A stretch of DNA of 64,000 nt from Tunturiibacter gelidiferens (GTDB lineage Bacteria > Acidobacteriota > Terriglobia > Terriglobales > Acidobacteriaceae). The stretch is taken from NCBI RefSeq assembly GCF_014201335.1, contig NZ_JACHEB010000004.1, positions 62,001 through 126,000 of the forward strand. Reading direction: 5' to 3'. Both the position numbers and the translations under genes were made by a program. Position 1 is the stretch's first letter, and each line of letters opens with the position of its first letter. The notes under the pieces were generated by a model. The model was not told where the DNA came from. It saw only the letters and a list, made by a program, of their open reading frames with translations, and searched no databases. This document shows, one piece after another, positions 1 to 64,000 of the stretch.

Positions 1-751
1 TGCGCAACCCATCCCCAATCGTCCGCGCAGTATCAGCCGCAGGCCACTCTACCAGTGTCTTCGAGTAGAAACTCTCCTTAGCATCCGCCGCCAACTCAGG
101 CTCCGCACCCCAAACCTGCACCCCAGCACTCACCAATCCCGCCTGCGCCGCCAGCTTCACCGAAGTAGCCGTCCCACTCAGCAACCCGCCACCGCTCACA
201 GGCGAGATCACTAGCTCAACTCCCGGCAGCTGTTCCACAATCTCCAACCCACACGTAGCCTGCCCGGCGATAATCTGCGGCGCATCATAAGGAGGAATCA
301 TCGCGTACCCAAACTTCGCTACCAACTCCTCCGCCTTCAACCTCCGCTCCGACGAAGCCGGCCCCACCTCAACAATCTCCGCGCCCAGAGCCCGTGTAGC
401 TGCCTTCTTCACCTCCGGAGCATTCCTCGGCATCACAATCACTGCCTTCGCCCCCAGTGCCCGCGCCGCATACGCCACCCCCTGCGCATGGTTTCCACTT
501 GAGTAAGTGATCACCCCGTGCCGCAACTCCTCCGGCGACAACTGCGCCACCATGTTGTAAGCCCCACGCAGCTTGAAGCTCCCAATCGGCTGCTCACTCT
601 CCGCTTTGATATAGAGATCAAACTGCGGCTCCGGAAATTTTTCCATCCGCAACCGAGCCCGCTCCACGCGATACAGCGGTGTCCTCACCGCAACCCCGGC
701 AATCCGCTCCTTCGCTGCCCGAATCTCCTCCAACGTCACAAACTCGCTCAT
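1..751 (-). CDS. threonine/serine dehydratase, N-terminal part (runs off the left edge)
   Basis: PLP-dependent enzyme that deaminates threonine (or serine) to 2-oxobutyrate (or pyruvate) in the cytoplasm. The ATG is at 749-751 and about 250 residues are present before the sequence leaves the window. Visible motifs are the PLP-lysine motif SFKLRGA (Lys60), the substrate loop SSGNHAQG (about residues 84-91) and the phosphate-cup motif SGGGLLSG (about 186-193). This is the fold-type II pattern of IlvA/TdcB and serine racemase. The C-terminus is missing, so an ACT-type regulatory domain (biosynthetic IlvA) cannot be told from a short catabolic form; no symbol is given. It is separated from the patatin gene by about 110 bp. 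Confidence 0.9.
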   Translation of the reverse strand, partial: MSEFVTLEEIRAAKERIAGVAVRTPLYRVERARLRMEKFPEPQFDLYIKAESEQPIGSFKLRGAYNMVAQLSPEELRHGVITYSSGNHAQGVAYAARALGAKAVIVMPRNAPEVKKAATRALGAEIVEVGPASSERRLKAEELVAKFGYAMIPPYDAPQIIAGQATCGLEIVEQLPGVELVISPVSGGGLLSGTATSVKLAAQAGLVSAGVQVWGAEPELAADAKESFYSKTLVEWPAADTARTIGDGLR

Positions 752-863
752 CCGCCCAAATCTCCTTACAGCTCCTGCCGCAAGGATAATAATAAGCGTC
801 TGCCGCGTAGTAAGTAGAAGGGAGCACCTGACAAACACGGCGAATCACCCTCGAACAAAGTCA

Positions 864-3080
864 CTAGAACACCCGCCCCAAGCCGAAGAACCACTTGCGG
901 TGATCGCTATCCCCGATACTCGCTCCACCATAAAACGGCCCCAGCAGAGTCTTGATCACAATCGCGCCCGAGATATCGTTCGGCAGCGTCGGCGTTCCCG
1001 CAGCCCCGCCCCACACCTTCCCGATCTCATAGAACCCGGCAGCATAAATAGACTCCCCAATCACCGGATTCAGCTTCGCCAGACGGTAGAGATAACCGGT
1101 TTGCCCCAGAAAATAATCGTTCCCCAGCAGCTCTCCGCTGTCATACGCACTCAACCGCAACGCGCCGCCGAGCGAAAATCCCGCAAGCCCAAGATTCGTA
1201 GCGCCAAAACTCGTTCCCCCAGACATCGTGCCGAAGATAATTCCTTTCTCGCCCACGGGAATAAAGTGCGCTGCTCTCGAATCCCACTGCGAGTACCCAC
1301 CCTCGCTAAACGGGCTCTGCGTCGAGTAGATGTACTTCGTCAAAAACTCTGTCCCTCTCGTTGGGACCTGCACATTGTCCTGCCCCAGGTACTGAAAACG
1401 CACATTACTCACAAACGGCGTCAGGTGAAAGACCTGCTCGATCGGCTGTCCCACCCGAAGCGTTTCTCCATACCACTGGTAGTCTTCCCCCATCCTCAAC
1501 TCGGCCTTCGAGCTGAACCGATACCCAAGATCCACCCCAAAACCATTCCGGTTCTCGGTGTACTGCGAGAGCTCCTGGCTCCCCGAATAGAACGACGTGA
1601 TGGTGTGGGAGTAGTACGCTCGTGGTGCGACAAAATACCGCTTCCCCACAACCAGCGGCTGATACAACTCCCCGCCAACTCCTGCCGCCTGCCCAATCGA
1701 GGCATCTATCCTTACCTCAGACCCCGGCCCCGTCAGCCCAAAGAACGTTGCGCGTCCGCCCAACCCAAGTTGAATATCATTCGCATCATTGGATGAAAGC
1801 GTCGGCCCTACATTCAAAAACGGAGGTCCATAGTTCGTCAGCCTCGGCCGCACCAGCAGCCCCGTCTGATCGTTCTCATCAATCATGTTGTAGCTGATGC
1901 TCGAGTAAGTTCTCGTCCCTTGCAGGTCCGCAATCGTCTCGTCAATCTTCTGTGAGTCAATCGGCTTTCCCACGTACTTGGCAAACTCATTCGCAACTTC
2001 GGCCCGCTGAGCTCCTTTCAGCTCATATACAGTCACAAACTGCGGTATAGGAATCCTTGTCCTCCGCCGCGCGTCCCGTTGCGCCACATAAGCCTGCCAT
2101 TCAGCATCGTTCAAAGCATACTTCTCTAACTCCGCAGCATGCTCCTCCGCAACCTTCACGCCCTGCGGAATAATATCCTCGCTCTTCTCAAAGTCGCTCG
2201 ACGTGAACTTGCTCACATCCGCCTTCAGCAGAATATTTGCGTCCTTCATACTCTTCAGCTCATTCGCCGAAACCATGATGGCCAGATTTCTGCTCGCAAC
2301 ACCCACCAACGAATTGAAACTCTCCTTGTTCACCGTCCCCGTATCCAGATACACCGCAATCACGATCTTTGCGCCCATGCTGCGCGCTACATCCACCGGA
2401 AAATTGTTCACCGCAGCGCCATCCGAATAAACCTGATCCCCATGCACCACTGGAGCAAACACGCCAGGAATCGACATCGTCGACCGCATCGCCTGTGCCA
2501 GCGATCCATCTTTGAACACGTGCTCGTCGCCGGTCGTAATATCGGTCGCTACGCATCGGAAAGGAATTGGCAAGTCATCAAAATTCTTCAAATCATAGTA
2601 AGGAAGCATCTCCCGATCCAGCAGCATCCCCACGCCCGACCCCGAATTCAATCCGTTCGGAAAACTAATCCCATGCTTCAAGCCAAAGTCGAGCCGGTTC
2701 GGAAATGCCAGCTTGTCTTCCTTTCGCCGATAGCTCAACGCCGGAAAGGGCACCTGCCCACTCAACACCGACGACCAGTTGATCCCTCCAACAAACGCGT
2801 CAATCTCCTGCGGACTGTTTCCCGACGCATACAGACCGCCGATCAAGCCACCCATACTTGTCCCAGCCACATCATCTACAGGGATATGGTGCGCTTCCAT
2901 CCACTCAATCACACCAATATGCGCAAACCCCAGTGCCCCACCACCCTCCAGCACCAGCCCGATTGTGGGCCGCGTCGGCGGTTCAATCACAGGCTTCTGC
3001 GCCTCCACCGCTCCCGCCGACAACATCGCCGCGATCAACATCGCCGCAAACACGTGTCGGCAAAAAGCAATCCTCAACAT
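864..3080 (-). CDS. patatin-like phospholipase with C-terminal outer-membrane barrel (type Vd-like)
   Basis: Predicted secreted lipid acyl hydrolase anchored by its own barrel. The ATG at 3078-3080 is chosen because AAGGTGA lies about 7 nt upstream and a clean signal peptide follows (MLRIAFCRHVFAAMLIAAML, cleavage near AVEAQ); an in-frame start exists at 3131. The patatin domain has the oxyanion motif EGGGALGFAHIG (about 45), nucleophile motif GTSMGG (Ser75) and catalytic Asp in DGAAVNN (Asp220), the complete Ser-Asp dyad. A POTRA-like segment (about 345-400) follows, then a beta-rich surface-antigen/Omp85-like region ending in FGLGRVF, a typical aromatic barrel terminus. This order matches PlpD-type autotransporters. 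It probably stands alone, because a terminator separates it from RNase J upstream. Confidence 0.88.
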   Translation of the reverse strand: MLRIAFCRHVFAAMLIAAMLSAGAVEAQKPVIEPPTRPTIGLVLEGGGALGFAHIGVIEWMEAHHIPVDDVAGTSMGGLIGGLYASGNSPQEIDAFVGGINWSSVLSGQVPFPALSYRRKEDKLAFPNRLDFGLKHGISFPNGLNSGSGVGMLLDREMLPYYDLKNFDDLPIPFRCVATDITTGDEHVFKDGSLAQAMRSTMSIPGVFAPVVHGDQVYSDGAAVNNFPVDVARSMGAKIVIAVYLDTGTVNKESFNSLVGVASRNLAIMVSANELKSMKDANILLKADVSKFTSSDFEKSEDIIPQGVKVAEEHAAELEKYALNDAEWQAYVAQRDARRRTRIPIPQFVTVYELKGAQRAEVANEFAKYVGKPIDSQKIDETIADLQGTRTYSSISYNMIDENDQTGLLVRPRLTNYGPPFLNVGPTLSSNDANDIQLGLGGRATFFGLTGPGSEVRIDASIGQAAGVGGELYQPLVVGKRYFVAPRAYYSHTITSFYSGSQELSQYTENRNGFGVDLGYRFSSKAELRMGEDYQWYGETLRVGQPIEQVFHLTPFVSNVRFQYLGQDNVQVPTRGTEFLTKYIYSTQSPFSEGGYSQWDSRAAHFIPVGEKGIIFGTMSGGTSFGATNLGLAGFSLGGALRLSAYDSGELLGNDYFLGQTGYLYRLAKLNPVIGESIYAAGFYEIGKVWGGAAGTPTLPNDISGAIVIKTLLGPFYGGASIGDSDHRKWFFGLGRVF

Positions 3081-3235
3081 AAAAGTCACCTTGTCCGGTC
3101 GAACCGCACCGCCGCATCGACCACGTTTCATCGGTGCGCAATTACATATCCCCGCGCTGATCCTACTATTCCCGCAGCTTGATCTGGGCCTCTAACTGAT
3201 AGGGGTAATCACCACCCTAACCAGCATCAACGCAT

Positions 3236-3264
3236 AAAAAAGCGCCCCATCAGGAGCGCTTTTT
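3236..3264 (-). terminator. Rho-independent terminator after the RNase J gene
   Basis: Inverted repeat AAAAAGCGC / GCGCTTTTT with a short loop. It has A and T tracts on both sides, so it could act in either direction. It sits 19 bp past the RNase J stop codon and upstream of the patatin gene. Confidence 0.8.
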
Positions 3265-3282
3265 CACTGCAACAATTATGTG

Positions 3283-4947
3283 TCAGATCTCGAGGATGAC
3301 CGGCATAATCAAAGGCCGCCGGCTCGTGCTCTTCTGGATATACCGCTTCAGATCATTGCGAATCTTCTCTTTGATCACGCCGTAGTCGGCCTTCTCCTCC
3401 GCCGAAGATCCCTCAAGCGTCCGCTGAACCACCTGCCGAGCCTCAGCAATCAAGCCTTCCTCAGGAATCGCCATCCCCCGCATCACAATCTCAGGAGGAT
3501 TCTCCAGCAGCCCCGTCCGCTTGTTGATCGCGATGATTGGCAGCACAATCCCATCCTCGCTCAAATGTTTCCGATCGCGAATGACAATGTCTTCGACGAC
3601 ATCAGTCGAAGTCCCACCTGAATCGATGCACACTCGACCAACCGTTACCTTCCCGGTCTTCGTAGCTGAGCCCTTATCCAGCTCCAGAACGTCGCCGTCC
3701 TCCAGCAGAATTGTCTTCTCGACCACGCCCATCGATCCCGCCAGCTCCGCATGGCGCTTCAAGTGGCGATAATCTCCATGCACCGGAATGAAGAACTTCG
3801 GACGAACGAGATTGATCATCAACCTCAGCTCCTCCTGGCTTCCATGTCCGCTCACGTGGATCAACCCCGACTGTCCATCATCATGAATCACCTTCGCATC
3901 GCGCCGCTCCAGGTGATCGATCATCCGATAGATCGACTTCTCATTTCCCGGAATCACACGCGAACTCAGCAGCACCGTATCGTCAGCATCGATGTGCGCA
4001 AACTTGTGATTATTCACCGCAGCCCGGCTCAGCGCGCTCATCGGCTCGCCCTGCGTTCCGCTAATCATGATAAGCAATTTATTTGCAGGAAAATCACGAA
4101 TCTGCCCCGGATTAATCACCAGCCCCTGCGGCACATCGAGATACCCAAGGTCCTGCGCAATCTCGGTCGAGTTATCGAGCGACCGCCCAATAATCGCAAC
4201 CTTGCGCCCATGCTGATGCGCCAGCTCCATCGCCAGCCGAATCCTGTGAATCGAAGAAGAGAAGCAGCTAAAGAAAAGCTTCTTCTTCGTCTGCGAAAAG
4301 ATCTCGTCCAGCTTCGGCCTTACCGCACGCTCGCTTGGCGTATACCCATTGCGGTCTACGTTCGTCGAGTCCTGCAACAGCGCCAGCACGCCCTGCTTGC
4401 CCAGCTCGGCAAACGCATGCAGATCGAACGGCTTGTTATCCGGTGGCGAAAGATCGATCTTGAAGTCGCCCGTATGCAGCACCACACCCACCGGCGTATG
4501 AATCGCTAGCGCCACGCAGTCCACCAGCGAGTGCGTCACCCGAATCGGCATGACCGAAAACGGCCCCAGCGTCAGCCGCTTGCCGGGAATCATCTCGTTC
4601 AAATCCGCATCATCCAGCAGCCGGTGCTCTTCGAGCTTGCCCTCGACATACGCCAGCGTGAACTCCGTCCCATACACCGGAACGTTCAGCTCAGACAGAA
4701 TCCATGGAAGCCCGCCAATGTGGTCTTCATGTCCATGCGTCAAAAGGATCGCGCGAACCTTCTCGCGGTTTTCAGTCAAATAGCTGATATCCGGGACGAC
4801 AATGTCCACACCCAGCAACTCTTCTTCAGGAAACATCAGACCAGCATCGATGACAATAATGTCATCCTGCCAGCGGATCGCCATGCAGTTCATACCGAAC
4901 TCGCCAAGGCCACCCAGCGGAATCAACTTCAATTTATCTTGTGCCAT
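3283..4947 (-). CDS. rnj: ribonuclease J
   Basis: Metallo-beta-lactamase/beta-CASP ribonuclease with 5'-to-3' exonuclease and endonuclease activity in mRNA turnover and rRNA maturation. The zinc motif LTHGHEDHIGG lies near residue 73; the beta-CASP motifs follow, including SGTQGEPMSAL and the late HGDYRHLKRH. About 554 residues is the usual family length. The ATG at 4945-4947 is preferred over a TTG one codon upstream. It is encoded as a single gene with its own terminator. The window also carries an RNase E/G homologue (58377-62111), so both major RNA-decay systems coexist here. Family assignment is firm; J1 versus J2 type cannot be judged. Confidence 0.95.
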   Translation of the reverse strand: MAQDKLKLIPLGGLGEFGMNCMAIRWQDDIIVIDAGLMFPEEELLGVDIVVPDISYLTENREKVRAILLTHGHEDHIGGLPWILSELNVPVYGTEFTLAYVEGKLEEHRLLDDADLNEMIPGKRLTLGPFSVMPIRVTHSLVDCVALAIHTPVGVVLHTGDFKIDLSPPDNKPFDLHAFAELGKQGVLALLQDSTNVDRNGYTPSERAVRPKLDEIFSQTKKKLFFSCFSSSIHRIRLAMELAHQHGRKVAIIGRSLDNSTEIAQDLGYLDVPQGLVINPGQIRDFPANKLLIMISGTQGEPMSALSRAAVNNHKFAHIDADDTVLLSSRVIPGNEKSIYRMIDHLERRDAKVIHDDGQSGLIHVSGHGSQEELRLMINLVRPKFFIPVHGDYRHLKRHAELAGSMGVVEKTILLEDGDVLELDKGSATKTGKVTVGRVCIDSGGTSTDVVEDIVIRDRKHLSEDGIVLPIIAINKRTGLLENPPEIVMRGMAIPEEGLIAEARQVVQRTLEGSSAEEKADYGVIKEKIRNDLKRYIQKSTSRRPLIMPVILEI

Positions 4948-4997
4948 CAATGCTTAAGCTTATCACCGCAACCTGAATCGCCCTGTGAACGAGCTTT

Positions 4998-5711
4998 CTA
5001 CCGCGCCGCCTCCAGGACCTGAATCCCCTCCGGCCCACCAATCACTACCTTGCTCGCCATCCCCAGAAACAGCCCATGCTCCACCACTCCAACCGTCGCT
5101 TTTAGCTTCTCCGCGGCCTGTTTCGCGTCAAACCCAACCTGTGGCAGTTTGCAGTGGGCAATGTAATGCTGCCCATCCGTTACAAACGGCTTTCCATCAT
5201 CATTCATCCGCAGTTCACAATCAAATCCCAGATCCTTCAGCCGCCTCATCGTCGTCTCAAACCCAAACGGCACAATCTCCACCGGCAGCGTAAACACAGC
5301 CCCCAAGGTCTTCACCAGCTTCCTCGGGTCAACGGCAATAATCAGCTTTTTACTCGCGATCGCCACGATCTTTTCCCGCAGCAGCGCCCCTCCATGCCCT
5401 TTGATCAGGTACAGCGTCCCCTCCTGCACCTCATCCGCCCCATCGATTGTCAGATCGAGCTGCGGCAGATGCGCAAAGTCACTCATCGGAATCTTCAAAC
5501 CCAACGCCTGCTTCTGTGACGCCTCAGAGGTAGCAATCGCCGTAATCCGCAATCCCTCCGCAACTCTTCGCCCCACCTCTTCAATCACCAGCGCTGAAGT
5601 AGAGCCTGTCCCCAACCCCACCTTCATCCCATCTTCAACCTGCGACGCAGCCCACACCGCAGCCCTGCGTTTGGCTGCATCCGTCGAATTTGCCTGCTCA
5701 GGAGTACTCAT
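4998..5711 (-). CDS. rpiA: ribose-5-phosphate isomerase A
   Basis: Interconverts ribose 5-phosphate and ribulose 5-phosphate in the non-oxidative pentose phosphate pathway. Family motifs are GLGTGSTSAL near the N-terminus, TIDGADEVQ with catalytic acids, and KGHGGALLREK. The start at 5709-5711 is chosen because AAGGAAGG lies immediately upstream; a longer frame from 5750 adds 13 residues without family similarity. The resulting 237 residues fit RpiA. It reads in the same direction as the RNase J gene but lies about 50 bp upstream with no clear coupling. Confidence 0.95.
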   Translation of the reverse strand: MSTPEQANSTDAAKRRAAVWAASQVEDGMKVGLGTGSTSALVIEEVGRRVAEGLRITAIATSEASQKQALGLKIPMSDFAHLPQLDLTIDGADEVQEGTLYLIKGHGGALLREKIVAIASKKLIIAVDPRKLVKTLGAVFTLPVEIVPFGFETTMRRLKDLGFDCELRMNDDGKPFVTDGQHYIAHCKLPQVGFDAKQAAEKLKATVGVVEHGLFLGMASKVVIGGPEGIQVLEAAR

Positions 5712-5783
5712 GCCTTCCTTGATATCACGAGCAAAAAAAATCTGCACCACACCGCCAACGAATCAGCAGGAGGTCAGTGAAAC

Positions 5784-5799
5784 AACCGCCCCGGCGGTT
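5784..5799 (-). terminator. small GC-rich hairpin downstream of the carboxylesterase gene
   Basis: AACCGCC / GGCGGTT with a 2-nt centre, followed on the minus strand by GTTTC. The T tract is weak, so this is a possible terminator only. Confidence 0.4.
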
Positions 5800-5829
5800 C
5801 TCAGCGATCGGTTCGTAAGCCGTTGAGTC

Positions 5830-7392
5830 TTACAGAGTTTCGTTCCACAGCGCGAGTTCGGCAGCTTGCGGCCCTTGTTCCACGCGGCTTTCCCTGCTCG
5901 CCTTCGCGCCGAATATCATCGTCGACCGGCTCTGTTCGTCATACTGCGGCCATGCAGGAAGCCCCGATGCCGCTGGAGTTTCACCACGGATGAACGCTGC
6001 CCAGGCAGTGTGCATCTGCTTGCCCAAAGCAGCTTCAGATGCAGCATCCGAAACCTGCTTATGCGGATGATTCCACACCATGCCGACATCCAACGAGTGG
6101 TAGGCATCGCCCGCAAATTTACCGCTCGTCTCTGCGAACTCCAACTCGTACACATACGCGCTACCGCCCTTCAGATGTGCCTCCGCGACACGGATAGAAG
6201 GGATCCAATACTCTTCCGCCGTAACAGCGCGAATGCGGCGCTGCTCAACGCTGAGCTGCGGATAGATCTCTTTGTATTTTTGATAAACAGCATCGAACTT
6301 CGCGACACTCGTGTTGCCGAGCTGCATCGCCGTTGCATCATTCCTCGGATGCGGCCCAATGAAGATAGCGCTCTCTTCCCGATTCGTGCCGATCAGCAGT
6401 CTCTTGCCACGAGTCGAACCGCCAGCAATCGTCTCCACGGGAAGACGCGGAATAAAACTCCCATCAATCTCAGCACGCAGCGGGAAGTGCTGCGGCCACG
6501 TATCGAGGAACTCCTGCTGAGCCTGAATCAAGCCTGCTCCCGCTGCCGTCTTTACACTCGCGATGGCGTCGCCCGATTGCTTCTGCCAGATATCTGCAAA
6601 ACCCTTTGTGATCCCTGCGCTCGCCCCACGAGCCCACACGCGTTCGGCCCCACCGCTCTCGGAGATCATCTGATGAAACAGCGGCTGGGCCGATGGAATG
6701 CCCATCAAAATATCCGTCAACTTCGCACCCGCTGACTCTCCTCCAATGGTGACGCGTGCTGGATCGCCACCGAAAGCGCCGATGTTCTCCTGGATCCACG
6801 TCAACGCAGTCATCACGTCATGCAGGCCATTGTTCGCCGTTCCTGCATACTGCGCCCCGAGCAGAGGTTCAAAATCCAGAAAGCCAAAGACCCCCAGACG
6901 GTACTCGACAGAGATGCTGATGATCCCTTCCCGTGCAAAATCCGTGCCATCATAGGTGGGCTCGAAGGCGTAACCGTCCGTGAAACCTCCGCCGTGAATC
7001 CAGACAAATACGGGGAAAGGTCCTTTACCTTCGGGGGCCCAGATGTTCAGGTAGAGGCAATCTTCGCTGTGCGGTACTGTCAGCAGTTTGCGCTGCATCG
7101 GCGCGGCGGAGAACTTGGTTGCATCACGTTCGCCCTTCCACCGGTTCACCTTTACTGTAGGAAGAAAGCGCAGTGATCCCACCGGCGGTTCAGCAAACGG
7201 AACGCCACGAAAGACGCGGACACCGTCTACGCTTTCCCCACGCAGTGCTCCGCTCGGTGCGCGAACGACAGCGGAGGTGGCGTCGGGAGCCGCGAAAAGA
7301 CTGCTGGTTCGGGAAGCAAATGCGGCCAACGAACCATTTACCAGGAAGCTTCGACGAGTGATCATAGGTATCGGCTTTATTTTAGCTGCCAT
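5830..7392 (-). CDS. exported type-B carboxylesterase
   Basis: Alpha/beta-hydrolase of the carboxylesterase type B family, acting on carboxylic esters outside the cytoplasm. The N-terminus carries a twin-arginine-like signal, ITRRSFLVNGSLAAFAS, with a likely cut near SLFAAPDA. The oxyanion motif is WIHGGGFTDG (about 131), the nucleophile Ser220 in GGESAG, the acidic residue Glu339/340 in GTNREESAI and the histidine in AYHSLDVGM (His432), giving a complete Ser-Glu-His triad. Length 520 is normal. The 7392 start has GAGGAG directly against the ATG; a start at 7365 would still include the signal. Natural substrate unknown. Confidence 0.9.
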   Translation of the reverse strand: MAAKIKPIPMITRRSFLVNGSLAAFASRTSSLFAAPDATSAVVRAPSGALRGESVDGVRVFRGVPFAEPPVGSLRFLPTVKVNRWKGERDATKFSAAPMQRKLLTVPHSEDCLYLNIWAPEGKGPFPVFVWIHGGGFTDGYAFEPTYDGTDFAREGIISISVEYRLGVFGFLDFEPLLGAQYAGTANNGLHDVMTALTWIQENIGAFGGDPARVTIGGESAGAKLTDILMGIPSAQPLFHQMISESGGAERVWARGASAGITKGFADIWQKQSGDAIASVKTAAGAGLIQAQQEFLDTWPQHFPLRAEIDGSFIPRLPVETIAGGSTRGKRLLIGTNREESAIFIGPHPRNDATAMQLGNTSVAKFDAVYQKYKEIYPQLSVEQRRIRAVTAEEYWIPSIRVAEAHLKGGSAYVYELEFAETSGKFAGDAYHSLDVGMVWNHPHKQVSDAASEAALGKQMHTAWAAFIRGETPAASGLPAWPQYDEQSRSTMIFGAKASRESRVEQGPQAAELALWNETL

Positions 7393-7464
7393 CTCCTCAA
7401 CCTAAGTCTCTTAAGCCATGTCACTCTAAATAGACAGTAGCTCCAGGGAAGGGAAGAGAATCCC

Positions 7465-8076
7465 ATGCAGAAAGTCGCTGAACAAATTCATGGCTACACT
7501 TACGGCACATCCGAAGTTGCGACCTCACCTGTCACGCTGCAGCAGTTAGAAGCTTTAAAAGTCACCGTAGGCTTCACAGAAGAAGATCAGCGCTATCTCC
7601 AGCAAGCCGGCACCGTACTCGCAGACCAGACCAAACAGATCGTAGAGCATTGGCGCAGCGGAATCATCGCAGGTATTCCAAATCTCGCTCGCCATTCACG
7701 CTCTCCACAGAACGAACCCCTCCCCGACTACCTCGCCAAGAGCAACCTGCGATTCCAGCAATGGATCCTCGACACCTGCCTCCGCCCCTACGATCAGGAT
7801 TGGCTCAACTATCAGCAGGAGATCGCCCTCCGCCACACCGCGTTGAAGAAAAACAAAACCGACAACGTCAGCTCAACTTCCTACGTCCCACTCCGCAACA
7901 TCGTGGGCTTCATCTCTGTAATAAACGAAACCATCAAACCTTATCTCGCTGCGAAGAATCATTCTGCCGACGAGGTGGATCGAATGCATCGGGCATGGTG
8001 TAAATCGATCCAACTCCAGCTGGCACTCTGGACCGAACCCTACACCGACGCCCACCAGGCCCCAAACGAATGGTGA
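7465..8076 (+). CDS. protoglobin-family heme protein
   Basis: Single-domain globin resembling archaeal protoglobin and the sensor part of globin-coupled sensors. Hallmarks are the FQQWILDTCLRPYDQDWLNY segment and EIALRHT, whose His124 is the expected proximal heme ligand, with KPYL and LQLALWTEPY near the C-terminus. Its 203 residues match a stand-alone protoglobin, with no fused output domain. Proposed ligands (O2, CO, NO) follow from the family, not from this sequence. A GGGAAGGGAAGAG tract precedes the ATG. It diverges from the esterase and is followed by a structured repeat before the oxidoreductase, so co-transcription is uncertain. Confidence 0.88.
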   Translation: MQKVAEQIHGYTYGTSEVATSPVTLQQLEALKVTVGFTEEDQRYLQQAGTVLADQTKQIVEHWRSGIIAGIPNLARHSRSPQNEPLPDYLAKSNLRFQQWILDTCLRPYDQDWLNYQQEIALRHTALKKNKTDNVSSTSYVPLRNIVGFISVINETIKPYLAAKNHSADEVDRMHRAWCKSIQLQLALWTEPYTDAHQAPNEW

Positions 8077-8101
8077 AGAAGTCAATTTTGTTGAAGAAGA
8101 C

Positions 8102-8220
8102 GTCCTGCCGACAGGCCTCCTATGGATCGGCGCGGAAAATATCTGATCGCGACCAACGGGAGCGCTAACCGAAGGGGTATACAAGTCACGAAGTGATCGC
8201 TGCCCGCGCAGGGCGAACCC
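8102..8220 (+). repeat. dispersed structured repeat, copy R1
   Basis: Intergenic element. Hairpin I is TCAC-gaa-GTGA (8186-8196) and hairpin II is GCCC-gcgca-GGGC (8202-8214). Upstream lie the shared block GACCAACGGGAGCGC and, at 8102-8116, an inverted version of the family's third hairpin (GTCCTGCCGAC). Related copies lie at about 9.7, 18.6, 21.5 and 25.1 kb. Confidence 0.75.
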
Positions 8221-8256
8221 GAAGCAACACACAATCCTCAAAAGCACGGAGACACA

Positions 8257-9642
8257 ATGTCCACACCAGAACAGTACGACGCACTCATCATAGGCAGCGG
8301 AGAAGCCGGAAAATATCTCTCCTGGCATCTCGGCTCTCAGGGCAAAAAGGTCGCCAACATCGAAGACAAGCGTCTCGGCGGAGCCTGCCCGAACGTAGCC
8401 TGCCTACCCAGCAAAAACGTCATCCACTCCGCCAAGGTCGCCTCCTTCTTCCAACGCGGCTCCGAGTTCGGCATCGTCCACGGCGACTGGCACGTCGACA
8501 TGGAGGCTGTCAGTGCACGCCGCCAACGCATGATCGACGGCCTCCGAGACATGCACCTCGCGAACTACACAAAAAGCAAAGCCGAGATCGTCATGGGCTT
8601 CGGCCGCTTCATCGCCGACAAGACCATCGAAGTCGCCCTCAACGCCGGTGGCACCCGCACCCTCCGCTCCGACTACATCTTCCTCGACACCGGCTCCCGC
8701 GCCACCATCGACCCCATCCCTGGCCTCGTCGAATCCGCGCCCCTCACCCACATCGAACTCCTCGAGCTCACCGTACTCCCCGAGCATCTCCTCGTCCTCG
8801 GCGGCGGCTTCATCGGTCTCGAACTTGCCCAGGCCATGCGCCGCTTCGGAGCCAACGTCACCATCATTGAGCGCAATCCCACCCTCGTCCACCGCGAAGA
8901 TCCCGACGTCACCGAAGGCCTCCACCAACTCTTCGAAGACGAAGGCATCGACATCGTCACCAGCGCCAACATCACCAGCGTCGAAGGCACCTCCGGCAAA
9001 TCCGTTACCGTCTACCTCAGCGACGGCGCAAAGCTCCAGGGCTCGCACATCCTCGTCGCCACTGGCCGCACACCTAACACGCAAAACATGGGCATCGACG
9101 TCGTAGGCATCAAAACCACCCCCACTGGCCACTTTCAGGTCAACGACCGCCTCGAAACCACCGCCGCCGGTGTCTGGGCCATGGGCGACTGCGCTGGCTC
9201 ACCCCACTTCACCCACATCTCCTACGACGACTTCCGCATCGTCCGCGATAACCTCGCCGGAGCCAACCGCACAACAAAGAACCGCCAGGTCCCCTCCGTC
9301 ACCTTCACCGACCCCGAACTGGCCCATGTAGGCCTCAGCGAGAACGAGGCAAAGAAGCAGGGAACAGCCTACCGCCTCGGCAAGATCCCAATGGCCGCCG
9401 CCCTCCGCACTCGCACCCTCGACGAGACCCGCGGCTTCATGAAGATCCTCATCGGCTCCGACGACCGTATCCTCGGCTTCACCGCCTTCGGATCCGGTAC
9501 CGGCGAACTCCTCCCCGTCATCCAGCTAGCAATGTCCGCCAACCTGCCCTACTCGGCGGTCCATAACATCATCCTCACTCATCCGAGCCTGTCAGAAGGC
9601 TTCATCAATCTCTTCAACACCGTCCCCAAGAAACCCGCATAG
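8257..9642 (+). CDS. pyridine nucleotide-disulfide oxidoreductase (dihydrolipoamide dehydrogenase/mercuric reductase-like)
   Basis: FAD- and NAD(P)H-binding class I disulfide oxidoreductase, 461 residues. It has the FAD motif IIGSGEAGKY (about 11), redox pair GGACPNVACLPSK (Cys44, Cys49), NAD(P) motif VLGGGFIGLELAQ (about 185), second FAD motif VWAMGDCAG (about 307) and a C-terminal ILTHPSLSEGF carrying the expected active-site His and Glu. The second cysteine is preceded by Ala, where lipoamide dehydrogenases normally have Gly. No extra C-terminal cysteine pair or N-terminal HMA domain is present, so true mercuric reductase is unlikely. No 2-oxoacid dehydrogenase genes are adjacent; substrate unknown. 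Repeats flank it on both sides. Confidence 0.88.
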   Translation: MSTPEQYDALIIGSGEAGKYLSWHLGSQGKKVANIEDKRLGGACPNVACLPSKNVIHSAKVASFFQRGSEFGIVHGDWHVDMEAVSARRQRMIDGLRDMHLANYTKSKAEIVMGFGRFIADKTIEVALNAGGTRTLRSDYIFLDTGSRATIDPIPGLVESAPLTHIELLELTVLPEHLLVLGGGFIGLELAQAMRRFGANVTIIERNPTLVHREDPDVTEGLHQLFEDEGIDIVTSANITSVEGTSGKSVTVYLSDGAKLQGSHILVATGRTPNTQNMGIDVVGIKTTPTGHFQVNDRLETTAAGVWAMGDCAGSPHFTHISYDDFRIVRDNLAGANRTTKNRQVPSVTFTDPELAHVGLSENEAKKQGTAYRLGKIPMAAALRTRTLDETRGFMKILIGSDDRILGFTAFGSGTGELLPVIQLAMSANLPYSAVHNIILTHPSLSEGFINLFNTVPKKPA

Positions 9643-9664
9643 ACAGGGTCGCAGCGGTAGCCCG

Positions 9665-9771
9665 TCCCGACCAGCGGGAGAGGCCACCGCAGAACGTTGC
9701 CACACAAAAAGGTATACACGCCACGAAGTGGCCGCCCCACGCGCAGTGGGCTCGTCCGGCAGGACAGGATC
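9665..9771 (+). repeat. dispersed structured repeat, copy R2
   Basis: Most complete copy, with three hairpins in series: GCCAC-gaa-GTGGC (9720-9732), CCCAC-gcgca-GTGGG (9736-9750) and GTCC-ggca-GGAC (9754-9765). The upstream block CCGACCAGCGGGAG (from 9667) corresponds to GACCAACGGGAG in R1 and R5. In hairpin I a C-G pair replaces the T-A pair of other copies. Confidence 0.8.
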
Positions 9772-9796
9772 AAAAAATAAACTTCAAAACCATGGC

Positions 9797-9820
9797 GTAT
9801 TTTTAGGCGCTTAAAAATAC
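9797..9820. terminator. bidirectional terminator between convergent genes
   Basis: GTATTTTTA / TAAAAATAC around a 6-nt loop, 9 bp stem with A/T tracts on both arms, placed between the plus-strand oxidoreductase and minus-strand dapD. Confidence 0.65.
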
Positions 9821-9884
9821 GTCGCTAAACCACCACCTCAGCCACACAAACCGCCACAAACTCACCACGCTTTACCACCACAAA

Positions 9885-10727
9885 CTAGCGCAAAATCTCC
9901 TCTAACACCAAAGAAAGCTCAGTTTTCTCGTCCCGATATTTAACAATCACCGGAGCCGCCAAACTCAACCCCCACTCCGCGCCCTTCCCCTTAGAAACCG
10001 CCCTCGACCCCGGCACCACCACCGCCCCCTCCGGAATCACGAGCGGTTTCTCCGCCGTAGCTTTATAAATCTCGCCTTTCACCAGGTCATACACAGGCGT
10101 CCCTCGCGTCAACACAGTCCCAGCCGCCAGAACCGCACGCTTCCGCACGACGGTCCCCTCATAGACACCAGTATTCCCACCAATCAAACAATCGTCCTCG
10201 ATAATCACGGGCGAAGCATTCACTGGCTCCAGCACTCCACCAATCTGTGCCGCTGCACTCAAATGCACGCGTCGACCAACCTGCGCACAACTCCCCACCA
10301 GCGCATGCGAATCCACCATCGTCCCCTCATCCACATACGCCCCAACATTGATGTACGCGGGCGGAATCACCGCAACCCCCTTAGCCACATAAGCACCAGT
10401 CCGCACACTCACGCCACCCGGCACCACCCGCACGCCGTCCGCTACCGAAAACCGCCGCACCGGATACGTGTGCCGATCAATAAACTGCAGCGTCTCTCCG
10501 CCCATCTCCACCATCGTGCCAATACGAAACCCCAGCAGAATCCCCCGCTTTACCCACCCATTCACGCGCCATCCCAGCGGCACGGAAGCATCCGGCTCCG
10601 CAGCCCTCAACTCTCCCGCTTCCAACTTCCCACGCAGCTCAAGAAAGGCTTGCTCCGCCTCGCCACTTCCCACTGCTTCCGCACCCTGCGCAAACCAATA
10701 CTCAATCGCCGTTTCTAGCGTCTTCAA
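9885..10727 (-). CDS. dapD: 2,3,4,5-tetrahydropyridine-2,6-dicarboxylate N-succinyltransferase
   Basis: Succinylates tetrahydrodipicolinate in the succinylase branch of lysine/diaminopimelate synthesis. The 280-residue protein has the N-terminal domain with [15 protein letters not shown] and a left-handed beta-helix of hexapeptide repeats, including the characteristic [15 protein letters not shown] and [12 protein letters not shown]. The start codon is TTG (10725-10727), with GGAGAG about 6 nt upstream on the minus strand. The first 26 nt overlap the end of the preceding unknown gene, which suggests translational coupling. It is the last gene of dapA-unknown-dapD. No dapE, dapF or dedicated dapC is in the window. 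Confidence 0.95.
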
Positions 10728-11355
10728 TCTTCTCTCCGATTGTTTTGTAGTTACTGATTCGGGGCACTTTTCTCATGCGTATCCAAACGCCACACGCCAT
10801 TATCTTCCCCGAAGGCGGATGTTCCACTATTCGGCTTGTAGATTTGCCATCAAAGCGATAGTAGCTAAGACCAGTCTCCCGCCCTGAGACATGCCATCCC
10901 GTCACAAAGTCATGAAATCCATTTATTTCCGCAGGTTGAACGGCCATCCCCCACTCGCTCAGTGCACCGAGGAATTGAACTTTCTTCCCTTCAACTTGAA
11001 AGAGCCACATTCCACCGTTCGCACCTTGCCCCCCGCGCTCGCATCCGACCCCGGCAGTTGCTCTCACTACACGCAGGTTCTCCTTCAGAGGAACTTCATC
11101 AAATGTCAATCCTTGGAATAAGGCATGGATAACCTCGGGACCGCACGAGTTGTCTACTTTGACTTGCGTTAACAACAGCCTTCGTATTGCAGTAATCTGA
11201 CCGTTTTCCAGCCGCGCGGTTCTCGTTTTGGTCTGAAGGTCATCGAAACGGAAATCCTGCCATAGCCCTTTATCTTGGGCACGCAGTGCTGTCACACAGC
11301 AAATTACCAGTACAAACAACAAACATCTTCCCTGGTATGGAATCTCTCGCCTCAA
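10702..11355 (-). CDS. unknown exported protein between dapA and dapD
   Basis: 217 residues, not recognised. A signal peptide is visible ([17 protein letters not shown], cleavage after LRAQ), so the product should leave the cytoplasm although it is wedged between two cytoplasmic lysine enzymes. The mature part contains [30 protein letters not shown] and a Trp/Gly-rich central section, without a catalytic motif I can name. The start is TTG (11353-11355), sharing bases with the dapA stop (TTGA), with TGAGG just upstream. The 3' end overlaps dapD by 26 nt. The overlaps imply co-translation with both neighbours. Function unknown. Confidence 0.7.
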
Positions 11356-12272
11356 AACATCCTCAAATCTTCGCCCGTCGCAGGAACCCCAACCAACATT
11401 CCCAACTCGCCCACCATCCGCTCCAGCCGCCTTCGAGTCGCATCGGACACCGGCACCATCGGCAGCCGCAGCACATTCTCCCCCCGCCCCAGCATGTGGA
11501 GCACAGCCTTCACCGGGGCAGGGCTAGCCTCCCAAAAATGCGCCTGCATCAACCGGAAAAATTGGCGGTTGATCCGCCGCGCGTCCACCCAATCGTTCTC
11601 CAGCGCCGCCCGTACCATACGCGCCATCTGCCCCGGAATCACGTTCGAAGCCACCGACACCAGCCCCGCCCCACCCAACGCCAGCACCGGCAGGGTCAGC
11701 CCATCATCTCCCACAAACACCTTGAAGTTTCGCGGCGCGGTCGTCAGCAGCTCGGTAATCTGCGCAATATTCCCGCTCGACTCTTTCACTCCAATGACGT
11801 TCTTCAACTCCGCCAGCCGAAGCACCGTCGCCGGTTCCAAATTCGCACCTGTCCGCGAAGGAATGTTGTACAACAGCACCGGAAGAGCCGTCGCTTCCGC
11901 GATCGCCTTGAAGTGCTGATACTGCCCCTCCTGCCCCGGCCGGTTGTAGTAAGGATTGGCACTCAATACGCCCGTCAACCCATGCACCTGTGACACCTTC
12001 CGCACCCGCGCCACTACCTCATGGGTCGAGTTGTGCGTGCAGCCCGCGAACACCGGAACCCGCCCCGCCGCAGCAGCAACCACGACCTCAATCGCCCGCA
12101 ACCACTCTACCTCGGTCAGTGTCGAAGCTTCCCCCGTCGTCCCGCACGGAACAAGAAAGTCGATCCCACTCTCGATCTGCCACGTGACCAGCGCATGCAG
12201 CGCAGGCTCATCCACACTGCCGTCCCTGCGAAAGGGAGTCACCAGCGCCGTTCCACAACCCATCAATTCCAT
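11352..12272 (-). CDS. dapA: 4-hydroxy-tetrahydrodipicolinate synthase
   Basis: Condenses pyruvate with aspartate semialdehyde, the first committed step to diaminopimelate and lysine. Class I aldolase fold, 306 residues: PCGTTGEASTLT (about 40), NPYYNRPGQEG with the catalytic Tyr (about 106), YNIPSRTG (about 134) and the Schiff-base lysine in GVKESSGN (about 161). It heads the block dapA-unknown-dapD and is separated from the aminotransferase upstream by about 120 bp containing a terminator. The downstream gene begins within its stop codon. No strong ribosome site is visible before the ATG. Confidence 0.96.
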   Translation of the reverse strand: MELMGCGTALVTPFRRDGSVDEPALHALVTWQIESGIDFLVPCGTTGEASTLTEVEWLRAIEVVVAAAAGRVPVFAGCTHNSTHEVVARVRKVSQVHGLTGVLSANPYYNRPGQEGQYQHFKAIAEATALPVLLYNIPSRTGANLEPATVLRLAELKNVIGVKESSGNIAQITELLTTAPRNFKVFVGDDGLTLPVLALGGAGLVSVASNVIPGQMARMVRAALENDWVDARRINRQFFRLMQAHFWEASPAPVKAVLHMLGRGENVLRLPMVPVSDATRRRLERMVGELGMLVGVPATGEDLRMF

Positions 12273-12342
12273 AGTGACTGCAAGTTTACCCCGTCAGCGA
12301 TGTTGATTTCAGCGCACCCAGTCCTCACGTCAAAATCAAAGC

Positions 12343-12376
12343 AAAAAAATAGCCCCGACGATCTCTCGCCGAGGCC
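12343..12376 (-). terminator. terminator after the exported aminotransferase gene
   Basis: On the minus strand GCCTCGGC pairs with GTCGGGGC (wobbles allowed), followed by TATTTTTTT. It separates the aminotransferase gene from dapA, making dapA the head of its own unit. Confidence 0.65.
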
Positions 12377-12394
12377 GAGCGCTTTTTACAACAA

Positions 12395-13642
12395 CTAGCC
12401 GCGATAGAGCTCCGACGGCACATGGAACTCAGGCGCATGCAACTCCGCCGCTCCATTCGCCGCTCCCGCGGGCATGTCCATGCATTTCACAAAAGCCGTC
12501 TGGAACTTCGCCATCTCCGACTTCGTCCCCACCGTCACCCGCACATAGTTCGGCATCGCCGACCACGTCCTGCCGACCGCAACATTCTCCTTCAACATAG
12601 CCGACTGGAACTGTTTCCCCGGACGCTTCACATCCACCATGAACATATTGCCCTGCGATCCCGGAATCACCTTATAGCCATGCTTCGTCAAAAACTCCAC
12701 CGATTCCGTCCGAATATCCGCGTTGATCTTCTTGCGCAGCGGAACCAGATCCTTATCCAGCAAACTTGCGCGGGCAGCCGCAGCGCTCGAAATCGAGACG
12801 CTCGCCAGGCTCTGGCTGGGCCCACCGACATTGTTGAACCGGTCAATCAAATCCGGCCGTGCCACAACGAACCCGGCCCGCAACCCAGCCATGCCGTAGA
12901 TCTTCGAGAACGTCCGCATCACAATCACATCTTTATCCTGCGGCACAAGATCGATGCACGACTCGTTATCGGAAAAGTGGGTATAGGCCTCGTCGATAAT
13001 CACAACCGAACCCGCCGGCTTATTGTTCACCAACCAAACGATGTCTTCCTTGGGAGTAATCGTCCCCGTCGGATTATTCGGATTCACAATGTAGTACGCA
13101 CCCGGCGAAGGATGCGCCTTCAACATTGCCTTCACATCATGCGCATACGTGGCAGTCAAAGGCACCGGATACTTCGGCGCTTTCATCGTCTCAGCCGCTC
13201 GCGGCCCCTGCTCGTAGCTCGGGTCTCCATAAACCAGCGGCTTGTCCGGTCCAATATTCGACATCAGCGCGAGATCCAACGGTCCGCTCGACCCGGGAAA
13301 CAGCGCCGAATAGTCTTTTTTCAAGCCAAACTGCCCATTGAAGACATCAATCGTCTTCATGTACTCATCCCAGTGGTAACGGCCTCCCTGCGCGCCCATG
13401 CTACATATCGCCGTCAGTGCGGACTGCGCCGGTCCCAAAGGATTTTCATTCGAGCTGATCACAACCGTGTCGGCCGAAAGCGGCTGCATCCCACGCGTTC
13501 CGCTTCGTCGCGCCGTCTGCCCTGCCGCCGCAGGCGGTGTCATCGAGGCAAACGCCGGAAACGTAGTCGCCGCCGCCGAAGCAGCACCAACGATGCGCAG
13601 AAACGATCTGCGGGAAACACCTTGCGTCATATCGGAATTCAT
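12395..13642 (-). CDS. Tat-exported class I/II (HisC-like) aminotransferase
   Basis: PLP aminotransferase resembling histidinol-phosphate aminotransferase, about 415 residues. The start at 13640-13642 is supported by AAGGAGAA 7-8 nt upstream. It begins with a twin-arginine signal, SRRSFLRIVGAASAAA (Arg11-Arg12), so the protein is probably exported folded with PLP bound. Motifs are NPNNPTGT (about 188), IIDEAYTHF (Asp217, Tyr220) and TFSKIYGMAGLRAGF with PLP Lys247, plus a C-terminal NYVRVTVGT segment. All catalytic residues are present. It lies between asd-lysC-dapB and dapA-dapD, where DapC would be expected, but has its own promoter-sized spacer and terminator. Substrate unknown. Confidence 0.9.
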   Translation of the reverse strand: MNSDMTQGVSRRSFLRIVGAASAAATTFPAFASMTPPAAAGQTARRSGTRGMQPLSADTVVISSNENPLGPAQSALTAICSMGAQGGRYHWDEYMKTIDVFNGQFGLKKDYSALFPGSSGPLDLALMSNIGPDKPLVYGDPSYEQGPRAAETMKAPKYPVPLTATYAHDVKAMLKAHPSPGAYYIVNPNNPTGTITPKEDIVWLVNNKPAGSVVIIDEAYTHFSDNESCIDLVPQDKDVIVMRTFSKIYGMAGLRAGFVVARPDLIDRFNNVGGPSQSLASVSISSAAAARASLLDKDLVPLRKKINADIRTESVEFLTKHGYKVIPGSQGNMFMVDVKRPGKQFQSAMLKENVAVGRTWSAMPNYVRVTVGTKSEMAKFQTAFVKCMDMPAGAANGAAELHAPEFHVPSELYRG

Positions 13643-13970
13643 AGAAAGTTCTCCTTGAAAAGTTTCGACTAGTAGAGATGCGACACCACGGCGACAGAAG
13701 GAAGAACCAACTGAGGATCCTGAGGATCTGCTACATATTTCCTGCAAAAGCGAATCGCCTTGCAGCAACTATTCTTTGGGAACTTTGGGGTGTAGACGAC
13801 CGTCGTCCGATTGAGTTTCAATTTACCGCGAATTTCCCGCAAATACTAGAAAAATTCTTCCGTTCGCAGTGGAAAAGCCAGTAACCACGCCGCTTTCCTC
13901 AACCCATTGAGAACGTTACGCGGGCGGCCTATTCGAATCAACGCCGGCCGCGTAACGCTCTCTTCGCGAA
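13643..13970. other. 328-bp spacer between M29 peptidase and aminotransferase genes
   Basis: No convincing gene. It holds the hairpin at 13914-13957 and an AT-richer stretch (about 13740-13870) that could contain the aminotransferase promoter; no clear -35/-10 pair was identified. Confidence 0.5.
13914..13957 (-). terminator. strong hairpin after asd-lysC-dapB-M29 block
   Basis: CGTTACGCGG near 13914 pairs with CCGCGTAACG ending at 13957, with a GC-rich inner part containing a small bulge. No T tract follows on the minus strand. It may be a terminator or a 3'-protective stem. Confidence 0.5.
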
Positions 13971-15239
13971 CTAAACCCACTCTCCCCTGCGCATCAGTGG
14001 CTCAGCCGTTCCATCCGCGGCAACCCCATCCACGTCCATCTCGCCCGATCCGATCATCCAGTCCACATGAATCAGGCTCGCATTCGCACCCAGCGCCGCC
14101 AACTGCGCCGCATCCATCTTCTCGCCGCCGATCAAACAGGTCGAATACGCCTGCCCCAGCGCAATATGACTCGCTGCATTCTCATCGAACAGCGTATTCC
14201 AGAACAGCACACCACTCTGCGCAATCGGCGAAGAGTGCGGCACCAGCGCCACCTCGCCCAATCGGCGCGCCCCATCATCGGTGCTGATCAACCGGTTCAA
14301 CACATCCTCACCAGCCGTCGCCGTAGCCTCAACGATCTTGCCGCCTTCAAACCGCACCGCAATATTTTCAATCAACGTCCCTTGGTGCGACAGCGGCTTT
14401 GACGCCTTCACAGTCCCATCCACACGATCCTTATGCGGAGTCGTAAAGCACTCCTCGGTCGGAATATTCGGCTGGCAATAAACCCCATTCCCCGCAGTCG
14501 TCCCACCACCCGCCCACAGATGGTCATCCGCCAAACCGACCTTCAGATCTGTGCCGGGACCCTTGAAGTGGAGCGCAGAAAACCTCTTCGCGTTCAGCAT
14601 ATCCATGCGCTTCTTCAGGCGCGCTCCATGCTCCTTCCACTCAGCCACCGGGTCGTCCACCGCAACCCGCGAGGAGACGAAGATCGCCTCCCACAACTTC
14701 GCGACAGCAATATGCTCAGGCTCCCCCGGAAACACCAGCTTCGCCCACTCCGGCGTCGCACACGCAACGATCGTCCAGTTGATCTCATGCCGCGTAATCA
14801 ACTCCATCGCCGGTTTACCCGCCTTCGACGCTGCAACATTGGCCCGCGCCACCTTCGCAGGATCCTGCTTCGCCAACAGCGCCGGATTCGCCCCCGCAAT
14901 CGCCAGCCGAGCCGCACCACTCCGGAAGCCCTCTGCAATCCCGTCATGCAGCCACTTCGGCGCGTAGTCGAAGCTCGCATCCGCACCGTATTCATACCGC
15001 GCCAGCACACTCGGATCATCCGAATAAAACGTAGTCACCAGCAGAGCCCCCGCCTTATACGCGTGCTCCGTAATCCGCCGCACCAAAGGAAGAGCCTCAA
15101 TAGGAGCGGACATAATCAACTCCTGCCCGGCCCTCAGCCCCAGCCCAACCTTCACCGCAACCTCTGCCAGCCGGTCGAGCTTCTCGTCAAACGTCAGTTC
15201 CGCAAACTTCGTCTTCGCAACCGCTTCCATCACGCTCAT
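13971..15239 (-). CDS. M29-family aminopeptidase
   Basis: Cobalt/zinc-type aminopeptidase of the M29 (AmpS/aminopeptidase T) family, cytoplasmic, 422 residues. The start at 15237-15239 is chosen because GAGGAG lies 6 nt upstream; five extra codons exist from 15254. Family features are the Gly/Ala-rich N-terminal half with FYSDDPSVLARYEYG, the FKGPGTDLKVGLADDHLW segment, NIPTEECFTTPHKDRVDG (likely metal ligands), and the C-terminal IHVDWMIGSGEMDVDG. It follows dapB by 18 bp and reads in the same direction, so it is probably expressed with asd-lysC-dapB. A role in feeding amino acids back from peptides is only inferred. Confidence 0.88.
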   Translation of the reverse strand: MSVMEAVAKTKFAELTFDEKLDRLAEVAVKVGLGLRAGQELIMSAPIEALPLVRRITEHAYKAGALLVTTFYSDDPSVLARYEYGADASFDYAPKWLHDGIAEGFRSGAARLAIAGANPALLAKQDPAKVARANVAASKAGKPAMELITRHEINWTIVACATPEWAKLVFPGEPEHIAVAKLWEAIFVSSRVAVDDPVAEWKEHGARLKKRMDMLNAKRFSALHFKGPGTDLKVGLADDHLWAGGGTTAGNGVYCQPNIPTEECFTTPHKDRVDGTVKASKPLSHQGTLIENIAVRFEGGKIVEATATAGEDVLNRLISTDDGARRLGEVALVPHSSPIAQSGVLFWNTLFDENAASHIALGQAYSTCLIGGEKMDAAQLAALGANASLIHVDWMIGSGEMDVDGVAADGTAEPLMRRGEWV

Positions 15240-15257
15240 AACATCTCCTCGCAACTA

Positions 15258-15944
15258 CTAAACCTCGGTGTAAACATCCTGAAAGTCGTAGCATCCCGTT
15301 CGCGAAGCCAACCACTCCGCCGCCCTCACCGCACCCTCGGCAAACCCTCGCCGCGAAAACGCTTCATGCGTCAACACCAACCGGTCCGCATCGCTCGTAG
15401 CAGTCAGCGTATGCAATCCCATCACATCTCCCTCGCGCCTCGCCTCCACCGGCACCTCCGACACACCAGCCGCCGCCTCAACCACCTTCGCCAAGGTGAT
15501 CGCCGTGCCCGAAGGCGAGTCCAGCTTGCTTGCGTGATGCGTCTCCGCAATCGAGAACGCATATCCAGCCTTCTTCAGATCGGCTCCCATCGTCTTTGCC
15601 AGGCGAAACATCACCTGCACGCCGACAGAAAAGTTGGTCCCATACAGCAGACCAGCCTGCTTCCGCTCCGCCAGCCCGCGCATGTCATTGAGCTTCTCGT
15701 ACCACCCCGTGGTTCCAATCACCATCTTCGCGCCGGTAGCAAGGCACGCCCGCATGTTCTGAATCGTCGCCTCTGGCGTAGTGAAATCAATCACCACATC
15801 GAACCCCGAAACAAACGGCGGAGTCAGCGCCGAGGCTCCCGCATTCTCCTTCGCATCCAGCACATTCACACTATGCCCGCGTTCCGCCGCAACCGTTGCC
15901 ACCAGTTTGCCTGTCTTTCCCATCCCCAACACCAGAACCCGCAT
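15258..15944 (-). CDS. dapB: 4-hydroxy-tetrahydrodipicolinate reductase
   Basis: NAD(P)H-dependent reductase forming tetrahydrodipicolinate. The start at 15942-15944 has AGGAAGGAATC before it and opens directly with the nucleotide motif RVLVLGMGKTGK. The family signature ETHHASKLDSPSGTA carries the catalytic His pair and Lys. At about 228 residues it is shorter than the usual 240-270, yet both signature regions are intact. It begins 10 bp after lysC and is followed 18 bp later by the M29 peptidase. Confidence 0.94.
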   Translation of the reverse strand: MRVLVLGMGKTGKLVATVAAERGHSVNVLDAKENAGASALTPPFVSGFDVVIDFTTPEATIQNMRACLATGAKMVIGTTGWYEKLNDMRGLAERKQAGLLYGTNFSVGVQVMFRLAKTMGADLKKAGYAFSIAETHHASKLDSPSGTAITLAKVVEAAAGVSEVPVEARREGDVMGLHTLTATSDADRLVLTHEAFSRRGFAEGAVRAAEWLASRTGCYDFQDVYTEV

Positions 15945-15954
15945 TGATTCCTTC

Positions 15955-17388
15955 CTAAGCCTTGCTCTCAAGCTGAACCCGGTTCACAACATCGAACACC
16001 GTCTCATCCGGGTTCGCAAAAAAGTGGTTATGCAGACTCCGCACAGCCTCTTCCACATCTTCTTCATCAATCATGAAGCTCATGTTGATCTCGCTCGCAC
16101 CCTGCGAGATCATCCGCACATTCACATGACTGATCGCCGAAAACACCTGTCCCGCAATGCCATTGTGTCCGCGAATATCCTCGCCCACCAGGCACACCAG
16201 AGCCTTGTGTCCTTCCATCTTCACATCAGCAATCTTCGCCAGCTCCGCACAGATCTCCGGTAGCTGCTGATTGCTGTCAACAGTTAGCGAGATACTCACC
16301 TCGCTCGTCGAAACCATATCGATCGCGCACTTGTACTTATCGAAGACATCGAACACCGCCTTCAAATACCCATGCGACATCAACATTCGGCTCGCAACGA
16401 CATCAATAATCGTCAGCCGCTTCTTCGCCGCAATGCTCTTAAAAGGGCTCGCGCACCTCGCCGCCATCGCAGTAATCTTCGTGCCTTCATTTTCCGCATT
16501 GCGCGAGTTCAGCACCCACACCGGAATACTCTTCTGCACCGCTGGCAGAATCGTCGCCGGATGAAGCACCTTCGCGCCGAAGTAAGCCAGCTCCGCAGCC
16601 TCTTCAAAGCTGATCGTCTTCACCCGCAGCGCATCCGGGCAGATCCTCGGGTCGGTCGTCATAATTCCATTCACGTCCGTCCAGATCTCGATCGCGCCCG
16701 CGTGCATTCCACCACCTACAAGGGAAGCGGTGAAGTCGCTGCCGCCGCGCCCTAGCGTGGTCGTAATCCCATCGGCGGTCGAACCAATGAATCCTCCCAT
16801 CACCGGCGTCTTCCCGGCTTGAATGAGCGGCAGCACGATCTCAGCCAGCTTCGCTTCAATCGCAGCGTCCTGCGGCACGGCCTTGCCGTAGCTAGCATCC
16901 GTAATGATGCAGGTCCGGGCATCCACATGCACGCCTTCCAGGCCCTGATGCTCCAGCGTCTCAGCCATCATCTTGCTCGACAGCCGCTCCCCAAAGCTCA
17001 CAACCAGGTCGTTCGTGCGAGGCGTCAACTCTCCCACCGCAGCAATCCCCCGCAGCAGATCGTCAAGCGCATCGAACTCCTGATGCAGCACCTGCTGAAC
17101 CCGTACACACCGCTGCCCATCCAGCAACGTGCTCGATGTGTCGATATGCCGATGCCTCAGCCGAGCCCCAATCGCCAGCGCTCCAGCTTTATCCCCACGG
17201 CCCGCAGCCGCAGCAGCCGACAGCAGCAGATCAGTTACCTTCGCCATCGCCGAAACAACAACGACAGCCTCCAGTCCCTTCTCCCGTCTTCCGCGAACAA
17301 TCGCCGCCGTCCGCTTCATCGCCGGCGCATCTTCTACTGACGTGCCCCCAAACTTCATTACAACCAACTTCTCTCGCGCTACGCTCAA
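15955..17388 (-). CDS. lysC: aspartokinase
   Basis: Phosphorylates aspartate, the entry step for lysine, threonine and methionine. Monofunctional enzyme of 477 residues: N-terminal VVMKFGGTSVEDAP, catalytic region with GRGGSDFTASLVGGG (about 215), and two ACT-type regulatory segments in the last 150 residues (TIIDVVASRMLMSHG and VNVRMISQGASEINMSF), so feedback control by lysine and/or threonine is expected. The initiation codon is TTG at 17386-17388, overlapping the asd stop as TTGA; the ATG at residue 11 is an alternative but would cut the family N-terminus. No homoserine dehydrogenase domain is fused. Confidence 0.94.
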   Translation of the reverse strand: MSVAREKLVVMKFGGTSVEDAPAMKRTAAIVRGRREKGLEAVVVVSAMAKVTDLLLSAAAAAGRGDKAGALAIGARLRHRHIDTSSTLLDGQRCVRVQQVLHQEFDALDDLLRGIAAVGELTPRTNDLVVSFGERLSSKMMAETLEHQGLEGVHVDARTCIITDASYGKAVPQDAAIEAKLAEIVLPLIQAGKTPVMGGFIGSTADGITTTLGRGGSDFTASLVGGGMHAGAIEIWTDVNGIMTTDPRICPDALRVKTISFEEAAELAYFGAKVLHPATILPAVQKSIPVWVLNSRNAENEGTKITAMAARCASPFKSIAAKKRLTIIDVVASRMLMSHGYLKAVFDVFDKYKCAIDMVSTSEVSISLTVDSNQQLPEICAELAKIADVKMEGHKALVCLVGEDIRGHNGIAGQVFSAISHVNVRMISQGASEINMSFMIDEEDVEEAVRSLHNHFFANPDETVFDVVNRVQLESKA

Positions 17389-18506
17389 GCCGTCACCGCC
17401 ACGGCCTTAGCCGAAACCGTCTGCAATGGAACTCCCAACTTATCCAACTTGCCCAGCAACGCCAGCACCTCCGCGTTCAACACCGCTGCTCCCGCCGCAC
17501 CGCGAATCGTATTGTGCGACAGCACCACAAACTTCCAATCCAGGAGCGTGCACTCACGCAAACGCCCCACCGTCGCCGTCATTCCATGTCCTCGCATCCT
17601 GTCCAGACGAGGCTGCGGCCGATCCACTCCTTCGTCATACTCCACAGGCTGCTCGGGAGCCGTAGGCAGATGCTGCCCCTCCAGCGGCAGAAACTCACTC
17701 CACGCCGCCAGAATCTCCTCTCGCGTAGCCTTCTTCTTCAGCTTAATACTCACGCACTCCGTATGCCCATCCTCCACCGCCACCCGGTTGCAATGCGCGC
17801 TCACCTTCGCGTCCAGCAACTCAATCTTCGCGCCCTTCCGCTCACCCAGCAGCTTGCCGACCTCCTCCTGCAGCTTCTCCTCTTCATTCTTGATAAACGG
17901 AACCACGTTCCCCAGAATGTCGAGCGATGCCACCCCTGGGTATCCCGCGCCGCTCACCGCCTGCATCGTCGACACAAACAAACTCTCGATCCCGAACTTT
18001 TCCTCAAGAGGCTTCAATGCAAGCACCAGCCCAATTGCGCTGCAGTTCGGATTCGTGACGATATACCCACCACGCCCACCGTGGTCCTTCCGCCAGCTCT
18101 GCGTCTCCAGCAGCGCAAGATGATCCGAATTCACCTCCGGGACTACCAGCGGCACGTCCGCCGTCATCCGGAACGCGCTCGAGTTCGAAATCACCGCGCA
18201 ACCTGCCGCTGCAAACTTCGGCTCAAGCTCTCGCGCAACATCAGCATCGAGCGCCGCAAAGATAATCTTCGGCAACTCAATCGCCGATCCCTCAGGAACA
18301 TTCGGTTGCAACGTCATCGCCGCAATTCGCTTCGGCAGCGGAGTCTCGAGCTTCCACTTGCAAGCGTCGGCGTACGTCTTCCCAGCGCTGCGATCGCTCG
18401 CCGCCAGCCACGCAATCTCGAACCACGGATGATTGCTCAAAAGTTGAATGAATCGCTGCCCGACCATGCCGGTCGCGCCAAGAATGCCAACCCTGCGTCG
18501 TTCCAT
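17385..18506 (-). CDS. asd: aspartate-semialdehyde dehydrogenase
   Basis: Reduces aspartyl phosphate to aspartate semialdehyde, the branch point to lysine and threonine. 373 residues: nucleotide motif GILGATGMVGQRFIQLL, AASDRSAGKTY, catalytic cysteine in TNPNCSAIG (Cys155) and STMQAVSGAGYPG. The MVGQRFIQLL and RSAGK signatures and the length point to the archaeal/fungal-like subclass rather than the E. coli type (established subclass features, assignment by eye). First gene of asd-lysC-dapB-M29; its stop overlaps the lysC start. Confidence 0.94.
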   Translation of the reverse strand: MERRRVGILGATGMVGQRFIQLLSNHPWFEIAWLAASDRSAGKTYADACKWKLETPLPKRIAAMTLQPNVPEGSAIELPKIIFAALDADVARELEPKFAAAGCAVISNSSAFRMTADVPLVVPEVNSDHLALLETQSWRKDHGGRGGYIVTNPNCSAIGLVLALKPLEEKFGIESLFVSTMQAVSGAGYPGVASLDILGNVVPFIKNEEEKLQEEVGKLLGERKGAKIELLDAKVSAHCNRVAVEDGHTECVSIKLKKKATREEILAAWSEFLPLEGQHLPTAPEQPVEYDEGVDRPQPRLDRMRGHGMTATVGRLRECTLLDWKFVVLSHNTIRGAAGAAVLNAEVLALLGKLDKLGVPLQTVSAKAVAVTA

Positions 18507-18589
18507 CCACTAAGAATAACTCGCGGACCGAACACCGTCACTCACCCAAAAGCCGACCAAGGAAGGCTGAGCAACTAACCCAACCAAAA

Positions 18590-18650
18590 CAAGGTATAAA
18601 AGTCACGAAGTGACCGCGCTCCGCGCAGGAGGCCCGTCCGGCAGGACAAG
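18590..18650 (+). repeat. dispersed structured repeat, copy R3
   Basis: Three hairpins: GTCAC-gaa-GTGAC (18602-18614), CTCC-gcgca-GGAG (18619-18631) and GTCC-ggca-GGAC (18636-18647). It ends 3 bp from the stop codon of the small membrane-protein gene, so it lies in that gene's 3' untranslated region on the minus strand. Confidence 0.8.
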
Positions 18651-18653
18651 GAT

Positions 18654-19019
18654 CTAGTCGACCCGCCGCCGCGACCGCGTCATCCGATGCCCACCGCCCG
18701 CCCACACCAGCAAGGCCACCAGCAGATGCAACAGAAACCAGAAGTGGATCCCCTGATCCTGATAAATCAGATACAGCACCAGCGCCCGCGGCAGCAGCAA
18801 CCAGAACAGAAGCGGAACCAAGCCCTGGAAATGAGGTGGTGTCAGATCGAAGTGAAACGGTCCCAGCAAACCCTGAAACCACGCCACGACCATCGCGAGC
18901 CGAGGCAAAAACAGAGCAAACACCAGAAACCAAAGCGGCAACGCATGAACCACGAACGCCAGATCAACCGTAAACTGCGCCGAATGCTGTGCTGCCAACA
19001 CCGCCAATTCTGCAATCAT
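18654..19019 (-). CDS. small multi-pass membrane protein, unknown
   Basis: 121 residues with three strongly hydrophobic segments (about 20-45, 62-82, 90-110) and a basic C-terminal tail (HRMTRSRRRVD), suggesting the tail faces the cytoplasm. GGAGG lies 4 nt before the ATG at 19017-19019, which supports a real gene. It starts 45 bp after the cupredoxin-like lipoprotein gene and reads in the same direction, so it may be the last gene of nrdR-icd-lipoprotein. No family recognised. Confidence 0.7.
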   Translation of the reverse strand: MIAELAVLAAQHSAQFTVDLAFVVHALPLWFLVFALFLPRLAMVVAWFQGLLGPFHFDLTPPHFQGLVPLLFWLLLPRALVLYLIYQDQGIHFWFLLHLLVALLVWAGGGHRMTRSRRRVD

Positions 19020-19064
19020 CCTGCCTCCGTAGCTGTCCTTTGATCTTTGTTACGCGATCAACTT

Positions 19065-19871
19065 CTACTTCGCACCGAAACTGAAATCGGCCTTCGTCGT
19101 CCCCTTCGGTTCGACCGTCACCGTCATCGTCTGCTCGCCCAGCTTCTCGTGCACCGCCGCCAAAGTATACGTCCCCGCAGGCAATCCGCTAATCCCAAAA
19201 TGCCCATCCGCGTCTGTGACCGCAAAAAACGGCGTAGCCGAAACATTGATAAAGGCATTCATCCAGGGATGGTTATTGCACCTCACCGGAATCATCACCT
19301 CTGGCTGGTTGAACTGCTTCACCTGCGGCGAACCCTTTGGCCCCTGCGAAATATCAATCGGCTGACTCCCAGCCACCGTCGGCATCGTGTGAATGTTATG
19401 CATCGTCGAGTCAGAGTTTCTAAACTCCACCGACCCGCCGCGTACCACCGCAATCACATGCGGCACATACTTGCATCCCACCTGGTCGAGCACCACCGGC
19501 ATAGGCGTCGGGCCGCCCAACAACATCGCAGCTGGAGGCCCGTTCTTGATATACACATAAACATTCCCCAGCTTGCCGTCCTTCACCGCATACTGCTCAG
19601 CAAAGTTATCCGCAGCCGTCATCGAGCACACTGGATCCATCGACATATCGATCTTCACAGGCTCCGGAGCCTTCCCGGCAAAACGGATCGTGCCCGTCAC
19701 CATCCCCAGCGCCGCCTTATCGAGTTGCACCGTCGGTGTCGGCGGCGTTATCTTCGACGTCTCTGGCACAATGTTATCGCCGCTATGCTTCACCGCGTCA
19801 CTGGGCTTGCATCCACTCATCGCACCACATGCAACCGCACCAGCCACCAACCAACCGCAAATCCGCCTCAT
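19065..19871 (-). CDS. lipoprotein with cupredoxin-like and carboxypeptidase-regulatory-like parts
   Basis: About 268 residues. The start at 19869-19871 has GAGGTGGT directly upstream and yields a lipoprotein signal ending in AMSGC (lipid Cys21). The middle contains FRNSDSTMHNIHTM and, further on, VRCNNHPWM, spaced like the His...Cys-x2-His...Met copper ligands of plastocyanin/azurin-type proteins. It ends with a beta-rich domain FAVTDADGHFGISGLPAG, typical of carboxypeptidase-regulatory-like folds. Copper binding is inferred from these residues; electron transfer or metal handling at the membrane is possible. It lies 55 bp downstream of the isocitrate dehydrogenase gene. Confidence 0.8.
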   Translation of the reverse strand: MRRICGWLVAGAVACGAMSGCKPSDAVKHSGDNIVPETSKITPPTPTVQLDKAALGMVTGTIRFAGKAPEPVKIDMSMDPVCSMTAADNFAEQYAVKDGKLGNVYVYIKNGPPAAMLLGGPTPMPVVLDQVGCKYVPHVIAVVRGGSVEFRNSDSTMHNIHTMPTVAGSQPIDISQGPKGSPQVKQFNQPEVMIPVRCNNHPWMNAFINVSATPFFAVTDADGHFGISGLPAGTYTLAAVHEKLGEQTMTVTVEPKGTTKADFSFGAK

Positions 19872-19926
19872 ACCACCTCGCTCAAATCTCTTCCTTGAAA
19901 CTGCAGCAATCGCACCACACAAAGGC

Positions 19927-20973
19927 CTAAGCCGCAGCCACCGGAGCTTCCATCGCAGCCATCACCGCATCGGCAAACGCCTTGGTACCGCTCGTGCCTC
20001 CAACATCCTTCGTCAGAGTCTTCCCCTCGCGATACACCTGCTCCAGCGCAGCCTGCACCCGCTCCGCCGTCGCCGGCTCATCAATGTGATGCAGCATTAG
20101 CACAGCGCTCTGCAGCAGGGCAGTCGGATTCGCCATATCCTTCCCTGCAATATCCGGAGCCGATCCATGCACTGCCTCAAAGATCGCGCATTCAGTCCCA
20201 AGATTTGCCCCCGGAACCAACCCAAGCCCACCCACAAACGCGCTGCAAAGGTCGCTCAGAATATCCCCATACAAATTCTCAGTCAGCAAGATATCGTATT
20301 GATAGGGATTCATCACCAGCTGCATGCAGGTGTTATCGACGATGTGCTCGTGATAAGCGACCTCGGGAAAACCCTCCGATACCGTCCTGCAGCACCGCAG
20401 AAACAGGCCATCCGACAGCTTCATGATGTTTGCTTTGTGAATCGCATGGATCTTTTTGCGCCCATGCTTGCGCGCATAATCAAACGCAAACTTAGCAATC
20501 CGCGTCGAACCCTTCTCGGTAATAATCTTCAACGCCTGCACCACTCCGGGCACCACCTCATGCTCGAGCCCAGCGTACAAGTCCTCCATGTTCTCGCGCA
20601 CAATCACCAGATCGATATTCGGATAGTTCGTCTTCAACCCGGGCAGACTCTTCACAGGCCGAAAGTTGGCAAACAGTTCAAACTTCTGCCGCAGCGTTAC
20701 GTTGATCGAAGCAAATCCACCACCAATCGGCGTTGTCACCGGCCCCTTCAGCGCAACACGATTCTTCTCGATCGAGTCATACAGCACCTTCGGAATGTAC
20801 TCACCCGTCTTCTCGAACGCATTTGCTCCCGCATCGTAGGGATGCCAGTCAAACGCCACGCCCGTCGCTGCACCCGCAGCCTCAAGAATCTTCACTACCG
20901 CGCCAGAGACCTCCGGGCCAATTCCATCGCCCGGAATCAAAGTAATCCTGTGCGTCTTCTTCGCTGCCGTCAT
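19927..20973 (-). CDS. icd: isocitrate dehydrogenase, NAD-type (beta-decarboxylating dehydrogenase family)
   Basis: Oxidative decarboxylation of isocitrate to 2-oxoglutarate in the TCA cycle. 348 residues: ITLIPGDGIGPEV, substrate motif SINVTLRQKFELFANFRP, VIVRENMEDLYAGLEH, catalytic Lys in HKANIMKLSDG, and YGDILSDLCSAFVGG with the metal-binding Asp residues. The SxN and ENMEDLYAG motifs are those of isocitrate rather than isopropylmalate dehydrogenases, and the length matches the short NAD/IDH3-like class. It starts 3 bp after nrdR, implying one transcript. A homoisocitrate-type substrate is less likely but not excluded. Confidence 0.88.
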   Translation of the reverse strand: MTAAKKTHRITLIPGDGIGPEVSGAVVKILEAAGAATGVAFDWHPYDAGANAFEKTGEYIPKVLYDSIEKNRVALKGPVTTPIGGGFASINVTLRQKFELFANFRPVKSLPGLKTNYPNIDLVIVRENMEDLYAGLEHEVVPGVVQALKIITEKGSTRIAKFAFDYARKHGRKKIHAIHKANIMKLSDGLFLRCCRTVSEGFPEVAYHEHIVDNTCMQLVMNPYQYDILLTENLYGDILSDLCSAFVGGLGLVPGANLGTECAIFEAVHGSAPDIAGKDMANPTALLQSAVLMLHHIDEPATAERVQAALEQVYREGKTLTKDVGGTSGTKAFADAVMAAMEAPVAAA

Positions 20974-20976
20974 CCA

Positions 20977-21450
20977 CTACCGCCTTTTCTTTGGGTCTTT
21001 CCCGTTCAACAACTCTTCCAGTTCTTCCTTGAACTCGCGAACATCCTTGAAGTCCCGATACACGCTCGCGAACCGGATATACGCAACCGTATCGATCTCC
21101 TTTAGACGCGTCATAATCAACTCGCCGACCTCGTTCGTCGTCCGCTCACGCTCCGGTGAATCCACCACATAGGCCTCAGTTTCATCCACAATCCGTTCCA
21201 GATTCACAGCGGCGACAGGCCTCTTCTCGCAGGCATGCAGCAGCCCACTCAGCACCTTCTGCCGGTCGAACTTCTCTCGCCGTCCATCTTTTTTCACCAC
21301 CATGTAGGGGATCTCGTCGATCCGCTCATACGTCGTAAATCGCTTGTTACAGCCTTCGCACTCTCGTCGTCGGCGTATCGAATCCGCATCTTTGCTCTCG
21401 CGTGAATCGACAACTCGGTCCTGGGCAAAACCACAGTAGGGGCACTTCAT
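20977..21450 (-). CDS. nrdR: transcriptional repressor NrdR
   Basis: Zinc-ribbon/ATP-cone regulator that represses ribonucleotide reductase genes according to ATP/dATP level. 157 residues: CPYCG near residue 3 and CEGCNKRFTTYE near residue 33 form the four-cysteine zinc site; the ATP-cone spans about 49-139 (VVKKDGRREKFDRQK onward). Length and order are canonical. No NrdR box or ribonucleotide reductase gene is adjacent. It heads the nrdR-icd unit. Confidence 0.96.
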   Translation of the reverse strand: MKCPYCGFAQDRVVDSRESKDADSIRRRRECEGCNKRFTTYERIDEIPYMVVKKDGRREKFDRQKVLSGLLHACEKRPVAAVNLERIVDETEAYVVDSPERERTTNEVGELIMTRLKEIDTVAYIRFASVYRDFKDVREFKEELEELLNGKDPKKRR

Positions 21451-21533
21451 CGGAATAAGTCGATTCTATCAGCGCACAACCAAGCTCTTCCCACCGACCA
21501 AAGGGAGGTCCGTGAGTCGTTCACTCGTCAAGA

Positions 21534-21635
21534 AAGGTACACAAGTCACGAAGTGACCGCGCGAACCGGGGTCCCCACGAACAGGTCTTGGTTCGTGGGG
21601 TGACAAGCGCAGTGGGCCCGTCCGGCAGGACAAGA
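21534..21635 (+). repeat. dispersed structured repeat, copy R4 with inserted hairpin
   Basis: Hairpin I GTCAC-gaa-GTGAC (21545-21557) and hairpin III GTCC-ggca-GGAC (21620-21631). Between them is a perfect 10-bp hairpin CCCCACGAAC / GTTCGTGGGG (21573-21600) not seen in other copies, placed where hairpin II normally sits; the right arm GCGCAGTGGG of hairpin II remains at 21607-21616. Confidence 0.75.
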
Positions 21636-21646
21636 CTCAAGAGAAA

Positions 21647-22699
21647 CTACCCCAAATCCCCTTCAACCACCGCAACCCCAGCCGCCTCGCTCTCCTGCGC
21701 AACCTTCTTCAAACTCACATGCTCCACCCGCGAATAGATCAACCCAGTAGGAATAATGCAAAGAAAAGTAACCATCAGCAACAAAGCACCACAAGCAGTA
21801 GCAGCCTCAAGCGGCGCACCAAAAAACGTATGCATCGCCGCAGCAGTAATCGCAATCTGAGTAAACCACCCAATAATCGGAAGCTGCAGAAGCGATCCGC
21901 CAATGCTCGCCGCCATCAAAAGCATCGTCCGCGAAAACGTAACTCCGGCCAACTCCGGCGTATTCACAAACGCGTGCAGCGTCTCCATATAGCCAAACCC
22001 GATCATCATCCACATCGTCAGCGACAGCAGTGTCACCACACCAAAGTCCCGTGCCGAAGACAAAGCATTCAGCCCATCGCGAAACCCGATGATCTTCGTA
22101 GCGATGCTCTCACCAGCCGCCTTCGAAACCAACCCAACCGTCCCCCGCGCAAACGAAGCAACGGTCCCACCCGCAACCCTCACCACACCCGCAAAGATCG
22201 CAATCGCCAGAGTAAGTCCCATGCTCAACGCGCCAGCCTTCACAAATACCTCATGATGAGGAAGGCCCTTCGGAGTGAAAGCCAGCGCCCCCGAAAAGAT
22301 CAACGCCGCCGCTCCCAGATCGAACATGCGCTCAATCGTCCAGACCGCTATCTGGGAGCTCAACGGCAGATTCACTCGTCGCGCCACCAGGTAAGGCCGA
22401 GTGAAATCCGCCAGCCGTCCAAACAACGCCACCGCAGTGAATCCAATAAACTGCGAACCCAGCAGGGAAGCAGGCGAGACCTTCTTCGTCGGCGACAGAA
22501 AAACCGACCACCGCACCGCCCGCAGAAAAAATGTAACGTAAATCAGCACAATTCCAGCGACGAGGTGCCCAACGCTCACATACCGAAGCTGCCGCCAGAA
22601 GTTGGCCCAATCAAACTGCACCCTGGTCCGAAACAGCCACACCAGCACCGCCAGCGCAACCGCGCCGACTCCCCACACCACTGCGTTACGCTTGGTCAT
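21647..22699 (-). CDS. lysylphosphatidylglycerol synthase TM-region (flippase-like) membrane protein
   Basis: 350-residue integral membrane protein with about eight hydrophobic helices, of the family that contains the MprF flippase region and YbhN-like proteins (PF03706 type). Indicative segments are RWSVFLSPTKKVS after the second helix, FTAVALFGRLADFTRPYL with conserved Gly/Arg, and LGAAALIFSGALAF. There is no C-terminal aminoacyl-transferase domain, so it is not a complete MprF. Transport of a lipid-linked molecule is a family-level guess. It sits close to a lytic transglycosylase gene on the same strand. Confidence 0.78.
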   Translation of the reverse strand: MTKRNAVVWGVGAVALAVLVWLFRTRVQFDWANFWRQLRYVSVGHLVAGIVLIYVTFFLRAVRWSVFLSPTKKVSPASLLGSQFIGFTAVALFGRLADFTRPYLVARRVNLPLSSQIAVWTIERMFDLGAAALIFSGALAFTPKGLPHHEVFVKAGALSMGLTLAIAIFAGVVRVAGGTVASFARGTVGLVSKAAGESIATKIIGFRDGLNALSSARDFGVVTLLSLTMWMMIGFGYMETLHAFVNTPELAGVTFSRTMLLMAASIGGSLLQLPIIGWFTQIAITAAAMHTFFGAPLEAATACGALLLMVTFLCIIPTGLIYSRVEHVSLKKVAQESEAAGVAVVEGDLG

Positions 22700-22732
22700 C
22701 CATCTCTCTCTTGATCCGTAGCTGGTGCTGTC

Positions 22733-23437
22733 TTATCGTGCCTGAGCAACCATCGCCATCTGCTTCCGGCGATTAAACTCGCGAATCACCCGCGCCACAT
22801 ATGCCCGTGTCTCGCGATACGGAGGCATCCCGTGATACTTATCCACCGCGCCCGGCCCGGCGTTATAGGCCGCCAGCGCCAGCGCCACATTGTCGTGATA
22901 GCGCGTCAGCATTAAATCCAAATATGCCGTCCCGCCCGAGATATTCTGCTCCGGCCGAAACGCATCTTCCACACCCATCGCACTCGCCGTGCCAGGCATC
23001 AGTTGCATCAGCCCCTGCGCGCCTGTCCGCGAAACCGCTCTTACCTGCCCGCCACTCTCAGCCCTCACCACACTCGCCAGCAGATCCTCATCAATGTTGT
23101 GCGCCGCACCCGCATGCGCCAACATCTCATGCATCTCTTCTTTCGTAGGCACTGTCATTAGCGTCACCGCAGAAGGCGCCTTCACGTCGTTCACCGGCTC
23201 CGGCAGATCCGCAACTGTCTCCACCCGAACCACCGAATCCGCCGCAACGTCCATGTAGTTCGAACTCGCGGCAGCCCCAGGTTTTTCCGCAAAATAGAGA
23301 CGAACCTTATCCCCAACCGCCTCTCGCCGAACGCAATCCAGTTCAAATCCATTCTTAAGCGTCACGTGCTCTGCCGCACGCGCCAACGGGCACGCCGCAG
23401 CGATCACCGTGCTCAACACAAACGCTTTAATCCACAT
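22733..23437 (-). CDS. lytic transglycosylase (SLT family)
   Basis: Periplasmic murein hydrolase cleaving MurNAc-GlcNAc bonds with anhydro ends. The ATG at 23435-23437 opens a signal peptide (WIKAFVLSTVIAAACPLARA, cut near RAAEH); a TTG four codons earlier is possible. The catalytic domain covers about residues 110-225: SVVRAESGGQVRAVS with the catalytic Glu, GAQGLMQLMPGTA, and ALAAYNAGPGAVDKY. It matches the SLT/MltE-type domain without a LysM repeat. It is 33 bp from the flippase-like gene downstream, possibly an operon linked to cell-wall metabolism. Confidence 0.93.
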   Translation of the reverse strand: MWIKAFVLSTVIAAACPLARAAEHVTLKNGFELDCVRREAVGDKVRLYFAEKPGAAASSNYMDVAADSVVRVETVADLPEPVNDVKAPSAVTLMTVPTKEEMHEMLAHAGAAHNIDEDLLASVVRAESGGQVRAVSRTGAQGLMQLMPGTASAMGVEDAFRPEQNISGGTAYLDLMLTRYHDNVALALAAYNAGPGAVDKYHGMPPYRETRAYVARVIREFNRRKQMAMVAQAR

Positions 23438-23501
23438 TGCCACCTTCAAAGCCTACCACCCCAACCCGCCATCGACCCAACTTTGAACTCCCACGATAGG
23501 G

Positions 23502-24479
23502 TCATCCAAGACCACCCGCCAACATCCTCTCAATCACCTCCGCCACCCCATCCTCATCATGCCGCCGCCCCATCCTCCACCCTCTGTCCCCAGCCAACGC
23601 CTTCAGATCCTCCGGAGCGTTCCCCATCAGCACCGCTCGCCCCGCAACCTCCAGCATCGAAACATCATTCCAGTTATCCCCAATCGCCAGAATCTCTTCT
23701 GCCTTCACCCCTCGCGTCTCCGCGAGCCGCAGCAGTGCCGACCCCTTGCTGCACCCCGCCGGCAAAATATCCACCATGCTCAAATCCCGCTCCGGATACT
23801 CCGTCCGATGCAACGCCGCCTCTGCCACCGAAGCCCGCTCCTGCGGTGTTATCCCGCCTCGGGCCAGGCCAATATTCTCCAGCCGCCGCACCTCGTCCTT
23901 CCGCAGCGGCGACACTCCCACAGCCGACACCCCCGGATGCTCCAAAAGCTTCGCTTCCGCCCTCCGCATCCGCTCTATCGTTCCACACAACAACATCGAG
24001 ATCGGCGCCTCCCCCTCCAGCGCATCTTCAATCGGCACCACACATTCGATATAGGGCTTATTCGCCGCCACCCATTTGCTAATGCTGGCGTTCAGCTCCG
24101 CCAAGTGCTCCACCACCAGCGCCCCGCGCACATCCTCCCCATCCTCCGTCACCTTATCGAAGGTCACCACCAGCGCATTGCGAAACTCCTCCACATGCCC
24201 ACACAGCCACCGCGCCGTCTCCAGCGGCAGTAACGTCCTGTCCAGCAGCTTCGCCCCGACGGTCCGCGTCACCGCTCCGTTCGAGCTGATCAGCGCGTCC
24301 TCCTCCCGCAAACCCAGCCCCCTCAGCACCCTCATCGCATACGGGTGCCGCCGACCAGTAGCCACCACCACCGTCATCCCCGCCTGCTCTGCCGCCTTCA
24401 TCGCGGCCAGATTTCTTTCGCTCACCAACCCATTCGGTCCAACGAGCGTTCCGTCCATATCTACTGCGATTAAACGCAT
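23502..24479 (-). CDS. Cof-type HAD-family hydrolase
   Basis: Haloacid-dehalogenase-like phosphatase of the Cof/YidA subfamily (HAD IIB). Motif I is AVDMDGTLVG with the nucleophilic Asp at the N-terminus, motif II VVVATGRRHPYAM, and motifs III/IV KGSALLRLAE and AIGDNWNDVSML at the C-terminus. ATG at 24477-24479 is preferred because GAGG lies 5 nt upstream. Length about 325, slightly longer than the usual 270-290. Substrate (sugar phosphate, FMN/PLP or other) unknown. Confidence 0.9.
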   Translation of the reverse strand: MRLIAVDMDGTLVGPNGLVSERNLAAMKAAEQAGMTVVVATGRRHPYAMRVLRGLGLREEDALISSNGAVTRTVGAKLLDRTLLPLETARWLCGHVEEFRNALVVTFDKVTEDGEDVRGALVVEHLAELNASISKWVAANKPYIECVVPIEDALEGEAPISMLLCGTIERMRRAEAKLLEHPGVSAVGVSPLRKDEVRRLENIGLARGGITPQERASVAEAALHRTEYPERDLSMVDILPAGCSKGSALLRLAETRGVKAEEILAIGDNWNDVSMLEVAGRAVLMGNAPEDLKALAGDRGWRMGRRHDEDGVAEVIERMLAGGLG

Positions 24480-24624
24480 GCCCACCTCAATTTCCCTGCA
24501 TATTCTCTCATCTTCGCTGTATAAGTATCCATAACCTATTCAATATCTATAATTTACGAGAAATTCACGTGACATTCATGGCCCCCTGAGCCACACTGGT
24601 AACAGACACCACAAAGGCTTGTTT

Positions 24625-24990
24625 ATGTTTCACAAAAATGTACTAACCTCCCTTGGGAGCGTCTCACCGCAGCAAATTCCAGATTCTTCTCCCCAAACCT
24701 CCAACCAGCCTTTCAACCGAATTGCGCTGGTTCCTCCTGGCAGCGGAGCTCCGCCCCAAGCAAAACCTTCTCCGCTCTTGGATTTCATCGCCATCGCAGC
24801 TCCGCGCTGTTCTTCCTTCTTTGCCGAAGCGGCGGTTCTGGTCCTCGTCCTGGCCTTGCTCGACAGGTTCATGCTCAAGGGCCGCATGGAGCTCAACTGG
24901 GTCATCAGCGCCTTCGCCATCAGCGTCGCGCTCCTCGCGGCAAGCATCTTGACGGACTTTTCGTCCCGCCGCTGGCTCAAACGACACTGA
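24625..24990 (+). CDS. small membrane protein, unknown
   Basis: 121 residues. ATG at 24625 with AAAGG 7 nt upstream. The first 60 residues are Pro/Ser-rich without recognisable domain; two hydrophobic helices follow (about 63-83, SSFFAEAAVLVLVLALLD, and 92-110, VISAFAISVALLAASIL), then a basic C-terminus SSRRWLKRH. No family recognised. It stands alone between a divergent HAD gene and repeat R5. Confidence 0.6.
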   Translation: MFHKNVLTSLGSVSPQQIPDSSPQTSNQPFNRIALVPPGSGAPPQAKPSPLLDFIAIAAPRCSSFFAEAAVLVLVLALLDRFMLKGRMELNWVISAFAISVALLAASILTDFSSRRWLKRH

Positions 24991-24993
24991 CGA

Positions 24994-25152
24994 GTCACTT
25001 CGTGACATCTATACTGGCTGGCCTATACCGGCTGGCCTCCCGCTGGTCGGCGGAATATCTTTTGCTCGCGACCAACGGGAGCGCCAACCGAAGGGGTATA
25101 CCCGTCACGAAGTGACCGCGTCGCGCGTAGCGGTCCCGGCCGGAAGGTCACC
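24994..25152. repeat. dispersed structured repeat, head-to-head pair (copy R5)
   Basis: An inverted hairpin I (GTCAC-ttc-GTGAC, 24994-25006) faces a direct one (GTCAC-gaa-GTGAC, 25104-25116) about 100 bp away. The direct half carries the shared GACCAACGGGAGCGC block, a diverged hairpin II (CGC-gcgta-GCG, 25122-25132) and a degraded hairpin III. Lies between the small membrane protein and thrC. Confidence 0.75.
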
Positions 25153-25182
25153 CAGAAGAGTTTTTACGGTAACATCTAATAT

Positions 25183-26439
25183 ATGGCTGTCATTGCTTCG
25201 CTCGAGTGTTCTCGCTGCCACCATCACGTCTCTGCCGAAACCCCTCAAACTCTCTGTCCCCTCTGCGCCGGCTCACTCTACGTCCGCTACGACATGGACA
25301 AGCTCCGCCAGACCGCGAAGCGTGAAGACATTGCCACTCGCGCGGCAGCCTCTCCCGTGAGCCTCGGCATGTGGCGCTACTCCAGCGTCCTTCCCGACGT
25401 AACTCCCGTTACCCTCGGTGAAGGCTGGACGCCCATGCTCCATAGCAAGCGTTACCCCGGCCTCTACATCAAAGAAGAGGGAGCCAACCCCACCGGCACC
25501 TTCAAAGCACGCGGCCTTGGCCTCGCCGTCACCATGGCCAAACACTACGGCCTCCAGCATCTCGCCGTCCCCTCCGCAGGCAATGCCGCTGGAGCACTCG
25601 CCGCCTACGCCGCTGCCGCCGACATCAAGGCCCACATCTTCATGCCGCAGGACGTCCCGTTCGCCAACTATCTCGAAGGCATCGTCTACGGCGCCGACGT
25701 CACCATGGTCGACGGCCTCATCTCCGACTGCGCCCGCATGGTCGGCGAAAACATCAAGGCCCAGCGCGACGCCAACACTCCCGCCAATCAGGTCTGGTTC
25801 GACATCTCCACCCTCAAGGAGCCCTTCCGCGTTGAAGGCAAGAAAACGATGGGCTACGAGCTCGTCGAGCAGCTCGGCTGGCAGTACCCCGACGCCGTCT
25901 TCTACCCCACCGGCGGCGGAGTAGGCCTCATCGGCATGTGGAAGGCCTTCGAAGAGATGGAGCAGCTAGGCTGGGTAAGCGGCAAGCGCCCAAAGATGTA
26001 CGCCCTCCAGGCCAGCGGTTGCGCCCCCGTAGCCAAGGCCTTCGAAGAAGGCAAGCCCGCCAGCGAGTTCTTCCAGAACGCCGCCACCTTCGCCGCCGGC
26101 CTCCGCGTTCCCAAGCCCTATGGCGACGCCATCATCCTCGACATCGTCCGCCAATCCGGCGGCGCCGCCCTCGCGTTCACCGACGAACAGATCCTGGCCA
26201 GCATCCTCGACTACGCCAAACACGAAGGCGTCTTCCTCTCCCCGGAAGGAGCAGCCGCCACCGCGGCCTACGACGCCCTCCTCGCCGCCGGCGACCTCAA
26301 GCCGACAGACAAGGTAGTCCTCTTCAACACCGGCGCCGGCCTCAAGTACACCGACATGACAGCCGAAGCCATGCACCTCAAGCGCCCCGGCACCCTCCCC
26401 ACCAGCATGCCCGTAGGCGGCATCATCACTCCGCAATAA
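25183..26439 (+). CDS. thrC: threonine synthase
   Basis: PLP enzyme converting O-phosphohomoserine to threonine. 418 residues with an N-terminal zinc-ribbon-like part (Cys9-x2-Cys12 and Cys25-x2-Cys28) followed by the fold-type II core: NPTGTFKARGLG with PLP Lys108, AVPSAGNAAGALAAY, FYPTGGGVGLIGMW and a C-terminal LFNTGAGLKYTDM. The cysteine ribbon is found in one clade of threonine synthases (family knowledge); a cystathionine-synthase-like activity is less likely. It is monocistronic by context; other threonine genes (hom, thrB) are not in the window, while asd and lysC are. Confidence 0.92.
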   Translation: MAVIASLECSRCHHHVSAETPQTLCPLCAGSLYVRYDMDKLRQTAKREDIATRAAASPVSLGMWRYSSVLPDVTPVTLGEGWTPMLHSKRYPGLYIKEEGANPTGTFKARGLGLAVTMAKHYGLQHLAVPSAGNAAGALAAYAAAADIKAHIFMPQDVPFANYLEGIVYGADVTMVDGLISDCARMVGENIKAQRDANTPANQVWFDISTLKEPFRVEGKKTMGYELVEQLGWQYPDAVFYPTGGGVGLIGMWKAFEEMEQLGWVSGKRPKMYALQASGCAPVAKAFEEGKPASEFFQNAATFAAGLRVPKPYGDAIILDIVRQSGGAALAFTDEQILASILDYAKHEGVFLSPEGAAATAAYDALLAAGDLKPTDKVVLFNTGAGLKYTDMTAEAMHLKRPGTLPTSMPVGGIITPQ

Positions 26440-26528
26440 TCCGTCACGTTTTTCATTCATCATCCCGCAGTCCTGTGTTCTCATCATCCTGTTCCTGAGC
26501 CGACCCGCTCATAGACACGGAGGAACAC

Positions 26529-27962
26529 ATGGCCCTCGGTCTCGCTCCCATCAAGAACGCCGCAATCGTCCTCACCACCCTCCTCAGTTTGAACGGTTGC
26601 AGCAAGCCCGCCGACAACTCCTCCAGCGGCCCCATCCCGCCCGATGCCCGCGCCATCGCGAAAGAAGCCTACATCTACGGCTTCCCCATGGCCGCCAACT
26701 ACCTGACCATGTACAAGCAGGCCATCGACACCACCGGATCCGACTACCGCGCACCCTTCAACACCCTCTCCAACTCCAAAAACGTAGCCACGCCCGATGA
26801 CAAATTCGTCGTCACCCCCAACTCCGACACTCCCTACTCCTACGTCTGGATGGACCTCCGCGCCGAGCCCATCGTCATCACCATGCCGAAGATCGAGAAG
26901 AACCGTTACTACACCGGCCAGCTCGTCGATCTCTACACCTTCAACTTCGCCTACCTCGGCACTCGCAGCTACGGCAACGACGGCGGCAACTTCCTCATCG
27001 CCGGCCCCGCCTGGAATGGCGGAACTCCCCCCGGCATCAAAGCCGTCCTCCACGCCCAGACGCAGTTCGCTTATCTCCTCATCCGCACCCAGCTCTTCAA
27101 CGCCGCCGACATCAACAATGTCCGCAAGATCCAATCCGGCTACCACGCCGTGCCGCTCAGCACCTACCTCCACCTGCCAGCCCCACCCGCTGCCCCAGCC
27201 GTCAACTGGCCCAAGCCCACCCCCGACCTCATCACCACCCCATCTCCCGCCATCTTCCCCTACGTCAACTTCCTCCTCCAGTTCTGCCCCACCGACCCGT
27301 CTGAGACCGACCTCATGACACGCTTCGCCAAACTCAACATCGGCGCAGGCAAAACCTTCGAGCTCGCCACCTTCACCCCACCCACCCAGCAAGCCATCAA
27401 CGACGGCATCGCCGAAACCAGCGCCGAGATCGACGGCATCATCAAGAAAGTCAACACCGACCAGATCTCCAGCGCCCAGATGTTTGGTACCCGCGACTTC
27501 CTCAAGAACAACTACGTCTACCGCTTCGCCGGAGCCAAACTAGGCCTCTACGGCAACTCAGGCGCCGACGCCATCTACTTCGGCTACTTCGCCGACGCCG
27601 ACCACCACCCTCTCGACGCCTCAAAGAGCACCTACGAGCTGCACTTCGCCAAAGGCGGAATCCCAGAAAACCACGCCTTCTGGTCCCTCACCATGTACGA
27701 CGGCAAGACCCAGCTCCTCGTCGCCAACCCACTCAAGCGCTACCTGCTCAACTCCACCACGCTCAAGTCCTACAAGTACGCCCCCGACGGCTCGCTCACC
27801 TTCTACATCCAGAAAAACTCCCCCGGCAAAGACAAGGAGTCCAACTGGCTCCCAGCGCCCGACGGCCCCTTCTACGCCATCTACCGCGTCTACATGCCCG
27901 GCGAAGCAGTCCTCAACGGCACCTGGAAGAAGCCCCAGATGCAACCCGTCCCCCTCAAATAA
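26529..27962 (+). CDS. DUF1254/DUF1214 lipoprotein, first of a pair
   Basis: 477 residues; a GGAGGA ribosome site precedes the ATG. Lipoprotein signal ending LLSLNGC (lipid Cys about 24). DUF1254 covers roughly 45-175 (AKEAYIYGFPMAANYLTMYK, VTPNSDTPYSYVWMDLR) and DUF1214 roughly 355-470 (YELHFAKGGIPENHAFWSLT, LQK-like FYIQKNSPG, WLPAPDGPFYAIYRVYMPG). These domains commonly occur together in envelope proteins of unknown function. Followed 65 bp later by a paralogue with its own strong ribosome site; the two probably share a transcript. Confidence 0.88.
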   Translation: MALGLAPIKNAAIVLTTLLSLNGCSKPADNSSSGPIPPDARAIAKEAYIYGFPMAANYLTMYKQAIDTTGSDYRAPFNTLSNSKNVATPDDKFVVTPNSDTPYSYVWMDLRAEPIVITMPKIEKNRYYTGQLVDLYTFNFAYLGTRSYGNDGGNFLIAGPAWNGGTPPGIKAVLHAQTQFAYLLIRTQLFNAADINNVRKIQSGYHAVPLSTYLHLPAPPAAPAVNWPKPTPDLITTPSPAIFPYVNFLLQFCPTDPSETDLMTRFAKLNIGAGKTFELATFTPPTQQAINDGIAETSAEIDGIIKKVNTDQISSAQMFGTRDFLKNNYVYRFAGAKLGLYGNSGADAIYFGYFADADHHPLDASKSTYELHFAKGGIPENHAFWSLTMYDGKTQLLVANPLKRYLLNSTTLKSYKYAPDGSLTFYIQKNSPGKDKESNWLPAPDGPFYAIYRVYMPGEAVLNGTWKKPQMQPVPLK

Positions 27963-28027
27963 TTCTCGACCATAGAACCCGCAATCATCCGCGAACCGCA
28001 ACGATCACAAATCGCAGGAGACCCGAG

Positions 28028-29182
28028 ATGCAAACGATCCAAACAGAGAAGTCTTTCAAACGCAGTTACAAATCCGCATCCAGGAGTCTCCTCCTGATCC
28101 CCGCCGCATCGCTTCTGCTTCTCGCAGGTTGCCAGCAAAATCCAGCCCCCGCGCCCACGGCCTCCACAGCAGCCGAAAATACAGCAGCCGAAAAACCACC
28201 ACAACCCGAAATTCCCTCATGTTCCGACTGCACACCCGTCACCGCCGACAACTTCGTTCGCGCCGAGTCCGACCTTTACTTCGGCGCTCAGGCCCTCAAG
28301 CGCGGAGCCCTCGGAAAGTTTATCCATGACCGCACTCCCGCCCCGCTCGACAATCAAACCGTAATCCGGCTCAATCGCGACACCCTCTACTCCGCCGCCG
28401 TATTCGATCTCGACGCCGGCCCAGTCACCATCACCCTCCCCGACGCGGGCCAGCGCTTCATGTCCATGCAGGTCATCAACCAGGACGAGTACACCCCGAT
28501 GGTCGTCTACGGCAAGGGAGTCTACACCTTCACCAAAGACAAAATCGGAACCCGGTATGGCATCGTAGCCGTACGCACTCTCGTCGACCCCAACAGCCCG
28601 CAAGATCTCGACCAGGTCCACACCCTGCAGGACGCGATCAAAGTCACACAGAAGAGCCCCGGCACCTTCGAAGCTCCGAAGTGGGATCTCGCCAGCCAGA
28701 AGAAAGTGCGCGAGGCTCTGCTCCTCCTCGCCCAGGGCCTTCCTGACACGCACTACATGTTCGGCACCAAAGACCAAACCCAGCCCGTCCGCCATCTCAT
28801 CGGAGCCGCATCCGCCTGGGGAGGCAATCCTGAAAAGGACGCCCTCTATCTCAACATCGTTCCCAAGCAGAACGACGGCAAAACCGTCTACCAGCTTCAC
28901 GTCGCCAACGACGTACCTGTCGACGGCTTCTGGTCCATCAGCCTCTACAACGGAAAGGGCTACTTCGAGCAAAATCCCTACAACGCCTACACCCTTGACA
29001 ACCTGACCGCGAAGAAGGACAGTGACGGCTCCGTCACCGTACAGTTCGGAGGATGCGACGGCAAGATCCCCAACTGCCTGCCCATCATGTCCGGCTGGAA
29101 CTACATGGTCCGCCTCTACCGTCCACGCGCCGAGATCTTAAGCGGAAAATGGAAGTTCCCCGAAGCGAAACCAATACCTTGA
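28028..29182 (+). CDS. DUF1254/DUF1214 lipoprotein, second of a pair
   Basis: 384 residues with AGGAGA before the ATG. Signal with lipobox LLLLAGC (Cys about 36), then an Ala/Pro/Thr-rich linker (PAPAPTASTAAENTAAEK) that probably spans away from the membrane. DUF1254-like part has RLNRDTLYSAAVFDLDAG and DUF1214-like part YQLHVANDVPVDGFWSISLY and NYMVRLYRPRAEI. Shorter than its neighbour because the DUF1254 half is abbreviated. An extra cysteine pair, SCSDC, lies after the linker. Function unknown. It converges on the STAS gene with only 6 bp between them. Confidence 0.86.
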   Translation: MQTIQTEKSFKRSYKSASRSLLLIPAASLLLLAGCQQNPAPAPTASTAAENTAAEKPPQPEIPSCSDCTPVTADNFVRAESDLYFGAQALKRGALGKFIHDRTPAPLDNQTVIRLNRDTLYSAAVFDLDAGPVTITLPDAGQRFMSMQVINQDEYTPMVVYGKGVYTFTKDKIGTRYGIVAVRTLVDPNSPQDLDQVHTLQDAIKVTQKSPGTFEAPKWDLASQKKVREALLLLAQGLPDTHYMFGTKDQTQPVRHLIGAASAWGGNPEKDALYLNIVPKQNDGKTVYQLHVANDVPVDGFWSISLYNGKGYFEQNPYNAYTLDNLTAKKDSDGSVTVQFGGCDGKIPNCLPIMSGWNYMVRLYRPRAEILSGKWKFPEAKPIP

Positions 29183-29188
29183 GCGACG

Positions 29189-29533
29189 CTACAGACTAGC
29201 CTCAGCCGCTTCCACCGTCGGAAAGGTCTTCAGAACCTTGTGCACCTTCGTCATCTCCAGCAGCGACACAATCCGCTCATTCGCCCCCGCCAGCAGCAGC
29301 TTCCGGCCATGGCTCTCAGCTGCCACATAGTAGTTCATCAGCAACCCCAGCCCAGCCGAATCCATATACGGACTCTCGCTCAGATCCACAATCATCACCT
29401 GCGGCGTATGGGTACGAAACTCGTTCTGAAACCCGAAGATGGAAGACAAGGTCAGCGGCCCCTCGAGCTTCAGGATCGTCGTCCCCTCGCTCTTTCCGGG
29501 CGTAAAACTATGAGTCAACGGTTGATCAAGCAT
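29189..29533 (-). CDS. STAS-domain protein (anti-sigma-factor antagonist-like)
   Basis: Single STAS domain, about 114 residues from the ATG at 29531-29533 (a TTG at 29551 would add six). The signature MIVDLSESPYMDSAGLGLL contains Ser59 at the position phosphorylated in SpoIIAA/RsbV-type antagonists. The rest (RKLLLAGANERIVSLLEMTK) fits the fold. No partner kinase, phosphatase or sigma factor is nearby, so its circuit is unknown. No good ribosome site is visible for either start. Confidence 0.85.
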   Translation of the reverse strand: MLDQPLTHSFTPGKSEGTTILKLEGPLTLSSIFGFQNEFRTHTPQVMIVDLSESPYMDSAGLGLLMNYYVAAESHGRKLLLAGANERIVSLLEMTKVHKVLKTFPTVEAAEASL

Positions 29534-29605
29534 AGTTGAAAGTGTAGGCAAGCCACGCCGGCCGTAGATTACAGACGTGTAAATCCTGAAACCCGCCTCA
29601 TCGCT

Positions 29606-30583
29606 TCAGAACTCAATCACCACTTTGCCCTGAGCCCCCAACTCCACCAACGCATAAGCGTCATCAAGGTCCGCCGCGGTAAATTGCCGCGCGTTCATCA
29701 GTGGCCTCAGCTTGTCTCCCTCCGCCAGCGCAGCCGCTTCACTCAGAATCTCGCCATGATGCGCCTGCCCCAGTCCAGTCAGTAGCGGCGTCAGCGTAAA
29801 CACACCTGAGTACGTCGCGCTACGAAACGAGAGCGGAGCCAGCGAGTGCGTGCTCCATCCCAGGCAACTCACCACATGGCCCGTGTAGCGCTTCACCGCA
29901 GCAAACGAAGCATCGATCGTCGCCCCTCCCACCGTGTCGTAGACCACGTCGAACCCTGCACCTCCCGTATACATCTCCACATACTGCTCCGTTGAAAGCA
30001 CACGATAGTCGATTGCCGTTGCGCCAAACTCCTCAACGACCTTCCGCTTCTCCGCAGAAACCGTCGCAAATACTTCCGCACCCAGCGCCTTCGCAAGCTG
30101 CACCGCCGCATGACCCACTCCACCCGCACCCGCATGCACCAGCACCTTCTGTCCCGCATGCACCTTCGCGTGATCGACCAACCCCTCCCAGGCCGTAATC
30201 GTAATCAACGGCAACGCCGCAGCCTCGCGCATCGAAAGCGACTCAGGCTTCAGCGCAACCAGATCCTCATTCGCGACCACAAACTCAGCCAGCGTCCCCT
30301 GCAGTCCACCCACGCCGCCCACCATGCCATACACCGCATCGCCCGGCCGGAACGCCGTCACTCCCGAACCCACCTCTTCGACCATCCCAGCCATATCCAG
30401 ACCAAGCACCGCAGGCAGCGGCTGCTTTGCATGAGGCGCCTTCCCCGCACGAATCTTCGTGTCCAGAGGATTCACTCCACTAGCAAGCACACGCACCAGC
30501 ACCTGACCTGCGGAGGGCGCAGGGCAGGGAAGATCCACCGCCGTAAAACCTGCTTCAGGGCGTTCAACAACGTAAGCGCGCAT
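29606..30583 (-). CDS. zinc-independent quinone oxidoreductase/alcohol dehydrogenase-like (MDR family)
   Basis: About 325 residues of the medium-chain dehydrogenase/reductase superfamily. The start at 30581-30583 (MRAYVVERPEAGF) is where family similarity begins; the frame extends 90 codons upstream without similarity. N-terminal GroES-like part contains GVNPLDTKIRAG and GLDMAGMVEEVGSGV; the nucleotide motif is HAGAGGVGHAAVQLAKALG. The cysteine/histidine set for catalytic zinc is absent, which suits the NADPH:quinone oxidoreductase branch. Length and order are normal. Substrate unknown; no operon partners. Confidence 0.88.
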   Translation of the reverse strand: MRAYVVERPEAGFTAVDLPCPAPSAGQVLVRVLASGVNPLDTKIRAGKAPHAKQPLPAVLGLDMAGMVEEVGSGVTAFRPGDAVYGMVGGVGGLQGTLAEFVVANEDLVALKPESLSMREAAALPLITITAWEGLVDHAKVHAGQKVLVHAGAGGVGHAAVQLAKALGAEVFATVSAEKRKVVEEFGATAIDYRVLSTEQYVEMYTGGAGFDVVYDTVGGATIDASFAAVKRYTGHVVSCLGWSTHSLAPLSFRSATYSGVFTLTPLLTGLGQAHHGEILSEAAALAEGDKLRPLMNARQFTAADLDDAYALVELGAQGKVVIEF

Positions 30584-30844
30584 AGCGTTCTCTCTCATCG
30601 CAAATTTGAAAAAACTGGGGGTGCCACAGTTACGTGTCACCGATGGGCGGCTTACGTCCGTCTCTCCGACTCTCTCTGACTGACGCAAACACGAGGGGTC
30701 CCGATAGCTGGAAAATCTCTTTCCCCACTCACTGCAACATAACGCACACAAATTGTTACGTTTCAATGTCAATCTGCGGAAACGGCCCGAAAAACAATAA
30801 AGGGAGAATTGGCCTTTCGATTGCACCCTTTGATATAGCAATCC

Positions 30845-30990
30845 AACTGCCACAACGGCAAAGCTGGCCTCATCGTATGTTCGGGCCGGACTGGCAAGCG
30901 TAAGGCAGCTTCAAACTGACGATTTATCCAGATACAGCAAGCCATCTGGATCTAAAAGAAAGGCCGTCCTCGGGAGGGACGGCTTTTCCT
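30845..30990 (+). ncRNA. candidate structured small RNA with terminator
   Basis: Spacer of 728 bp without genes. CTGCC (30847) can pair with GGCAG (30904), enclosing CTGGCC/GGCCGG (30864/30884). A second hairpin TCCAGAT/ATCTGGA (30927-30950) follows, then an intrinsic terminator GCCGTCC/GGACGGC plus TTTT (30963-30987). A TATAGC box at 30834-30839 would place transcription start just before the first helix. No known RNA class recognised. Confidence 0.4.
30961..30990 (+). terminator. intrinsic terminator of the candidate RNA
   Basis: GCCGTCC-tcggga-type loop-GGACGGC followed by TTTTCCTT; A-rich upstream side. Clear plus-strand terminator with no gene upstream on the plus strand for 1.8 kb. Confidence 0.7.
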
Positions 30991-31062
30991 TGTCCAAAAC
31001 TATCTCGAGCAAAAGCTGTCAACCCCTGAACTCACGAATCCCCGCGCCAGACAAGCGCATTT

Positions 31063-31150
31063 GCGTGGCGTATGAGTTTCCCTCAACCAGCTATACTGGT
31101 AACAGATGTAAAACAGGACCCCGGCACGAATCCGGGGTCTCTGTTTTTTT
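31063..31150 (+). promoter_or_regulatory. promoter-like block plus immediate terminator (mini-unit A)
   Basis: Block 31063-31105 begins GCGTGGCG, contains AGTTTCCC and ends TATACTGGTAACAG. About 10 nt later is a strong terminator, CAG-GACCCCGG / CCGGGGTC-t-CTG with a 7-nt loop and seven T residues (31114-31150). Predicted transcript about 45 nt. A 43-nt block matching at 30 positions, also followed by a terminator, lies at 43497. It precedes the MATE gene by 160 bp, so attenuation of that gene is an alternative. Confidence 0.5.
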
Positions 31151-31311
31151 ACGACATCATTTGGGCCTCGTAACCTGCACAAAACAAGTATTTTAGTCGT
31201 AACCCTTCTGTAATGAATATTTTGCAGAGGGCGTATCCGTCTATCCTGAAGACAGCAAACAACTTACGTGCAAAATACCCCGTAAGGGGAGGGGGGAGGT
31301 TCTAAAAACAA

Positions 31312-32697
31312 ATGTCCGTTCGGCAGCAAATCCGGCCCGTGCTCACGCTCGCCCTCCCGCTCATCCTCGCCGAACTCGGCTGGATGTCCATGGGCATCGT
31401 CGACACTGTCATGGTCGGACACATGGCCAACCCCGCCCTCGCGATCTCCTCCGCCGCCCTCGGTCAGGTTCTTTACAACACCATCGCTTTTGGCATCGCT
31501 GGCATCCTCCTCGGCCTCGACACCTACCTCTCGCAGTCCCACGGTGCCGGCCATTTCGATGAGGCCAATCGCTGGCTCCTGCACGGCCTCATCCTCGCCG
31601 CGGGTCTCGCTCTCACCCTCGTACTCATCGTCTTCTGCGCTCCCATCCTCATGATGCGTCTGCCGATCGACCACGCCGTCCTCACCGGCTCAGTCTCCTT
31701 CCTCCGCGCACTCAACTACGGCACACCCGCGCTCTTCCTTTACTTCACCCTCCGCCGCTACCTTCAGGCCTTCAACCACGTCCGCCCCATCGCCGCCGCC
31801 CTGGTCACAGCAAACGTCATCAACGTCTGCGGAAACTGGCTCCTCATCTACGGCCACTCCTGGGGCGCCATCCACATCCCAGCCCTCGGAGTTACTGGCT
31901 CCGGGCTTGCCACCTCCTTCTCCCGCTGCTACCTCGCGCTCTTCATGGTCATCTCGCTCTGGCAAATCGAGCGCCGCCACCGCTACGGCCTCAGCAGCAT
32001 GTCCCGCCACTTCGAGCCCCGCCGCCTCCGTCGACTCGCTCTCCTCGGAGCACCTGCTGGCGCTCAGATCTTCGTCGAAATCTCCATCTTCGCCACTGTC
32101 ACCTTCCTCATCGGGTTCATGGGCCGACTTCCACTTGCCGGACACGAGATCGCGCTCAACTGCGCCAGCTTCACCTTCATGGTTCCCTTCGCCATCTCTG
32201 CCGCCGCAGCAGTCCGGGTAGGGCAGGGCATCGGGCGCAAAGCCCCCGAGGAAGCCGCCTCGGCCGGCTGGGCCGCAATCCTTCTTGGCGCCTGCGTCAT
32301 GGCCTGCTTCTCCGCCGTCCTCCTGCTCTTTCCCCGAGCCATCGCCAGCAGCTTCACAATCGACAGAGGTGTCATCACCGCCACCATCCCTTTACTCCTC
32401 GTCGCAGCCATCTTCCAATTCTTCGACGGGCTCCAGATCACCGCTACCGGCTCTCTCCGTGGCGCTGGCAACACTCACGCGGGCCTAGCCGTCCACATCG
32501 TCGGCTACTGGATCATCGGTCTCCCCATCGGATACCTCTTCGGCTTCCATCTTCACTACGGAGCCGTCGGCCTCTGGATGGGCCTCTGCGTCGGTCTCAT
32601 GGTGGCTGGCACCACCCTCACCCTCATCTGGAGACACACCACAAAAAAACTCGAATCCTCAAACCTGACCCACGAGCCAATCACCACCAACAACTAG
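31312..32697 (+). CDS. MATE-family efflux transporter
   Basis: 461-residue multidrug and toxin extrusion antiporter with 12 predicted membrane helices in two MatE repeats. N-terminal signature LALPLILAELGWMSMGIVDT and DTVMVGHMANPALA; second half opens with RLALLGAPAGAQIFVEIS. GGAGG lies upstream of the ATG inside a purine tract next to a CCCC-GTAA-GGGG stem (about 31279-31290) that might influence ribosome access. Substrates unknown. It converges on the EamA gene with a 12-bp gap. NorM/DinF-type distinctions cannot be drawn by eye. Confidence 0.93.
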   Translation: MSVRQQIRPVLTLALPLILAELGWMSMGIVDTVMVGHMANPALAISSAALGQVLYNTIAFGIAGILLGLDTYLSQSHGAGHFDEANRWLLHGLILAAGLALTLVLIVFCAPILMMRLPIDHAVLTGSVSFLRALNYGTPALFLYFTLRRYLQAFNHVRPIAAALVTANVINVCGNWLLIYGHSWGAIHIPALGVTGSGLATSFSRCYLALFMVISLWQIERRHRYGLSSMSRHFEPRRLRRLALLGAPAGAQIFVEISIFATVTFLIGFMGRLPLAGHEIALNCASFTFMVPFAISAAAAVRVGQGIGRKAPEEAASAGWAAILLGACVMACFSAVLLLFPRAIASSFTIDRGVITATIPLLLVAAIFQFFDGLQITATGSLRGAGNTHAGLAVHIVGYWIIGLPIGYLFGFHLHYGAVGLWMGLCVGLMVAGTTLTLIWRHTTKKLESSNLTHEPITTNN

Positions 32698-32709
32698 CGC
32701 GCAATACGC

Positions 32710-33630
32710 TCAACCAGCCAGCGCCATATCCTCGCGCACCCTCGTCTTCGACCGCGTCGTCAACGTCACCGCCGAAGCAAGAATCAATCCGCCCCCCACC
32801 CACGCGCTGGGCCCCAACCGCTCCCCCAACACCAACACCCCCAGCAGACTCCCAATCAAAGGTTCCATATTCAACAGCACTCCAGCCTGCGACGCCGGAA
32901 CCTGGGTCATGCCCCAATTCCACAGCAGCGTAGTCGTAGCCGTACAAAGCACTCCACTCCCCGCCAGTGCCAGCCACGCCTTCACCGATACCCCCGCCAC
33001 CGGCGGCATCCCATAACGCACCGGCACCCAAATCATCAGCATTAAGGTCCCAAGCAACAACCCATACGTCGTCACCACAATATGCGAGTGCCGACCCATC
33101 AATTGCTTATTGAAAAGAATCCAGAACAGCGCAATCATCAACGAAACCACCACTAACGCATCTCCCGCCAGCGTCGCTCCACCCTTCGCATGCAAACCAC
33201 CACCGAGCGCAATCAGCGCCGCCCCGCACGTTGACCCCGCCAGCGCCGCCCATCCGACCCAATCCATCCGCTCATGCGCAAACACCGCCGCCCCCACCGC
33301 TAGAATGACCGGCATCGTCCCCACCATCAGAGCAGCGTGGCTCACCGTCGTAATCGACAGTGCATAAAACTGAATCAGAAACTGCAGCGGCACCCCGAGA
33401 AACGAAGCCACCAGCAACACCCCCCACTCCCGGCCATTCAACCCCGGACGATGCGTCACCAGCAGTGGCAACAACACCACCATCGCAAACAGAAAACGGT
33501 ACAGCACCATATGCGCAAAGTTCATCTCAGCAAGCGCAATCTTGCCGAAGAAAAACCCGCAACCCCACAACGAACTCGCCAGCGCACACGCCGCAAACCC
33601 TAGCGCCCGTCTCTTCTCTAAAACCACCAT
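32710..33630 (-). CDS. EamA/DMT-superfamily transporter
   Basis: About 306 residues, ten predicted membrane helices in two EamA repeats: first begins LASSLWGCGFFFGKIALAEM, second near LVVVSLMIALFWILFNKQLM, and it ends with VLVLGERLGPSAWVGGGLI, a common last-repeat motif. ATG at 33628-33630 with GGAAGG directly upstream; a GTG six codons earlier also exists. Metabolite exporter by family; substrate unknown. The M13 peptidase gene upstream is separated by a terminator. Confidence 0.9.
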   Translation of the reverse strand: MVVLEKRRALGFAACALASSLWGCGFFFGKIALAEMNFAHMVLYRFLFAMVVLLPLLVTHRPGLNGREWGVLLVASFLGVPLQFLIQFYALSITTVSHAALMVGTMPVILAVGAAVFAHERMDWVGWAALAGSTCGAALIALGGGLHAKGGATLAGDALVVVSLMIALFWILFNKQLMGRHSHIVVTTYGLLLGTLMLMIWVPVRYGMPPVAGVSVKAWLALAGSGVLCTATTTLLWNWGMTQVPASQAGVLLNMEPLIGSLLGVLVLGERLGPSAWVGGGLILASAVTLTTRSKTRVREDMALAG

Positions 33631-33654
33631 CCTTCCACTCTCGCACACTTAAAA

Positions 33655-33688
33655 GCGAAGGGGAGAGAAAGCCGAAGCCCTCTCTCCC
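33655..33688 (-). terminator. terminator after the M13 peptidase gene
   Basis: On the minus strand GGGAGAGA pairs with TCTCTCCC across a 12-nt loop, followed by CTTCGCTTTT. Lies between the peptidase stop and the EamA start. Confidence 0.6.
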
Positions 33689-33711
33689 GCAGCACCTCCA
33701 AACCTAAGCGT

Positions 33712-35826
33712 TTACCAGACGCGGCAGCTCTTCGCAGGCACCATCGGAGTCCCCTGCTTGCAGCCAAACGCCGCTGCAAACCCAGGCTGATTCACAATCG
33801 CGCCATTTGCGCGGAAGTGATCCGGTGAATGCGGATCCGTCAACACCTGCGTCCGCGTCTGCTCCGGCCGTGAGTTCTCGCACCAGTTCTGCGCAAAGCC
33901 GATATAGAACCTCTGCGGCGCGGTGTATCCATCCTTCTTCGCCGCCAGATCCACACCTTCCTTCTTCGCGCGATCGAGATACGCCATATAAGCCAGCACC
34001 AGCCCACCATTGTCCGCCGTGTTCTCGCCCAACGTCAGCTTGCCATTCACCTTCACATCATCAACGGCGATGAAGTTGCCATACTCATTCTCCAGGCAGT
34101 CCGTCCGAGCCACGAAGTTCTTCGTATCCTCCGGCGTCCACCAATCGCTCAGGTTGCCCTTACCGTCAAACTTCTTCCCCTCATCGTCGAAGCCATGCGT
34201 CAGTTCATGTCCAATCACCGCGCCGATATGCCCATAGTTCGTCGCATCATCCTGCTTCGGATCGTAGAACGAAGGCTGCAGAATGCCGGCAGGGAAGTTA
34301 ATCGTATTCATGCTTGGATCGTAGTTCGCATTCACCGTTGGAGGCGTTAGATCCCATTCAAAGATATTCACTGGCTGCCCGATCTTCGCCAGCTGACGGT
34401 CATTCTCGAATGCGTCCGCTCGTTGCGAATTCCCCAAAGCGTCATCCGGTTTGACCTCTAGCTTGGAGTAATCTCGCCACTTGTCGGGATAGCCAATCTT
34501 GTTCGTGACTTCGTGCAGCTTCTCCTTCGCCCGCGTCTTCGTCGCAGCCGACATCCACTCAAGTTGATCGATATCCCGGCCCATGGCCGCTTCGATGTCA
34601 GCAACCATCTCCACCATCTTCGCTTTGCTATCTCCGGCGAAGTACTGTTCCACGTACACCTTGCCCAAAGCCTCGCCCAGCGCGCCATTCACCGAGTTCG
34701 AGCAGCGCTTCCAGCGCGCCGCCTGCTCCGGCTGTCCATTCAGCTTGCGCCCGTAAAAATCAAAGTTCTCCGCATCGAACTCCTTCTGCAGTCTGCCCGC
34801 ATAAGTCGTCAGCACCTGGTATCGCAGATAGGCCTTCAGCGTTTCGAGGCTAGTCGCATCAATCTCCTTCATCAGTGCAGGAAAGAAATCCGGGGTTGAA
34901 TTATTAATCTCGCTGACCTTTGGCGAATGCACCGCACTCTCAAATTCTCCGAACTTAAAACCCGGCATCGTGCCCTCGAACGTCGCAATCGGCTGCAGAT
35001 GGTAGGTCTTCTCCGGATCCCGCATCTCCGTCACGCCCATCGATGCCTTGGCCAACTCCGTCTCGAACGCCATGATCGCCTGAGCATCCATCTTCGCCTT
35101 CTCCGGCGCGGTCCCCGCCAGCTCCAGCATCTTCGCCACATGCGCTACATACTGCTCTCGCAGCTCAACGTCTTTCGCTCCCGTGCGAAGGTAATAATCC
35201 TTCTCCGGCAACCCAAGGCCACCCTGTCCTACAAACGCAATCTGCTTCGTGGCATCCTTGAAGTCCTGCTGCTCGCCGTAACCGAAGAACGCATTCACGC
35301 TTATGCGCTGCAGCTTCCCAATCAGCGGCGGCAGTTCAGCCTTGCTCTTCACGGCATCGATCTCACGCAGCAGGGGCTCAATCGGCGTCACTCCCTTCGC
35401 TTCGATGGCGTCGGTATCCATACACGCTTTGTAGTAGTCCCCGATCTTCTGCTCATCCGGCGACCGCCCCGCCCCGCCAGCAGCCGCTTTGTTCAAAATC
35501 CCATTCAGCGACTGAGTGTTGACGTTATACAGCGCATAAAACTGATCCACGCCAGCCTGGTCCGCAGGAATCGGATGGTTCGCCGCGAACTTCCCGCAGG
35601 CAAACTTGTAAAAGTCATTGCAGGGGTCCGCCGAAGTATCCAGCGAGGTCGTATCGAACCCGGGAATCGGCAAATAGACCTCGGTCGGCTTGCTGCTGTC
35701 ATTCACCAGCTTCGTCTGTGCAAATCCGGTAACGCCGGTGCCAGCCGTAGCCAGTGCAATCAATACGCTTAGCCCAGCGCGTCGTCTCGTTCTGTCGGGC
35801 ACTCCCAAAGTCCATGCGTTCAACAT
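33712..35826 (-). CDS. M13-family (neprilysin-like) zinc metallopeptidase
   Basis: 704 residues, exported: signal peptide in the first 36 residues ending near TGFAQ. The M13 N-terminal domain spans about 60-440 (PCNDFYKFACGKF near 65). Catalytic zinc motif HELTHGF (His540, Glu541, His544), third ligand in ENTADNGG (Glu601, with Asp605), and the conserved end AKSCRVW. All catalytic residues are intact and the length is typical of bacterial PepO/neprilysin homologues. Likely periplasmic oligopeptidase. It diverges from the large secreted unknown protein at 35987. Confidence 0.95.
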   Translation of the reverse strand: MLNAWTLGVPDRTRRRAGLSVLIALATAGTGVTGFAQTKLVNDSSKPTEVYLPIPGFDTTSLDTSADPCNDFYKFACGKFAANHPIPADQAGVDQFYALYNVNTQSLNGILNKAAAGGAGRSPDEQKIGDYYKACMDTDAIEAKGVTPIEPLLREIDAVKSKAELPPLIGKLQRISVNAFFGYGEQQDFKDATKQIAFVGQGGLGLPEKDYYLRTGAKDVELREQYVAHVAKMLELAGTAPEKAKMDAQAIMAFETELAKASMGVTEMRDPEKTYHLQPIATFEGTMPGFKFGEFESAVHSPKVSEINNSTPDFFPALMKEIDATSLETLKAYLRYQVLTTYAGRLQKEFDAENFDFYGRKLNGQPEQAARWKRCSNSVNGALGEALGKVYVEQYFAGDSKAKMVEMVADIEAAMGRDIDQLEWMSAATKTRAKEKLHEVTNKIGYPDKWRDYSKLEVKPDDALGNSQRADAFENDRQLAKIGQPVNIFEWDLTPPTVNANYDPSMNTINFPAGILQPSFYDPKQDDATNYGHIGAVIGHELTHGFDDEGKKFDGKGNLSDWWTPEDTKNFVARTDCLENEYGNFIAVDDVKVNGKLTLGENTADNGGLVLAYMAYLDRAKKEGVDLAAKKDGYTAPQRFYIGFAQNWCENSRPEQTRTQVLTDPHSPDHFRANGAIVNQPGFAAAFGCKQGTPMVPAKSCRVW

Positions 35827-35986
35827 TTCGTCTTCCTTTTCTCGGAGAATTTCTGCAGCCTTTGTATCACCAATCCAATGCAGGCCATTATTTACGCAAC
35901 ATCGTCTGCATACATTGGCAACGCTCGCGCGTCTGTGAAACCATTACTCGAGCGTTCTCGGTGAGCAGAGATACGCGTCCACTCCC

Positions 35987-37768
35987 ATGACGGTTCCCAT
36001 GAAGGTTTCTAAACCTCTCATTTCGACGTTGCGCCACTGCCTCTCGCTCATGGGTGCTCTTCTTTTTTTCTTCGCTCAAGCCCTCTTCGCCGCGCGCGTC
36101 GCCACTCCCGACCAGCGTCTTCCTCTGCAACCGTTCGGGTTCCAACCACTCTCCGAGCAGTTCCTCCTCGCAGGCAGCTCCATGTTGACCATCCACTACG
36201 TCGACAATGAGCATCTTCTGCTCACCTTCAGCGCCCGCCACCTTCTCACGCGGCTGCCCGACGAGCCCGAGGACGATATGGACCGCACCATCGACGCCGT
36301 CCTGATCGAACTCCCCTCCGGCCACGCCCTCGCCCGCACCACCTGGCGCACGCACGACCACGGGCAGTATCTGTGGAGCCTCGGCCACGGTCACTTCCTA
36401 CTACGCATCCGCGATACCCTTACCACCTTCGCTCCCCTCGCCAACCTCTCCACCGGCAAGTCCTTTGCTGAGCGGCCATTTCTCTCCACAGAAAATCGTC
36501 GCATAGCCGCCGTCATCCTCTCGCCCGACGCCGACCTGCTCACCGTTGAGACCATCAAACGTACGCCCGCTCCGCCCAAACCGAAGACTCCCCTCTTCGG
36601 CCCCACGCCCATCGAACCGGCTCCCGAACACCCCGTCGTTCAAGTGAACTTCTATCGTCTCCATCCACCCGCCGAGCCCGCCGCCCCCATCAAAGCCGAA
36701 TACGCAGGTATTGCACGATCCAGAGCCGTCGGAGGAGCCCCCATCACCGTCGCCGGCTATCTCGACACAGTCGACCAGGGCCGTCAACACTACGCTTTCG
36801 ACTTCCACTCCTACACCGGTAAGGTCGACGAACTCTCTCCCTTTGACTCCACCTGCCACCCTTATCCCCTCTTCGTCAGCCACAGCGAATTCATCGTCTT
36901 CGGCTGCCGCAACAGCCATACCGTCGGCGCAGTGGGCGGCTTCAACATGCGCGGACAAGAGATGTGGGAGCAAGGCCTCTTCGGTGACTTCATCGCCCCA
37001 TCGCTCGTCTTCGCTCCATCAAGCGGCCGATTCGCCCTCAGCCGGATTCTCCTGCGCAACTCCGTAGTAGCCGACCAGCCCGTTAGTCCCGACGAGATAT
37101 CGTCCCAAACCGTCGTCGTCTATCAGACCGACAGCGGCAAGCAGATCCTGCACGTTGACTGCTCCCCCATCGAGCGCGCAGGACAGAACTTCGCCCTCTC
37201 TCCCGACGGCCTCTCCTTCGCTCTCATCCACGCCGACGCCATTGAGATCTATCGCCTTCCGGCGCTCACCTCCAAGGAGGTGAATGCGGTCAAACTGGCC
37301 CAGACATCTGCTCCTCCCGCGAACGATCTCCCGGTTCACTTCGCAAACCAGCCCACCCTTTCTGACGAAGAGGCCGACTCCACCGTTCAACCCGAAGCCC
37401 AGCCCGACAACGCCGTAGTCAGCCCCACCGCAGGAACCTCCGACTCCGACCAGACCTCCCAACCTGCGACCCACGCCAACGCCCCGGCCTCGAACGACCT
37501 AGGTCAGCCCCCCCCCGAGCATCCCGATCAGGCCACCACCCCACTCTCCCGCCGTCCCGCTCAGGCTACCGCCGAACCCTCCGGCCAACCCGCCCAGCCT
37601 CCCGCACAATCCCCCGACAACCCCAGCCTAGCCTCCGGTACCGCTCAGTCTTCCGGCGACCCATCCCCGGAAGCCCACCGCAAACCCCCGACCCTCTATA
37701 CCCTTCCAACCGACAAGCCCTCAGACAAACCCGCAAACCCCGACCATCCCAAGGACACCCCGCAGTAG
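35987..37768 (+). CDS. large secreted protein of unknown function with disordered Pro-rich tail
   Basis: 593 residues. Signal peptide around residues 5-35 (LMGALLFFFAQALFA). Residues about 40-420 look like a repeated beta-strand fold, with short blade-like stretches such as LLTFSARHLLTRLP, GQYLWSLGHGHFLLR and VAGYLDTVDQGRQHYAF, reminiscent of beta-propellers but without a clear WD or PQQ motif. From about 445 to the end the chain is Pro/Ala/Gln/Ser-rich and probably disordered. Starts at 35987 or 35999; neither has a strong ribosome site. Common architecture in acidobacterial secretomes; function not assigned. Confidence 0.75.
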   Translation: MTVPMKVSKPLISTLRHCLSLMGALLFFFAQALFAARVATPDQRLPLQPFGFQPLSEQFLLAGSSMLTIHYVDNEHLLLTFSARHLLTRLPDEPEDDMDRTIDAVLIELPSGHALARTTWRTHDHGQYLWSLGHGHFLLRIRDTLTTFAPLANLSTGKSFAERPFLSTENRRIAAVILSPDADLLTVETIKRTPAPPKPKTPLFGPTPIEPAPEHPVVQVNFYRLHPPAEPAAPIKAEYAGIARSRAVGGAPITVAGYLDTVDQGRQHYAFDFHSYTGKVDELSPFDSTCHPYPLFVSHSEFIVFGCRNSHTVGAVGGFNMRGQEMWEQGLFGDFIAPSLVFAPSSGRFALSRILLRNSVVADQPVSPDEISSQTVVVYQTDSGKQILHVDCSPIERAGQNFALSPDGLSFALIHADAIEIYRLPALTSKEVNAVKLAQTSAPPANDLPVHFANQPTLSDEEADSTVQPEAQPDNAVVSPTAGTSDSDQTSQPATHANAPASNDLGQPPPEHPDQATTPLSRRPAQATAEPSGQPAQPPAQSPDNPSLASGTAQSSGDPSPEAHRKPPTLYTLPTDKPSDKPANPDHPKDTPQ

Positions 37769-37793
37769 AGTCCGCTCTCCTGCCACATCGTCG

Positions 37794-37867
37794 CCGTTGT
37801 CCTTGTCCTGCCTTTGTCCTTGTTCTTGCCCTGTTCTTGTCTTTGTTCTTGTTCTTGCTTTTGTTCT
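37794..37867 (+). repeat. degenerate hexanucleotide tract (TTGTCC/TTGTTC)n
   Basis: About 74 nt of pyrimidine-rich, roughly 6-nt-period sequence in an intergenic region. A second tract with the same period lies at 43314-43410. Both are next to dispersed GTCATC-type repeats. Confidence 0.7.
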
Positions 37868-37885
37868 AAGACACCCCCCACAGGA

Positions 37886-37950
37886 ATCGTCATCTCGACC
37901 GAAGTCGCGCGGTCTCATCGCGCAACGCAGTGGAGAGACCCGTATTTCGT
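37886..37950 (+). repeat. dispersed GTCATCTCGACCGAAG repeat, intergenic copy
   Basis: Begins CGTCATCTCGACCGAAG and ends GCAGTGGAGAGACCCGTA. Matches the sequence at 41559-41620, which lies inside the ybeY reading frame. The stretch from 37769 to 38148 otherwise holds the hexanucleotide tract and the rpsT 3' region, and no gene is seen. Confidence 0.75.
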
Positions 37951-38148
37951 TTTTTGCCGTTGTTATTTGCCGTCAAGGCTTTGAGCCCGCTGACACGTGA
38001 AGCGTAGAGGAGCTCACAAAAGATAAAAGCCAGCCGCGGTCTCCCGCAGCCAGCCTCTTTAAATCTTAGCTTTTCTTGTTGTCATGCCCGAAGAGAATCT
38101 GTTGCTATCGCTTCTAAAGACGAAAATCTCAGCGCAAATAGCTGAAAA

Positions 38149-38427
38149 CTAAGCAGCCTTCTTCGGCGCAACAGCCTTCACACGAGCATTCAAGCGGCTC
38201 TTATAGCGGCTCGCGGTGTTCTTATGCAGAACGCCCTTCTGAACGCTCTTGTCCAGAATCGAAGCGGTCTCACGGTACTGGGTGGTTGCTGCGGTGTGGT
38301 CGCCCTTGGCGATCGACTCGCGCAGAAGGCGCAACGTTCCGCGCAGCTTGCTCTTGTTCGAGCGGTTCACCGCGGTCTTGGCTACGGTCTGACGTGCGCG
38401 CTTCAACGACGAAACATGATTTGCCAT
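38149..38427 (-). CDS. rpsT: 30S ribosomal protein S20
   Basis: 92 residues from ATG 38425-38427, preceded by GAGAGAAGAGAG. The sequence opens [17 protein letters not shown], is strongly basic, and contains [13 protein letters not shown] and [12 protein letters not shown], the canonical S20 pattern binding 16S rRNA in the 30S subunit. It has its own promoter (38558-38586) and a leader of about 120 nt. In E. coli the S20 mRNA is an RNase E substrate; whether that holds here is unknown. Confidence 0.97.
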
Positions 38428-38895
38428 AAACTCTCTTCTCTCAACCCGTACGTTTGTAGGGGAAAATGGGATGCAGGCTAGAGGCCAGCTGACGTTGCTT
38501 CCAGTCACAGCCTTGGAGCAGCGCTAAACAAGCCTGCCGCACTCCCTGCAATATCTAAGTCTACGGAAACCCAGCCATCCGGTCAACCGTCTTTACCCCA
38601 AAAACCGTCCTTTCGCCGCCAAAAAGCATCTCACATACCAAAACATGCTGGTGCCACGATCCAATCTCGGCTCCCCTTCAAAATCAATTCATCATTTGCC
38701 CCTTGACGCCATCTCCCTGACGTTCTACTCTTTGCCCATCTTCGACACTAGATTGGCACCTTTCGCCATCCCGGTCGCAGTAAAAGGGCGCAGCAAATGC
38801 GCCACCAGTCAGTGCCCGCTCTTCCCCCCTAAAAATCTCAGGTCAACCGGCCATGTACCCAACCCAGCTCCCCCTGACGGAGGTCAGCACACTAC
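38428..38895. other. 468-bp divergent spacer between rpsT and phoH
   Basis: Contains the rpsT promoter, a weak plus-strand promoter candidate for phoH (TTGACG 38703, TACTCT 38726, 17-bp spacer) and a 16-codon upstream frame at 38853. No other gene supported. Confidence 0.6.
38558..38586 (-). promoter_or_regulatory. sigma70-type promoter of rpsT
   Basis: On the minus strand TTGACC (38581-38586), a 17-bp spacer and TAGACT (38558-38563). Start of transcription expected near 38551, giving a leader of about 124 nt before the ATG. Confidence 0.65.
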
Positions 38896-38903
38896 TTGAT
38901 TAA
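38853..38903 (+). other. short upstream frame overlapping the phoH start
   Basis: ATG at 38853 reads MYPTQLPLTEVSTLLD and stops at 38903, 8 nt past the start of the phoH TTG codon. It could couple translation to phoH. Its own ribosome site is weak; it may be chance. Confidence 0.25.
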
Positions 38904-39933
38904 AAAATCCCTGGAAATCACACCTGGCATTGAGCCCCTGTACGGGACCCACGACGAAAACCTCCGCATCCTCGAGGACAAACTCAACGTCACGATCGAT
39001 CTCCGCTCCGACGCTATCCACGTTACCGGCGAAGCCACCAACGTTGCCCGCGTCGAACAAGTCTTCTCCGACTTCGACACCCTCCGAAAATCCGGCATCA
39101 ACCTCCACAACGGCGAACTCCACGGCATGCTCAAACTCGTCGTCGCCGACCCCGCCACCACTCTCAAATCCCTCGTCGACGCTGGCAAGCAGCGCTCCGC
39201 CGGCGTCAAACGCATGGTTCAGCCCCGCTCGCCCAACCAGCGCAAATACGTCGAGGCCATCGAACAATCCGACATGACCTTCGGTCTAGGACCCGCCGGT
39301 ACAGGTAAAACCTACCTCGCCGTCGCCATGGCGGTCAGCGCCCTCATGGCGAAAAAAGTCAGCCGCATCATCCTGGTCCGTCCCGCAGTCGAAGCCGGCG
39401 AACGCCTCGGCTTCCTCCCCGGCTCCCTCCAGGAAAAAGTCGATCCCTACCTCCGCCCCCTCTACGACGCCCTCTACGATCTTCTCGACCCCATCAAGGT
39501 TGACAAGCTCCTCGAGTCTAACGTCATCGAGGTCGCCCCACTCGCCTTCATGCGTGGCCGTACCCTCTCCGACGCCTTCATCATCATGGACGAAGCCCAG
39601 AACACCACCATGGAACAGATGAAGATGTTCGTCACTCGTCTCGGCCACAACTCCAAGGCCGTCATCACCGGCGACCTCACCCAAACCGATCTGCCCAACC
39701 CGAAGAAGTCCGGCCTCCTCGAAGCTCTCCACGTCCTCGACGGTGTCGAAGGCATTCGCTTCTGCCACTTCGAAGATGTCGACGTAGTCCGCCACCAGCT
39801 CGTCCAGCGCATCGTCCGGGCCTACGACAGCTACGGCAAGGCTCAGCAGCAGCTTCCTCTTCCCATCGGCGAAACTGCCCTACCCGACCCAAACGTCATC
39901 CAGGCCTCCAAACCCATACCAAAACCTCAATGA
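38896..39933 (+). CDS. PhoH-family ATPase (PhoL/YbeZ-like)
   Basis: 345 residues. Start is TTG (38896), the only possible start after the in-frame stop at 38877, with GGAGG about 12 nt upstream; the N-terminus KKSLEITPG fits the family. A KH-like N-terminal domain (about 1-105) precedes the ATPase: Walker A GPAGTGKT (132-139), VRPAVEAGERLGFLPG, Walker B FIIMDEAQN (about 228) and GDLTQTDLP. This is the YbeZ-type PhoH usually located before ybeY, as here, except that a GH16 gene separates them. Role in RNA/ribosome quality control inferred from ybeZ-ybeY association. Confidence 0.95.
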   Translation: MIKKSLEITPGIEPLYGTHDENLRILEDKLNVTIDLRSDAIHVTGEATNVARVEQVFSDFDTLRKSGINLHNGELHGMLKLVVADPATTLKSLVDAGKQRSAGVKRMVQPRSPNQRKYVEAIEQSDMTFGLGPAGTGKTYLAVAMAVSALMAKKVSRIILVRPAVEAGERLGFLPGSLQEKVDPYLRPLYDALYDLLDPIKVDKLLESNVIEVAPLAFMRGRTLSDAFIIMDEAQNTTMEQMKMFVTRLGHNSKAVITGDLTQTDLPNPKKSGLLEALHVLDGVEGIRFCHFEDVDVVRHQLVQRIVRAYDSYGKAQQQLPLPIGETALPDPNVIQASKPIPKPQ

Positions 39934-39959
39934 ACACAAGCAATCTGCGATAATCAAGG

Positions 39960-39984
39960 ACAGGGGGCGCATTCAGCCCCCTGT
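39960..39984 (+). terminator. perfect 9-bp hairpin between phoH and GH16
   Basis: ACAGGGGGC / GCCCCCTGT with a 7-nt loop, 26 bp after the phoH stop. No T tract follows, so it may be a weak terminator or an mRNA-processing stem separating expression of phoH from the genes behind it. Confidence 0.45.
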
Positions 39985-40012
39985 GACATTTAGCACCACC
40001 TGCTTCCGAGCG

Positions 40013-40971
<959 letters not shown>

Positions 40972-40975
<4 letters not shown>

Positions 40976-41679
40976 TCACCATCGAGCCACCATCAAGCCT
41001 CAAGGAAAATCTCTCACGCCCCGGCCTGACGAGCTTCCTTAACCGTGCCCGCCTCGCCGTCGGCCTCACTGGCCAGGTCGAGGTCCTGCTCGCCGACGAC
41101 CCCACCCTCCGTCGTCTCAACAAATCTTTCCGCGGCAAAAACAAGCCTACCGACGTCCTCAGTTTCCCCACGCCCGACGAGATCGCAGATACGCACGCCG
41201 GAGATCTCGCCATCTCCCTCGAAACAGCAGCCCGCCAGGCCGCCACCTACAGCCACTCCCTGCGCGACGAAGTAAGAATCCTCCTCCTCCACGGTCTCCT
41301 CCACCTCTCCGGCCTCGATCACGAAACCGACAACGGACAGATGGCCGCCCGCGAAGCCACGCTCCGCACCAAACTCAAGCTCTCAAACACTCTCATCGAA
41401 CGCACCACTGCACTCCCGCGAAAGTCGATGACGCGCGCCGCCAAAGAGAACTCTTCACGTTTGAAGAAATCGCAACCCAGCTCAACAAAACCATCTTCAG
41501 CCATCACTAAGAAATCGCTATCACACTCAACAAAAACATCTCCGACCCTCACTAAAAAATCGTCATCTCGACCGAAGGTGGCGCACTATGCCGCCGCAGT
41601 GGAGAGACCCCCGCACTTCGCACGAACCACCAAAAAACCCAAAGGTACGAAGATTAAAAACAAGCGAGGCGCAAAGTGA
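40972..41679 (+). CDS. ybeY: endoribonuclease YbeY with unusual C-terminal tail
   Basis: Zinc-dependent RNase for 16S rRNA 3'-end maturation and ribosome quality control. The core (about 1-145) carries KPTDVLSFPTPDE and the zinc motif HGLLHLSGLDH (His107, His111, His117). The family normally ends near residue 150-180, but here it continues to 235. The tail (about 146-235) is Lys/Ser/Thr-rich (KKSQPSSTKPSSAITKK) and residues about 196-217 are encoded by a dispersed intergenic repeat. The start overlaps the GH16 stop (ATGA) and the stop overlaps the next GTG start (GTGA), so translation of the operon is coupled. Confidence 0.93.
41559..41620 (+). repeat. dispersed GTCATCTCGACCGAAG repeat inside ybeY
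   Basis: Shares CGTCATCTCGACCGAAG and GCAGTGGAGAGACCC with 37886-37950. Here it is translated as part of the YbeY C-terminal tail. Confidence 0.8.
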
Positions 41680-43160
41680 CTTCCTCTTACGCCTACACCA
41701 TCGCCCTCCTCCTCCTCCTAGCCATCCTGGCGCTGGCTGCCTACGTCGATCGCATCTACTCCGAGATGGGCAAGTTTCTCGCCCGCGAGTATCAGGACAA
41801 CATCGACTCATGGGAGCGCGTTGTCGAACCCCGCCTCCGCCTCGGTCGCGAGTCCATCGCGCTCTCCGCCTCCGTCCTTCGTCAACTCTCGCTCGCCGCC
41901 CTGGCTCTGCTCTCCGGCCTCCGCCTCTACAGCCACACCACACTCGTCCCAACCCTCGCCCGCACCCCAACCACAGGCGAGATCCTTCGCGCCGTCTTTG
42001 AGCTTATCCTCCTCATCCTCATCTTCGATCGTCTCCTCCCCCAGCTTCTCTTCTCCCGCACCCGCGGCCTTTGGATCAGGCGCATCACCCCCATTCTCCA
42101 GGCCCTCTTCTATCTCATCCTTCCCGTCACCCTCCTCCTCGGCCTCCTCCTCTCCATCGCCGCGCTCGCCGAACCTGAAGACACCACCGAAGAAGATCAT
42201 CCCTCCGAAGCCATGGACGCACTCCTCGAAGCCGGCGAAGAAGAAGGGATCCTCGAAGAGTCCGATCGCGAGCTGGTCCGCTCCGCTGTAGAGTTCGGCG
42301 ACAAAGTCGTCCTCGAGGTCATGACCCCTCGCCCGGAAATATTCTCCGTCCCCGGCACCCTCACCCTGCAGGAGTTCACCGCCACCATTAACGAGCACGC
42401 CTTCTCCCGCGTCCCCGTCTACAACGGCTCGCTCGATCACGTCACCGGCATCGCCTTCGCCCACGATCTCCTGAAAGTCCTCGACGCCGAAGCCAACACC
42501 CTCACCGTCGCACAGATCCAGCGCCCAGCCGCCTTCGTACCCGAGACAAAAAGGGTGGCTGAGCTCCTCCGCGAGATGCAGCGCGAAAAACAACACATGC
42601 GCATTGTCATCGACGAGTACGGCAGCGTCGCAGGCCTCGTCACCATTGAAGATCTGCTCGAAGCCATCGTAGGCAACATAGCCGACGAGCACGACGAGCC
42701 CGAAGCCGACGACGAACCCATCCGCGAACCCAACGGCGCCTACGTCGTCTCCGGCTCCTTCGAGCTCTCGCGCCTCCGCGACCTCTTCGCAGATCAATTC
42801 GAACAACCGAACCGCAACGGACGCCCCGCCGAAGACAGCGAACCCCACGATCCCGAAGACGAGGCCTTCGAATCAGCGGAAGCCGCTCACTGGAGCGACA
42901 GCAGGGAAGACTCCGACGATGCCAAAGACATAAGAGATTTACGCGAGCCCCGCGACACTCGCGACGACCCCACAGCCGTCCGTCTTCCCGAGCACTACGA
43001 ATCCACAACCCTCGGTGGCCTCGTCTCCGAGATCGCCGGCCACATCCCCCTACCCGGCGAAGTCGTCGAAGAGGACGGCCTCCGCCTCGAAGTACTAGCC
43101 AGCACCGACCGCCGCATCGACCGCATCCGAGTCAGCCTCGCCAACCTCCCCGCCGCCTAG
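41676..43160 (+). CDS. CNNM/CorC-type transporter or regulator with CBS domains
   Basis: 494 residues of the HlyC/CorC (UPF0053) family. GTG start overlaps the ybeY stop. N-terminal DUF21/CNNM-like part with about four membrane helices (7-24, 70-85, 104-125, 140-165); a CBS pair follows (VMTPRPEIFSV about 205 and HMRIVIDEYGSVAGLVTIED about 308); the C-terminal CorC_HlyC domain (YVVSGSFELSRL ... LPLPGEVVEEDGLRLEVL) is interrupted by a 55-residue acidic low-complexity insertion (about 375-430). It is often linked to ybeY (YbeX/CorC). Mg/Co efflux or a ribosome-related role is inferred from the family. Confidence 0.9.
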   Translation: MTSSYAYTIALLLLLAILALAAYVDRIYSEMGKFLAREYQDNIDSWERVVEPRLRLGRESIALSASVLRQLSLAALALLSGLRLYSHTTLVPTLARTPTTGEILRAVFELILLILIFDRLLPQLLFSRTRGLWIRRITPILQALFYLILPVTLLLGLLLSIAALAEPEDTTEEDHPSEAMDALLEAGEEEGILEESDRELVRSAVEFGDKVVLEVMTPRPEIFSVPGTLTLQEFTATINEHAFSRVPVYNGSLDHVTGIAFAHDLLKVLDAEANTLTVAQIQRPAAFVPETKRVAELLREMQREKQHMRIVIDEYGSVAGLVTIEDLLEAIVGNIADEHDEPEADDEPIREPNGAYVVSGSFELSRLRDLFADQFEQPNRNGRPAEDSEPHDPEDEAFESAEAAHWSDSREDSDDAKDIRDLREPRDTRDDPTAVRLPEHYESTTLGGLVSEIAGHIPLPGEVVEEDGLRLEVLASTDRRIDRIRVSLANLPAA

Positions 43161-43180
43161 CCGCAGCTATCGCTCGCCCT

Positions 43181-43297
43181 GCCGTCGCAAGTCCTTCCAG
43201 CCCAAGACAAAACACTTGTCATCCTAAGCAAAGTTGACCCGCCGTCGCTTGTTCTTCCCAACCCCAAGCGCTCGTCATCCTGAGCAACGTACTCGAA
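43181..43297 (+). repeat. two degenerate tandem units containing GTCATCCT
   Basis: Units start GCCGTCGC at 43181 and 43241, 60 bp apart; each continues with CTTCC, CCAAG and TCATCCT-AGCAA. The second is followed by ACTCGAAGGATCC and then the hexanucleotide tract. Confidence 0.65.
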
Positions 43298-43313
43298 GGA
43301 TCCCTGTATTTTC

Positions 43314-43410
43314 CGTTGTCGTTGTCGTTGTCGTTGTCGTTGCCGCTGCCGCTGCCGCTGCCGCTGCCGTTGTTGTTGCCGTTGCCGTTGCCGTTGCCGT
43401 TCTGGTTGTC
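43314..43410 (+). repeat. hexanucleotide tract (GTTGTC/GCTGCC/GTTGCC)n
   Basis: About 97 nt of 3- and 6-nt-period sequence, in blocks of GTTGTC, then GCTGCC, then GTTGCC. Noncoding. Followed by a small stem ATCCCC-gaa-GGGGAT (43411-43425). Confidence 0.85.
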
Positions 43411-43496
43411 ATCCCCGAAGGGGATCTTCATCTCCTCCCCTCAATCAACCTGTCAAGCCCCTAAACCATCTAACCCGCTACCCACCAACGACATAA

Positions 43497-43579
43497 GCGT
43501 GGCGCAGCAGTTACCCACGGACCGATATACTGATCACAGTTCATAAAAGCCCAGGTACCCACCCGGGCTTCTTCTTTTT
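43497..43579 (+). promoter_or_regulatory. promoter-like block plus immediate terminator (mini-unit B)
   Basis: Block 43497-43539 begins GCGTGGCG and ends TATACTGATCACAG; it matches mini-unit A at 30 of 43 positions with no gaps. A terminator follows within 8 nt: AAGCCC / GGGCTT with inner GGT/ACC, then CTTCTTTTT (43547-43579). The next gene (mreB) is on the other strand, so any transcript would be free-standing and about 42 nt. Confidence 0.5.
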
Positions 43580-43726
43580 GTAAAAGGAGACTCGCTAAAT
43601 CCTTTGTTTGGACGAATTTGGCCGTAACCCATTTGCTATGACGAATTTGCAAGGGTATATCTCTCGTAAACTACTAATAAATAAGCACTTACACGAAGGC
43701 GACGGGGGGGGGGTACCCTCACCAGC

Positions 43727-43764
43727 AGAAAAAGCAAAAGCCCCGGAGAATCCGGAGCCTTTGC
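43727..43764 (-). terminator. terminator after mreB
   Basis: On the minus strand GCAAAGGCTCCGGA pairs with TCCGGGGCTTTTGC around a 3-nt loop, followed by TTTTTC. It lies 26 bp past the mreB stop. Confidence 0.75.
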
Positions 43765-43789
43765 CCAACCAGAGTAGAACCAAAGTCGA

Positions 43790-44854
43790 TTAGTCGATAG
43801 AAATCTTGCGAAGCAGTTTGAAATCCGACAGCATCTTGCCCGTACCCAGCACTACCGAGGCCAGCGGATCGTCCGCGATCGAAACTGGAAGCCCCGTCTC
43901 TTCACGAATCCGCTTGTCCAGATTTTTGATCAGCGCCCCGCCACCGGTAAGCACAATGCCACGGTCGGAGATATCTGCCGAAAGCTCCGGCGGAGTTCTC
44001 TCAAGCGCAACGCGAATCGCGTTGATGATGGTCGCAATGCACTCCGAGAGCGCCTCGCGAATCTCGGAGTCTTCAATGGTGATGGTCTTCGGCACGCCCT
44101 CGATCAGGTTGCGTCCCTTGACCTCCATCGAAATAGGTTTATCCAGCGGATACGCCGAACCAAGCGAGATCTTGATCTGTTCCGCGGTACGCTCGCCGAT
44201 CAGCAGGTTGTACTTCCGCTTCAGGTACGTCATCACGGCTTCGTCCATCTGGTTTCCGGCCATGCGCACGGAACGCGAGTAGACAATGCCGGCCAGCGAG
44301 ATCACCGCGATATCGGTTGTGCCGCCGCCAATGTCGACAACCATGTTGCCGCCCGGCTCGGTAATCGGCAAACCCGCGCCAATCGCGGCCACCATGGCTT
44401 GTTCGACCAGGTGAACCTCGGACGCCTTGGCCCGGTAAGCCGAGTCCATAACCGCGCGCTTCTCAACCTGCGTGATCTCAGACGGAACGCCAATCACGAT
44501 GCGAGGATGCACCATCATCTTCCGGTTGTGAGCCTTCTGGATGAAGTAGTTCAACATCTTCTCGGTGTGACGGAAGTCGGCGATCACGCCGTCCTTCATC
44601 GGTTTGATGGCGACTATATTTCCCGGTGTGCGGCCAAGCATCTCCTTGGCTTCTTTGCCGACAGCCTCAACCTCGTTGGTGATCTTATTCACCGCGATGA
44701 TCGAAGGCTCGTTGACGATGATGCCTTTGCCGTGTGCGAAGACAAGCGTATTCGCCGTGCCGAGGTCGATAGCAAGGTCGCTGGAAAAGAGGCTGAAAAG
44801 AGACCGCATATTGTGAATGCGGGAGTAACGCATCTGAAAACTATTCGAAGACAT
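43790..44854 (-). CDS. mreB: rod shape-determining protein MreB
   Basis: Actin-like filament protein directing lateral wall synthesis. 354 residues with SSDLAIDLGTANTLVF (phosphate-1), VVDIGGGTTDIAVISL (phosphate-2, about 175) and GIVLTGGGALIKNLD (adenosine motif, about 305). ATG 44854 is used; starts at residues 8 and 16 are possible, and the conserved N-terminus begins at residue 16. No start has a clear ribosome site. Unlike many bacteria it is not next to mreC; mreCD-mrdA-rodA lies 8 kb away on the other strand. Confidence 0.96.
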   Translation of the reverse strand: MSSNSFQMRYSRIHNMRSLFSLFSSDLAIDLGTANTLVFAHGKGIIVNEPSIIAVNKITNEVEAVGKEAKEMLGRTPGNIVAIKPMKDGVIADFRHTEKMLNYFIQKAHNRKMMVHPRIVIGVPSEITQVEKRAVMDSAYRAKASEVHLVEQAMVAAIGAGLPITEPGGNMVVDIGGGTTDIAVISLAGIVYSRSVRMAGNQMDEAVMTYLKRKYNLLIGERTAEQIKISLGSAYPLDKPISMEVKGRNLIEGVPKTITIEDSEIREALSECIATIINAIRVALERTPPELSADISDRGIVLTGGGALIKNLDKRIREETGLPVSIADDPLASVVLGTGKMLSDFKLLRKISID

Positions 44855-45173
44855 AGGTGTTTGCGATCGATCCTAAAAAGAGACTCACACTAGTGTATTC
44901 CTTTAGCAAGCGGTATTTCAGCACCTAACCTAACCAGTTAGCATGCCTCTTCTGTGTTAGTCCCGTTATGGTTCACACTGCACCGGCAGCAGAACATGCA
45001 CGGATAGATGAGAATTCTCACATGACAGTCGAGCCGTACTCTCAAGCGCGAGAAGAGGATCTTCACGTTTGGTTATAGAGCGCGGTCGCGAGAGGCCTTC
45101 TCATACTCCTGTGACATCCTTCCAGTGCGAATAGATACAATCAAATAAGCTTCAGCGATGTGGAGACAGACGA
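44855..45173. other. divergent control region between mreB and ald
   Basis: 319 bp without a gene. Holds a short inverted repeat CTAAC-ca-GTTAG (44930-44941), a possible operator, and a candidate ald promoter (GTGACA 45111, TACAAT 45136, 19-bp spacer). Confidence 0.4.
45111..45141 (+). promoter_or_regulatory. candidate promoter of ald
   Basis: GTGACA, 19-bp spacer, TACAAT; spacing is 2 bp longer than ideal. Predicted leader about 26 nt, ending at GGAG before the ATG. Confidence 0.35.
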
Positions 45174-46286
45174 ATGATTATTGGTGTGCCGAAGGAAGTG
45201 AAGGATCACGAGAGCCGCGTAGGAGTAACCCCAGCTGGTGTCAAAGCACTGGTCGAAGCTGGACACAAAGTTCTCGTAGAGCACAACGCCGGTGCATTGT
45301 CGGCCATGCCCGACGACGAATACCAGGCAGCGGGCGCCGAGATCGTCGGCTCGGCACATGATGTGTGGCGGCTCGCCGAGATGGTCGTCAAAGTCAAGGA
45401 GCCGGTCGAGAAAGAGTACAAGCACTTCCGCGAGGGTCTGGTTCTATTCACCTATCTCCATCTGGCTCCGCTCAACGACCTGACCGACGCGCTGCTTACG
45501 TCGAAAGTCACAGGCATCGCCTATGAAACCGTCCGTGATCGCACCGGCGCCTTACCGCTGCTAACCCCAATGAGCGAAGTCGCGGGCCGCATGAGCGTCC
45601 AGGTCGGCGCAGCCTACCTCGAGAAGGAGCATGGCGGGCGCGGAGTTCTCCTGGGAGGTGTTCCAGGCGTACCCCCAGGCAACGTCTGCATCATCGGCGG
45701 GGGTATCGTCGGCACGAACGCTGCAAAGATCGCGCTCGGAATGGGCGCGAAGGTCACGCTGATCGATCTGAACCTGAATCGTCTGCGCGAACTGGATGAC
45801 ATCTTCGGCGGCCGCCTCCACACCGTCGCCTCGAACAGCTACAACATCGAGCACGCCGTTCGCGATGCCGACCTCGTCATTGGGGGCGTCCTGATTCCGG
45901 GCGCGGCCGCCCCAAAAATCGTCACCAAAGCGATGGTGGCGAAGATGAAGAAGGGTGCCGTGATCGTCGACGTCGCGATCGATCAGGGCGGCTGCATCGA
46001 GACCGCGCACCCGACGACGCATTCGAACCCCTCGTACGAGGTCAATGGTGTGGTTCACTACTGCGTCACGAACATGCCTGCCGCTGTACCCAACACATCA
46101 ACCCTCGCGTTGACCAACGCAACCTTCCCCTACGTGCTCAAACTAGCGCGTCTGGGTGCTAACGCGGCCATCAGCGAGGACAAGGGAATTGCCGAGGGCG
46201 TCAACACCTTCAACGGTGTCCTGACCTACGGCGCAGTCGCTCAGGCGCAAAAGCGCGACTGGCAGGCCGTAGCGAAGCTCGTTTAG
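45174..46286 (+). CDS. ald: alanine dehydrogenase
   Basis: NAD-dependent reversible deamination of L-alanine to pyruvate and ammonia. 370 residues: [19 protein letters not shown] (substrate Arg region), catalytic-region residues in [11 protein letters not shown] and YLHLAPL, and nucleotide motif [19 protein letters not shown] (about 172). ATG with GGAG 8 nt upstream. Length and motifs are canonical. It could feed nitrogen and carbon between alanine and pyruvate; it is followed 76 bp later by an NtrY-like kinase, a suggestive but unproven link to nitrogen control. Confidence 0.96.
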
Positions 46287-46362
46287 CCGCCGTCACTGTT
46301 GCGGAATGAACGAAAAACCGATCTCAGCCGCATATAATCGTGGGGACTGAGGGGAGCGGGCC

Positions 46363-48963
46363 ATGGGACCAACTGCGAATCGGCGAAAGATTTGGATCGT
46401 CGCTCTCGGTGCGTGCCTGCTCATCCTCTTCGTGGCTCTTGCTACTCTGAACGCTTTTAACACCCAGCTCCCCAAACCGGCGAGCAACCAGCAGACAGTG
46501 ATCTTCACCGGTCTGTCGATCGTGGCGTTTCTTCTCTTCGTCGCTGTGTTGCTGCTGTTGGTTCGCAACGTACTGAAGCTGTATGCGGACCAGCGCAGCC
46601 GTGTGATGGGTACACGTTTGCGCACCCGCATGTTGTGGGGCGCAGTGCTGGTCAGTCTCGTTCCCATCGCTTCGATGTTTGCATTCAGCTATCAACTCAT
46701 GAATCGCGCCGTTGACCGCTGGTTTACTCAGCCTGTCACGGATATGCGCGAAGACAGCAACAACATGGCCCTCGAACTGGCGCACTACACGACAGCGAAT
46801 GCCCGCGCCGAGGCGGATTCGATCGCCGCTAGTCTGCCCGCACCACCGGCGGTTGCTCCCGTAGCCAATGAACGAGTTGCACGAGAACCTGCGTCGAGTC
46901 ATAGCCAGCCGCATCGCTCGACCCACGGTTCGGCGCATGGTCCTGCGCATCCCGCCGCACCCTCTGCCTCTCATCTGAACCGTGAGGCGGTCTACGAGGT
47001 TTTGCGACAGCACGAAATTACCCTGCAAAACGGCTTTGCTATCGTCTATCGCGAGGGTCGCGTCGTTGCTACCTTTCACCTGCCACAGCGCGTCGGAGCC
47101 ACCGCGCAGGTTAAGGTTTGGCTTCCCGACCAGGTGGCCGGGGCTGACACGGAGGAGGCGAGCGCTCACGCCCCCACCGACCCCATGGATGCCGCGATCC
47201 TCAACGCCGCCCAGCGCGTCGACCAGCCCGTGTTTTCGCTTGGTGCAACCGACTACGCACTGGGTGCCACTACTCTGAAACAGGGCGAGACCGTCGTCGT
47301 AGGCCTGCCTATGCCCTTCGGTATGGCTGCGACCATGACCAATCTGCGTAAGGCTGCAGACGCGTATTGGGTACTCTACAGCGAGCGTCGTCAGATCAGA
47401 GATCTCTACATGCTCCTGCTGCTGATGATGACGAGCCTTGCTCTGTTCGCCTCATGCTGGTTGGCGCTTCATCTCTCAAAACAAGTGACGAAGCCGGTTG
47501 AGGCTCTTGCGGATGCGATGGAAGCTATCGCACAAGGCGACTACGGCCACCGCGTGCAGGAGAGTGCAACCGAAGAGCTTGGGGAACTAGTGCGCAGTTT
47601 CAATCACATGGCCGCCGATCTAGAGGGCAGCCGCCGCGCAGTCGAAGAGTCCACCGTACAACTCAGCGCCGCCAACACTGCGCTTGAGGCGCGTCGCGGA
47701 GAACTCGAAACGATGCTCGAGACGATTCCCAACGGCGTAGCGACGCTCGACACGGATCGACGGATAGTCCTCGCTAACCGCGCTCTTAGCGAGATGATGG
47801 ATCCGGGCGGACAGCGACCTTTCTATGGATTGGTCATGGAAGAGGTATTTCCGCCTGAGGTCTCCGAGGTACTTGACCGCCTCATTAAACGCAGTCATCG
47901 CATGGGTTCGGCTTCGAGTGAGATTGAGATTACAGGCTTTCCCAGAACGTCGGGCGACAGATTTGGCGGAACCATGAATCTCCTCGCTACAGTTGCCTTG
48001 CTCGAGATGCCTGCTGCTTCCGAACGCATGCGCCGTGAGCATCAGGGCTACGTAATCGTCCTTGAAAACGCGACCGAGCTGCTCCGCGCGCAGAAGCAGT
48101 CAGCATGGAAAGAGGTCGCCCGGCGGGTAGCCCACGAGATTAAGAATCCTCTTACTCCAATCAGCCTCAGCGCCGAGCAAATTCGCCGTCACATCGACCG
48201 CCTCGCCCGCGCCGTCGCCGACGCGATACCACCTAGCAGCGCGGAACCACCTTCCATCGCCGTCATCCGCCGATGCTCTGAGGTCATCACCTCTTCGGTT
48301 GAGAGCATGCGTTCACTCGTTGACCAATTTGCCGCTCTTGCGGAGTTCCCCACGGCTCGCCCGAAGCCTGCAGACCTCAACACGATCGTCGAAAACTCGT
48401 TGGCTTTGTTCGCAGGCCGCATGCAGACGATTCGCGTCGTCCGTAAGATGAGTCCCGATCTGCCGCTCGTCATGGCAGACCCAGAGGCCTTAAAGCGCGC
48501 TCTCGGCAATCTCATCGACAATGCCGCCGAGGCAATGCAGCAAAGCCTCTATCGAGAGCTGCAAATAAGCACCTGTCTCCTGGACAGCGGAATGGTCGAA
48601 CTTACCATCGCCGACAGCGGTTCCGGTCTTACCGACGACATGCGACAGCGCCTCTTCTTGCCGTACTTCTCCACCAAGCAGCGCGGTACCGGACTCGGCC
48701 TCGCAATTGCTGCAAAGATCATCCAGGAGCATCAGGGCACTATCCGCGCGGAGAAGAATGAGCCGGCGGGAGCCAGGTTTATCGTTGAGCTTCGCCCAGC
48801 CAGTTCGCCGGACAGCGACGCCGAGGCGACAGCTGTCTTCAGTGCCTATGCCCCTTCCCAGAATGGTCATCACTCGACAGTTGAAGTCGAATCTGCCGCC
48901 GCAACCAACGGCACCAAAGCCGAAGACGACTTTGCCTCCACTCGCCCCAGAGGCCCACAATGA
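46363..48963 (+). CDS. NtrY-like membrane sensor histidine kinase
   Basis: 866 residues. Helices at about 10-30, 45-68 and 85-107 precede a large extracytoplasmic loop with a His/Pro-rich stretch near 170-205, then a helix at about 345-368, HAMP (about 370-420), a PAS-like domain (about 445-565), the dimerisation motif VAHEIKNPLTPISL with phospho-acceptor His591, and a catalytic ATPase domain with GNLIDNAAEAM, DSGSGL and GTGLGLAIAAKIIQEH. The order and EIKNPLTPI motif resemble NtrY. It overlaps the regulator gene by ATGA, forming a two-gene unit. Signal unknown. Confidence 0.9.
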   Translation: MGPTANRRKIWIVALGACLLILFVALATLNAFNTQLPKPASNQQTVIFTGLSIVAFLLFVAVLLLLVRNVLKLYADQRSRVMGTRLRTRMLWGAVLVSLVPIASMFAFSYQLMNRAVDRWFTQPVTDMREDSNNMALELAHYTTANARAEADSIAASLPAPPAVAPVANERVAREPASSHSQPHRSTHGSAHGPAHPAAPSASHLNREAVYEVLRQHEITLQNGFAIVYREGRVVATFHLPQRVGATAQVKVWLPDQVAGADTEEASAHAPTDPMDAAILNAAQRVDQPVFSLGATDYALGATTLKQGETVVVGLPMPFGMAATMTNLRKAADAYWVLYSERRQIRDLYMLLLLMMTSLALFASCWLALHLSKQVTKPVEALADAMEAIAQGDYGHRVQESATEELGELVRSFNHMAADLEGSRRAVEESTVQLSAANTALEARRGELETMLETIPNGVATLDTDRRIVLANRALSEMMDPGGQRPFYGLVMEEVFPPEVSEVLDRLIKRSHRMGSASSEIEITGFPRTSGDRFGGTMNLLATVALLEMPAASERMRREHQGYVIVLENATELLRAQKQSAWKEVARRVAHEIKNPLTPISLSAEQIRRHIDRLARAVADAIPPSSAEPPSIAVIRRCSEVITSSVESMRSLVDQFAALAEFPTARPKPADLNTIVENSLALFAGRMQTIRVVRKMSPDLPLVMADPEALKRALGNLIDNAAEAMQQSLYRELQISTCLLDSGMVELTIADSGSGLTDDMRQRLFLPYFSTKQRGTGLGLAIAAKIIQEHQGTIRAEKNEPAGARFIVELRPASSPDSDAEATAVFSAYAPSQNGHHSTVEVESAAATNGTKAEDDFASTRPRGPQ

Positions 48964-50330
48964 ATCACGTACTCATCGTTGACGACGAAGCCGAGATCCG
49001 CGAGTCGCTCGAAAGCATCCTTCGAGAAGAGGACTATCTGGTCACCACCGCAGCAACAGCCGGCGAAGCCCTGGAGCTTCTTCGCGACGCCGCCTACGAC
49101 GTTGTCCTTCTCGACATCTGGTTGCCCGACCGTGACGGCCTCGATACCCTCACCGAAATCCGTCAAATGGAATCGGCCAACGTTCCCGAAGTCGTCATTA
49201 TTAGCGGTCACGGCACCATCGAAGCCGCAGTCCGTGCCACAAAACTGGGTGCCTACGACTTTCTCGAAAAGCCTCTCTCACTGGATCGCACCCTGATCGT
49301 TCTCAAGAACGCCATGAAGGCTCGCCAGATGCGCGAGGACAATCAGGAGTTCTCACGCCAGCTCACCAAAGGGACGGTCACAGGAAACTCTGTTCCCATG
49401 AAAGCCCTGCGACAACAGATTAAGCTAATGGCGCCAACCAACGGTCGCGTGCTGATCTACGGAGAATCCGGCGCAGGAAAAGAGCTCGTCGGTCGAGCCA
49501 TGCATGCCGAGAGCCTGCGCAAAGATCGTCCTTTCGTCGAGCTAAACTGCGCTGCCATCCCCGAGGATTACATCGAGAGCGAGCTCTTCGGCTATCGCCA
49601 TGGTGCGGTCCCAGGCGGACCTACCGAAAAGCGTGGGACCTTCGAGAGAGCCGACGGTGGCACCCTCTTCCTCGACGAGGTCGGGGATATGAGCCTCAAG
49701 ACACAGGCCAAAGTATTACGAGCATTGGACGAGCAGCGCTTTCTTCCTGTTGGCGCCTCCCATCCCGTCCACGTCGATGTCCGCGTCATCGCAGCGACCA
49801 ATAAGGATCTTGAAGAAGAGATCGCCCGCGGCAACTTCCGCGAAGACCTCTTCTATCGTCTCAATGTCATTCCGTTCTTCGTCCCACCACTGCGCGACCG
49901 CAAGGAAGACATTCCCTTGCTGGTAAAAGAGTTCCTGCAGCAATTCGGTGCGGAGTATGGACGCCCACACGTGGAAATGACCGACGACGCTCTTGCCGCT
50001 CTAAAGCAATATCACTGGCCCGGAAACGTGCGCGAGTTGCGCAATCTGGTCGAGCGGGTATTGATCCTCAATCCCAAGACGCAGCGCCTCGAACGCAAGC
50101 ATCTGCCCATGCTCGTCTACCGCGACTCCGCCCGAGACGCGAACAAGAACAACGGTCGTGAAGAGTTCACCAGCCTCCTGCAGGCCCGCGAAGCCTACGA
50201 ACGCGACTACATCCTGAAAAAATTAGATGAGTTCCACGGCAACGTCAGCCGCGCCGCAGAAGGCCTCGGCCTTGAGCGCAGCCATCTTTATCGCAAGATG
50301 AAAGCACTCGGCGTCAGCGTGAAAGAATAG
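48960..50330 (+). CDS. NtrX/NtrC-type response regulator with altered GAFTGA loop
   Basis: 456 residues: receiver (1-120, phospho-acceptor Asp52 in VVLLDIWLPD), AAA+ domain (about 140-370, Walker A GESGAGKE 168-175, Walker B TLFLDE 235-240), and a Fis-type helix-turn-helix (about 425-450, VSRAAEGLGLERSHLYRKM). The loop that contacts sigma54 in NtrC proteins reads GAVPGG (215-220) instead of GAFTGA. NtrX-type regulators can lack this loop and may not act through sigma54. It is translated with the kinase gene. Confidence 0.9.
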   Translation: MNHVLIVDDEAEIRESLESILREEDYLVTTAATAGEALELLRDAAYDVVLLDIWLPDRDGLDTLTEIRQMESANVPEVVIISGHGTIEAAVRATKLGAYDFLEKPLSLDRTLIVLKNAMKARQMREDNQEFSRQLTKGTVTGNSVPMKALRQQIKLMAPTNGRVLIYGESGAGKELVGRAMHAESLRKDRPFVELNCAAIPEDYIESELFGYRHGAVPGGPTEKRGTFERADGGTLFLDEVGDMSLKTQAKVLRALDEQRFLPVGASHPVHVDVRVIAATNKDLEEEIARGNFREDLFYRLNVIPFFVPPLRDRKEDIPLLVKEFLQQFGAEYGRPHVEMTDDALAALKQYHWPGNVRELRNLVERVLILNPKTQRLERKHLPMLVYRDSARDANKNNGREEFTSLLQAREAYERDYILKKLDEFHGNVSRAAEGLGLERSHLYRKMKALGVSVKE

Positions 50331-50351
50331 ACCCGAAACAACTCTGCGCCG

Positions 50352-51401
50352 TTATTTTTCTTCCGCAGCCTGTTTGGCCGCAATCTCTTCAAGTTGCCTC
50401 CGCCAGTCGAGGTCTTCAACAAAGCCTCGGCTGGAACGCCACTCTTCCTGTACCTTCACAAAGAGTTCGAGAAACACCCGCGTGCCCAGCAGAGATTCGA
50501 TATCTTTCCGTGCCGCAGTGCCGATTCGTTTCAGCATCTCGCCCTGCTTGCCAATTAGGATCGCCTTCTGGCCTGTTCGCTCGCAGAAAATGGCCGCCGA
50601 GATCTTTGTCACAGGCAGCTTGCCGTCCTTCATCTTCTTCATGGAGGCGGGCTCTTCAAACTTTTCAATGACGACCGCGGTCGCATATGGGACCTCTTCG
50701 CCGGTGAGCATCAAAATCTTCTCGCGAATCAGTTCGGCGACGAGGAAACGCTCTGGCTGATCGGTGAGTTGATGCTTCGGAAAATAACGCTGACCCTCCT
50801 TCAATTGGCCTATGACCTTCTCCAACAGCAGCTCAAGCCCTTCTTTCTTTCGTGCCGAGATCGGAATCACATCCGCAAAAGAATGGAGCGTAGACCAATG
50901 CGCTATCAGCGGAAGCAGGTCTTTCTTCGGGATTGCATCCATCTTGTTGAGCACTAGAATCACCGGGCATTCGAGTTTCTTAATCAGAGAAAGAGCAAAG
51001 TCATCTTCGGCAGCTGACATTCCCATCCGCCCAGTCGCCTTTCCGCTGTCTCCTGCTCCGGGAGTCTTTGGCAAACGGTGCGTCACATCGACGATAAATA
51101 GCACCGCGTCGCGCGACTCCAATGCATCATGAACCTCCTGCATCATCCGCTTATCAAGCTGAGTATCCGGTTTGTGAATCCCCGGCGTGTCGACCAGTAC
51201 CACCTGCGCAGCAGGATGTCCGGCCTCGCCTTTGGCCTTCTTCTTCAGCGACACTTCGAGCACTCCATGAATCCGTGTGCGCGTCGTCTGCGGCTTGTGC
51301 GTGACGATAGCAAGTTTCTGCCCGAGCAGGGCGTTGAGCAAGGTGGATTTACCCGCATTCGGGCGACCGATGATGGAGACGAAACCGGAGCGAAAGGCCA
51401 T
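50352..51401 (-). CDS. era: GTPase Era
   Basis: Ribosome-assembly GTPase binding 16S rRNA near its 3' end. 349 residues: G1 GRPNAGKST (12-20), G2 region THKPQTTRTRIHG, G3 DTPGIHKP, G4 NKMD, and a C-terminal KH domain with GQKAILIGKQGEMLKRIG. About 45-50 residues longer than E. coli Era; additions are a Lys/Gly-rich stretch after G2 (LKKKAKGEAGHPA), one after G3 (PKTPGAGDSGKATGRMGM) and a charged C-terminus. It converges on the NtrX-like gene (21 bp) and diverges from the esterase. Confidence 0.95.
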   Translation of the reverse strand: MAFRSGFVSIIGRPNAGKSTLLNALLGQKLAIVTHKPQTTRTRIHGVLEVSLKKKAKGEAGHPAAQVVLVDTPGIHKPDTQLDKRMMQEVHDALESRDAVLFIVDVTHRLPKTPGAGDSGKATGRMGMSAAEDDFALSLIKKLECPVILVLNKMDAIPKKDLLPLIAHWSTLHSFADVIPISARKKEGLELLLEKVIGQLKEGQRYFPKHQLTDQPERFLVAELIREKILMLTGEEVPYATAVVIEKFEEPASMKKMKDGKLPVTKISAAIFCERTGQKAILIGKQGEMLKRIGTAARKDIESLLGTRVFLELFVKVQEEWRSSRGFVEDLDWRRQLEEIAAKQAAEEK

Positions 51402-51461
51402 TCTCTTTATTATGCGCTGTCGCAGTGCCCTAATTGGCGAACCTCGGCTAAACTGGCTCCT

Positions 51462-52622
51462 ATGAAATCCAACAAACTGCGAGCTCTTCGCAGAACCGTT
51501 CGAGGTCTGGCCCTGTTATCATCCGTCACCGCACCACTTTTCCTCTCCGCTCAAGCCGTCAATCCCTTTTCTTCGATCGAGGTTCACTCAGACCGGACCG
51601 TAACCTTCGCTTACAAAGACGGCGTAGCTACAAAGGTCGACCTGGTCGTCGGCGGACTGCCGAAGAAGCTGGCTATGAAAAAGGATGCAGCCGGTATATG
51701 GACTGTCACAACGCCGTCGCTGCCGCCTGAAATATATGGATATCACTTTGAAGCCGACGGTGACCTCCGATTGGATCCGGCCAATCCCGATACCACGATC
51801 AACCTGGTTGATACCGCGAACGAACTCATTGTGCCCGGGGACACCCCCCAACTCTGGGATGTAACCAACGTCCCGCACGGCATCTTGCACCACTACACGT
51901 ACACCACTGATACCGTCCTTGGGCTGCCTCAAAACCAGAGCCGTTATTACGTCTACACCCCGCCGGGCTACGATCGGAAGGCTCCACAGCCGTATCCGGT
52001 CCTCTATCTGCTTCACGGGTGGAGTGACTCGGACTCAGGCTGGACGGCTGTCGGCCGCGCCGAACTAATCCTCGACAATCTGCTTGCGCAAGGCAAGATC
52101 AAGCCTATGGTGGTCGTGATGCCGCTCGGTTACGGGGATATGTCCTTCATTCACCAGTTCCATGTATGGGAAGATCCAGCCGCCATCGACCATAACGTCG
52201 ATCTGTTCGCCAAAGCGCTGCTCACCGAGGTTCTCCCGCGTGTCGAGTCTGACTATCATGTCTCGAAGGACCGCAACGACCGCGCCATCGCTGGTCTCTC
52301 CATGGGCGGCCTTGAAAGCCTCGAGATCGGCCTCTCCCATCCGGATAAATTTGCGTGGATCGGAGGATTCAGTTCTGCCGTTCACAACCTCGAATATAGC
52401 CAGAAACTCGCGTCGCTCGATCCCAAAGCTGCGAACCTCCGCCTGCTCTGGGTCGCCTGCGGAACCGAAGACTCGCTTATCGAGCCCAATCGCAAACTCA
52501 TTGATTTTCTTAAAAGTAAGAGTATGCCCGTCCAGCAGATCGAAACCCCCGGCTACCACACGTGGATGGTCTGGCGCGACAACTTGATCCACTTCGCTCC
52601 GCTGTTATTCCAGCAAAAATAG
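51462..52622 (+). CDS. exported esterase (esterase D/Fes-like alpha/beta-hydrolase)
   Basis: 386 residues from ATG 51462. Signal peptide about 10-31 (GLALLSSVTAPLFLSAQA). An early Ig-like beta domain (about 35-125, with GYHFEADGDLRLDPANP) is followed by an alpha/beta-hydrolase: YPVLYLLHGWSDSDSGW, nucleophile motif GLSMGGLESLEIG, and a terminal TPGYHTWMVWRD with the probable catalytic His. This two-domain layout occurs in feruloyl/acetylxylan esterases and enterochelin-esterase relatives. Substrate unknown; polysaccharide-linked esters would fit the GH16 enzyme nearby, but no linkage exists. Confidence 0.87.
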   Translation: MKSNKLRALRRTVRGLALLSSVTAPLFLSAQAVNPFSSIEVHSDRTVTFAYKDGVATKVDLVVGGLPKKLAMKKDAAGIWTVTTPSLPPEIYGYHFEADGDLRLDPANPDTTINLVDTANELIVPGDTPQLWDVTNVPHGILHHYTYTTDTVLGLPQNQSRYYVYTPPGYDRKAPQPYPVLYLLHGWSDSDSGWTAVGRAELILDNLLAQGKIKPMVVVMPLGYGDMSFIHQFHVWEDPAAIDHNVDLFAKALLTEVLPRVESDYHVSKDRNDRAIAGLSMGGLESLEIGLSHPDKFAWIGGFSSAVHNLEYSQKLASLDPKAANLRLLWVACGTEDSLIEPNRKLIDFLKSKSMPVQQIETPGYHTWMVWRDNLIHFAPLLFQQK

Positions 52623-52819
52623 CGGTTTGGATCTTCCCAGCATTGTCTGTGAGGGCTACGGGCGGATGAGCGTCACAATGCGAGATCATGATCAGAGTTT
52701 CACCCTGGCGCAGGGTCCCGGTGAATACGATTGTGGACGGCATCACGAAAAAGTTGCACGCCGCATCCAGCACGCCACCTCCGCCTGCGCGTCACTTCGC
52801 GGATAATCAGTGCTAGCGC

Positions 52820-54109
52820 ATGGAATCTTTCTTTACACGCTTCAAGAATGTTCTGGTCCTGGTTGCCATCCTCTTAGCCCAGACCATCGGCCTTGCCGTC
52901 CAGGTTCGCCGCCCCGTCGAATCGGGCGCCCCTGACAGCAGCAGGGTCACGCTTATTCGATACTGGGCCGTCTCCATCGTCACTCCGTTTGAGCGATTCT
53001 TCCACGGGATCGGCCACACTATTCGCTACGGATGGTCCAACTACGTAGACCTCCGCAACACTCGCCAACAAAATCACGACCTTCAGGATCAGATCGCGCG
53101 TCTCCGACTAGAACAGGCCTCGTTCGCCGAAGACGCCATGCAGGGTCATCGTCTGCAGGCACTGCTGGACTTCCAGCAGCACTATGTATCGGCCACAGTT
53201 GCTGCCCAGGTGATCGGCACCAGCGGTAACGACCTTTCGCGCGTCATCTACATCGACAAAGGTGCAAAGGACGGCCTCAAGGCCGACCAGGCCGTTATCA
53301 CGCCGGACGGCATCGTCGGAAAGATTCGCGATGTCTTTCCGCACACCTCCCAGGTGCTCCTGATAAACGATCAGACCTCAGGCGCCGGCGTTCTCCTGGC
53401 CACCACGCGCATCCGTGCCATCCTCCGGGGCAGCACCACCGGTCAGATTCTGATCAACAACCTCACGCCCGACGACCGCATCAAGCCCGGGGAGCAGGTC
53501 CTCAGCTCCGGCGGTGATCAAGTTTATCCGCGAGGTCTTCCCGTCGGAATCATCGAGTCCATCAAGGTCGATCCCGATCACCAGCCCTACACGCTGATCC
53601 AGCTTCGTCCCGCCGCTAATCTGAACCAGCTCGAAGAGGTTCTGGTCATCACTGGGACTCAAGCCACACTTTCTGATCAGGCTCAAAAGGATCTTGTCAC
53701 TGGAGCCGCGACCGCCGAGGCTCAGGCCGCCGACAAACAACTTGCTGACCAACAGGCAGCGGAAGCTGCCGCTCGTTCTGCCGCTCAGATCGTAGCTGAT
53801 CGTCTGCCTAGCATTCACGACGACGCGACTGATGCTAAGGCCGGCACCGCAACAACGCCTGCTACCACCACGCCCCCGGTCAGCGTGGTTCCGAAACCGC
53901 TCCCCACTCTCCACTCCGACCGTTACTCGTCCGGAGCCACTCCATCGGCAGCTGATCTCAAGCCCGGCGCTCCAGAGACCAATAATCCGTCAATACCTCA
54001 GACTCCCACTCCGGACGCAACAACTCAACCGGCTACACCGAAGCCCGCGCAACCAAAGCCCCGCAAACCCCAACCTCTATCAGACCCAACTCAGCCCCCA
54101 AACCCTTAA
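52820..54109 (+). CDS. mreC: rod shape-determining protein MreC
   Basis: Periplasmic scaffold of the elongasome. 429 residues: N-terminal membrane helix (about 8-28, NVLVLVAILLAQTIGLAVQV), coiled coil (about 68-105, NTRQQNHDLQDQIARLRLE), and beta domains with AAQVIGTSGNDLSRVIYIDKG, VITPDGIVGKI and GDQVYPRGLPVGII. The last 130 residues are Ala/Pro/Thr/Gln-rich and probably disordered, longer than in model species. First gene of mreC-mreD-mrdA-rodA, with mreB located elsewhere. Confidence 0.94.
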   Translation: MESFFTRFKNVLVLVAILLAQTIGLAVQVRRPVESGAPDSSRVTLIRYWAVSIVTPFERFFHGIGHTIRYGWSNYVDLRNTRQQNHDLQDQIARLRLEQASFAEDAMQGHRLQALLDFQQHYVSATVAAQVIGTSGNDLSRVIYIDKGAKDGLKADQAVITPDGIVGKIRDVFPHTSQVLLINDQTSGAGVLLATTRIRAILRGSTTGQILINNLTPDDRIKPGEQVLSSGGDQVYPRGLPVGIIESIKVDPDHQPYTLIQLRPAANLNQLEEVLVITGTQATLSDQAQKDLVTGAATAEAQAADKQLADQQAAEAAARSAAQIVADRLPSIHDDATDAKAGTATTPATTTPPVSVVPKPLPTLHSDRYSSGATPSAADLKPGAPETNNPSIPQTPTPDATTQPATPKPAQPKPRKPQPLSDPTQPPNP

Positions 54110-54134
54110 CCGTAGCAATCTCTCAAAATAAAAA

Positions 54135-54659
54135 ATGGCCACCCGCAGTTTCACATCCCGCCGAGAGCTAGAGCAGCACAGCTTTCCCCCTGCCGTTGCG
54201 CTCCTGGTGCCGCTGGGTGCCATCCTTTTGCAGGCGCTGCTTCCCAGACCCTTTCCGCGGCTTGCCATCCTCGATCTCCCTCTGATCGTCACCGTCTTCT
54301 TCGCCGTCTCGCGCCGCAATCCCGTCGCCGGCACCCTCACCGGAGCAGCTATTGGCCTCCTCCAGGACGCCCTCACCGCCCAGCCCATCGGCGTTAACGG
54401 TATGGCGAAATCCGTCATCGGCTACATCGCCGCCAGCATAGGTATTCAGATCGACGTAGAAAACCTCACTACCCGCATTCTCATCAACTTCGGCTTCTTT
54501 CTTATCAATAGCTTCCTGCTCTTCCTCATCAACCGTCGACTCCTTGGACTCACGAACTTCCACATCTATTGGGGCCACGAACTCATTCGCGCCGCGATCA
54601 ATACGGCGGTTGCCCTCCCTATCTTTTTTCTGCTCGATAACACAAAGAGGAACGAGTAA
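54135..54659 (+). CDS. mreD: rod shape-determining protein MreD
   Basis: 174-residue inner-membrane protein with about five helices (for example VALLVPLGAILLQALL, LPLIVTVFFAVS, FGFFLINSFLLFLI). The GAAIGLLQDALTAQPIGVNG segment is the typical MreD motif. It starts 25 bp after mreC. Small membrane component bridging MreC and the peptidoglycan synthases. Confidence 0.9.
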   Translation: MATRSFTSRRELEQHSFPPAVALLVPLGAILLQALLPRPFPRLAILDLPLIVTVFFAVSRRNPVAGTLTGAAIGLLQDALTAQPIGVNGMAKSVIGYIAASIGIQIDVENLTTRILINFGFFLINSFLLFLINRRLLGLTNFHIYWGHELIRAAINTAVALPIFFLLDNTKRNE

Positions 54660-54740
54660 AGCCCAAATCCAATCGTCTAAAACGTACAACACAACAGTGG
54701 TAGACCCGGATCATCAACTCCAGTCGTAGACTGAAATAGC

Positions 54741-56672
54741 ATGGAACTCACTCACCATATCGACCCGAACGACGTCGGCCCCAGCGGCAAAGCCGAAAAA
54801 GTCTCTGCGGGTAAGCTTCACGCGGCTCAGTACATCGTCGCATTCATTCTCGTCATTCTGATCACTGGCCTCTGGAGACTTCAGGTCCTCGGCGCTGATA
54901 ACTTTCGCGCACTCGCCGAAGCCAACCGCATACGCAAAGTCCCGATTCTGGCCCCTCGCGGCCGCCTCTTCGATCGCGAAGGTCGTCTGCTGGTCGATAA
55001 CTATCCCTCTGTCTCCTGCTACCTTCTCCGCGAACAAGTCAAGGATCTCGAAGCCGACCTTCCTCTCATCGCTCAAGGCCTCCACATTCCGGTTGAGCAG
55101 ATCCAGTCCACACTGCGCCGCTACCAGATCGCCCCAAATTATCAGCCAATCCCTCTAAAGCAGGACATCTCGCCCGACGAACAGGCCTTTATCGCAGCTC
55201 ACCGTGACGAGCTTCCCGAGCTCGAAACCCTCGACGAACAGCGCCGCCTCTACCCTCGTGACGGATTCGCCGCCCATCTTATCGGCTACGTCGGAGAAGT
55301 CTCCGAGCAGATGCTCGACGACCCCCGCTACGCCTTCTACTCGCCCGGCGATGTCGTCGGCCGCTCCGGCGTCGAGCAGACCTATGATGCCTTGCTACGT
55401 GGCAAAGACGGCAGCCGAGACGTCATCGTTAACAGCCACGGTAAAGAACTAGGCCACCTTGGCCAAGAGCTTGCCGTCCCAGGCAAAGACCTCAAACTCA
55501 CCATCGATCTCGACCTCCAGATTGCCGCCGAGAAGGCGCTCGATGGCAAAAACGGCGCGATCGTTGCGATGGACCCGCATACCGGTGAGATTCTCGCGAT
55601 GGTCTCTCGCCCTACATACGACCCCAACCAATTCTCCGTCCGCCTCACCAAAAACTACTGGAACGAGATCATCAACAATCCCGACCATCCGTTGCTCAAC
55701 AAGAGCCTTCAGGCGCAGCTCGCCCCAGGAAGCACCTTCAAGATCATCATGTCGGTCGCTGGCCTCCAGGAAAATGTCGCCCAGACCATGCACGTCAGCT
55801 GCAACGGTGGCGCCGAGTTCTACGGCCACTTCTACGCCTGTGACAAACACCACGGCGCAGTCGACATCAACAACGCCATTCCGTACTCCTGCGACACCTT
55901 CTACTACACACTCGCCAACCGTCTCGGTATCGACACCATCGCGAAGTACGCGACCTCTCTCGGCCTTGGTCAAAAGACCGGCATCGACCTGCCCGACGAG
56001 GTCGCCGGCACTATGCCCTCCACAGCTTGGAAGCTGAAAACGCAGCATGACAAGTGGTTCGCCGGCGAAACCATCTCGGTCGGTATTGGCCAAGGCGCAG
56101 TCACCGCGACCCCCATCCAGCTCGCACGCGCCCTCAGTGGCGTCGCTAACGGGGGTGTTCTTCGTCGTCCGCATGTCGTCTTCGCTGACGAGATTCCACC
56201 CGACATGCTTCAAGCCATCCGCGAGTCCTTTCCGGGCTCCGGAGACGCGACCATTCCGCTGACCACGGAGAACTGGCAGCTCATCACCGACGCCATGGCC
56301 AACGTCACCAGTAGCCCCATCGGCACCGCCTACGCCGCGCATCTTGAAGGTGTCGACTTCGCCGGCAAGACCGGCACCGCGCAGGTCATCGGCCACGATG
56401 CTCTCGCCAAGACTAACAAAGGCCACAACACTGAACCCAACGCATGGTTCGTGGGCATGGCTCCACGGCGCAATCCAGACATCGTCGTCGCCGTCCTCTG
56501 GGAGCATGGCAACTGGGGCAACAACTCCGCCAAGCTCGCCTCCCAGATTATCGACGCCTTCGTCAACAAGCAGCGCAAACGCGACAACAACATCCGCGTC
56601 GCCACCACCCCCGAGCCTGCCAAGCCCGAGACCACTGCCAGCGCAACACCCACCGTGCCGAGCGCCGAATAG
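54741..56672 (+). CDS. mrdA: penicillin-binding protein 2
   Basis: Class B transpeptidase of the elongasome. 643 residues: membrane anchor about 30-50 (YIVAFILVILITGLWRL), dimerisation domain with PRGRLFDREGRLLVDN, and transpeptidase domain with active-site Ser331 in APGSTFK (Ser331-x2-Lys334), second motif YSCDTFYY (Ser-Cys-Asp where many enzymes have Ser-x-Asn/Asp) and FAGKTGTAQ. A Pro/Thr-rich tail of about 25 residues ends it. It forms the core enzyme pair with RodA 15 bp downstream. Confidence 0.95.
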   Translation: MELTHHIDPNDVGPSGKAEKVSAGKLHAAQYIVAFILVILITGLWRLQVLGADNFRALAEANRIRKVPILAPRGRLFDREGRLLVDNYPSVSCYLLREQVKDLEADLPLIAQGLHIPVEQIQSTLRRYQIAPNYQPIPLKQDISPDEQAFIAAHRDELPELETLDEQRRLYPRDGFAAHLIGYVGEVSEQMLDDPRYAFYSPGDVVGRSGVEQTYDALLRGKDGSRDVIVNSHGKELGHLGQELAVPGKDLKLTIDLDLQIAAEKALDGKNGAIVAMDPHTGEILAMVSRPTYDPNQFSVRLTKNYWNEIINNPDHPLLNKSLQAQLAPGSTFKIIMSVAGLQENVAQTMHVSCNGGAEFYGHFYACDKHHGAVDINNAIPYSCDTFYYTLANRLGIDTIAKYATSLGLGQKTGIDLPDEVAGTMPSTAWKLKTQHDKWFAGETISVGIGQGAVTATPIQLARALSGVANGGVLRRPHVVFADEIPPDMLQAIRESFPGSGDATIPLTTENWQLITDAMANVTSSPIGTAYAAHLEGVDFAGKTGTAQVIGHDALAKTNKGHNTEPNAWFVGMAPRRNPDIVVAVLWEHGNWGNNSAKLASQIIDAFVNKQRKRDNNIRVATTPEPAKPETTASATPTVPSAE

Positions 56673-56687
56673 GACGGACCAGCCACC

Positions 56688-57788
56688 ATGCCCCGCCTCT
56701 CCTCCTACCGCGACTTCGACTGGGTCCTTCTCGGATTCGTGCTTCTGCTCTCGCTCATCTCTGTCCTCGAGATCAAATCAGCGACGCTCCACACCAAGTT
56801 CCACGGCTTCGATCACAAGCAGATCCAGTTCCTCGCCGTCGGCTTGATCCTGATGTTCATCGTCTCGCTCATCGACTACCACCGCCTGATCGACATCGTT
56901 CACTGGGCATACGGCATCAGCATCCTTTCGTTGATCGCCGTTCTGGCCGTTGGCACCAAAGTCCTCGGCGGACGCCGCTGGATCAAATTTCCAGGCGGTA
57001 TTCACTTTCAGCCATCCGAATGGGTCAAACTCGTCCTCATCGTCGCCGTCGCCCGGTACTTCTGGGGACTGGCAGGAAAGGAACTAACCTGGGGCGACAT
57101 TGGAAAGGCGGCCGTTATGGTCGTCGTCCCGATGGCTCTCGTGCTGAAACAGCCCGACCTCGGCACTGCTCTGACGTACCTACCCATTCTGATCTGCGGC
57201 CTCTTCCTCGGAGGTATCCGCTTCAAACAAGTGGGTCTCGTGCTGCTTGCGCTGGCGATGATCGGGGGTGTTGCCTGGAAGAGCGGCAAACACCTCAAGC
57301 CGTACCAGCAGGCACGCATCGACGCCTTCATTAATCCCGACTCCGACCCACGCGGCTCGGGTTATCAGATCCGCCAATCCCTCATTGCGGTCGGCTCCGG
57401 TGGCATCTGGGGCAAAGGTGCCAACAAGGGGACCCAAACTCAGGGCGATTTTCTTCCCATCCCCTATACCGACTTCATCTTCGCCGCATTTTGCGAAGAG
57501 CACGGCTTCGTCGGGGCTCTCGGCGTCCTGCTCTTATATTTCCTCATCCTCATGCGCCTGATTCAAAACGCTCAGACCGCTTCCGATCTGCCCGGCAGCT
57601 TCATCATCATGGGGGTGGTCGCGGTTATCGTCTTCCAGATTGCCGTTAACGTCGGCATGGTCGTCGGCCTCATGCCCGTTACAGGGATTCCTCTGCCCTT
57701 GCTGAGCTACGGCGGTTCCTCGGTCCTGTTCACCTTTCTTTCCCTTGGCATTGTCATGAACATCCGCATGCGTCGCTTCGTCAACTAG
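56688..57788 (+). CDS. rodA: rod shape-determining glycosyltransferase RodA
   Basis: SEDS-family peptidoglycan polymerase partnering PBP2. 366 residues, about ten membrane helices: FDWVLLGFVLLLSLISVLEI, GGRRWIKFPGGIHFQPSEW (conserved), VLKQPDLGTAL (with the key Asp), and IGGVAWKSGKHLKPYQ; a late PVTGIPLPLLSYGGSSV motif. All SEDS signatures are present. Last gene of the mreC operon before the long leader of the RNase E/G gene. Confidence 0.95.
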   Translation: MPRLSSYRDFDWVLLGFVLLLSLISVLEIKSATLHTKFHGFDHKQIQFLAVGLILMFIVSLIDYHRLIDIVHWAYGISILSLIAVLAVGTKVLGGRRWIKFPGGIHFQPSEWVKLVLIVAVARYFWGLAGKELTWGDIGKAAVMVVVPMALVLKQPDLGTALTYLPILICGLFLGGIRFKQVGLVLLALAMIGGVAWKSGKHLKPYQQARIDAFINPDSDPRGSGYQIRQSLIAVGSGGIWGKGANKGTQTQGDFLPIPYTDFIFAAFCEEHGFVGALGVLLLYFLILMRLIQNAQTASDLPGSFIIMGVVAVIVFQIAVNVGMVVGLMPVTGIPLPLLSYGGSSVLFTFLSLGIVMNIRMRRFVN

Positions 57789-58376
57789 AGGTGCATTACC
57801 GGAATCGCCTCAAAAGTTCCTCGAAAGGGAACAATTGTCAGTATTACAGAGAGGTAAATTTCCCGTTGTAGCGGCTTTAGTGCAATACTGTTAGCAACAC
57901 CTGTTCGGCTGTAGATGCCGCTCAGTGTACCCCGCTACTCGGGCGCACGGTCGCCAGTCAGCGGCAACAAAAGACTTTTTAGAAGAAAAGGCCGGCCAGC
58001 CAGAGACATCGATCCGTTGGCCGGACAGGTTTTAGGGAATGATTGCATCCGGATGGCGAACGGCCCCGCCTCAAATCTCTGATTTTGAGGTTGTTCTGGT
58101 CACAAACTCCGCATGTCTCGAATTGCTCGAAGCATCCCCCCGTGTTCCCGATCTACCCGGTATCGCCCAATCCGCCCTCTCAGCGAGTGCGCCCACGGCA
58201 GAGTTGTATTCCCACCTCGCACCGGTCGTCGAGTTTCGTTCACGCGCTTCCGCAGCCCGTAATCTGTCCGCTCCACGGTGAGCCCAACCCGGCCGTAAGC
58301 CAGGTTGACTCCCGATTGTTCTCTGTCGCGTCTGCCGCTCGAACCTCAACCAGGTCGGGCAGAAAGAGCACAGCGA
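57789..58376 (+). promoter_or_regulatory. long leader/spacer of the RNase E/G gene with hairpins
   Basis: 588 bp with no supported gene. Three stems are visible: GCCGCT (57917) with AGCGGC (57960) enclosing CCCG-ctact-CGGG (57931-57943), and CCGGCCA (57992) with TGGCCGG (58018). A/T tract AAAAGACTTTTT sits between them. By analogy with enterobacterial rne, whose 5' leader mediates autoregulation, this could be a feedback site; that is inference. Confidence 0.4.
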
Positions 58377-61300
58377 ATGTCGAAAGAAATATACATCTCC
58401 AGTACCCCCCACGAGACTCGTCTCGCCATCGTCGAAAACGACGAACTAACCGAAATCTATTACGAGCGCGAGAACGAATACACTCTCGCCGGATCCATCT
58501 ATAACGGAAAAGTTACCCGCGTTCTGCCGGGCATGCAGTCCTCATTCGTCGACATCGGCCTCGAGCGCGACGCTTTTCTTTACATCACCGACTTCATGGA
58601 GGAGGCTGGCGATTCAGCCGACTTCGACACCAACAGCGACTCTGGCCGTCGCTCCGAAGGCCGTCGCAACGGAAACGCTCCCATCCTCGAGGGCACCGTC
58701 GCCAGCCCCCCGGATCGCTTAGACCAAACCACTGACTCCGGCCTCCGTTCCTCTGAGCGGACCGATCGCGGCGACCGCAATGGCCGTGGTGACCGTGGCC
58801 GTGGTGGACGAGGACGCCGCGACCGCGGCGGTAACCGCGATCGTCAGCCCACCGCCGACCCCCTTGCGCCCACATCGCAAAATGACACGTTCAACGCCCC
58901 GGTTGCGGACTACTTCGCCGCCGACCAGCCAACAGACAACATCATCACCGACCGCACTGACGGTGGAGAGATTGGCGAAGGCGCCCCTGGTGCCGACGGC
59001 AGCCGCCGCTGGCGTGGCCGTCGCGGCCGTCGTCGTGGCCGTGGCCCAGGTCAGCGCGACGAGTCTCCGGACATCGCTGGCGCAGTCCTGGGCACTGCTC
59101 CGAGCGAATCCGCTTATGATGAAGATTCTTTCGACATCGACGGAGCCGCTGCGCCTATCTCCACTCCAACCGCCGCGGCCCACGTCCCACCTGTCTACAA
59201 CGCGGTCGAAACAGCCGGCACGCCTCAGGAAAATATAGATCGCGGCAACCGCGGAAGAGACGGAAGAGACAACGACCGTCGTGACCGCAACAACCGTGGA
59301 GATCGAAATCGTGGAGACCGCGGCAACCGTGGCGATCGCGGTGGCCGTGATCGCGAACCCCGCATCCCCCGCGGTTTTGCCCCCAAAACCTCACTCTACG
59401 GCGTCGACGATTCACCTGCCTACGATCAGGCTCCCGAACTCGATGCGAACGCGCCCGAGCCCATCATTCTCCCAGGCGAATCTCTCTCCAAGTACCGCAA
59501 AGGAGGAGAAGAGTCGGTCGCTGCAGTTTCCAAGCCTGTCGACATCAATGTAATCATCCCGTCAGCTCCGGGGTTCAACATTCCTGAAGGCTGGGATGGC
59601 GGAGCTATTCTGCCCGGTGAAACTCTCTCTCGCCGTCGTCGCCAGGAAAATCGTAACGAGCCCCGCGCCGAGCATCGCCAGGAAACCACGGCTGACTACC
59701 GCAATGACAGTTCAGCGACTCCTCTGCCCCACGCTGAAGTCATTCGCGAAGCCGACGGATTCAGTGTCACAGATATCATCGAAGAACAGCCAGAAGTTGC
59801 CCTCACCGTCGCTCCTATCCCCATGGACGAGACGCTGCCAGAGGTTCTTGCAGAACCGGCCGAATACGAGCCGACCGACGCTTCCGCGTCCTATCGCATC
59901 GATCCCGCAGCGCCCAGCGAGTACCGCCAAAGCGCGCCCGTCCTGGAGGCACCTGAAGAGGTCCAGTCAGAGACCGTCATCGAGTCGCAAGTTCAGGATC
60001 ACAACGCAACTCACAGCATCACTCCCGGCCCCGGCGAATCCGTTGCCCAACTCCGAGCCGAGCCCGCACACACAGACTACGAGCCATTCGACTGGCAGAC
60101 ACCTGCACCAACTCACGTTGAACCGGGCGAAACGGCCCCCGCACCTCATGAGCTGACCACCCTTCATGCCACCGGCGAGATGCACTCCGAAGCTCCAGTC
60201 GCTGCCTTCACTCCCGAACATGCAACTGAGACGGTCTCTCCGATTGAACACGAGACGGCGATCGCAAATCCAGCCGAATACGTCATCGCCGACGAGGCAA
60301 CTCCTCAGCACTTCGCACCTGGCATCGGCACTTTCGAAGAGGAGACTCTCGACGAGGAGGACTTCAACACCACTCTTCACGCCAGCTCCATCGAAGAGAT
60401 GGACGATTTCGAAGAAGAAGAGACGCTCGAAGGGGCCGCCGACCTCGGCACCATGCTCCGCGAGATGTCCATCGACCAGATCACCCGCTCTGGCAACATA
60501 GACGAAGAAGAGGAGGACGACCTCGAAGAAGAGGATGCAGTCTACGATCCTCTCATCGGCGATCTCGAAGAGACCGACGACGAAGAAGATCTCGACGAAT
60601 CCGACACCGAAGAAGACGTCCTCCACGAAGAGATGGTTGGGGGCGATGAAGTATCACCCGCCAACGGCTTCGACCAGGCCCAGGCCGGGGCAGCCGCTCC
60701 TTCGCTCGACCGCAATCGCGACCAGGATCGTGGCCGTGGCCGCCGTGATGGTCGTCGTGATGGCCGCCGCGGAGACCGTTATGGCCGCAGTGATCGCGGA
60801 GACCGTAGCGATCGTCCTCGCAACACCGGAGGGGCTGGCGACCGCGAGCGTGCCAACAACGGCGGCCGCGACCGTCGTGGTGGCCGCAGTTCGATGCAGT
60901 CAACCAACCTTCCCGCTATCAGCGAACTGCTCAAGCCTGGCCAGGAGATTCTCGTTCAGATCGCCAAGGAGCCCATTGCCAAAAAGGGAGCACGCATCAC
61001 ATCGCACATTGCCCTTCCTGGCCGCTTCCTCGTCTTCATGCCCACGGTCAACCACACAGGTGTCTCTCGCAAGATCGACTCCGATAGCGAGCGCCGCCGC
61101 CTGAAGGAGATTCTGCTCAGCGAAAAGGGCGAGGCTGCCGGCGGCTTTATTGTCCGCACCGCCGCATCAGGAGCCACCGAAGAGGAACTCCGCTCCGACC
61201 TCCGCTTCCTCCTCAACCTCTGGGCCGATATCAAGCAGCGCTCCGAATCCTCGAAATCCCCAGCCCTCATCTACCACGACCTCAATCTCGTCGAGCGCAT

Positions 61301-62111
61301 CCTTCGTGACCAGGTCACCGACAACTTCTCCGCTATTTGGGTCGACAGCGAGAGCGAATACGAGCGCGTTCTACGGTTCCTTCAGCGATTCCAGCCGTCA
61401 CTCATTCGCCGCGTCAAGCTCTACACCAAAGAAACCCCGCTCTTCGAGCAATTCGGCATCACCGAAGAGATCAACAAGGCTCTGCGCTCTAAAGTCTGGC
61501 TCAAGTCCGGCGGCTCGATCGTCATCAACCAGACCGAAGCCCTCGTCGCGATCGACATCAACACCGGTAAGTTCGTCGGCAAGACCGCTCGCCTCGAAGA
61601 CACCATCGTGAAAACAAATCTCGATGCCATCCCTGAGATCGTTCGCCAGATTCGTCTGCGCGACCTCGGAGGCATCATCATCATCGACTTCATCGACATG
61701 GACGAGCGCAAGAACCGCAACAAGGTTATGGCCGCGCTCGAAGAAGAGCTGAAGAACGATCGTGCTCCTTCGAAGGTTCTTCAGTTCAACGATTTTGGTT
61801 TGGTCGCCATTACCCGCAAGCGCGTCAAGCAGTCGCTCGAGCGCACGCTATCCACTACCTGCAACATCTGCACCGGCACTGGAATGGTCAAATCACCCGT
61901 CACCGTCTGCAACGACATCTACATCGAGATGCGCAAGATGCAGAAGCATCTCGACCGCGGCGATGTCATGCTTCGCGTGAATCCCGATGTCGTCAAACAG
62001 CTCAAAGCACCGGGCACGAAATGGCTTCAGGAGATGGAAGAGATGGTCGGCAAAACCATCCTCGTCAAATCCGATCCTAGCCTCCACCCCGAGCAGTTCG
62101 ATATTCACTAG
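58377..62111 (+). CDS. rng: RNase E/G with S1 domain split by a 770-residue disordered insertion
   Basis: Endoribonuclease of the RNase E/G family, 1244 residues from ATG 58377 (AGAAAGAG upstream). The S1 domain begins normally (residues 1-75, YNGKVTRVLPGMQSSFVDIG), is interrupted, and resumes at Ser849 (LLKPGQEILVQIAKEP). The catalytic part has Asp1060 in VAIDINTGK and Asp1104 in IIIDFIDMDE, and the zinc-link Cys1162-x2-Cys1165 in TTCNICTGTG. The insertion holds Arg/Gly/Asp-rich blocks (about 125-157, 206-226, 287-325, 775-845), acidic stretches (about 655-755) and four PGE[ST] motifs. No C-terminal scaffold follows the catalytic core. Confidence 0.93.
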   Translation: MSKEIYISSTPHETRLAIVENDELTEIYYERENEYTLAGSIYNGKVTRVLPGMQSSFVDIGLERDAFLYITDFMEEAGDSADFDTNSDSGRRSEGRRNGNAPILEGTVASPPDRLDQTTDSGLRSSERTDRGDRNGRGDRGRGGRGRRDRGGNRDRQPTADPLAPTSQNDTFNAPVADYFAADQPTDNIITDRTDGGEIGEGAPGADGSRRWRGRRGRRRGRGPGQRDESPDIAGAVLGTAPSESAYDEDSFDIDGAAAPISTPTAAAHVPPVYNAVETAGTPQENIDRGNRGRDGRDNDRRDRNNRGDRNRGDRGNRGDRGGRDREPRIPRGFAPKTSLYGVDDSPAYDQAPELDANAPEPIILPGESLSKYRKGGEESVAAVSKPVDINVIIPSAPGFNIPEGWDGGAILPGETLSRRRRQENRNEPRAEHRQETTADYRNDSSATPLPHAEVIREADGFSVTDIIEEQPEVALTVAPIPMDETLPEVLAEPAEYEPTDASASYRIDPAAPSEYRQSAPVLEAPEEVQSETVIESQVQDHNATHSITPGPGESVAQLRAEPAHTDYEPFDWQTPAPTHVEPGETAPAPHELTTLHATGEMHSEAPVAAFTPEHATETVSPIEHETAIANPAEYVIADEATPQHFAPGIGTFEEETLDEEDFNTTLHASSIEEMDDFEEEETLEGAADLGTMLREMSIDQITRSGNIDEEEEDDLEEEDAVYDPLIGDLEETDDEEDLDESDTEEDVLHEEMVGGDEVSPANGFDQAQAGAAAPSLDRNRDQDRGRGRRDGRRDGRRGDRYGRSDRGDRSDRPRNTGGAGDRERANNGGRDRRGGRSSMQSTNLPAISELLKPGQEILVQIAKEPIAKKGARITSHIALPGRFLVFMPTVNHTGVSRKIDSDSERRRLKEILLSEKGEAAGGFIVRTAASGATEEELRSDLRFLLNLWADIKQRSESSKSPALIYHDLNLVERILRDQVTDNFSAIWVDSESEYERVLRFLQRFQPSLIRRVKLYTKETPLFEQFGITEEINKALRSKVWLKSGGSIVINQTEALVAIDINTGKFVGKTARLEDTIVKTNLDAIPEIVRQIRLRDLGGIIIIDFIDMDERKNRNKVMAALEEELKNDRAPSKVLQFNDFGLVAITRKRVKQSLERTLSTTCNICTGTGMVKSPVTVCNDIYIEMRKMQKHLDRGDVMLRVNPDVVKQLKAPGTKWLQEMEEMVGKTILVKSDPSLHPEQFDIH

Positions 62112-62190
62112 ATCCTTCTTCGGAGCCTTAGTCGGGCTAAAGTTTAGTGATAAAATCTCCGAAATAGATCAAGATTCAGCCACAAAACAC

Positions 62191-62218
62191 ACGGGCGTCC
62201 GATCCTCTGGACGCCCGT
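62191..62218 (+). terminator. terminator after the RNase E/G gene
   Basis: ACGGGCGTCC / GGACGCCCGT, 10-bp stem with an 8-nt loop, 80 bp after the stop codon. A short TTTCTT tract follows after about 9 nt, so efficiency is uncertain. Confidence 0.6.
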
Positions 62219-62376
62219 AACTACGCTTTCTTCATTAGCTTGCACCGCGCCCAAAAGTAAAAACTCTGTCCTAAGTGTCATCCCAAACGACATTTCCTGC
62301 GTCATACACAACAAGCGCGTTACAGTTGGGTTCAAGCCAATGAAGAACCTCGCAGCACCAAGGGAGCTACACGAAG

Positions 62377-63369
62377 ATGCAAACGAAGATCACTGGGAAT
62401 CGCCTACACCGAATCCTTGGCCACACCGCGGCCGTCACTTTTCTCGCCGCAGCAGGGACCATGGGCCTTCACGCGCAGCAGTCCGCCGGCACTGCAGCAT
62501 CTCTGCCGCCAGTCAACCTTAAGACGAGTTTCGCAGCACCACTCAATCTTTCTGCTCCAGACGACCTCGGATACAGCAGCAGCACTGGCAGCGCCGAGAC
62601 TGCCAACGCTCTGGATTTCAACCTGAATAGCGATGCCAGCCAGCCACCGCCTCGTCGTCGCTACAGCCATCCAAACTACAACGACAGCCGGACCAACTCT
62701 GACGGCTCATCGAAGTACACCTTCCTTGTCGGCGGTGGCTTCACCATACCCACCGGACCGACTCACGGCGCACTCGATACCAGCTGGAAGATTCAGGCCG
62801 GCGTAGGCCGCAACTTCAACAAGACCTTCGGTGTCATCGCCCAATTCGACTACGACAACTTCGGCGTCAACACTTCAACCCTCAACAATTTGTTGGCAAT
62901 CTATAACGCTCTTGGGGCAACTGATCAGAATGGCAATCCGCTCACTCAGTTGGGAGGAAATAGCCACGACTGGTCCTTTACTCTCAATCCAATCGTCAAC
63001 TACTACACCTCCGATACCATGGGCGCGTATGTGGTCGGTGGAGCGGGTTTTTATCACAAGACCGCAAACTTCACCGTGCCAACGATCGGTACTGCCTGTG
63101 ATTTCTTCGGCTGCTTCCAGTTTAACGCCAACTCAACCATCGACAAGTACACCAGCAATGCATTCGGTGTGAATGCAGGTCTTGGTTTCACTTACAAAAT
63201 GTCTCGGTTCGCTTCAACGCGTCTCTATGTGGAAGGTCGCTACGTTTACACCTTCAACTCACAAAGAGACTTCTCTCTCGGAGACGCGAATGGCAACGGC
63301 TTCAATGTGTTTCCTCAGAACAGCGCGAAGACGAGTTACATCCCGGTCACCTTCGGTCTTCGCTTCTAA
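62377..63369 (+). CDS. outer-membrane beta-barrel protein
   Basis: 330 residues. Signal peptide about 15-38 (TAAVTFLAAAGTMGLHAQ). The mature protein has alternating beta strands such as KYTFLVGGGFTIPTG, FGVIAQFDYDNFGVN, YVVGGAGFYHKTANF and RLYVEGRYVYTFNSQ, and ends in Phe (VTFGLRF), typical for barrels inserted by the BAM complex. OmpA/OmpW-like single-barrel architecture; no peptidoglycan-binding domain. Two cysteines near ACDFFGCFQF may form a loop disulfide. GGAG precedes the ATG. Flanked by terminators on both sides; likely monocistronic. Function unknown. Confidence 0.8.
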   Translation: MQTKITGNRLHRILGHTAAVTFLAAAGTMGLHAQQSAGTAASLPPVNLKTSFAAPLNLSAPDDLGYSSSTGSAETANALDFNLNSDASQPPPRRRYSHPNYNDSRTNSDGSSKYTFLVGGGFTIPTGPTHGALDTSWKIQAGVGRNFNKTFGVIAQFDYDNFGVNTSTLNNLLAIYNALGATDQNGNPLTQLGGNSHDWSFTLNPIVNYYTSDTMGAYVVGGAGFYHKTANFTVPTIGTACDFFGCFQFNANSTIDKYTSNAFGVNAGLGFTYKMSRFASTRLYVEGRYVYTFNSQRDFSLGDANGNGFNVFPQNSAKTSYIPVTFGLRF

Positions 63370-63385
63370 CCTTGCCTGCCACGAT

Positions 63386-63433
63386 GAAAGCACAAAGAAG
63401 AGAGACCATCGGTCTCTCTTCTTTTGTGCTTTC
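63386..63433. terminator. long palindromic terminator after the barrel gene
   Basis: Stem of 22 bp (GAAAGCACAAAGAAGAGAG with CTCTCTTCTTTTGTGCTTTC), one bulged T, 3-nt loop ATC. It can serve both the plus-strand barrel gene and the minus-strand membrane gene that converge here. Confidence 0.8.
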
Positions 63434-63486
63434 ACTAGATAGATCGATGGCTAAAATGCGAATCCATGCTTACCGCCAAAGGATGA

Positions 63487-63867
63487 CTAATGAAGCCGAA
63501 AGAAGAATCCCACGCCCACCCCGACTACTGTCGCAAGACTTATCAGGATCTGATGTCCGATCCCACGCTGTCGTCTCTCCCAGGCATTCGTCCACAGCAC
63601 CCCTACTAAAACCGTAACCAAAGCCGCTGCTCCCAACCACGGAGAGTGTTCTCTCCCGAGAATCAGAGCCATCACATACGCACCCACCATCGTGCACATA
63701 AGCCATACTCCATCCTGGAGAAACCTGTATCTTTGCGTGATCCGGTGGCCCTGCGCGACTAGATCGGGCGAAGCCGCAGTAATGCCAAAGGTCGCCGCCA
63801 TCGACAGTCCGACCGTCACCAGGTACCCAAGAACGACTGCAAGTACAAGAAAACTGCCAGTAATCAT
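63487..63867 (-). CDS. small membrane protein, unknown
   Basis: 126 residues with four hydrophobic helices (about 5-30, 50-70, 77-92, 105-122) and charged connectors (HRITQRYRFLQDG, NAWERRQRGIGHQ). ATG at 63865-63867. The start lies 4 nt after a 16-codon upstream frame. No family recognised; a four-helix integral membrane protein of unknown role. Confidence 0.65.
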   Translation of the reverse strand: MITGSFLVLAVVLGYLVTVGLSMAATFGITAASPDLVAQGHRITQRYRFLQDGVWLMCTMVGAYVMALILGREHSPWLGAAALVTVLVGVLWTNAWERRQRGIGHQILISLATVVGVGVGFFFRLH

Positions 63868-63950
63868 CTGCCTATTCCAGTGCCCCTGCGCCGCGGTCCT
63901 CTGGCGACTTTTCTCGAGACATAGAATTCAAGTCTATCAGCCCGATTCTC

Positions 63951-64000
63951 CTAAATTCCCACTGGATATGGCTTCTCGTGCATCTCCTGATCCGGATCGC
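63951..64000 (-). CDS. possible C-terminal end of a gene entering from the right
   Basis: The minus-strand frame ending at the TAG 63951-63953 reads about 15 codons ending EMHEKPYPVGI and is open to the window edge. Too short to identify. It would lie 83 bp upstream of the small membrane-protein gene on the same strand. Confidence 0.3.
   Translation of the reverse strand, partial: DPDQEMHEKPYPVGI

Follow-up and report, generated by a model that had tools for sequence, protein, structure and literature searches.

The window (the whole stretch of 64,000 nucleotides analysed here) holds five places, R1 to R5, at which a similar series of short hairpins recurs between genes. This raises the questions of whether they belong to one repeat family, whether such a family acts as RNA or as DNA, and what copies it. 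We consider the family, on balance, to consist of non-coding, REPIN-like composite DNA palindromes.

A large repeat family nearly confined to one genus

R1 to R5 are members of a repeat family. A core 25-mer scanned with up to 3 mismatches gave 5 matches in the window and 0 in 100 shuffles, and CACGAAGTG gave 6 window matches against 0.43 expected. All five places carry the core and, as the sequence-only reading had stated, all five copies lie in spacers. The pattern search of the whole genome returned 109 matches (63 + 46), and the reversed pattern, used as a control, returned 0. The count covered 14 genomes picked for having many copies, and per-genome matches in the 13 relatives among them ranged from 16 to 348, the highest number being that of G027 (thus about 350 per genome at most).

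A covariance-model search detected the family in 38 of the 62 genomes of the genus, and a class-wide search detected it in 23 of 299 genomes and 2 of 106 genera; these taxon counts are among the matches listed (at most 90 per genome in the genus search and 18 in the class search) and come from searches with stricter filters than the pattern scan. Within the genomes searched, the family is nearly confined to one genus of soil bacteria (Acidobacteriota; names Edaphobacter and Granulicella). Viral contigs scanned with the pattern gave 0 matches, and none of the titles and abstract openings listed from the open-licence PMC literature described the present family in Edaphobacter or Granulicella. 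When 356 fetched copies were compared with genes called by a home-made gene caller, 306 cores fell in spacers, 37 overlapped an ORF and 13 were inside one.

Architecture of the unit and the copies in the window

When complete, the unit spans ~200 bp as two inverted arms in the order III' II' I' B' A' - centre - A B I II III, and many copies are half units (A, spacer, I, II, III). An inverted partner was found at most 150 bp upstream in 40 of the 99 own-genome copies examined. Two upstream hairpins had been absent from the earlier description: hairpin A (C-GACCAACGGGA-G), present in 313 of 341 copies, and hairpin B (C-GAA-G), detected by motif in 104 of the 313 copies with hairpin A. In the aligned copies the stems are 4-5 bp long and G-C rich, and the loops are nearly constant; the GAA loop and the inner stem of hairpin I belong to the search pattern, and the constancy of these two parts is therefore partly selected. 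GNA and GNNA loops form extra-stable DNA mini-hairpins (PMC4686876, extract), and the GAA and GGCA loops of the family are of these kinds.

Table 1. Positions of the repeat features within the window.
Feature	Position	Strand	Parts	Basis
R1 hairpin A	8148..8164	+	CGC-GACCAACGGGA-GCG; GACCAACGGGAG at 8151-8162; flank pairs covary family-wide	sequence
R1 hairpin B box	8168..8175	+	ACCGAAGG; right-arm type	sequence
R1 core	8176..8215	+	GGTATAC; hairpin I 8185-8197, II 8201-8215; without hairpin III	sequence, 25-mer scan
R2 hairpin A	9666..9682	+		sequence, motif scan
R2 core	9711..9765	+	hairpin I 9720-9732, II 9736-9750, III 9754-9765	sequence, scans
R3 degenerate hairpin A	18552..18567	+	GCCGACCAAGGAAGGC	sequence
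R3 core	18593..18647	+	hairpin I 18602-18614, II 18618-18632, III 18636-18647	sequence, scans
R4 hairpin A	21493..21509	+	GACCAAAGGGA loop	sequence, motif scan
R4 core	21536..21631	+	hairpin I 21545-21557, II about 21560-21616 (interrupted by nested hairpin), III 21620-21631	sequence, scans
R5 left (inverted) arm	24994..25055	-	hairpin I 24994-25006, hairpin A box 25037-25048	sequence, scans
R5 right arm	25067..25149	+	hairpin A box 25070-25081, B, core from 25095, I 25104-25116, II 25120-25134, III variant 25138-25149	sequence, scans

The five copies had been read as sharing one ordered layout of hairpins I, II and III. The core is indeed present at every place, but hairpin III (GTCCGGCAGGAC) occurs only in R2, R3 and R4; R1 lacks it and R5 has the variant GGCCGGAAGGTC. 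The stem of hairpin I in R1 (GTCAC/GTGAT) is Watson-Crick paired at four positions. Hairpin II of R4, taken to be simple, contains a second hairpin (CCCCACGAAC...GTTCGTGGGG), and the loop of hairpin II in R5 is GCGTA rather than GCGCA. Many genomes contain, at other sites, DNA like the whole nested unit of R4, and the nested form is also found at the R2 site in G024 and at the R3 site in G078. R5, described as a single copy, turned out to be an inverted pair with its second arm starting at 24994, and the whole pair (24994-25152) has a predicted DNA fold of -41.5 kcal/mol (z -3.96).

Covariation of the hairpin stems

The covariation rests mainly on hairpins II and A. Three pairs of hairpin II were Watson-Crick in 294, 295 and 295 of 307 copies, against 153, 198 and 119 expected, which sums to 884 of 921 cells where about 470 were expected, and the stem of this hairpin was shown to covary strictly by Watson-Crick pairing. 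G-T was as rare there as A-C (6 and 12 of the 921 cells); for comparison, 19 tRNA acceptor stems had 9 G-T in 133 cells. The outermost drawn pair of hairpin II had no support (180 against 179 expected). Two pairs of hairpin A were Watson-Crick in 292 and 216 of 313 copies, against 159 and 95 expected, and its third pair had 44 A-C and 15 G-T. Within the own-genome set of 49 copies, 62 cells were changed on both sides, against 13.7 in shuffles.

The sequence-only reading had held that the stems vary with pairing kept, and had named two outcomes that would count against it: no further copies in the genome, and no significant covariation across many copies. Many further copies were found (the 109 own-genome matches and the 38 of 62 genus genomes), covariation was strong by pair counts on many copies, and the claim thus survived on both points.

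Folding models do not discriminate between a DNA and an RNA reading, as far as predicted structures go. Hairpins I, II and III were contained in the RNA minimum structures of 39, 43 and 41 of 56 copies, and in the DNA minimum structures of 51, 38 and 38. The RNA minimum structure of R2 was without the three hairpins, and the DNA parameters assign the bare GAA hairpin no stability.

Orthologous sites and sequence exchange

At the R4 site, the element was present in 9 of the 29 spacers read (own genome included), and at the R5 site in 2 of the 9 other genomes having both flanks. At the R4 site, paired units have hairpin III at both ends. Several related species have copies R2 to R4 in common, and a large share of the spread is accordingly old. 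At orthologous sites, different species carry different hairpin II modules, so copies seem to exchange sequence. The suggestion of a REP-like spread agrees with copies arranged as inverted pairs, with sites that are mostly intergenic, and with an element that is present in some orthologous spacers and absent from others.

These sites also bear on a MITE derived from a DDE or other insertion sequence, in which hairpin III would be the terminal inverted repeat. The paired units at the R4 site, ending in hairpin III on both sides, are what such an element would give. In ten empty-site alignments, chosen from 507 copy-less pairs, the spacers were replaced, and none showed a clean insertion with target duplication. 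Half units survive and covary alone, and neither the many kept internal hairpins nor placement on one strand is expected for a DDE MITE. We consider a MITE of a DDE or another insertion sequence very unlikely.

Strand orientation

The plus strand of the repeat lay on the C-rich strand in 156 of the 177 unpaired copies at which |skew| was at least 0.1, in 111 of 130 groups when orientation was counted by orthology group, and in 25 of 28 unpaired copies of the own genome. The preference held in all four gene arrangements (27/31, 34/38, 54/58 and 17/19). In pairs, right arms were in the preferred orientation in 28 of 38 cases and left arms in 4 of 17, and paired arms of the variable type had no strand preference (37 of 83). 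No preference for gene direction was seen among the 165 singles: in same-direction spacers, 36 were of the ++ and 41 of the -- arrangement. Because the repeats are oriented by strand and show no gene-direction preference, we read them as a DNA-level, strand-specific, REPIN-like element, and the results point to folded DNA, not RNA, as the form in which they function.

Another possibility is a structured RNA element, whose hairpins, once transcribed, would terminate transcription, stabilise 3' ends or form small RNAs. The strong conservation of pairing in hairpins II and A would suit it, several copies lie directly past stop codons, and spacers between convergent genes contain 69 of the 165 singles while numbering 134 of the 618 spacers counted, an enrichment that an RNA or a gene-end role would equally give. 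Against these stand the missing gene-orientation preference, the G-U pairs that are not favoured in hairpin II, the absence of any Rfam match at gathering score in the window, and an orientation that tracks DNA strand asymmetry whatever the gene arrangement. The small-RNA or 3'-end role raised in the sequence-only reading keeps the convergent-gene enrichment and is weakened by orientation and G-U pairing, and we regard a structured RNA element as unlikely.

We assumed skew to be a marker of replication direction. The skewed genomes are patchy: a two-replichore plan fits G083, and does not fit G065, G071 or G078. The fraction of codons on the G-rich strand was 0.45, 0.47 and 0.51 in G065, G071 and G078, and 0.60 in G083; an identification of the G-rich strand as the leading strand via gene-strand bias was unsupported in the first three. 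We also rejected the repeats as the cause of the skew: in G065 and G071, |skew| did not follow the number of copies nearby, and in G078 it did so weakly (rho 0.51); the counts for G083 in this test (10 core hits per 400 kb, at most 4 substitutions) include chance background. GC skew in these chromosomes is huge and patchy, and an origin-like skew switch was seen at an rRNA operon; no replication proteins were recognised among the 10 proteins scanned beside it.

Search for a mover

The spread had been linked to a TnpA-REP transposase, and a classical REP or REPIN moved by a host TnpA-REP (RAYT, Y1 HUH), now lost in some genomes, was weighed accordingly. The repeats are palindromic intergenic dimers with unequal arms, like the published REP dimers (PMC3733652, in the part available). 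The Y1 transposase model (PF01797) was run against 61 genomes, the own one and those of 60 relatives, and against 11 genomes with matches accepted to E 1. Of 11 genomes with at least 83 copies, seven had 1-3 Y1 matches over the cut-off, but four (G027, G000, G013 and G028) had none, and G027, with the most copies, had no match even at E 1. Y1-rich genomes can in turn be copy-free: G008 has 6 Y1 matches and no covariance-model match to the repeat. The repeat core was found at 0 of 45 Y1 loci within the flanks of up to 1.5 kb scanned on each side; 30 of these loci are from the 60-relative search and represent part of its matches. One of the 45 (L111, of another family) had a hairpin-III-like match.

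Nor is GT[AG]G conserved at the feet of hairpins I, II, III and A. It occurred at most 3 times at any foot of hairpins I, II and III, on either side, in 341 copies, and at the foot of hairpin A (313 copies) 0-1 times on the 5' side and, in reverse, 45-48 times (about 15%) on the 3' side. A RAYT as the present mover was rejected on the copy-rich genomes without Y1 and the Y1 loci without the core. No mobilising enzyme turned up in these searches. No Y1 (RAYT) enzyme explains the family, and the mover either belongs to another class or is no longer present; the link to TnpA-REP is unsupported, and the classical REP account, already disfavoured, is improbable.

The DNA-level, REPIN-like and strand-oriented explanation as a whole is the one towards which we lean. 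The functional form would be a DNA strand folded into hairpins when exposed as a single strand, most likely during replication. An enzyme reading the hairpins may insert or template new copies, and exchange between copies, by template switching or gene conversion, could keep the stems perfect. A more specific proposal, which we put forward only tentatively, is that the repeats are strand-specific single-stranded-DNA elements, placed or kept only with their hairpins (with extra-stable GNA/GNNA loops) on one fork strand and moving without Y1; the way in which they are oriented would then preserve fork direction, like a fossil, in chromosomes that depart from the usual two-replichore plan.

Published work on REPs ties their spread to RAYT enzymes, with the CGTC class being without a mover. 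The present family is large and spread across a genus, has good evidence for DNA-level structure and strand orientation, and includes four copy-rich genomes without Y1 over the cut-off; it offers a setting in which to identify the agent that copies bacterial palindromic repeats, and may serve as a replication strand marker in genomes with unusual skew.

Relation to known repeats

With REPINs and BIMEs, as far as the available part of PMC3733652 describes them, the family shares short, mostly intergenic, high-copy palindromes, inverted dimers with unequal arms, stems that vary with pairing kept, and variable or conserved spacers. Unlike them, it has up to five hairpins per arm rather than one and lacks a conserved GTAG foot; no association with a RAYT was found, and its singles are oriented by the strand of skewed DNA. 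The TIR repeats associated with TIRYT (same part of PMC3733652) likewise come from Acidobacteria and contain palindromic tracts; they flank tyrosine transposase genes, and the 45 Y1 loci examined here are free of the present core.

CGTC-REPs (Di Nocera 2013, PMC3733652, in the part available) are also REP-like, form heterodimers and have no dedicated transposase known. They carry an unpaired CGTC tag, 8-9 bp stems beginning with A-T pairs, and a CCA tail, whereas here CGTC overlaps the stem of hairpin III and the shorter stems do not start with A-T. An unpaired terminal CGTC tag was found at the 5' foot of hairpin III in 4 of 341 copies and at that of hairpin A in 6-10 of 313, and no CCA tail was seen in the aligned copies. 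BOX elements of Streptococcus pneumoniae are small interspersed repeats with modular boxes, and by description alone the present family resembles them in being small, interspersed and modular.

A large family of structured repeats

The five copies in the window, R1 to R5, belong to a real, large and structured repeat family. The family proposed by the sequence-only reading gained many further members in a genome scan. The core pattern GGTATANNNGNCACGAAGTGNNCG, with at most two mismatches, matched 109 times in the window's own genome (GCF_014201335.1; 6.18 Mb, 23 contigs), where the reversed pattern, used as a control, had no match. Counts with the same pattern ranged from 16 (G082) to 348 (G027) in 14 genomes picked for having repeat copies (G numbers denote compared genomes of the window's genus, L numbers fetched loci). 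A covariance model had matches in 38 of 62 genomes of this genus and, at the class level, in 23 of 299 genomes and 2 of 106 genera, with one match in the second genus. Edaphobacter lichenicola, Granulicella sp. S190, G. aggregans, Acidobacteriaceae TAA 166 and MAGs were among the matches listed from a pattern scan of public genomes.

The layout of the repeat arm was read from 99 own-genome copies legible with their flanks: hairpin A, hairpin B or a variable spacer, GGTATAC, hairpin I, hairpin II and often hairpin III. Across all fetched loci, the A box was found in 313 of 341 copies. Its distance to the core was bimodal, being 13-17 nt in 172 of the 313 and 26-31 nt, with variable sequence, in 128, and a recognizable B hairpin ended the stretch between A and core in 104 (79 of right-arm type, 25 of left-arm type). 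An inverted partner lay within 150 bp upstream of 40 of the 99 own-genome copies and was missing from 59; the paired units at the R4 site have hairpin III at both ends. The family is REPIN-like in layout and, judged by the features tested, is outside the GTAG and CGTC classes.

Parts of the repeat arm, repeat copies and associated features, with copies at orthologous sites
Feature	Window position	Sequence or setting	Remark
Hairpin A		xxC-GACCAACGGGA-Gxx	possibly an inner CC/GG stem plus flanking G-A pairs
Hairpin I		GTCAC-GAA-GTGAC	
Hairpin II		variable stem, GCGNA loop	
Hairpin III		GTCC-GGCA-GGAC	often present
R1	8102-8220		G071 alone (1 of 20) had the left flank gene, and it carries the copy
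R2	9665-9771		copy in 5 of 9 other genomes with both flanks found
R3	18590-18650		copy in 7 of 18 other genomes with both flanks found
R4	21534-21635	nrdR spacer	element in 9 of 29 readable spacers, own genome counted (30 loci, one unreadable)
R5	24994-25152		copy in 2 of 9 other genomes with both flanks found (G071, G065)
Nested second hairpin	21560-21616	CCCCAC...GTGGGG type	also in R2 of G024, R3 of G078, L044, L025, L050, L202
AT-rich inverted repeat	~9772-9812	AAAAATAAA...GTGGCGTATTTTT	also after copies in L007, L064

The second hairpin nested in hairpin II of scattered copies looks like a mobile piece lodged there or a module that was swapped. The AT-rich inverted repeat was seen near several copies.

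Covariation in the stems

The 341 copies, orthologues among them, had at most three substitutions in the core, and 307 retained at least three of the four fixed loop bases of hairpin II. That stems change with pairing kept, as claimed from the five copies, was borne out. Hairpin II pairs (26,38), (27,37) and (28,36) were Watson-Crick in 294, 295 and 295 of the 307, where column composition would give 153, 198 and 119; the pair drawn outermost, (25,39), had no support (180 versus 179). In 49 own-genome copies, the structure supplied had 62 cells changed on both sides versus 13.7 in shuffles, and none of 500 shuffles was as high. Flank pairs 2 and 3 of hairpin A were Watson-Crick in 292 and 216 of 313 copies (159 and 95 expected), the third pair having 15 G-T and 44 A-C. 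Among the 921 cells of the three supported hairpin II pairs, 6 were G-T and 12 A-C; in 19 tRNA acceptor stems, taken from these loci as a small control, 9 of 133 cells were G-T.

The loops were GAA in 335 of 341 copies, GCGNA in 288 of 307 and GGCA in 211 of 237. All three counts follow selection: the search pattern prescribed GAA, together with hairpin I's inner stem, and a loop filter acted on the other two. According to one study, GNA and GNNA loops with G-C pairs form extraordinarily stable DNA mini-hairpins (PMC4686876).

Strand orientation and GC skew

The family is probably a DNA-level, strand-specific element. Orientation was evaluated for 203 unpaired copies flanked by 1.2 kb or more. 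In 167 of them the element's plus strand was on the C-rich strand, as it was in 156 of the 177 at local |GC skew| ≥0.1; by orthology group, the values were 121 of 152 and 111 of 130, respectively. In the own genome, 25 of 28 copies had this orientation. Within pairs, right arms followed the bias (28/38), left arms opposed it (4/17), and arms of variable type had no strand preference (37/83). The bias was present in all four gene arrangements, and in same-direction spacers the copies favored neither gene direction (++36, --41). Runs of consecutive copies on one strand were longer than chance, with 30 runs versus 50.8 in G065 (first 100 of 112 exact places) and 21 versus 32.5 in G071 (64 places judged unpaired). 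Copy strand correlated with the skew interpolated from 20 kb samples at -0.39 and -0.24 in these two genomes. On the assumption that the G-rich strand is the leading one, as it usually is, the element's plus strand would be the lagging-strand sequence.

In the window, kilobase skew ranged from -0.11 to -0.41 across 1-44 kb, where both strands carry genes, and beyond that from +0.03 to -0.28, mostly weaker; R1 to R5 are all in the skewed part, the last 18 kb of which is without repeats. Across the whole window, codon-position-3 skew in plus genes was -0.50; minus genes, in the same frame, had -0.44. The repeat-bearing G065, G071 and G078 had huge, patchy skew with codon-3 values to ~0.6-0.7 (L308-L347, L368-L387), and G083, without a covariance-model match, had an ordinary two-replichore skew of ~0.1 (20 samples, L348-L367). 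At the R1-R5 region, skew was -0.24 to -0.29 in the nine genomes with an R4 copy (window included) versus -0.07 to -0.21 in twelve others, a contrast that may reflect one event because the nine are related. At the single rRNA operon, skew switched from negative to positive in the operon's own direction in all 9 genomes whose two flanks were read (L401-L420), relatives with similar flanks and hence not independent. The switch resembles an origin, and no replication gene was recognized among ten proteins neighboring the own-genome operon.

Search for a mover

The suggested link to a genome-encoded TnpA-REP found no support. No Y1 HUH transposase (the TnpA-REP/RAYT kind) was over the cut-off in G000, G013, G027 and G028, and the repeat core was absent from all 45 Y1 loci examined, within at most 1.5 kb of flank per side. 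The remaining seven of the 11 genomes with 83 or more copies had 1-3 Y1 hits each over the cut-off. IS608 and ISDra2 are described in PMC6006769 as targeting the lagging-strand template; given this targeting, a single-strand mechanism would be a natural model for the repeat family.

Gain, loss and possible exchange at orthologous sites

Judged by presence and absence at the R1 to R5 sites, some of the copies are old and others have been gained or lost. The nine elements at the R4 site comprised four half units and five inverted pairs, and the R5 site was empty, with both flanks found, in G078, G028, G031, G024, G013, G076 and G032. At R3, G082 has a divergent relative that shares the A and III boxes and has a different hairpin I. 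One and the same site could carry different hairpin II stem types (CCAC/GTGG, CTCC/GGAG, GCCC/GGGC). Of the genomes read, only G024 had the nested-hairpin form at R2, only G078 at R3 and only G000 at R4. Together, the differing stem types and scattered nested form look as though copies had exchanged sequence en bloc. The nrdR spacers of L238, L247, L249, L232 and L233, which are without the element, contain another dispersed repeat (GGGTGCCCCATC...AAGGTGGG or ATGGGTGGG, with variants).
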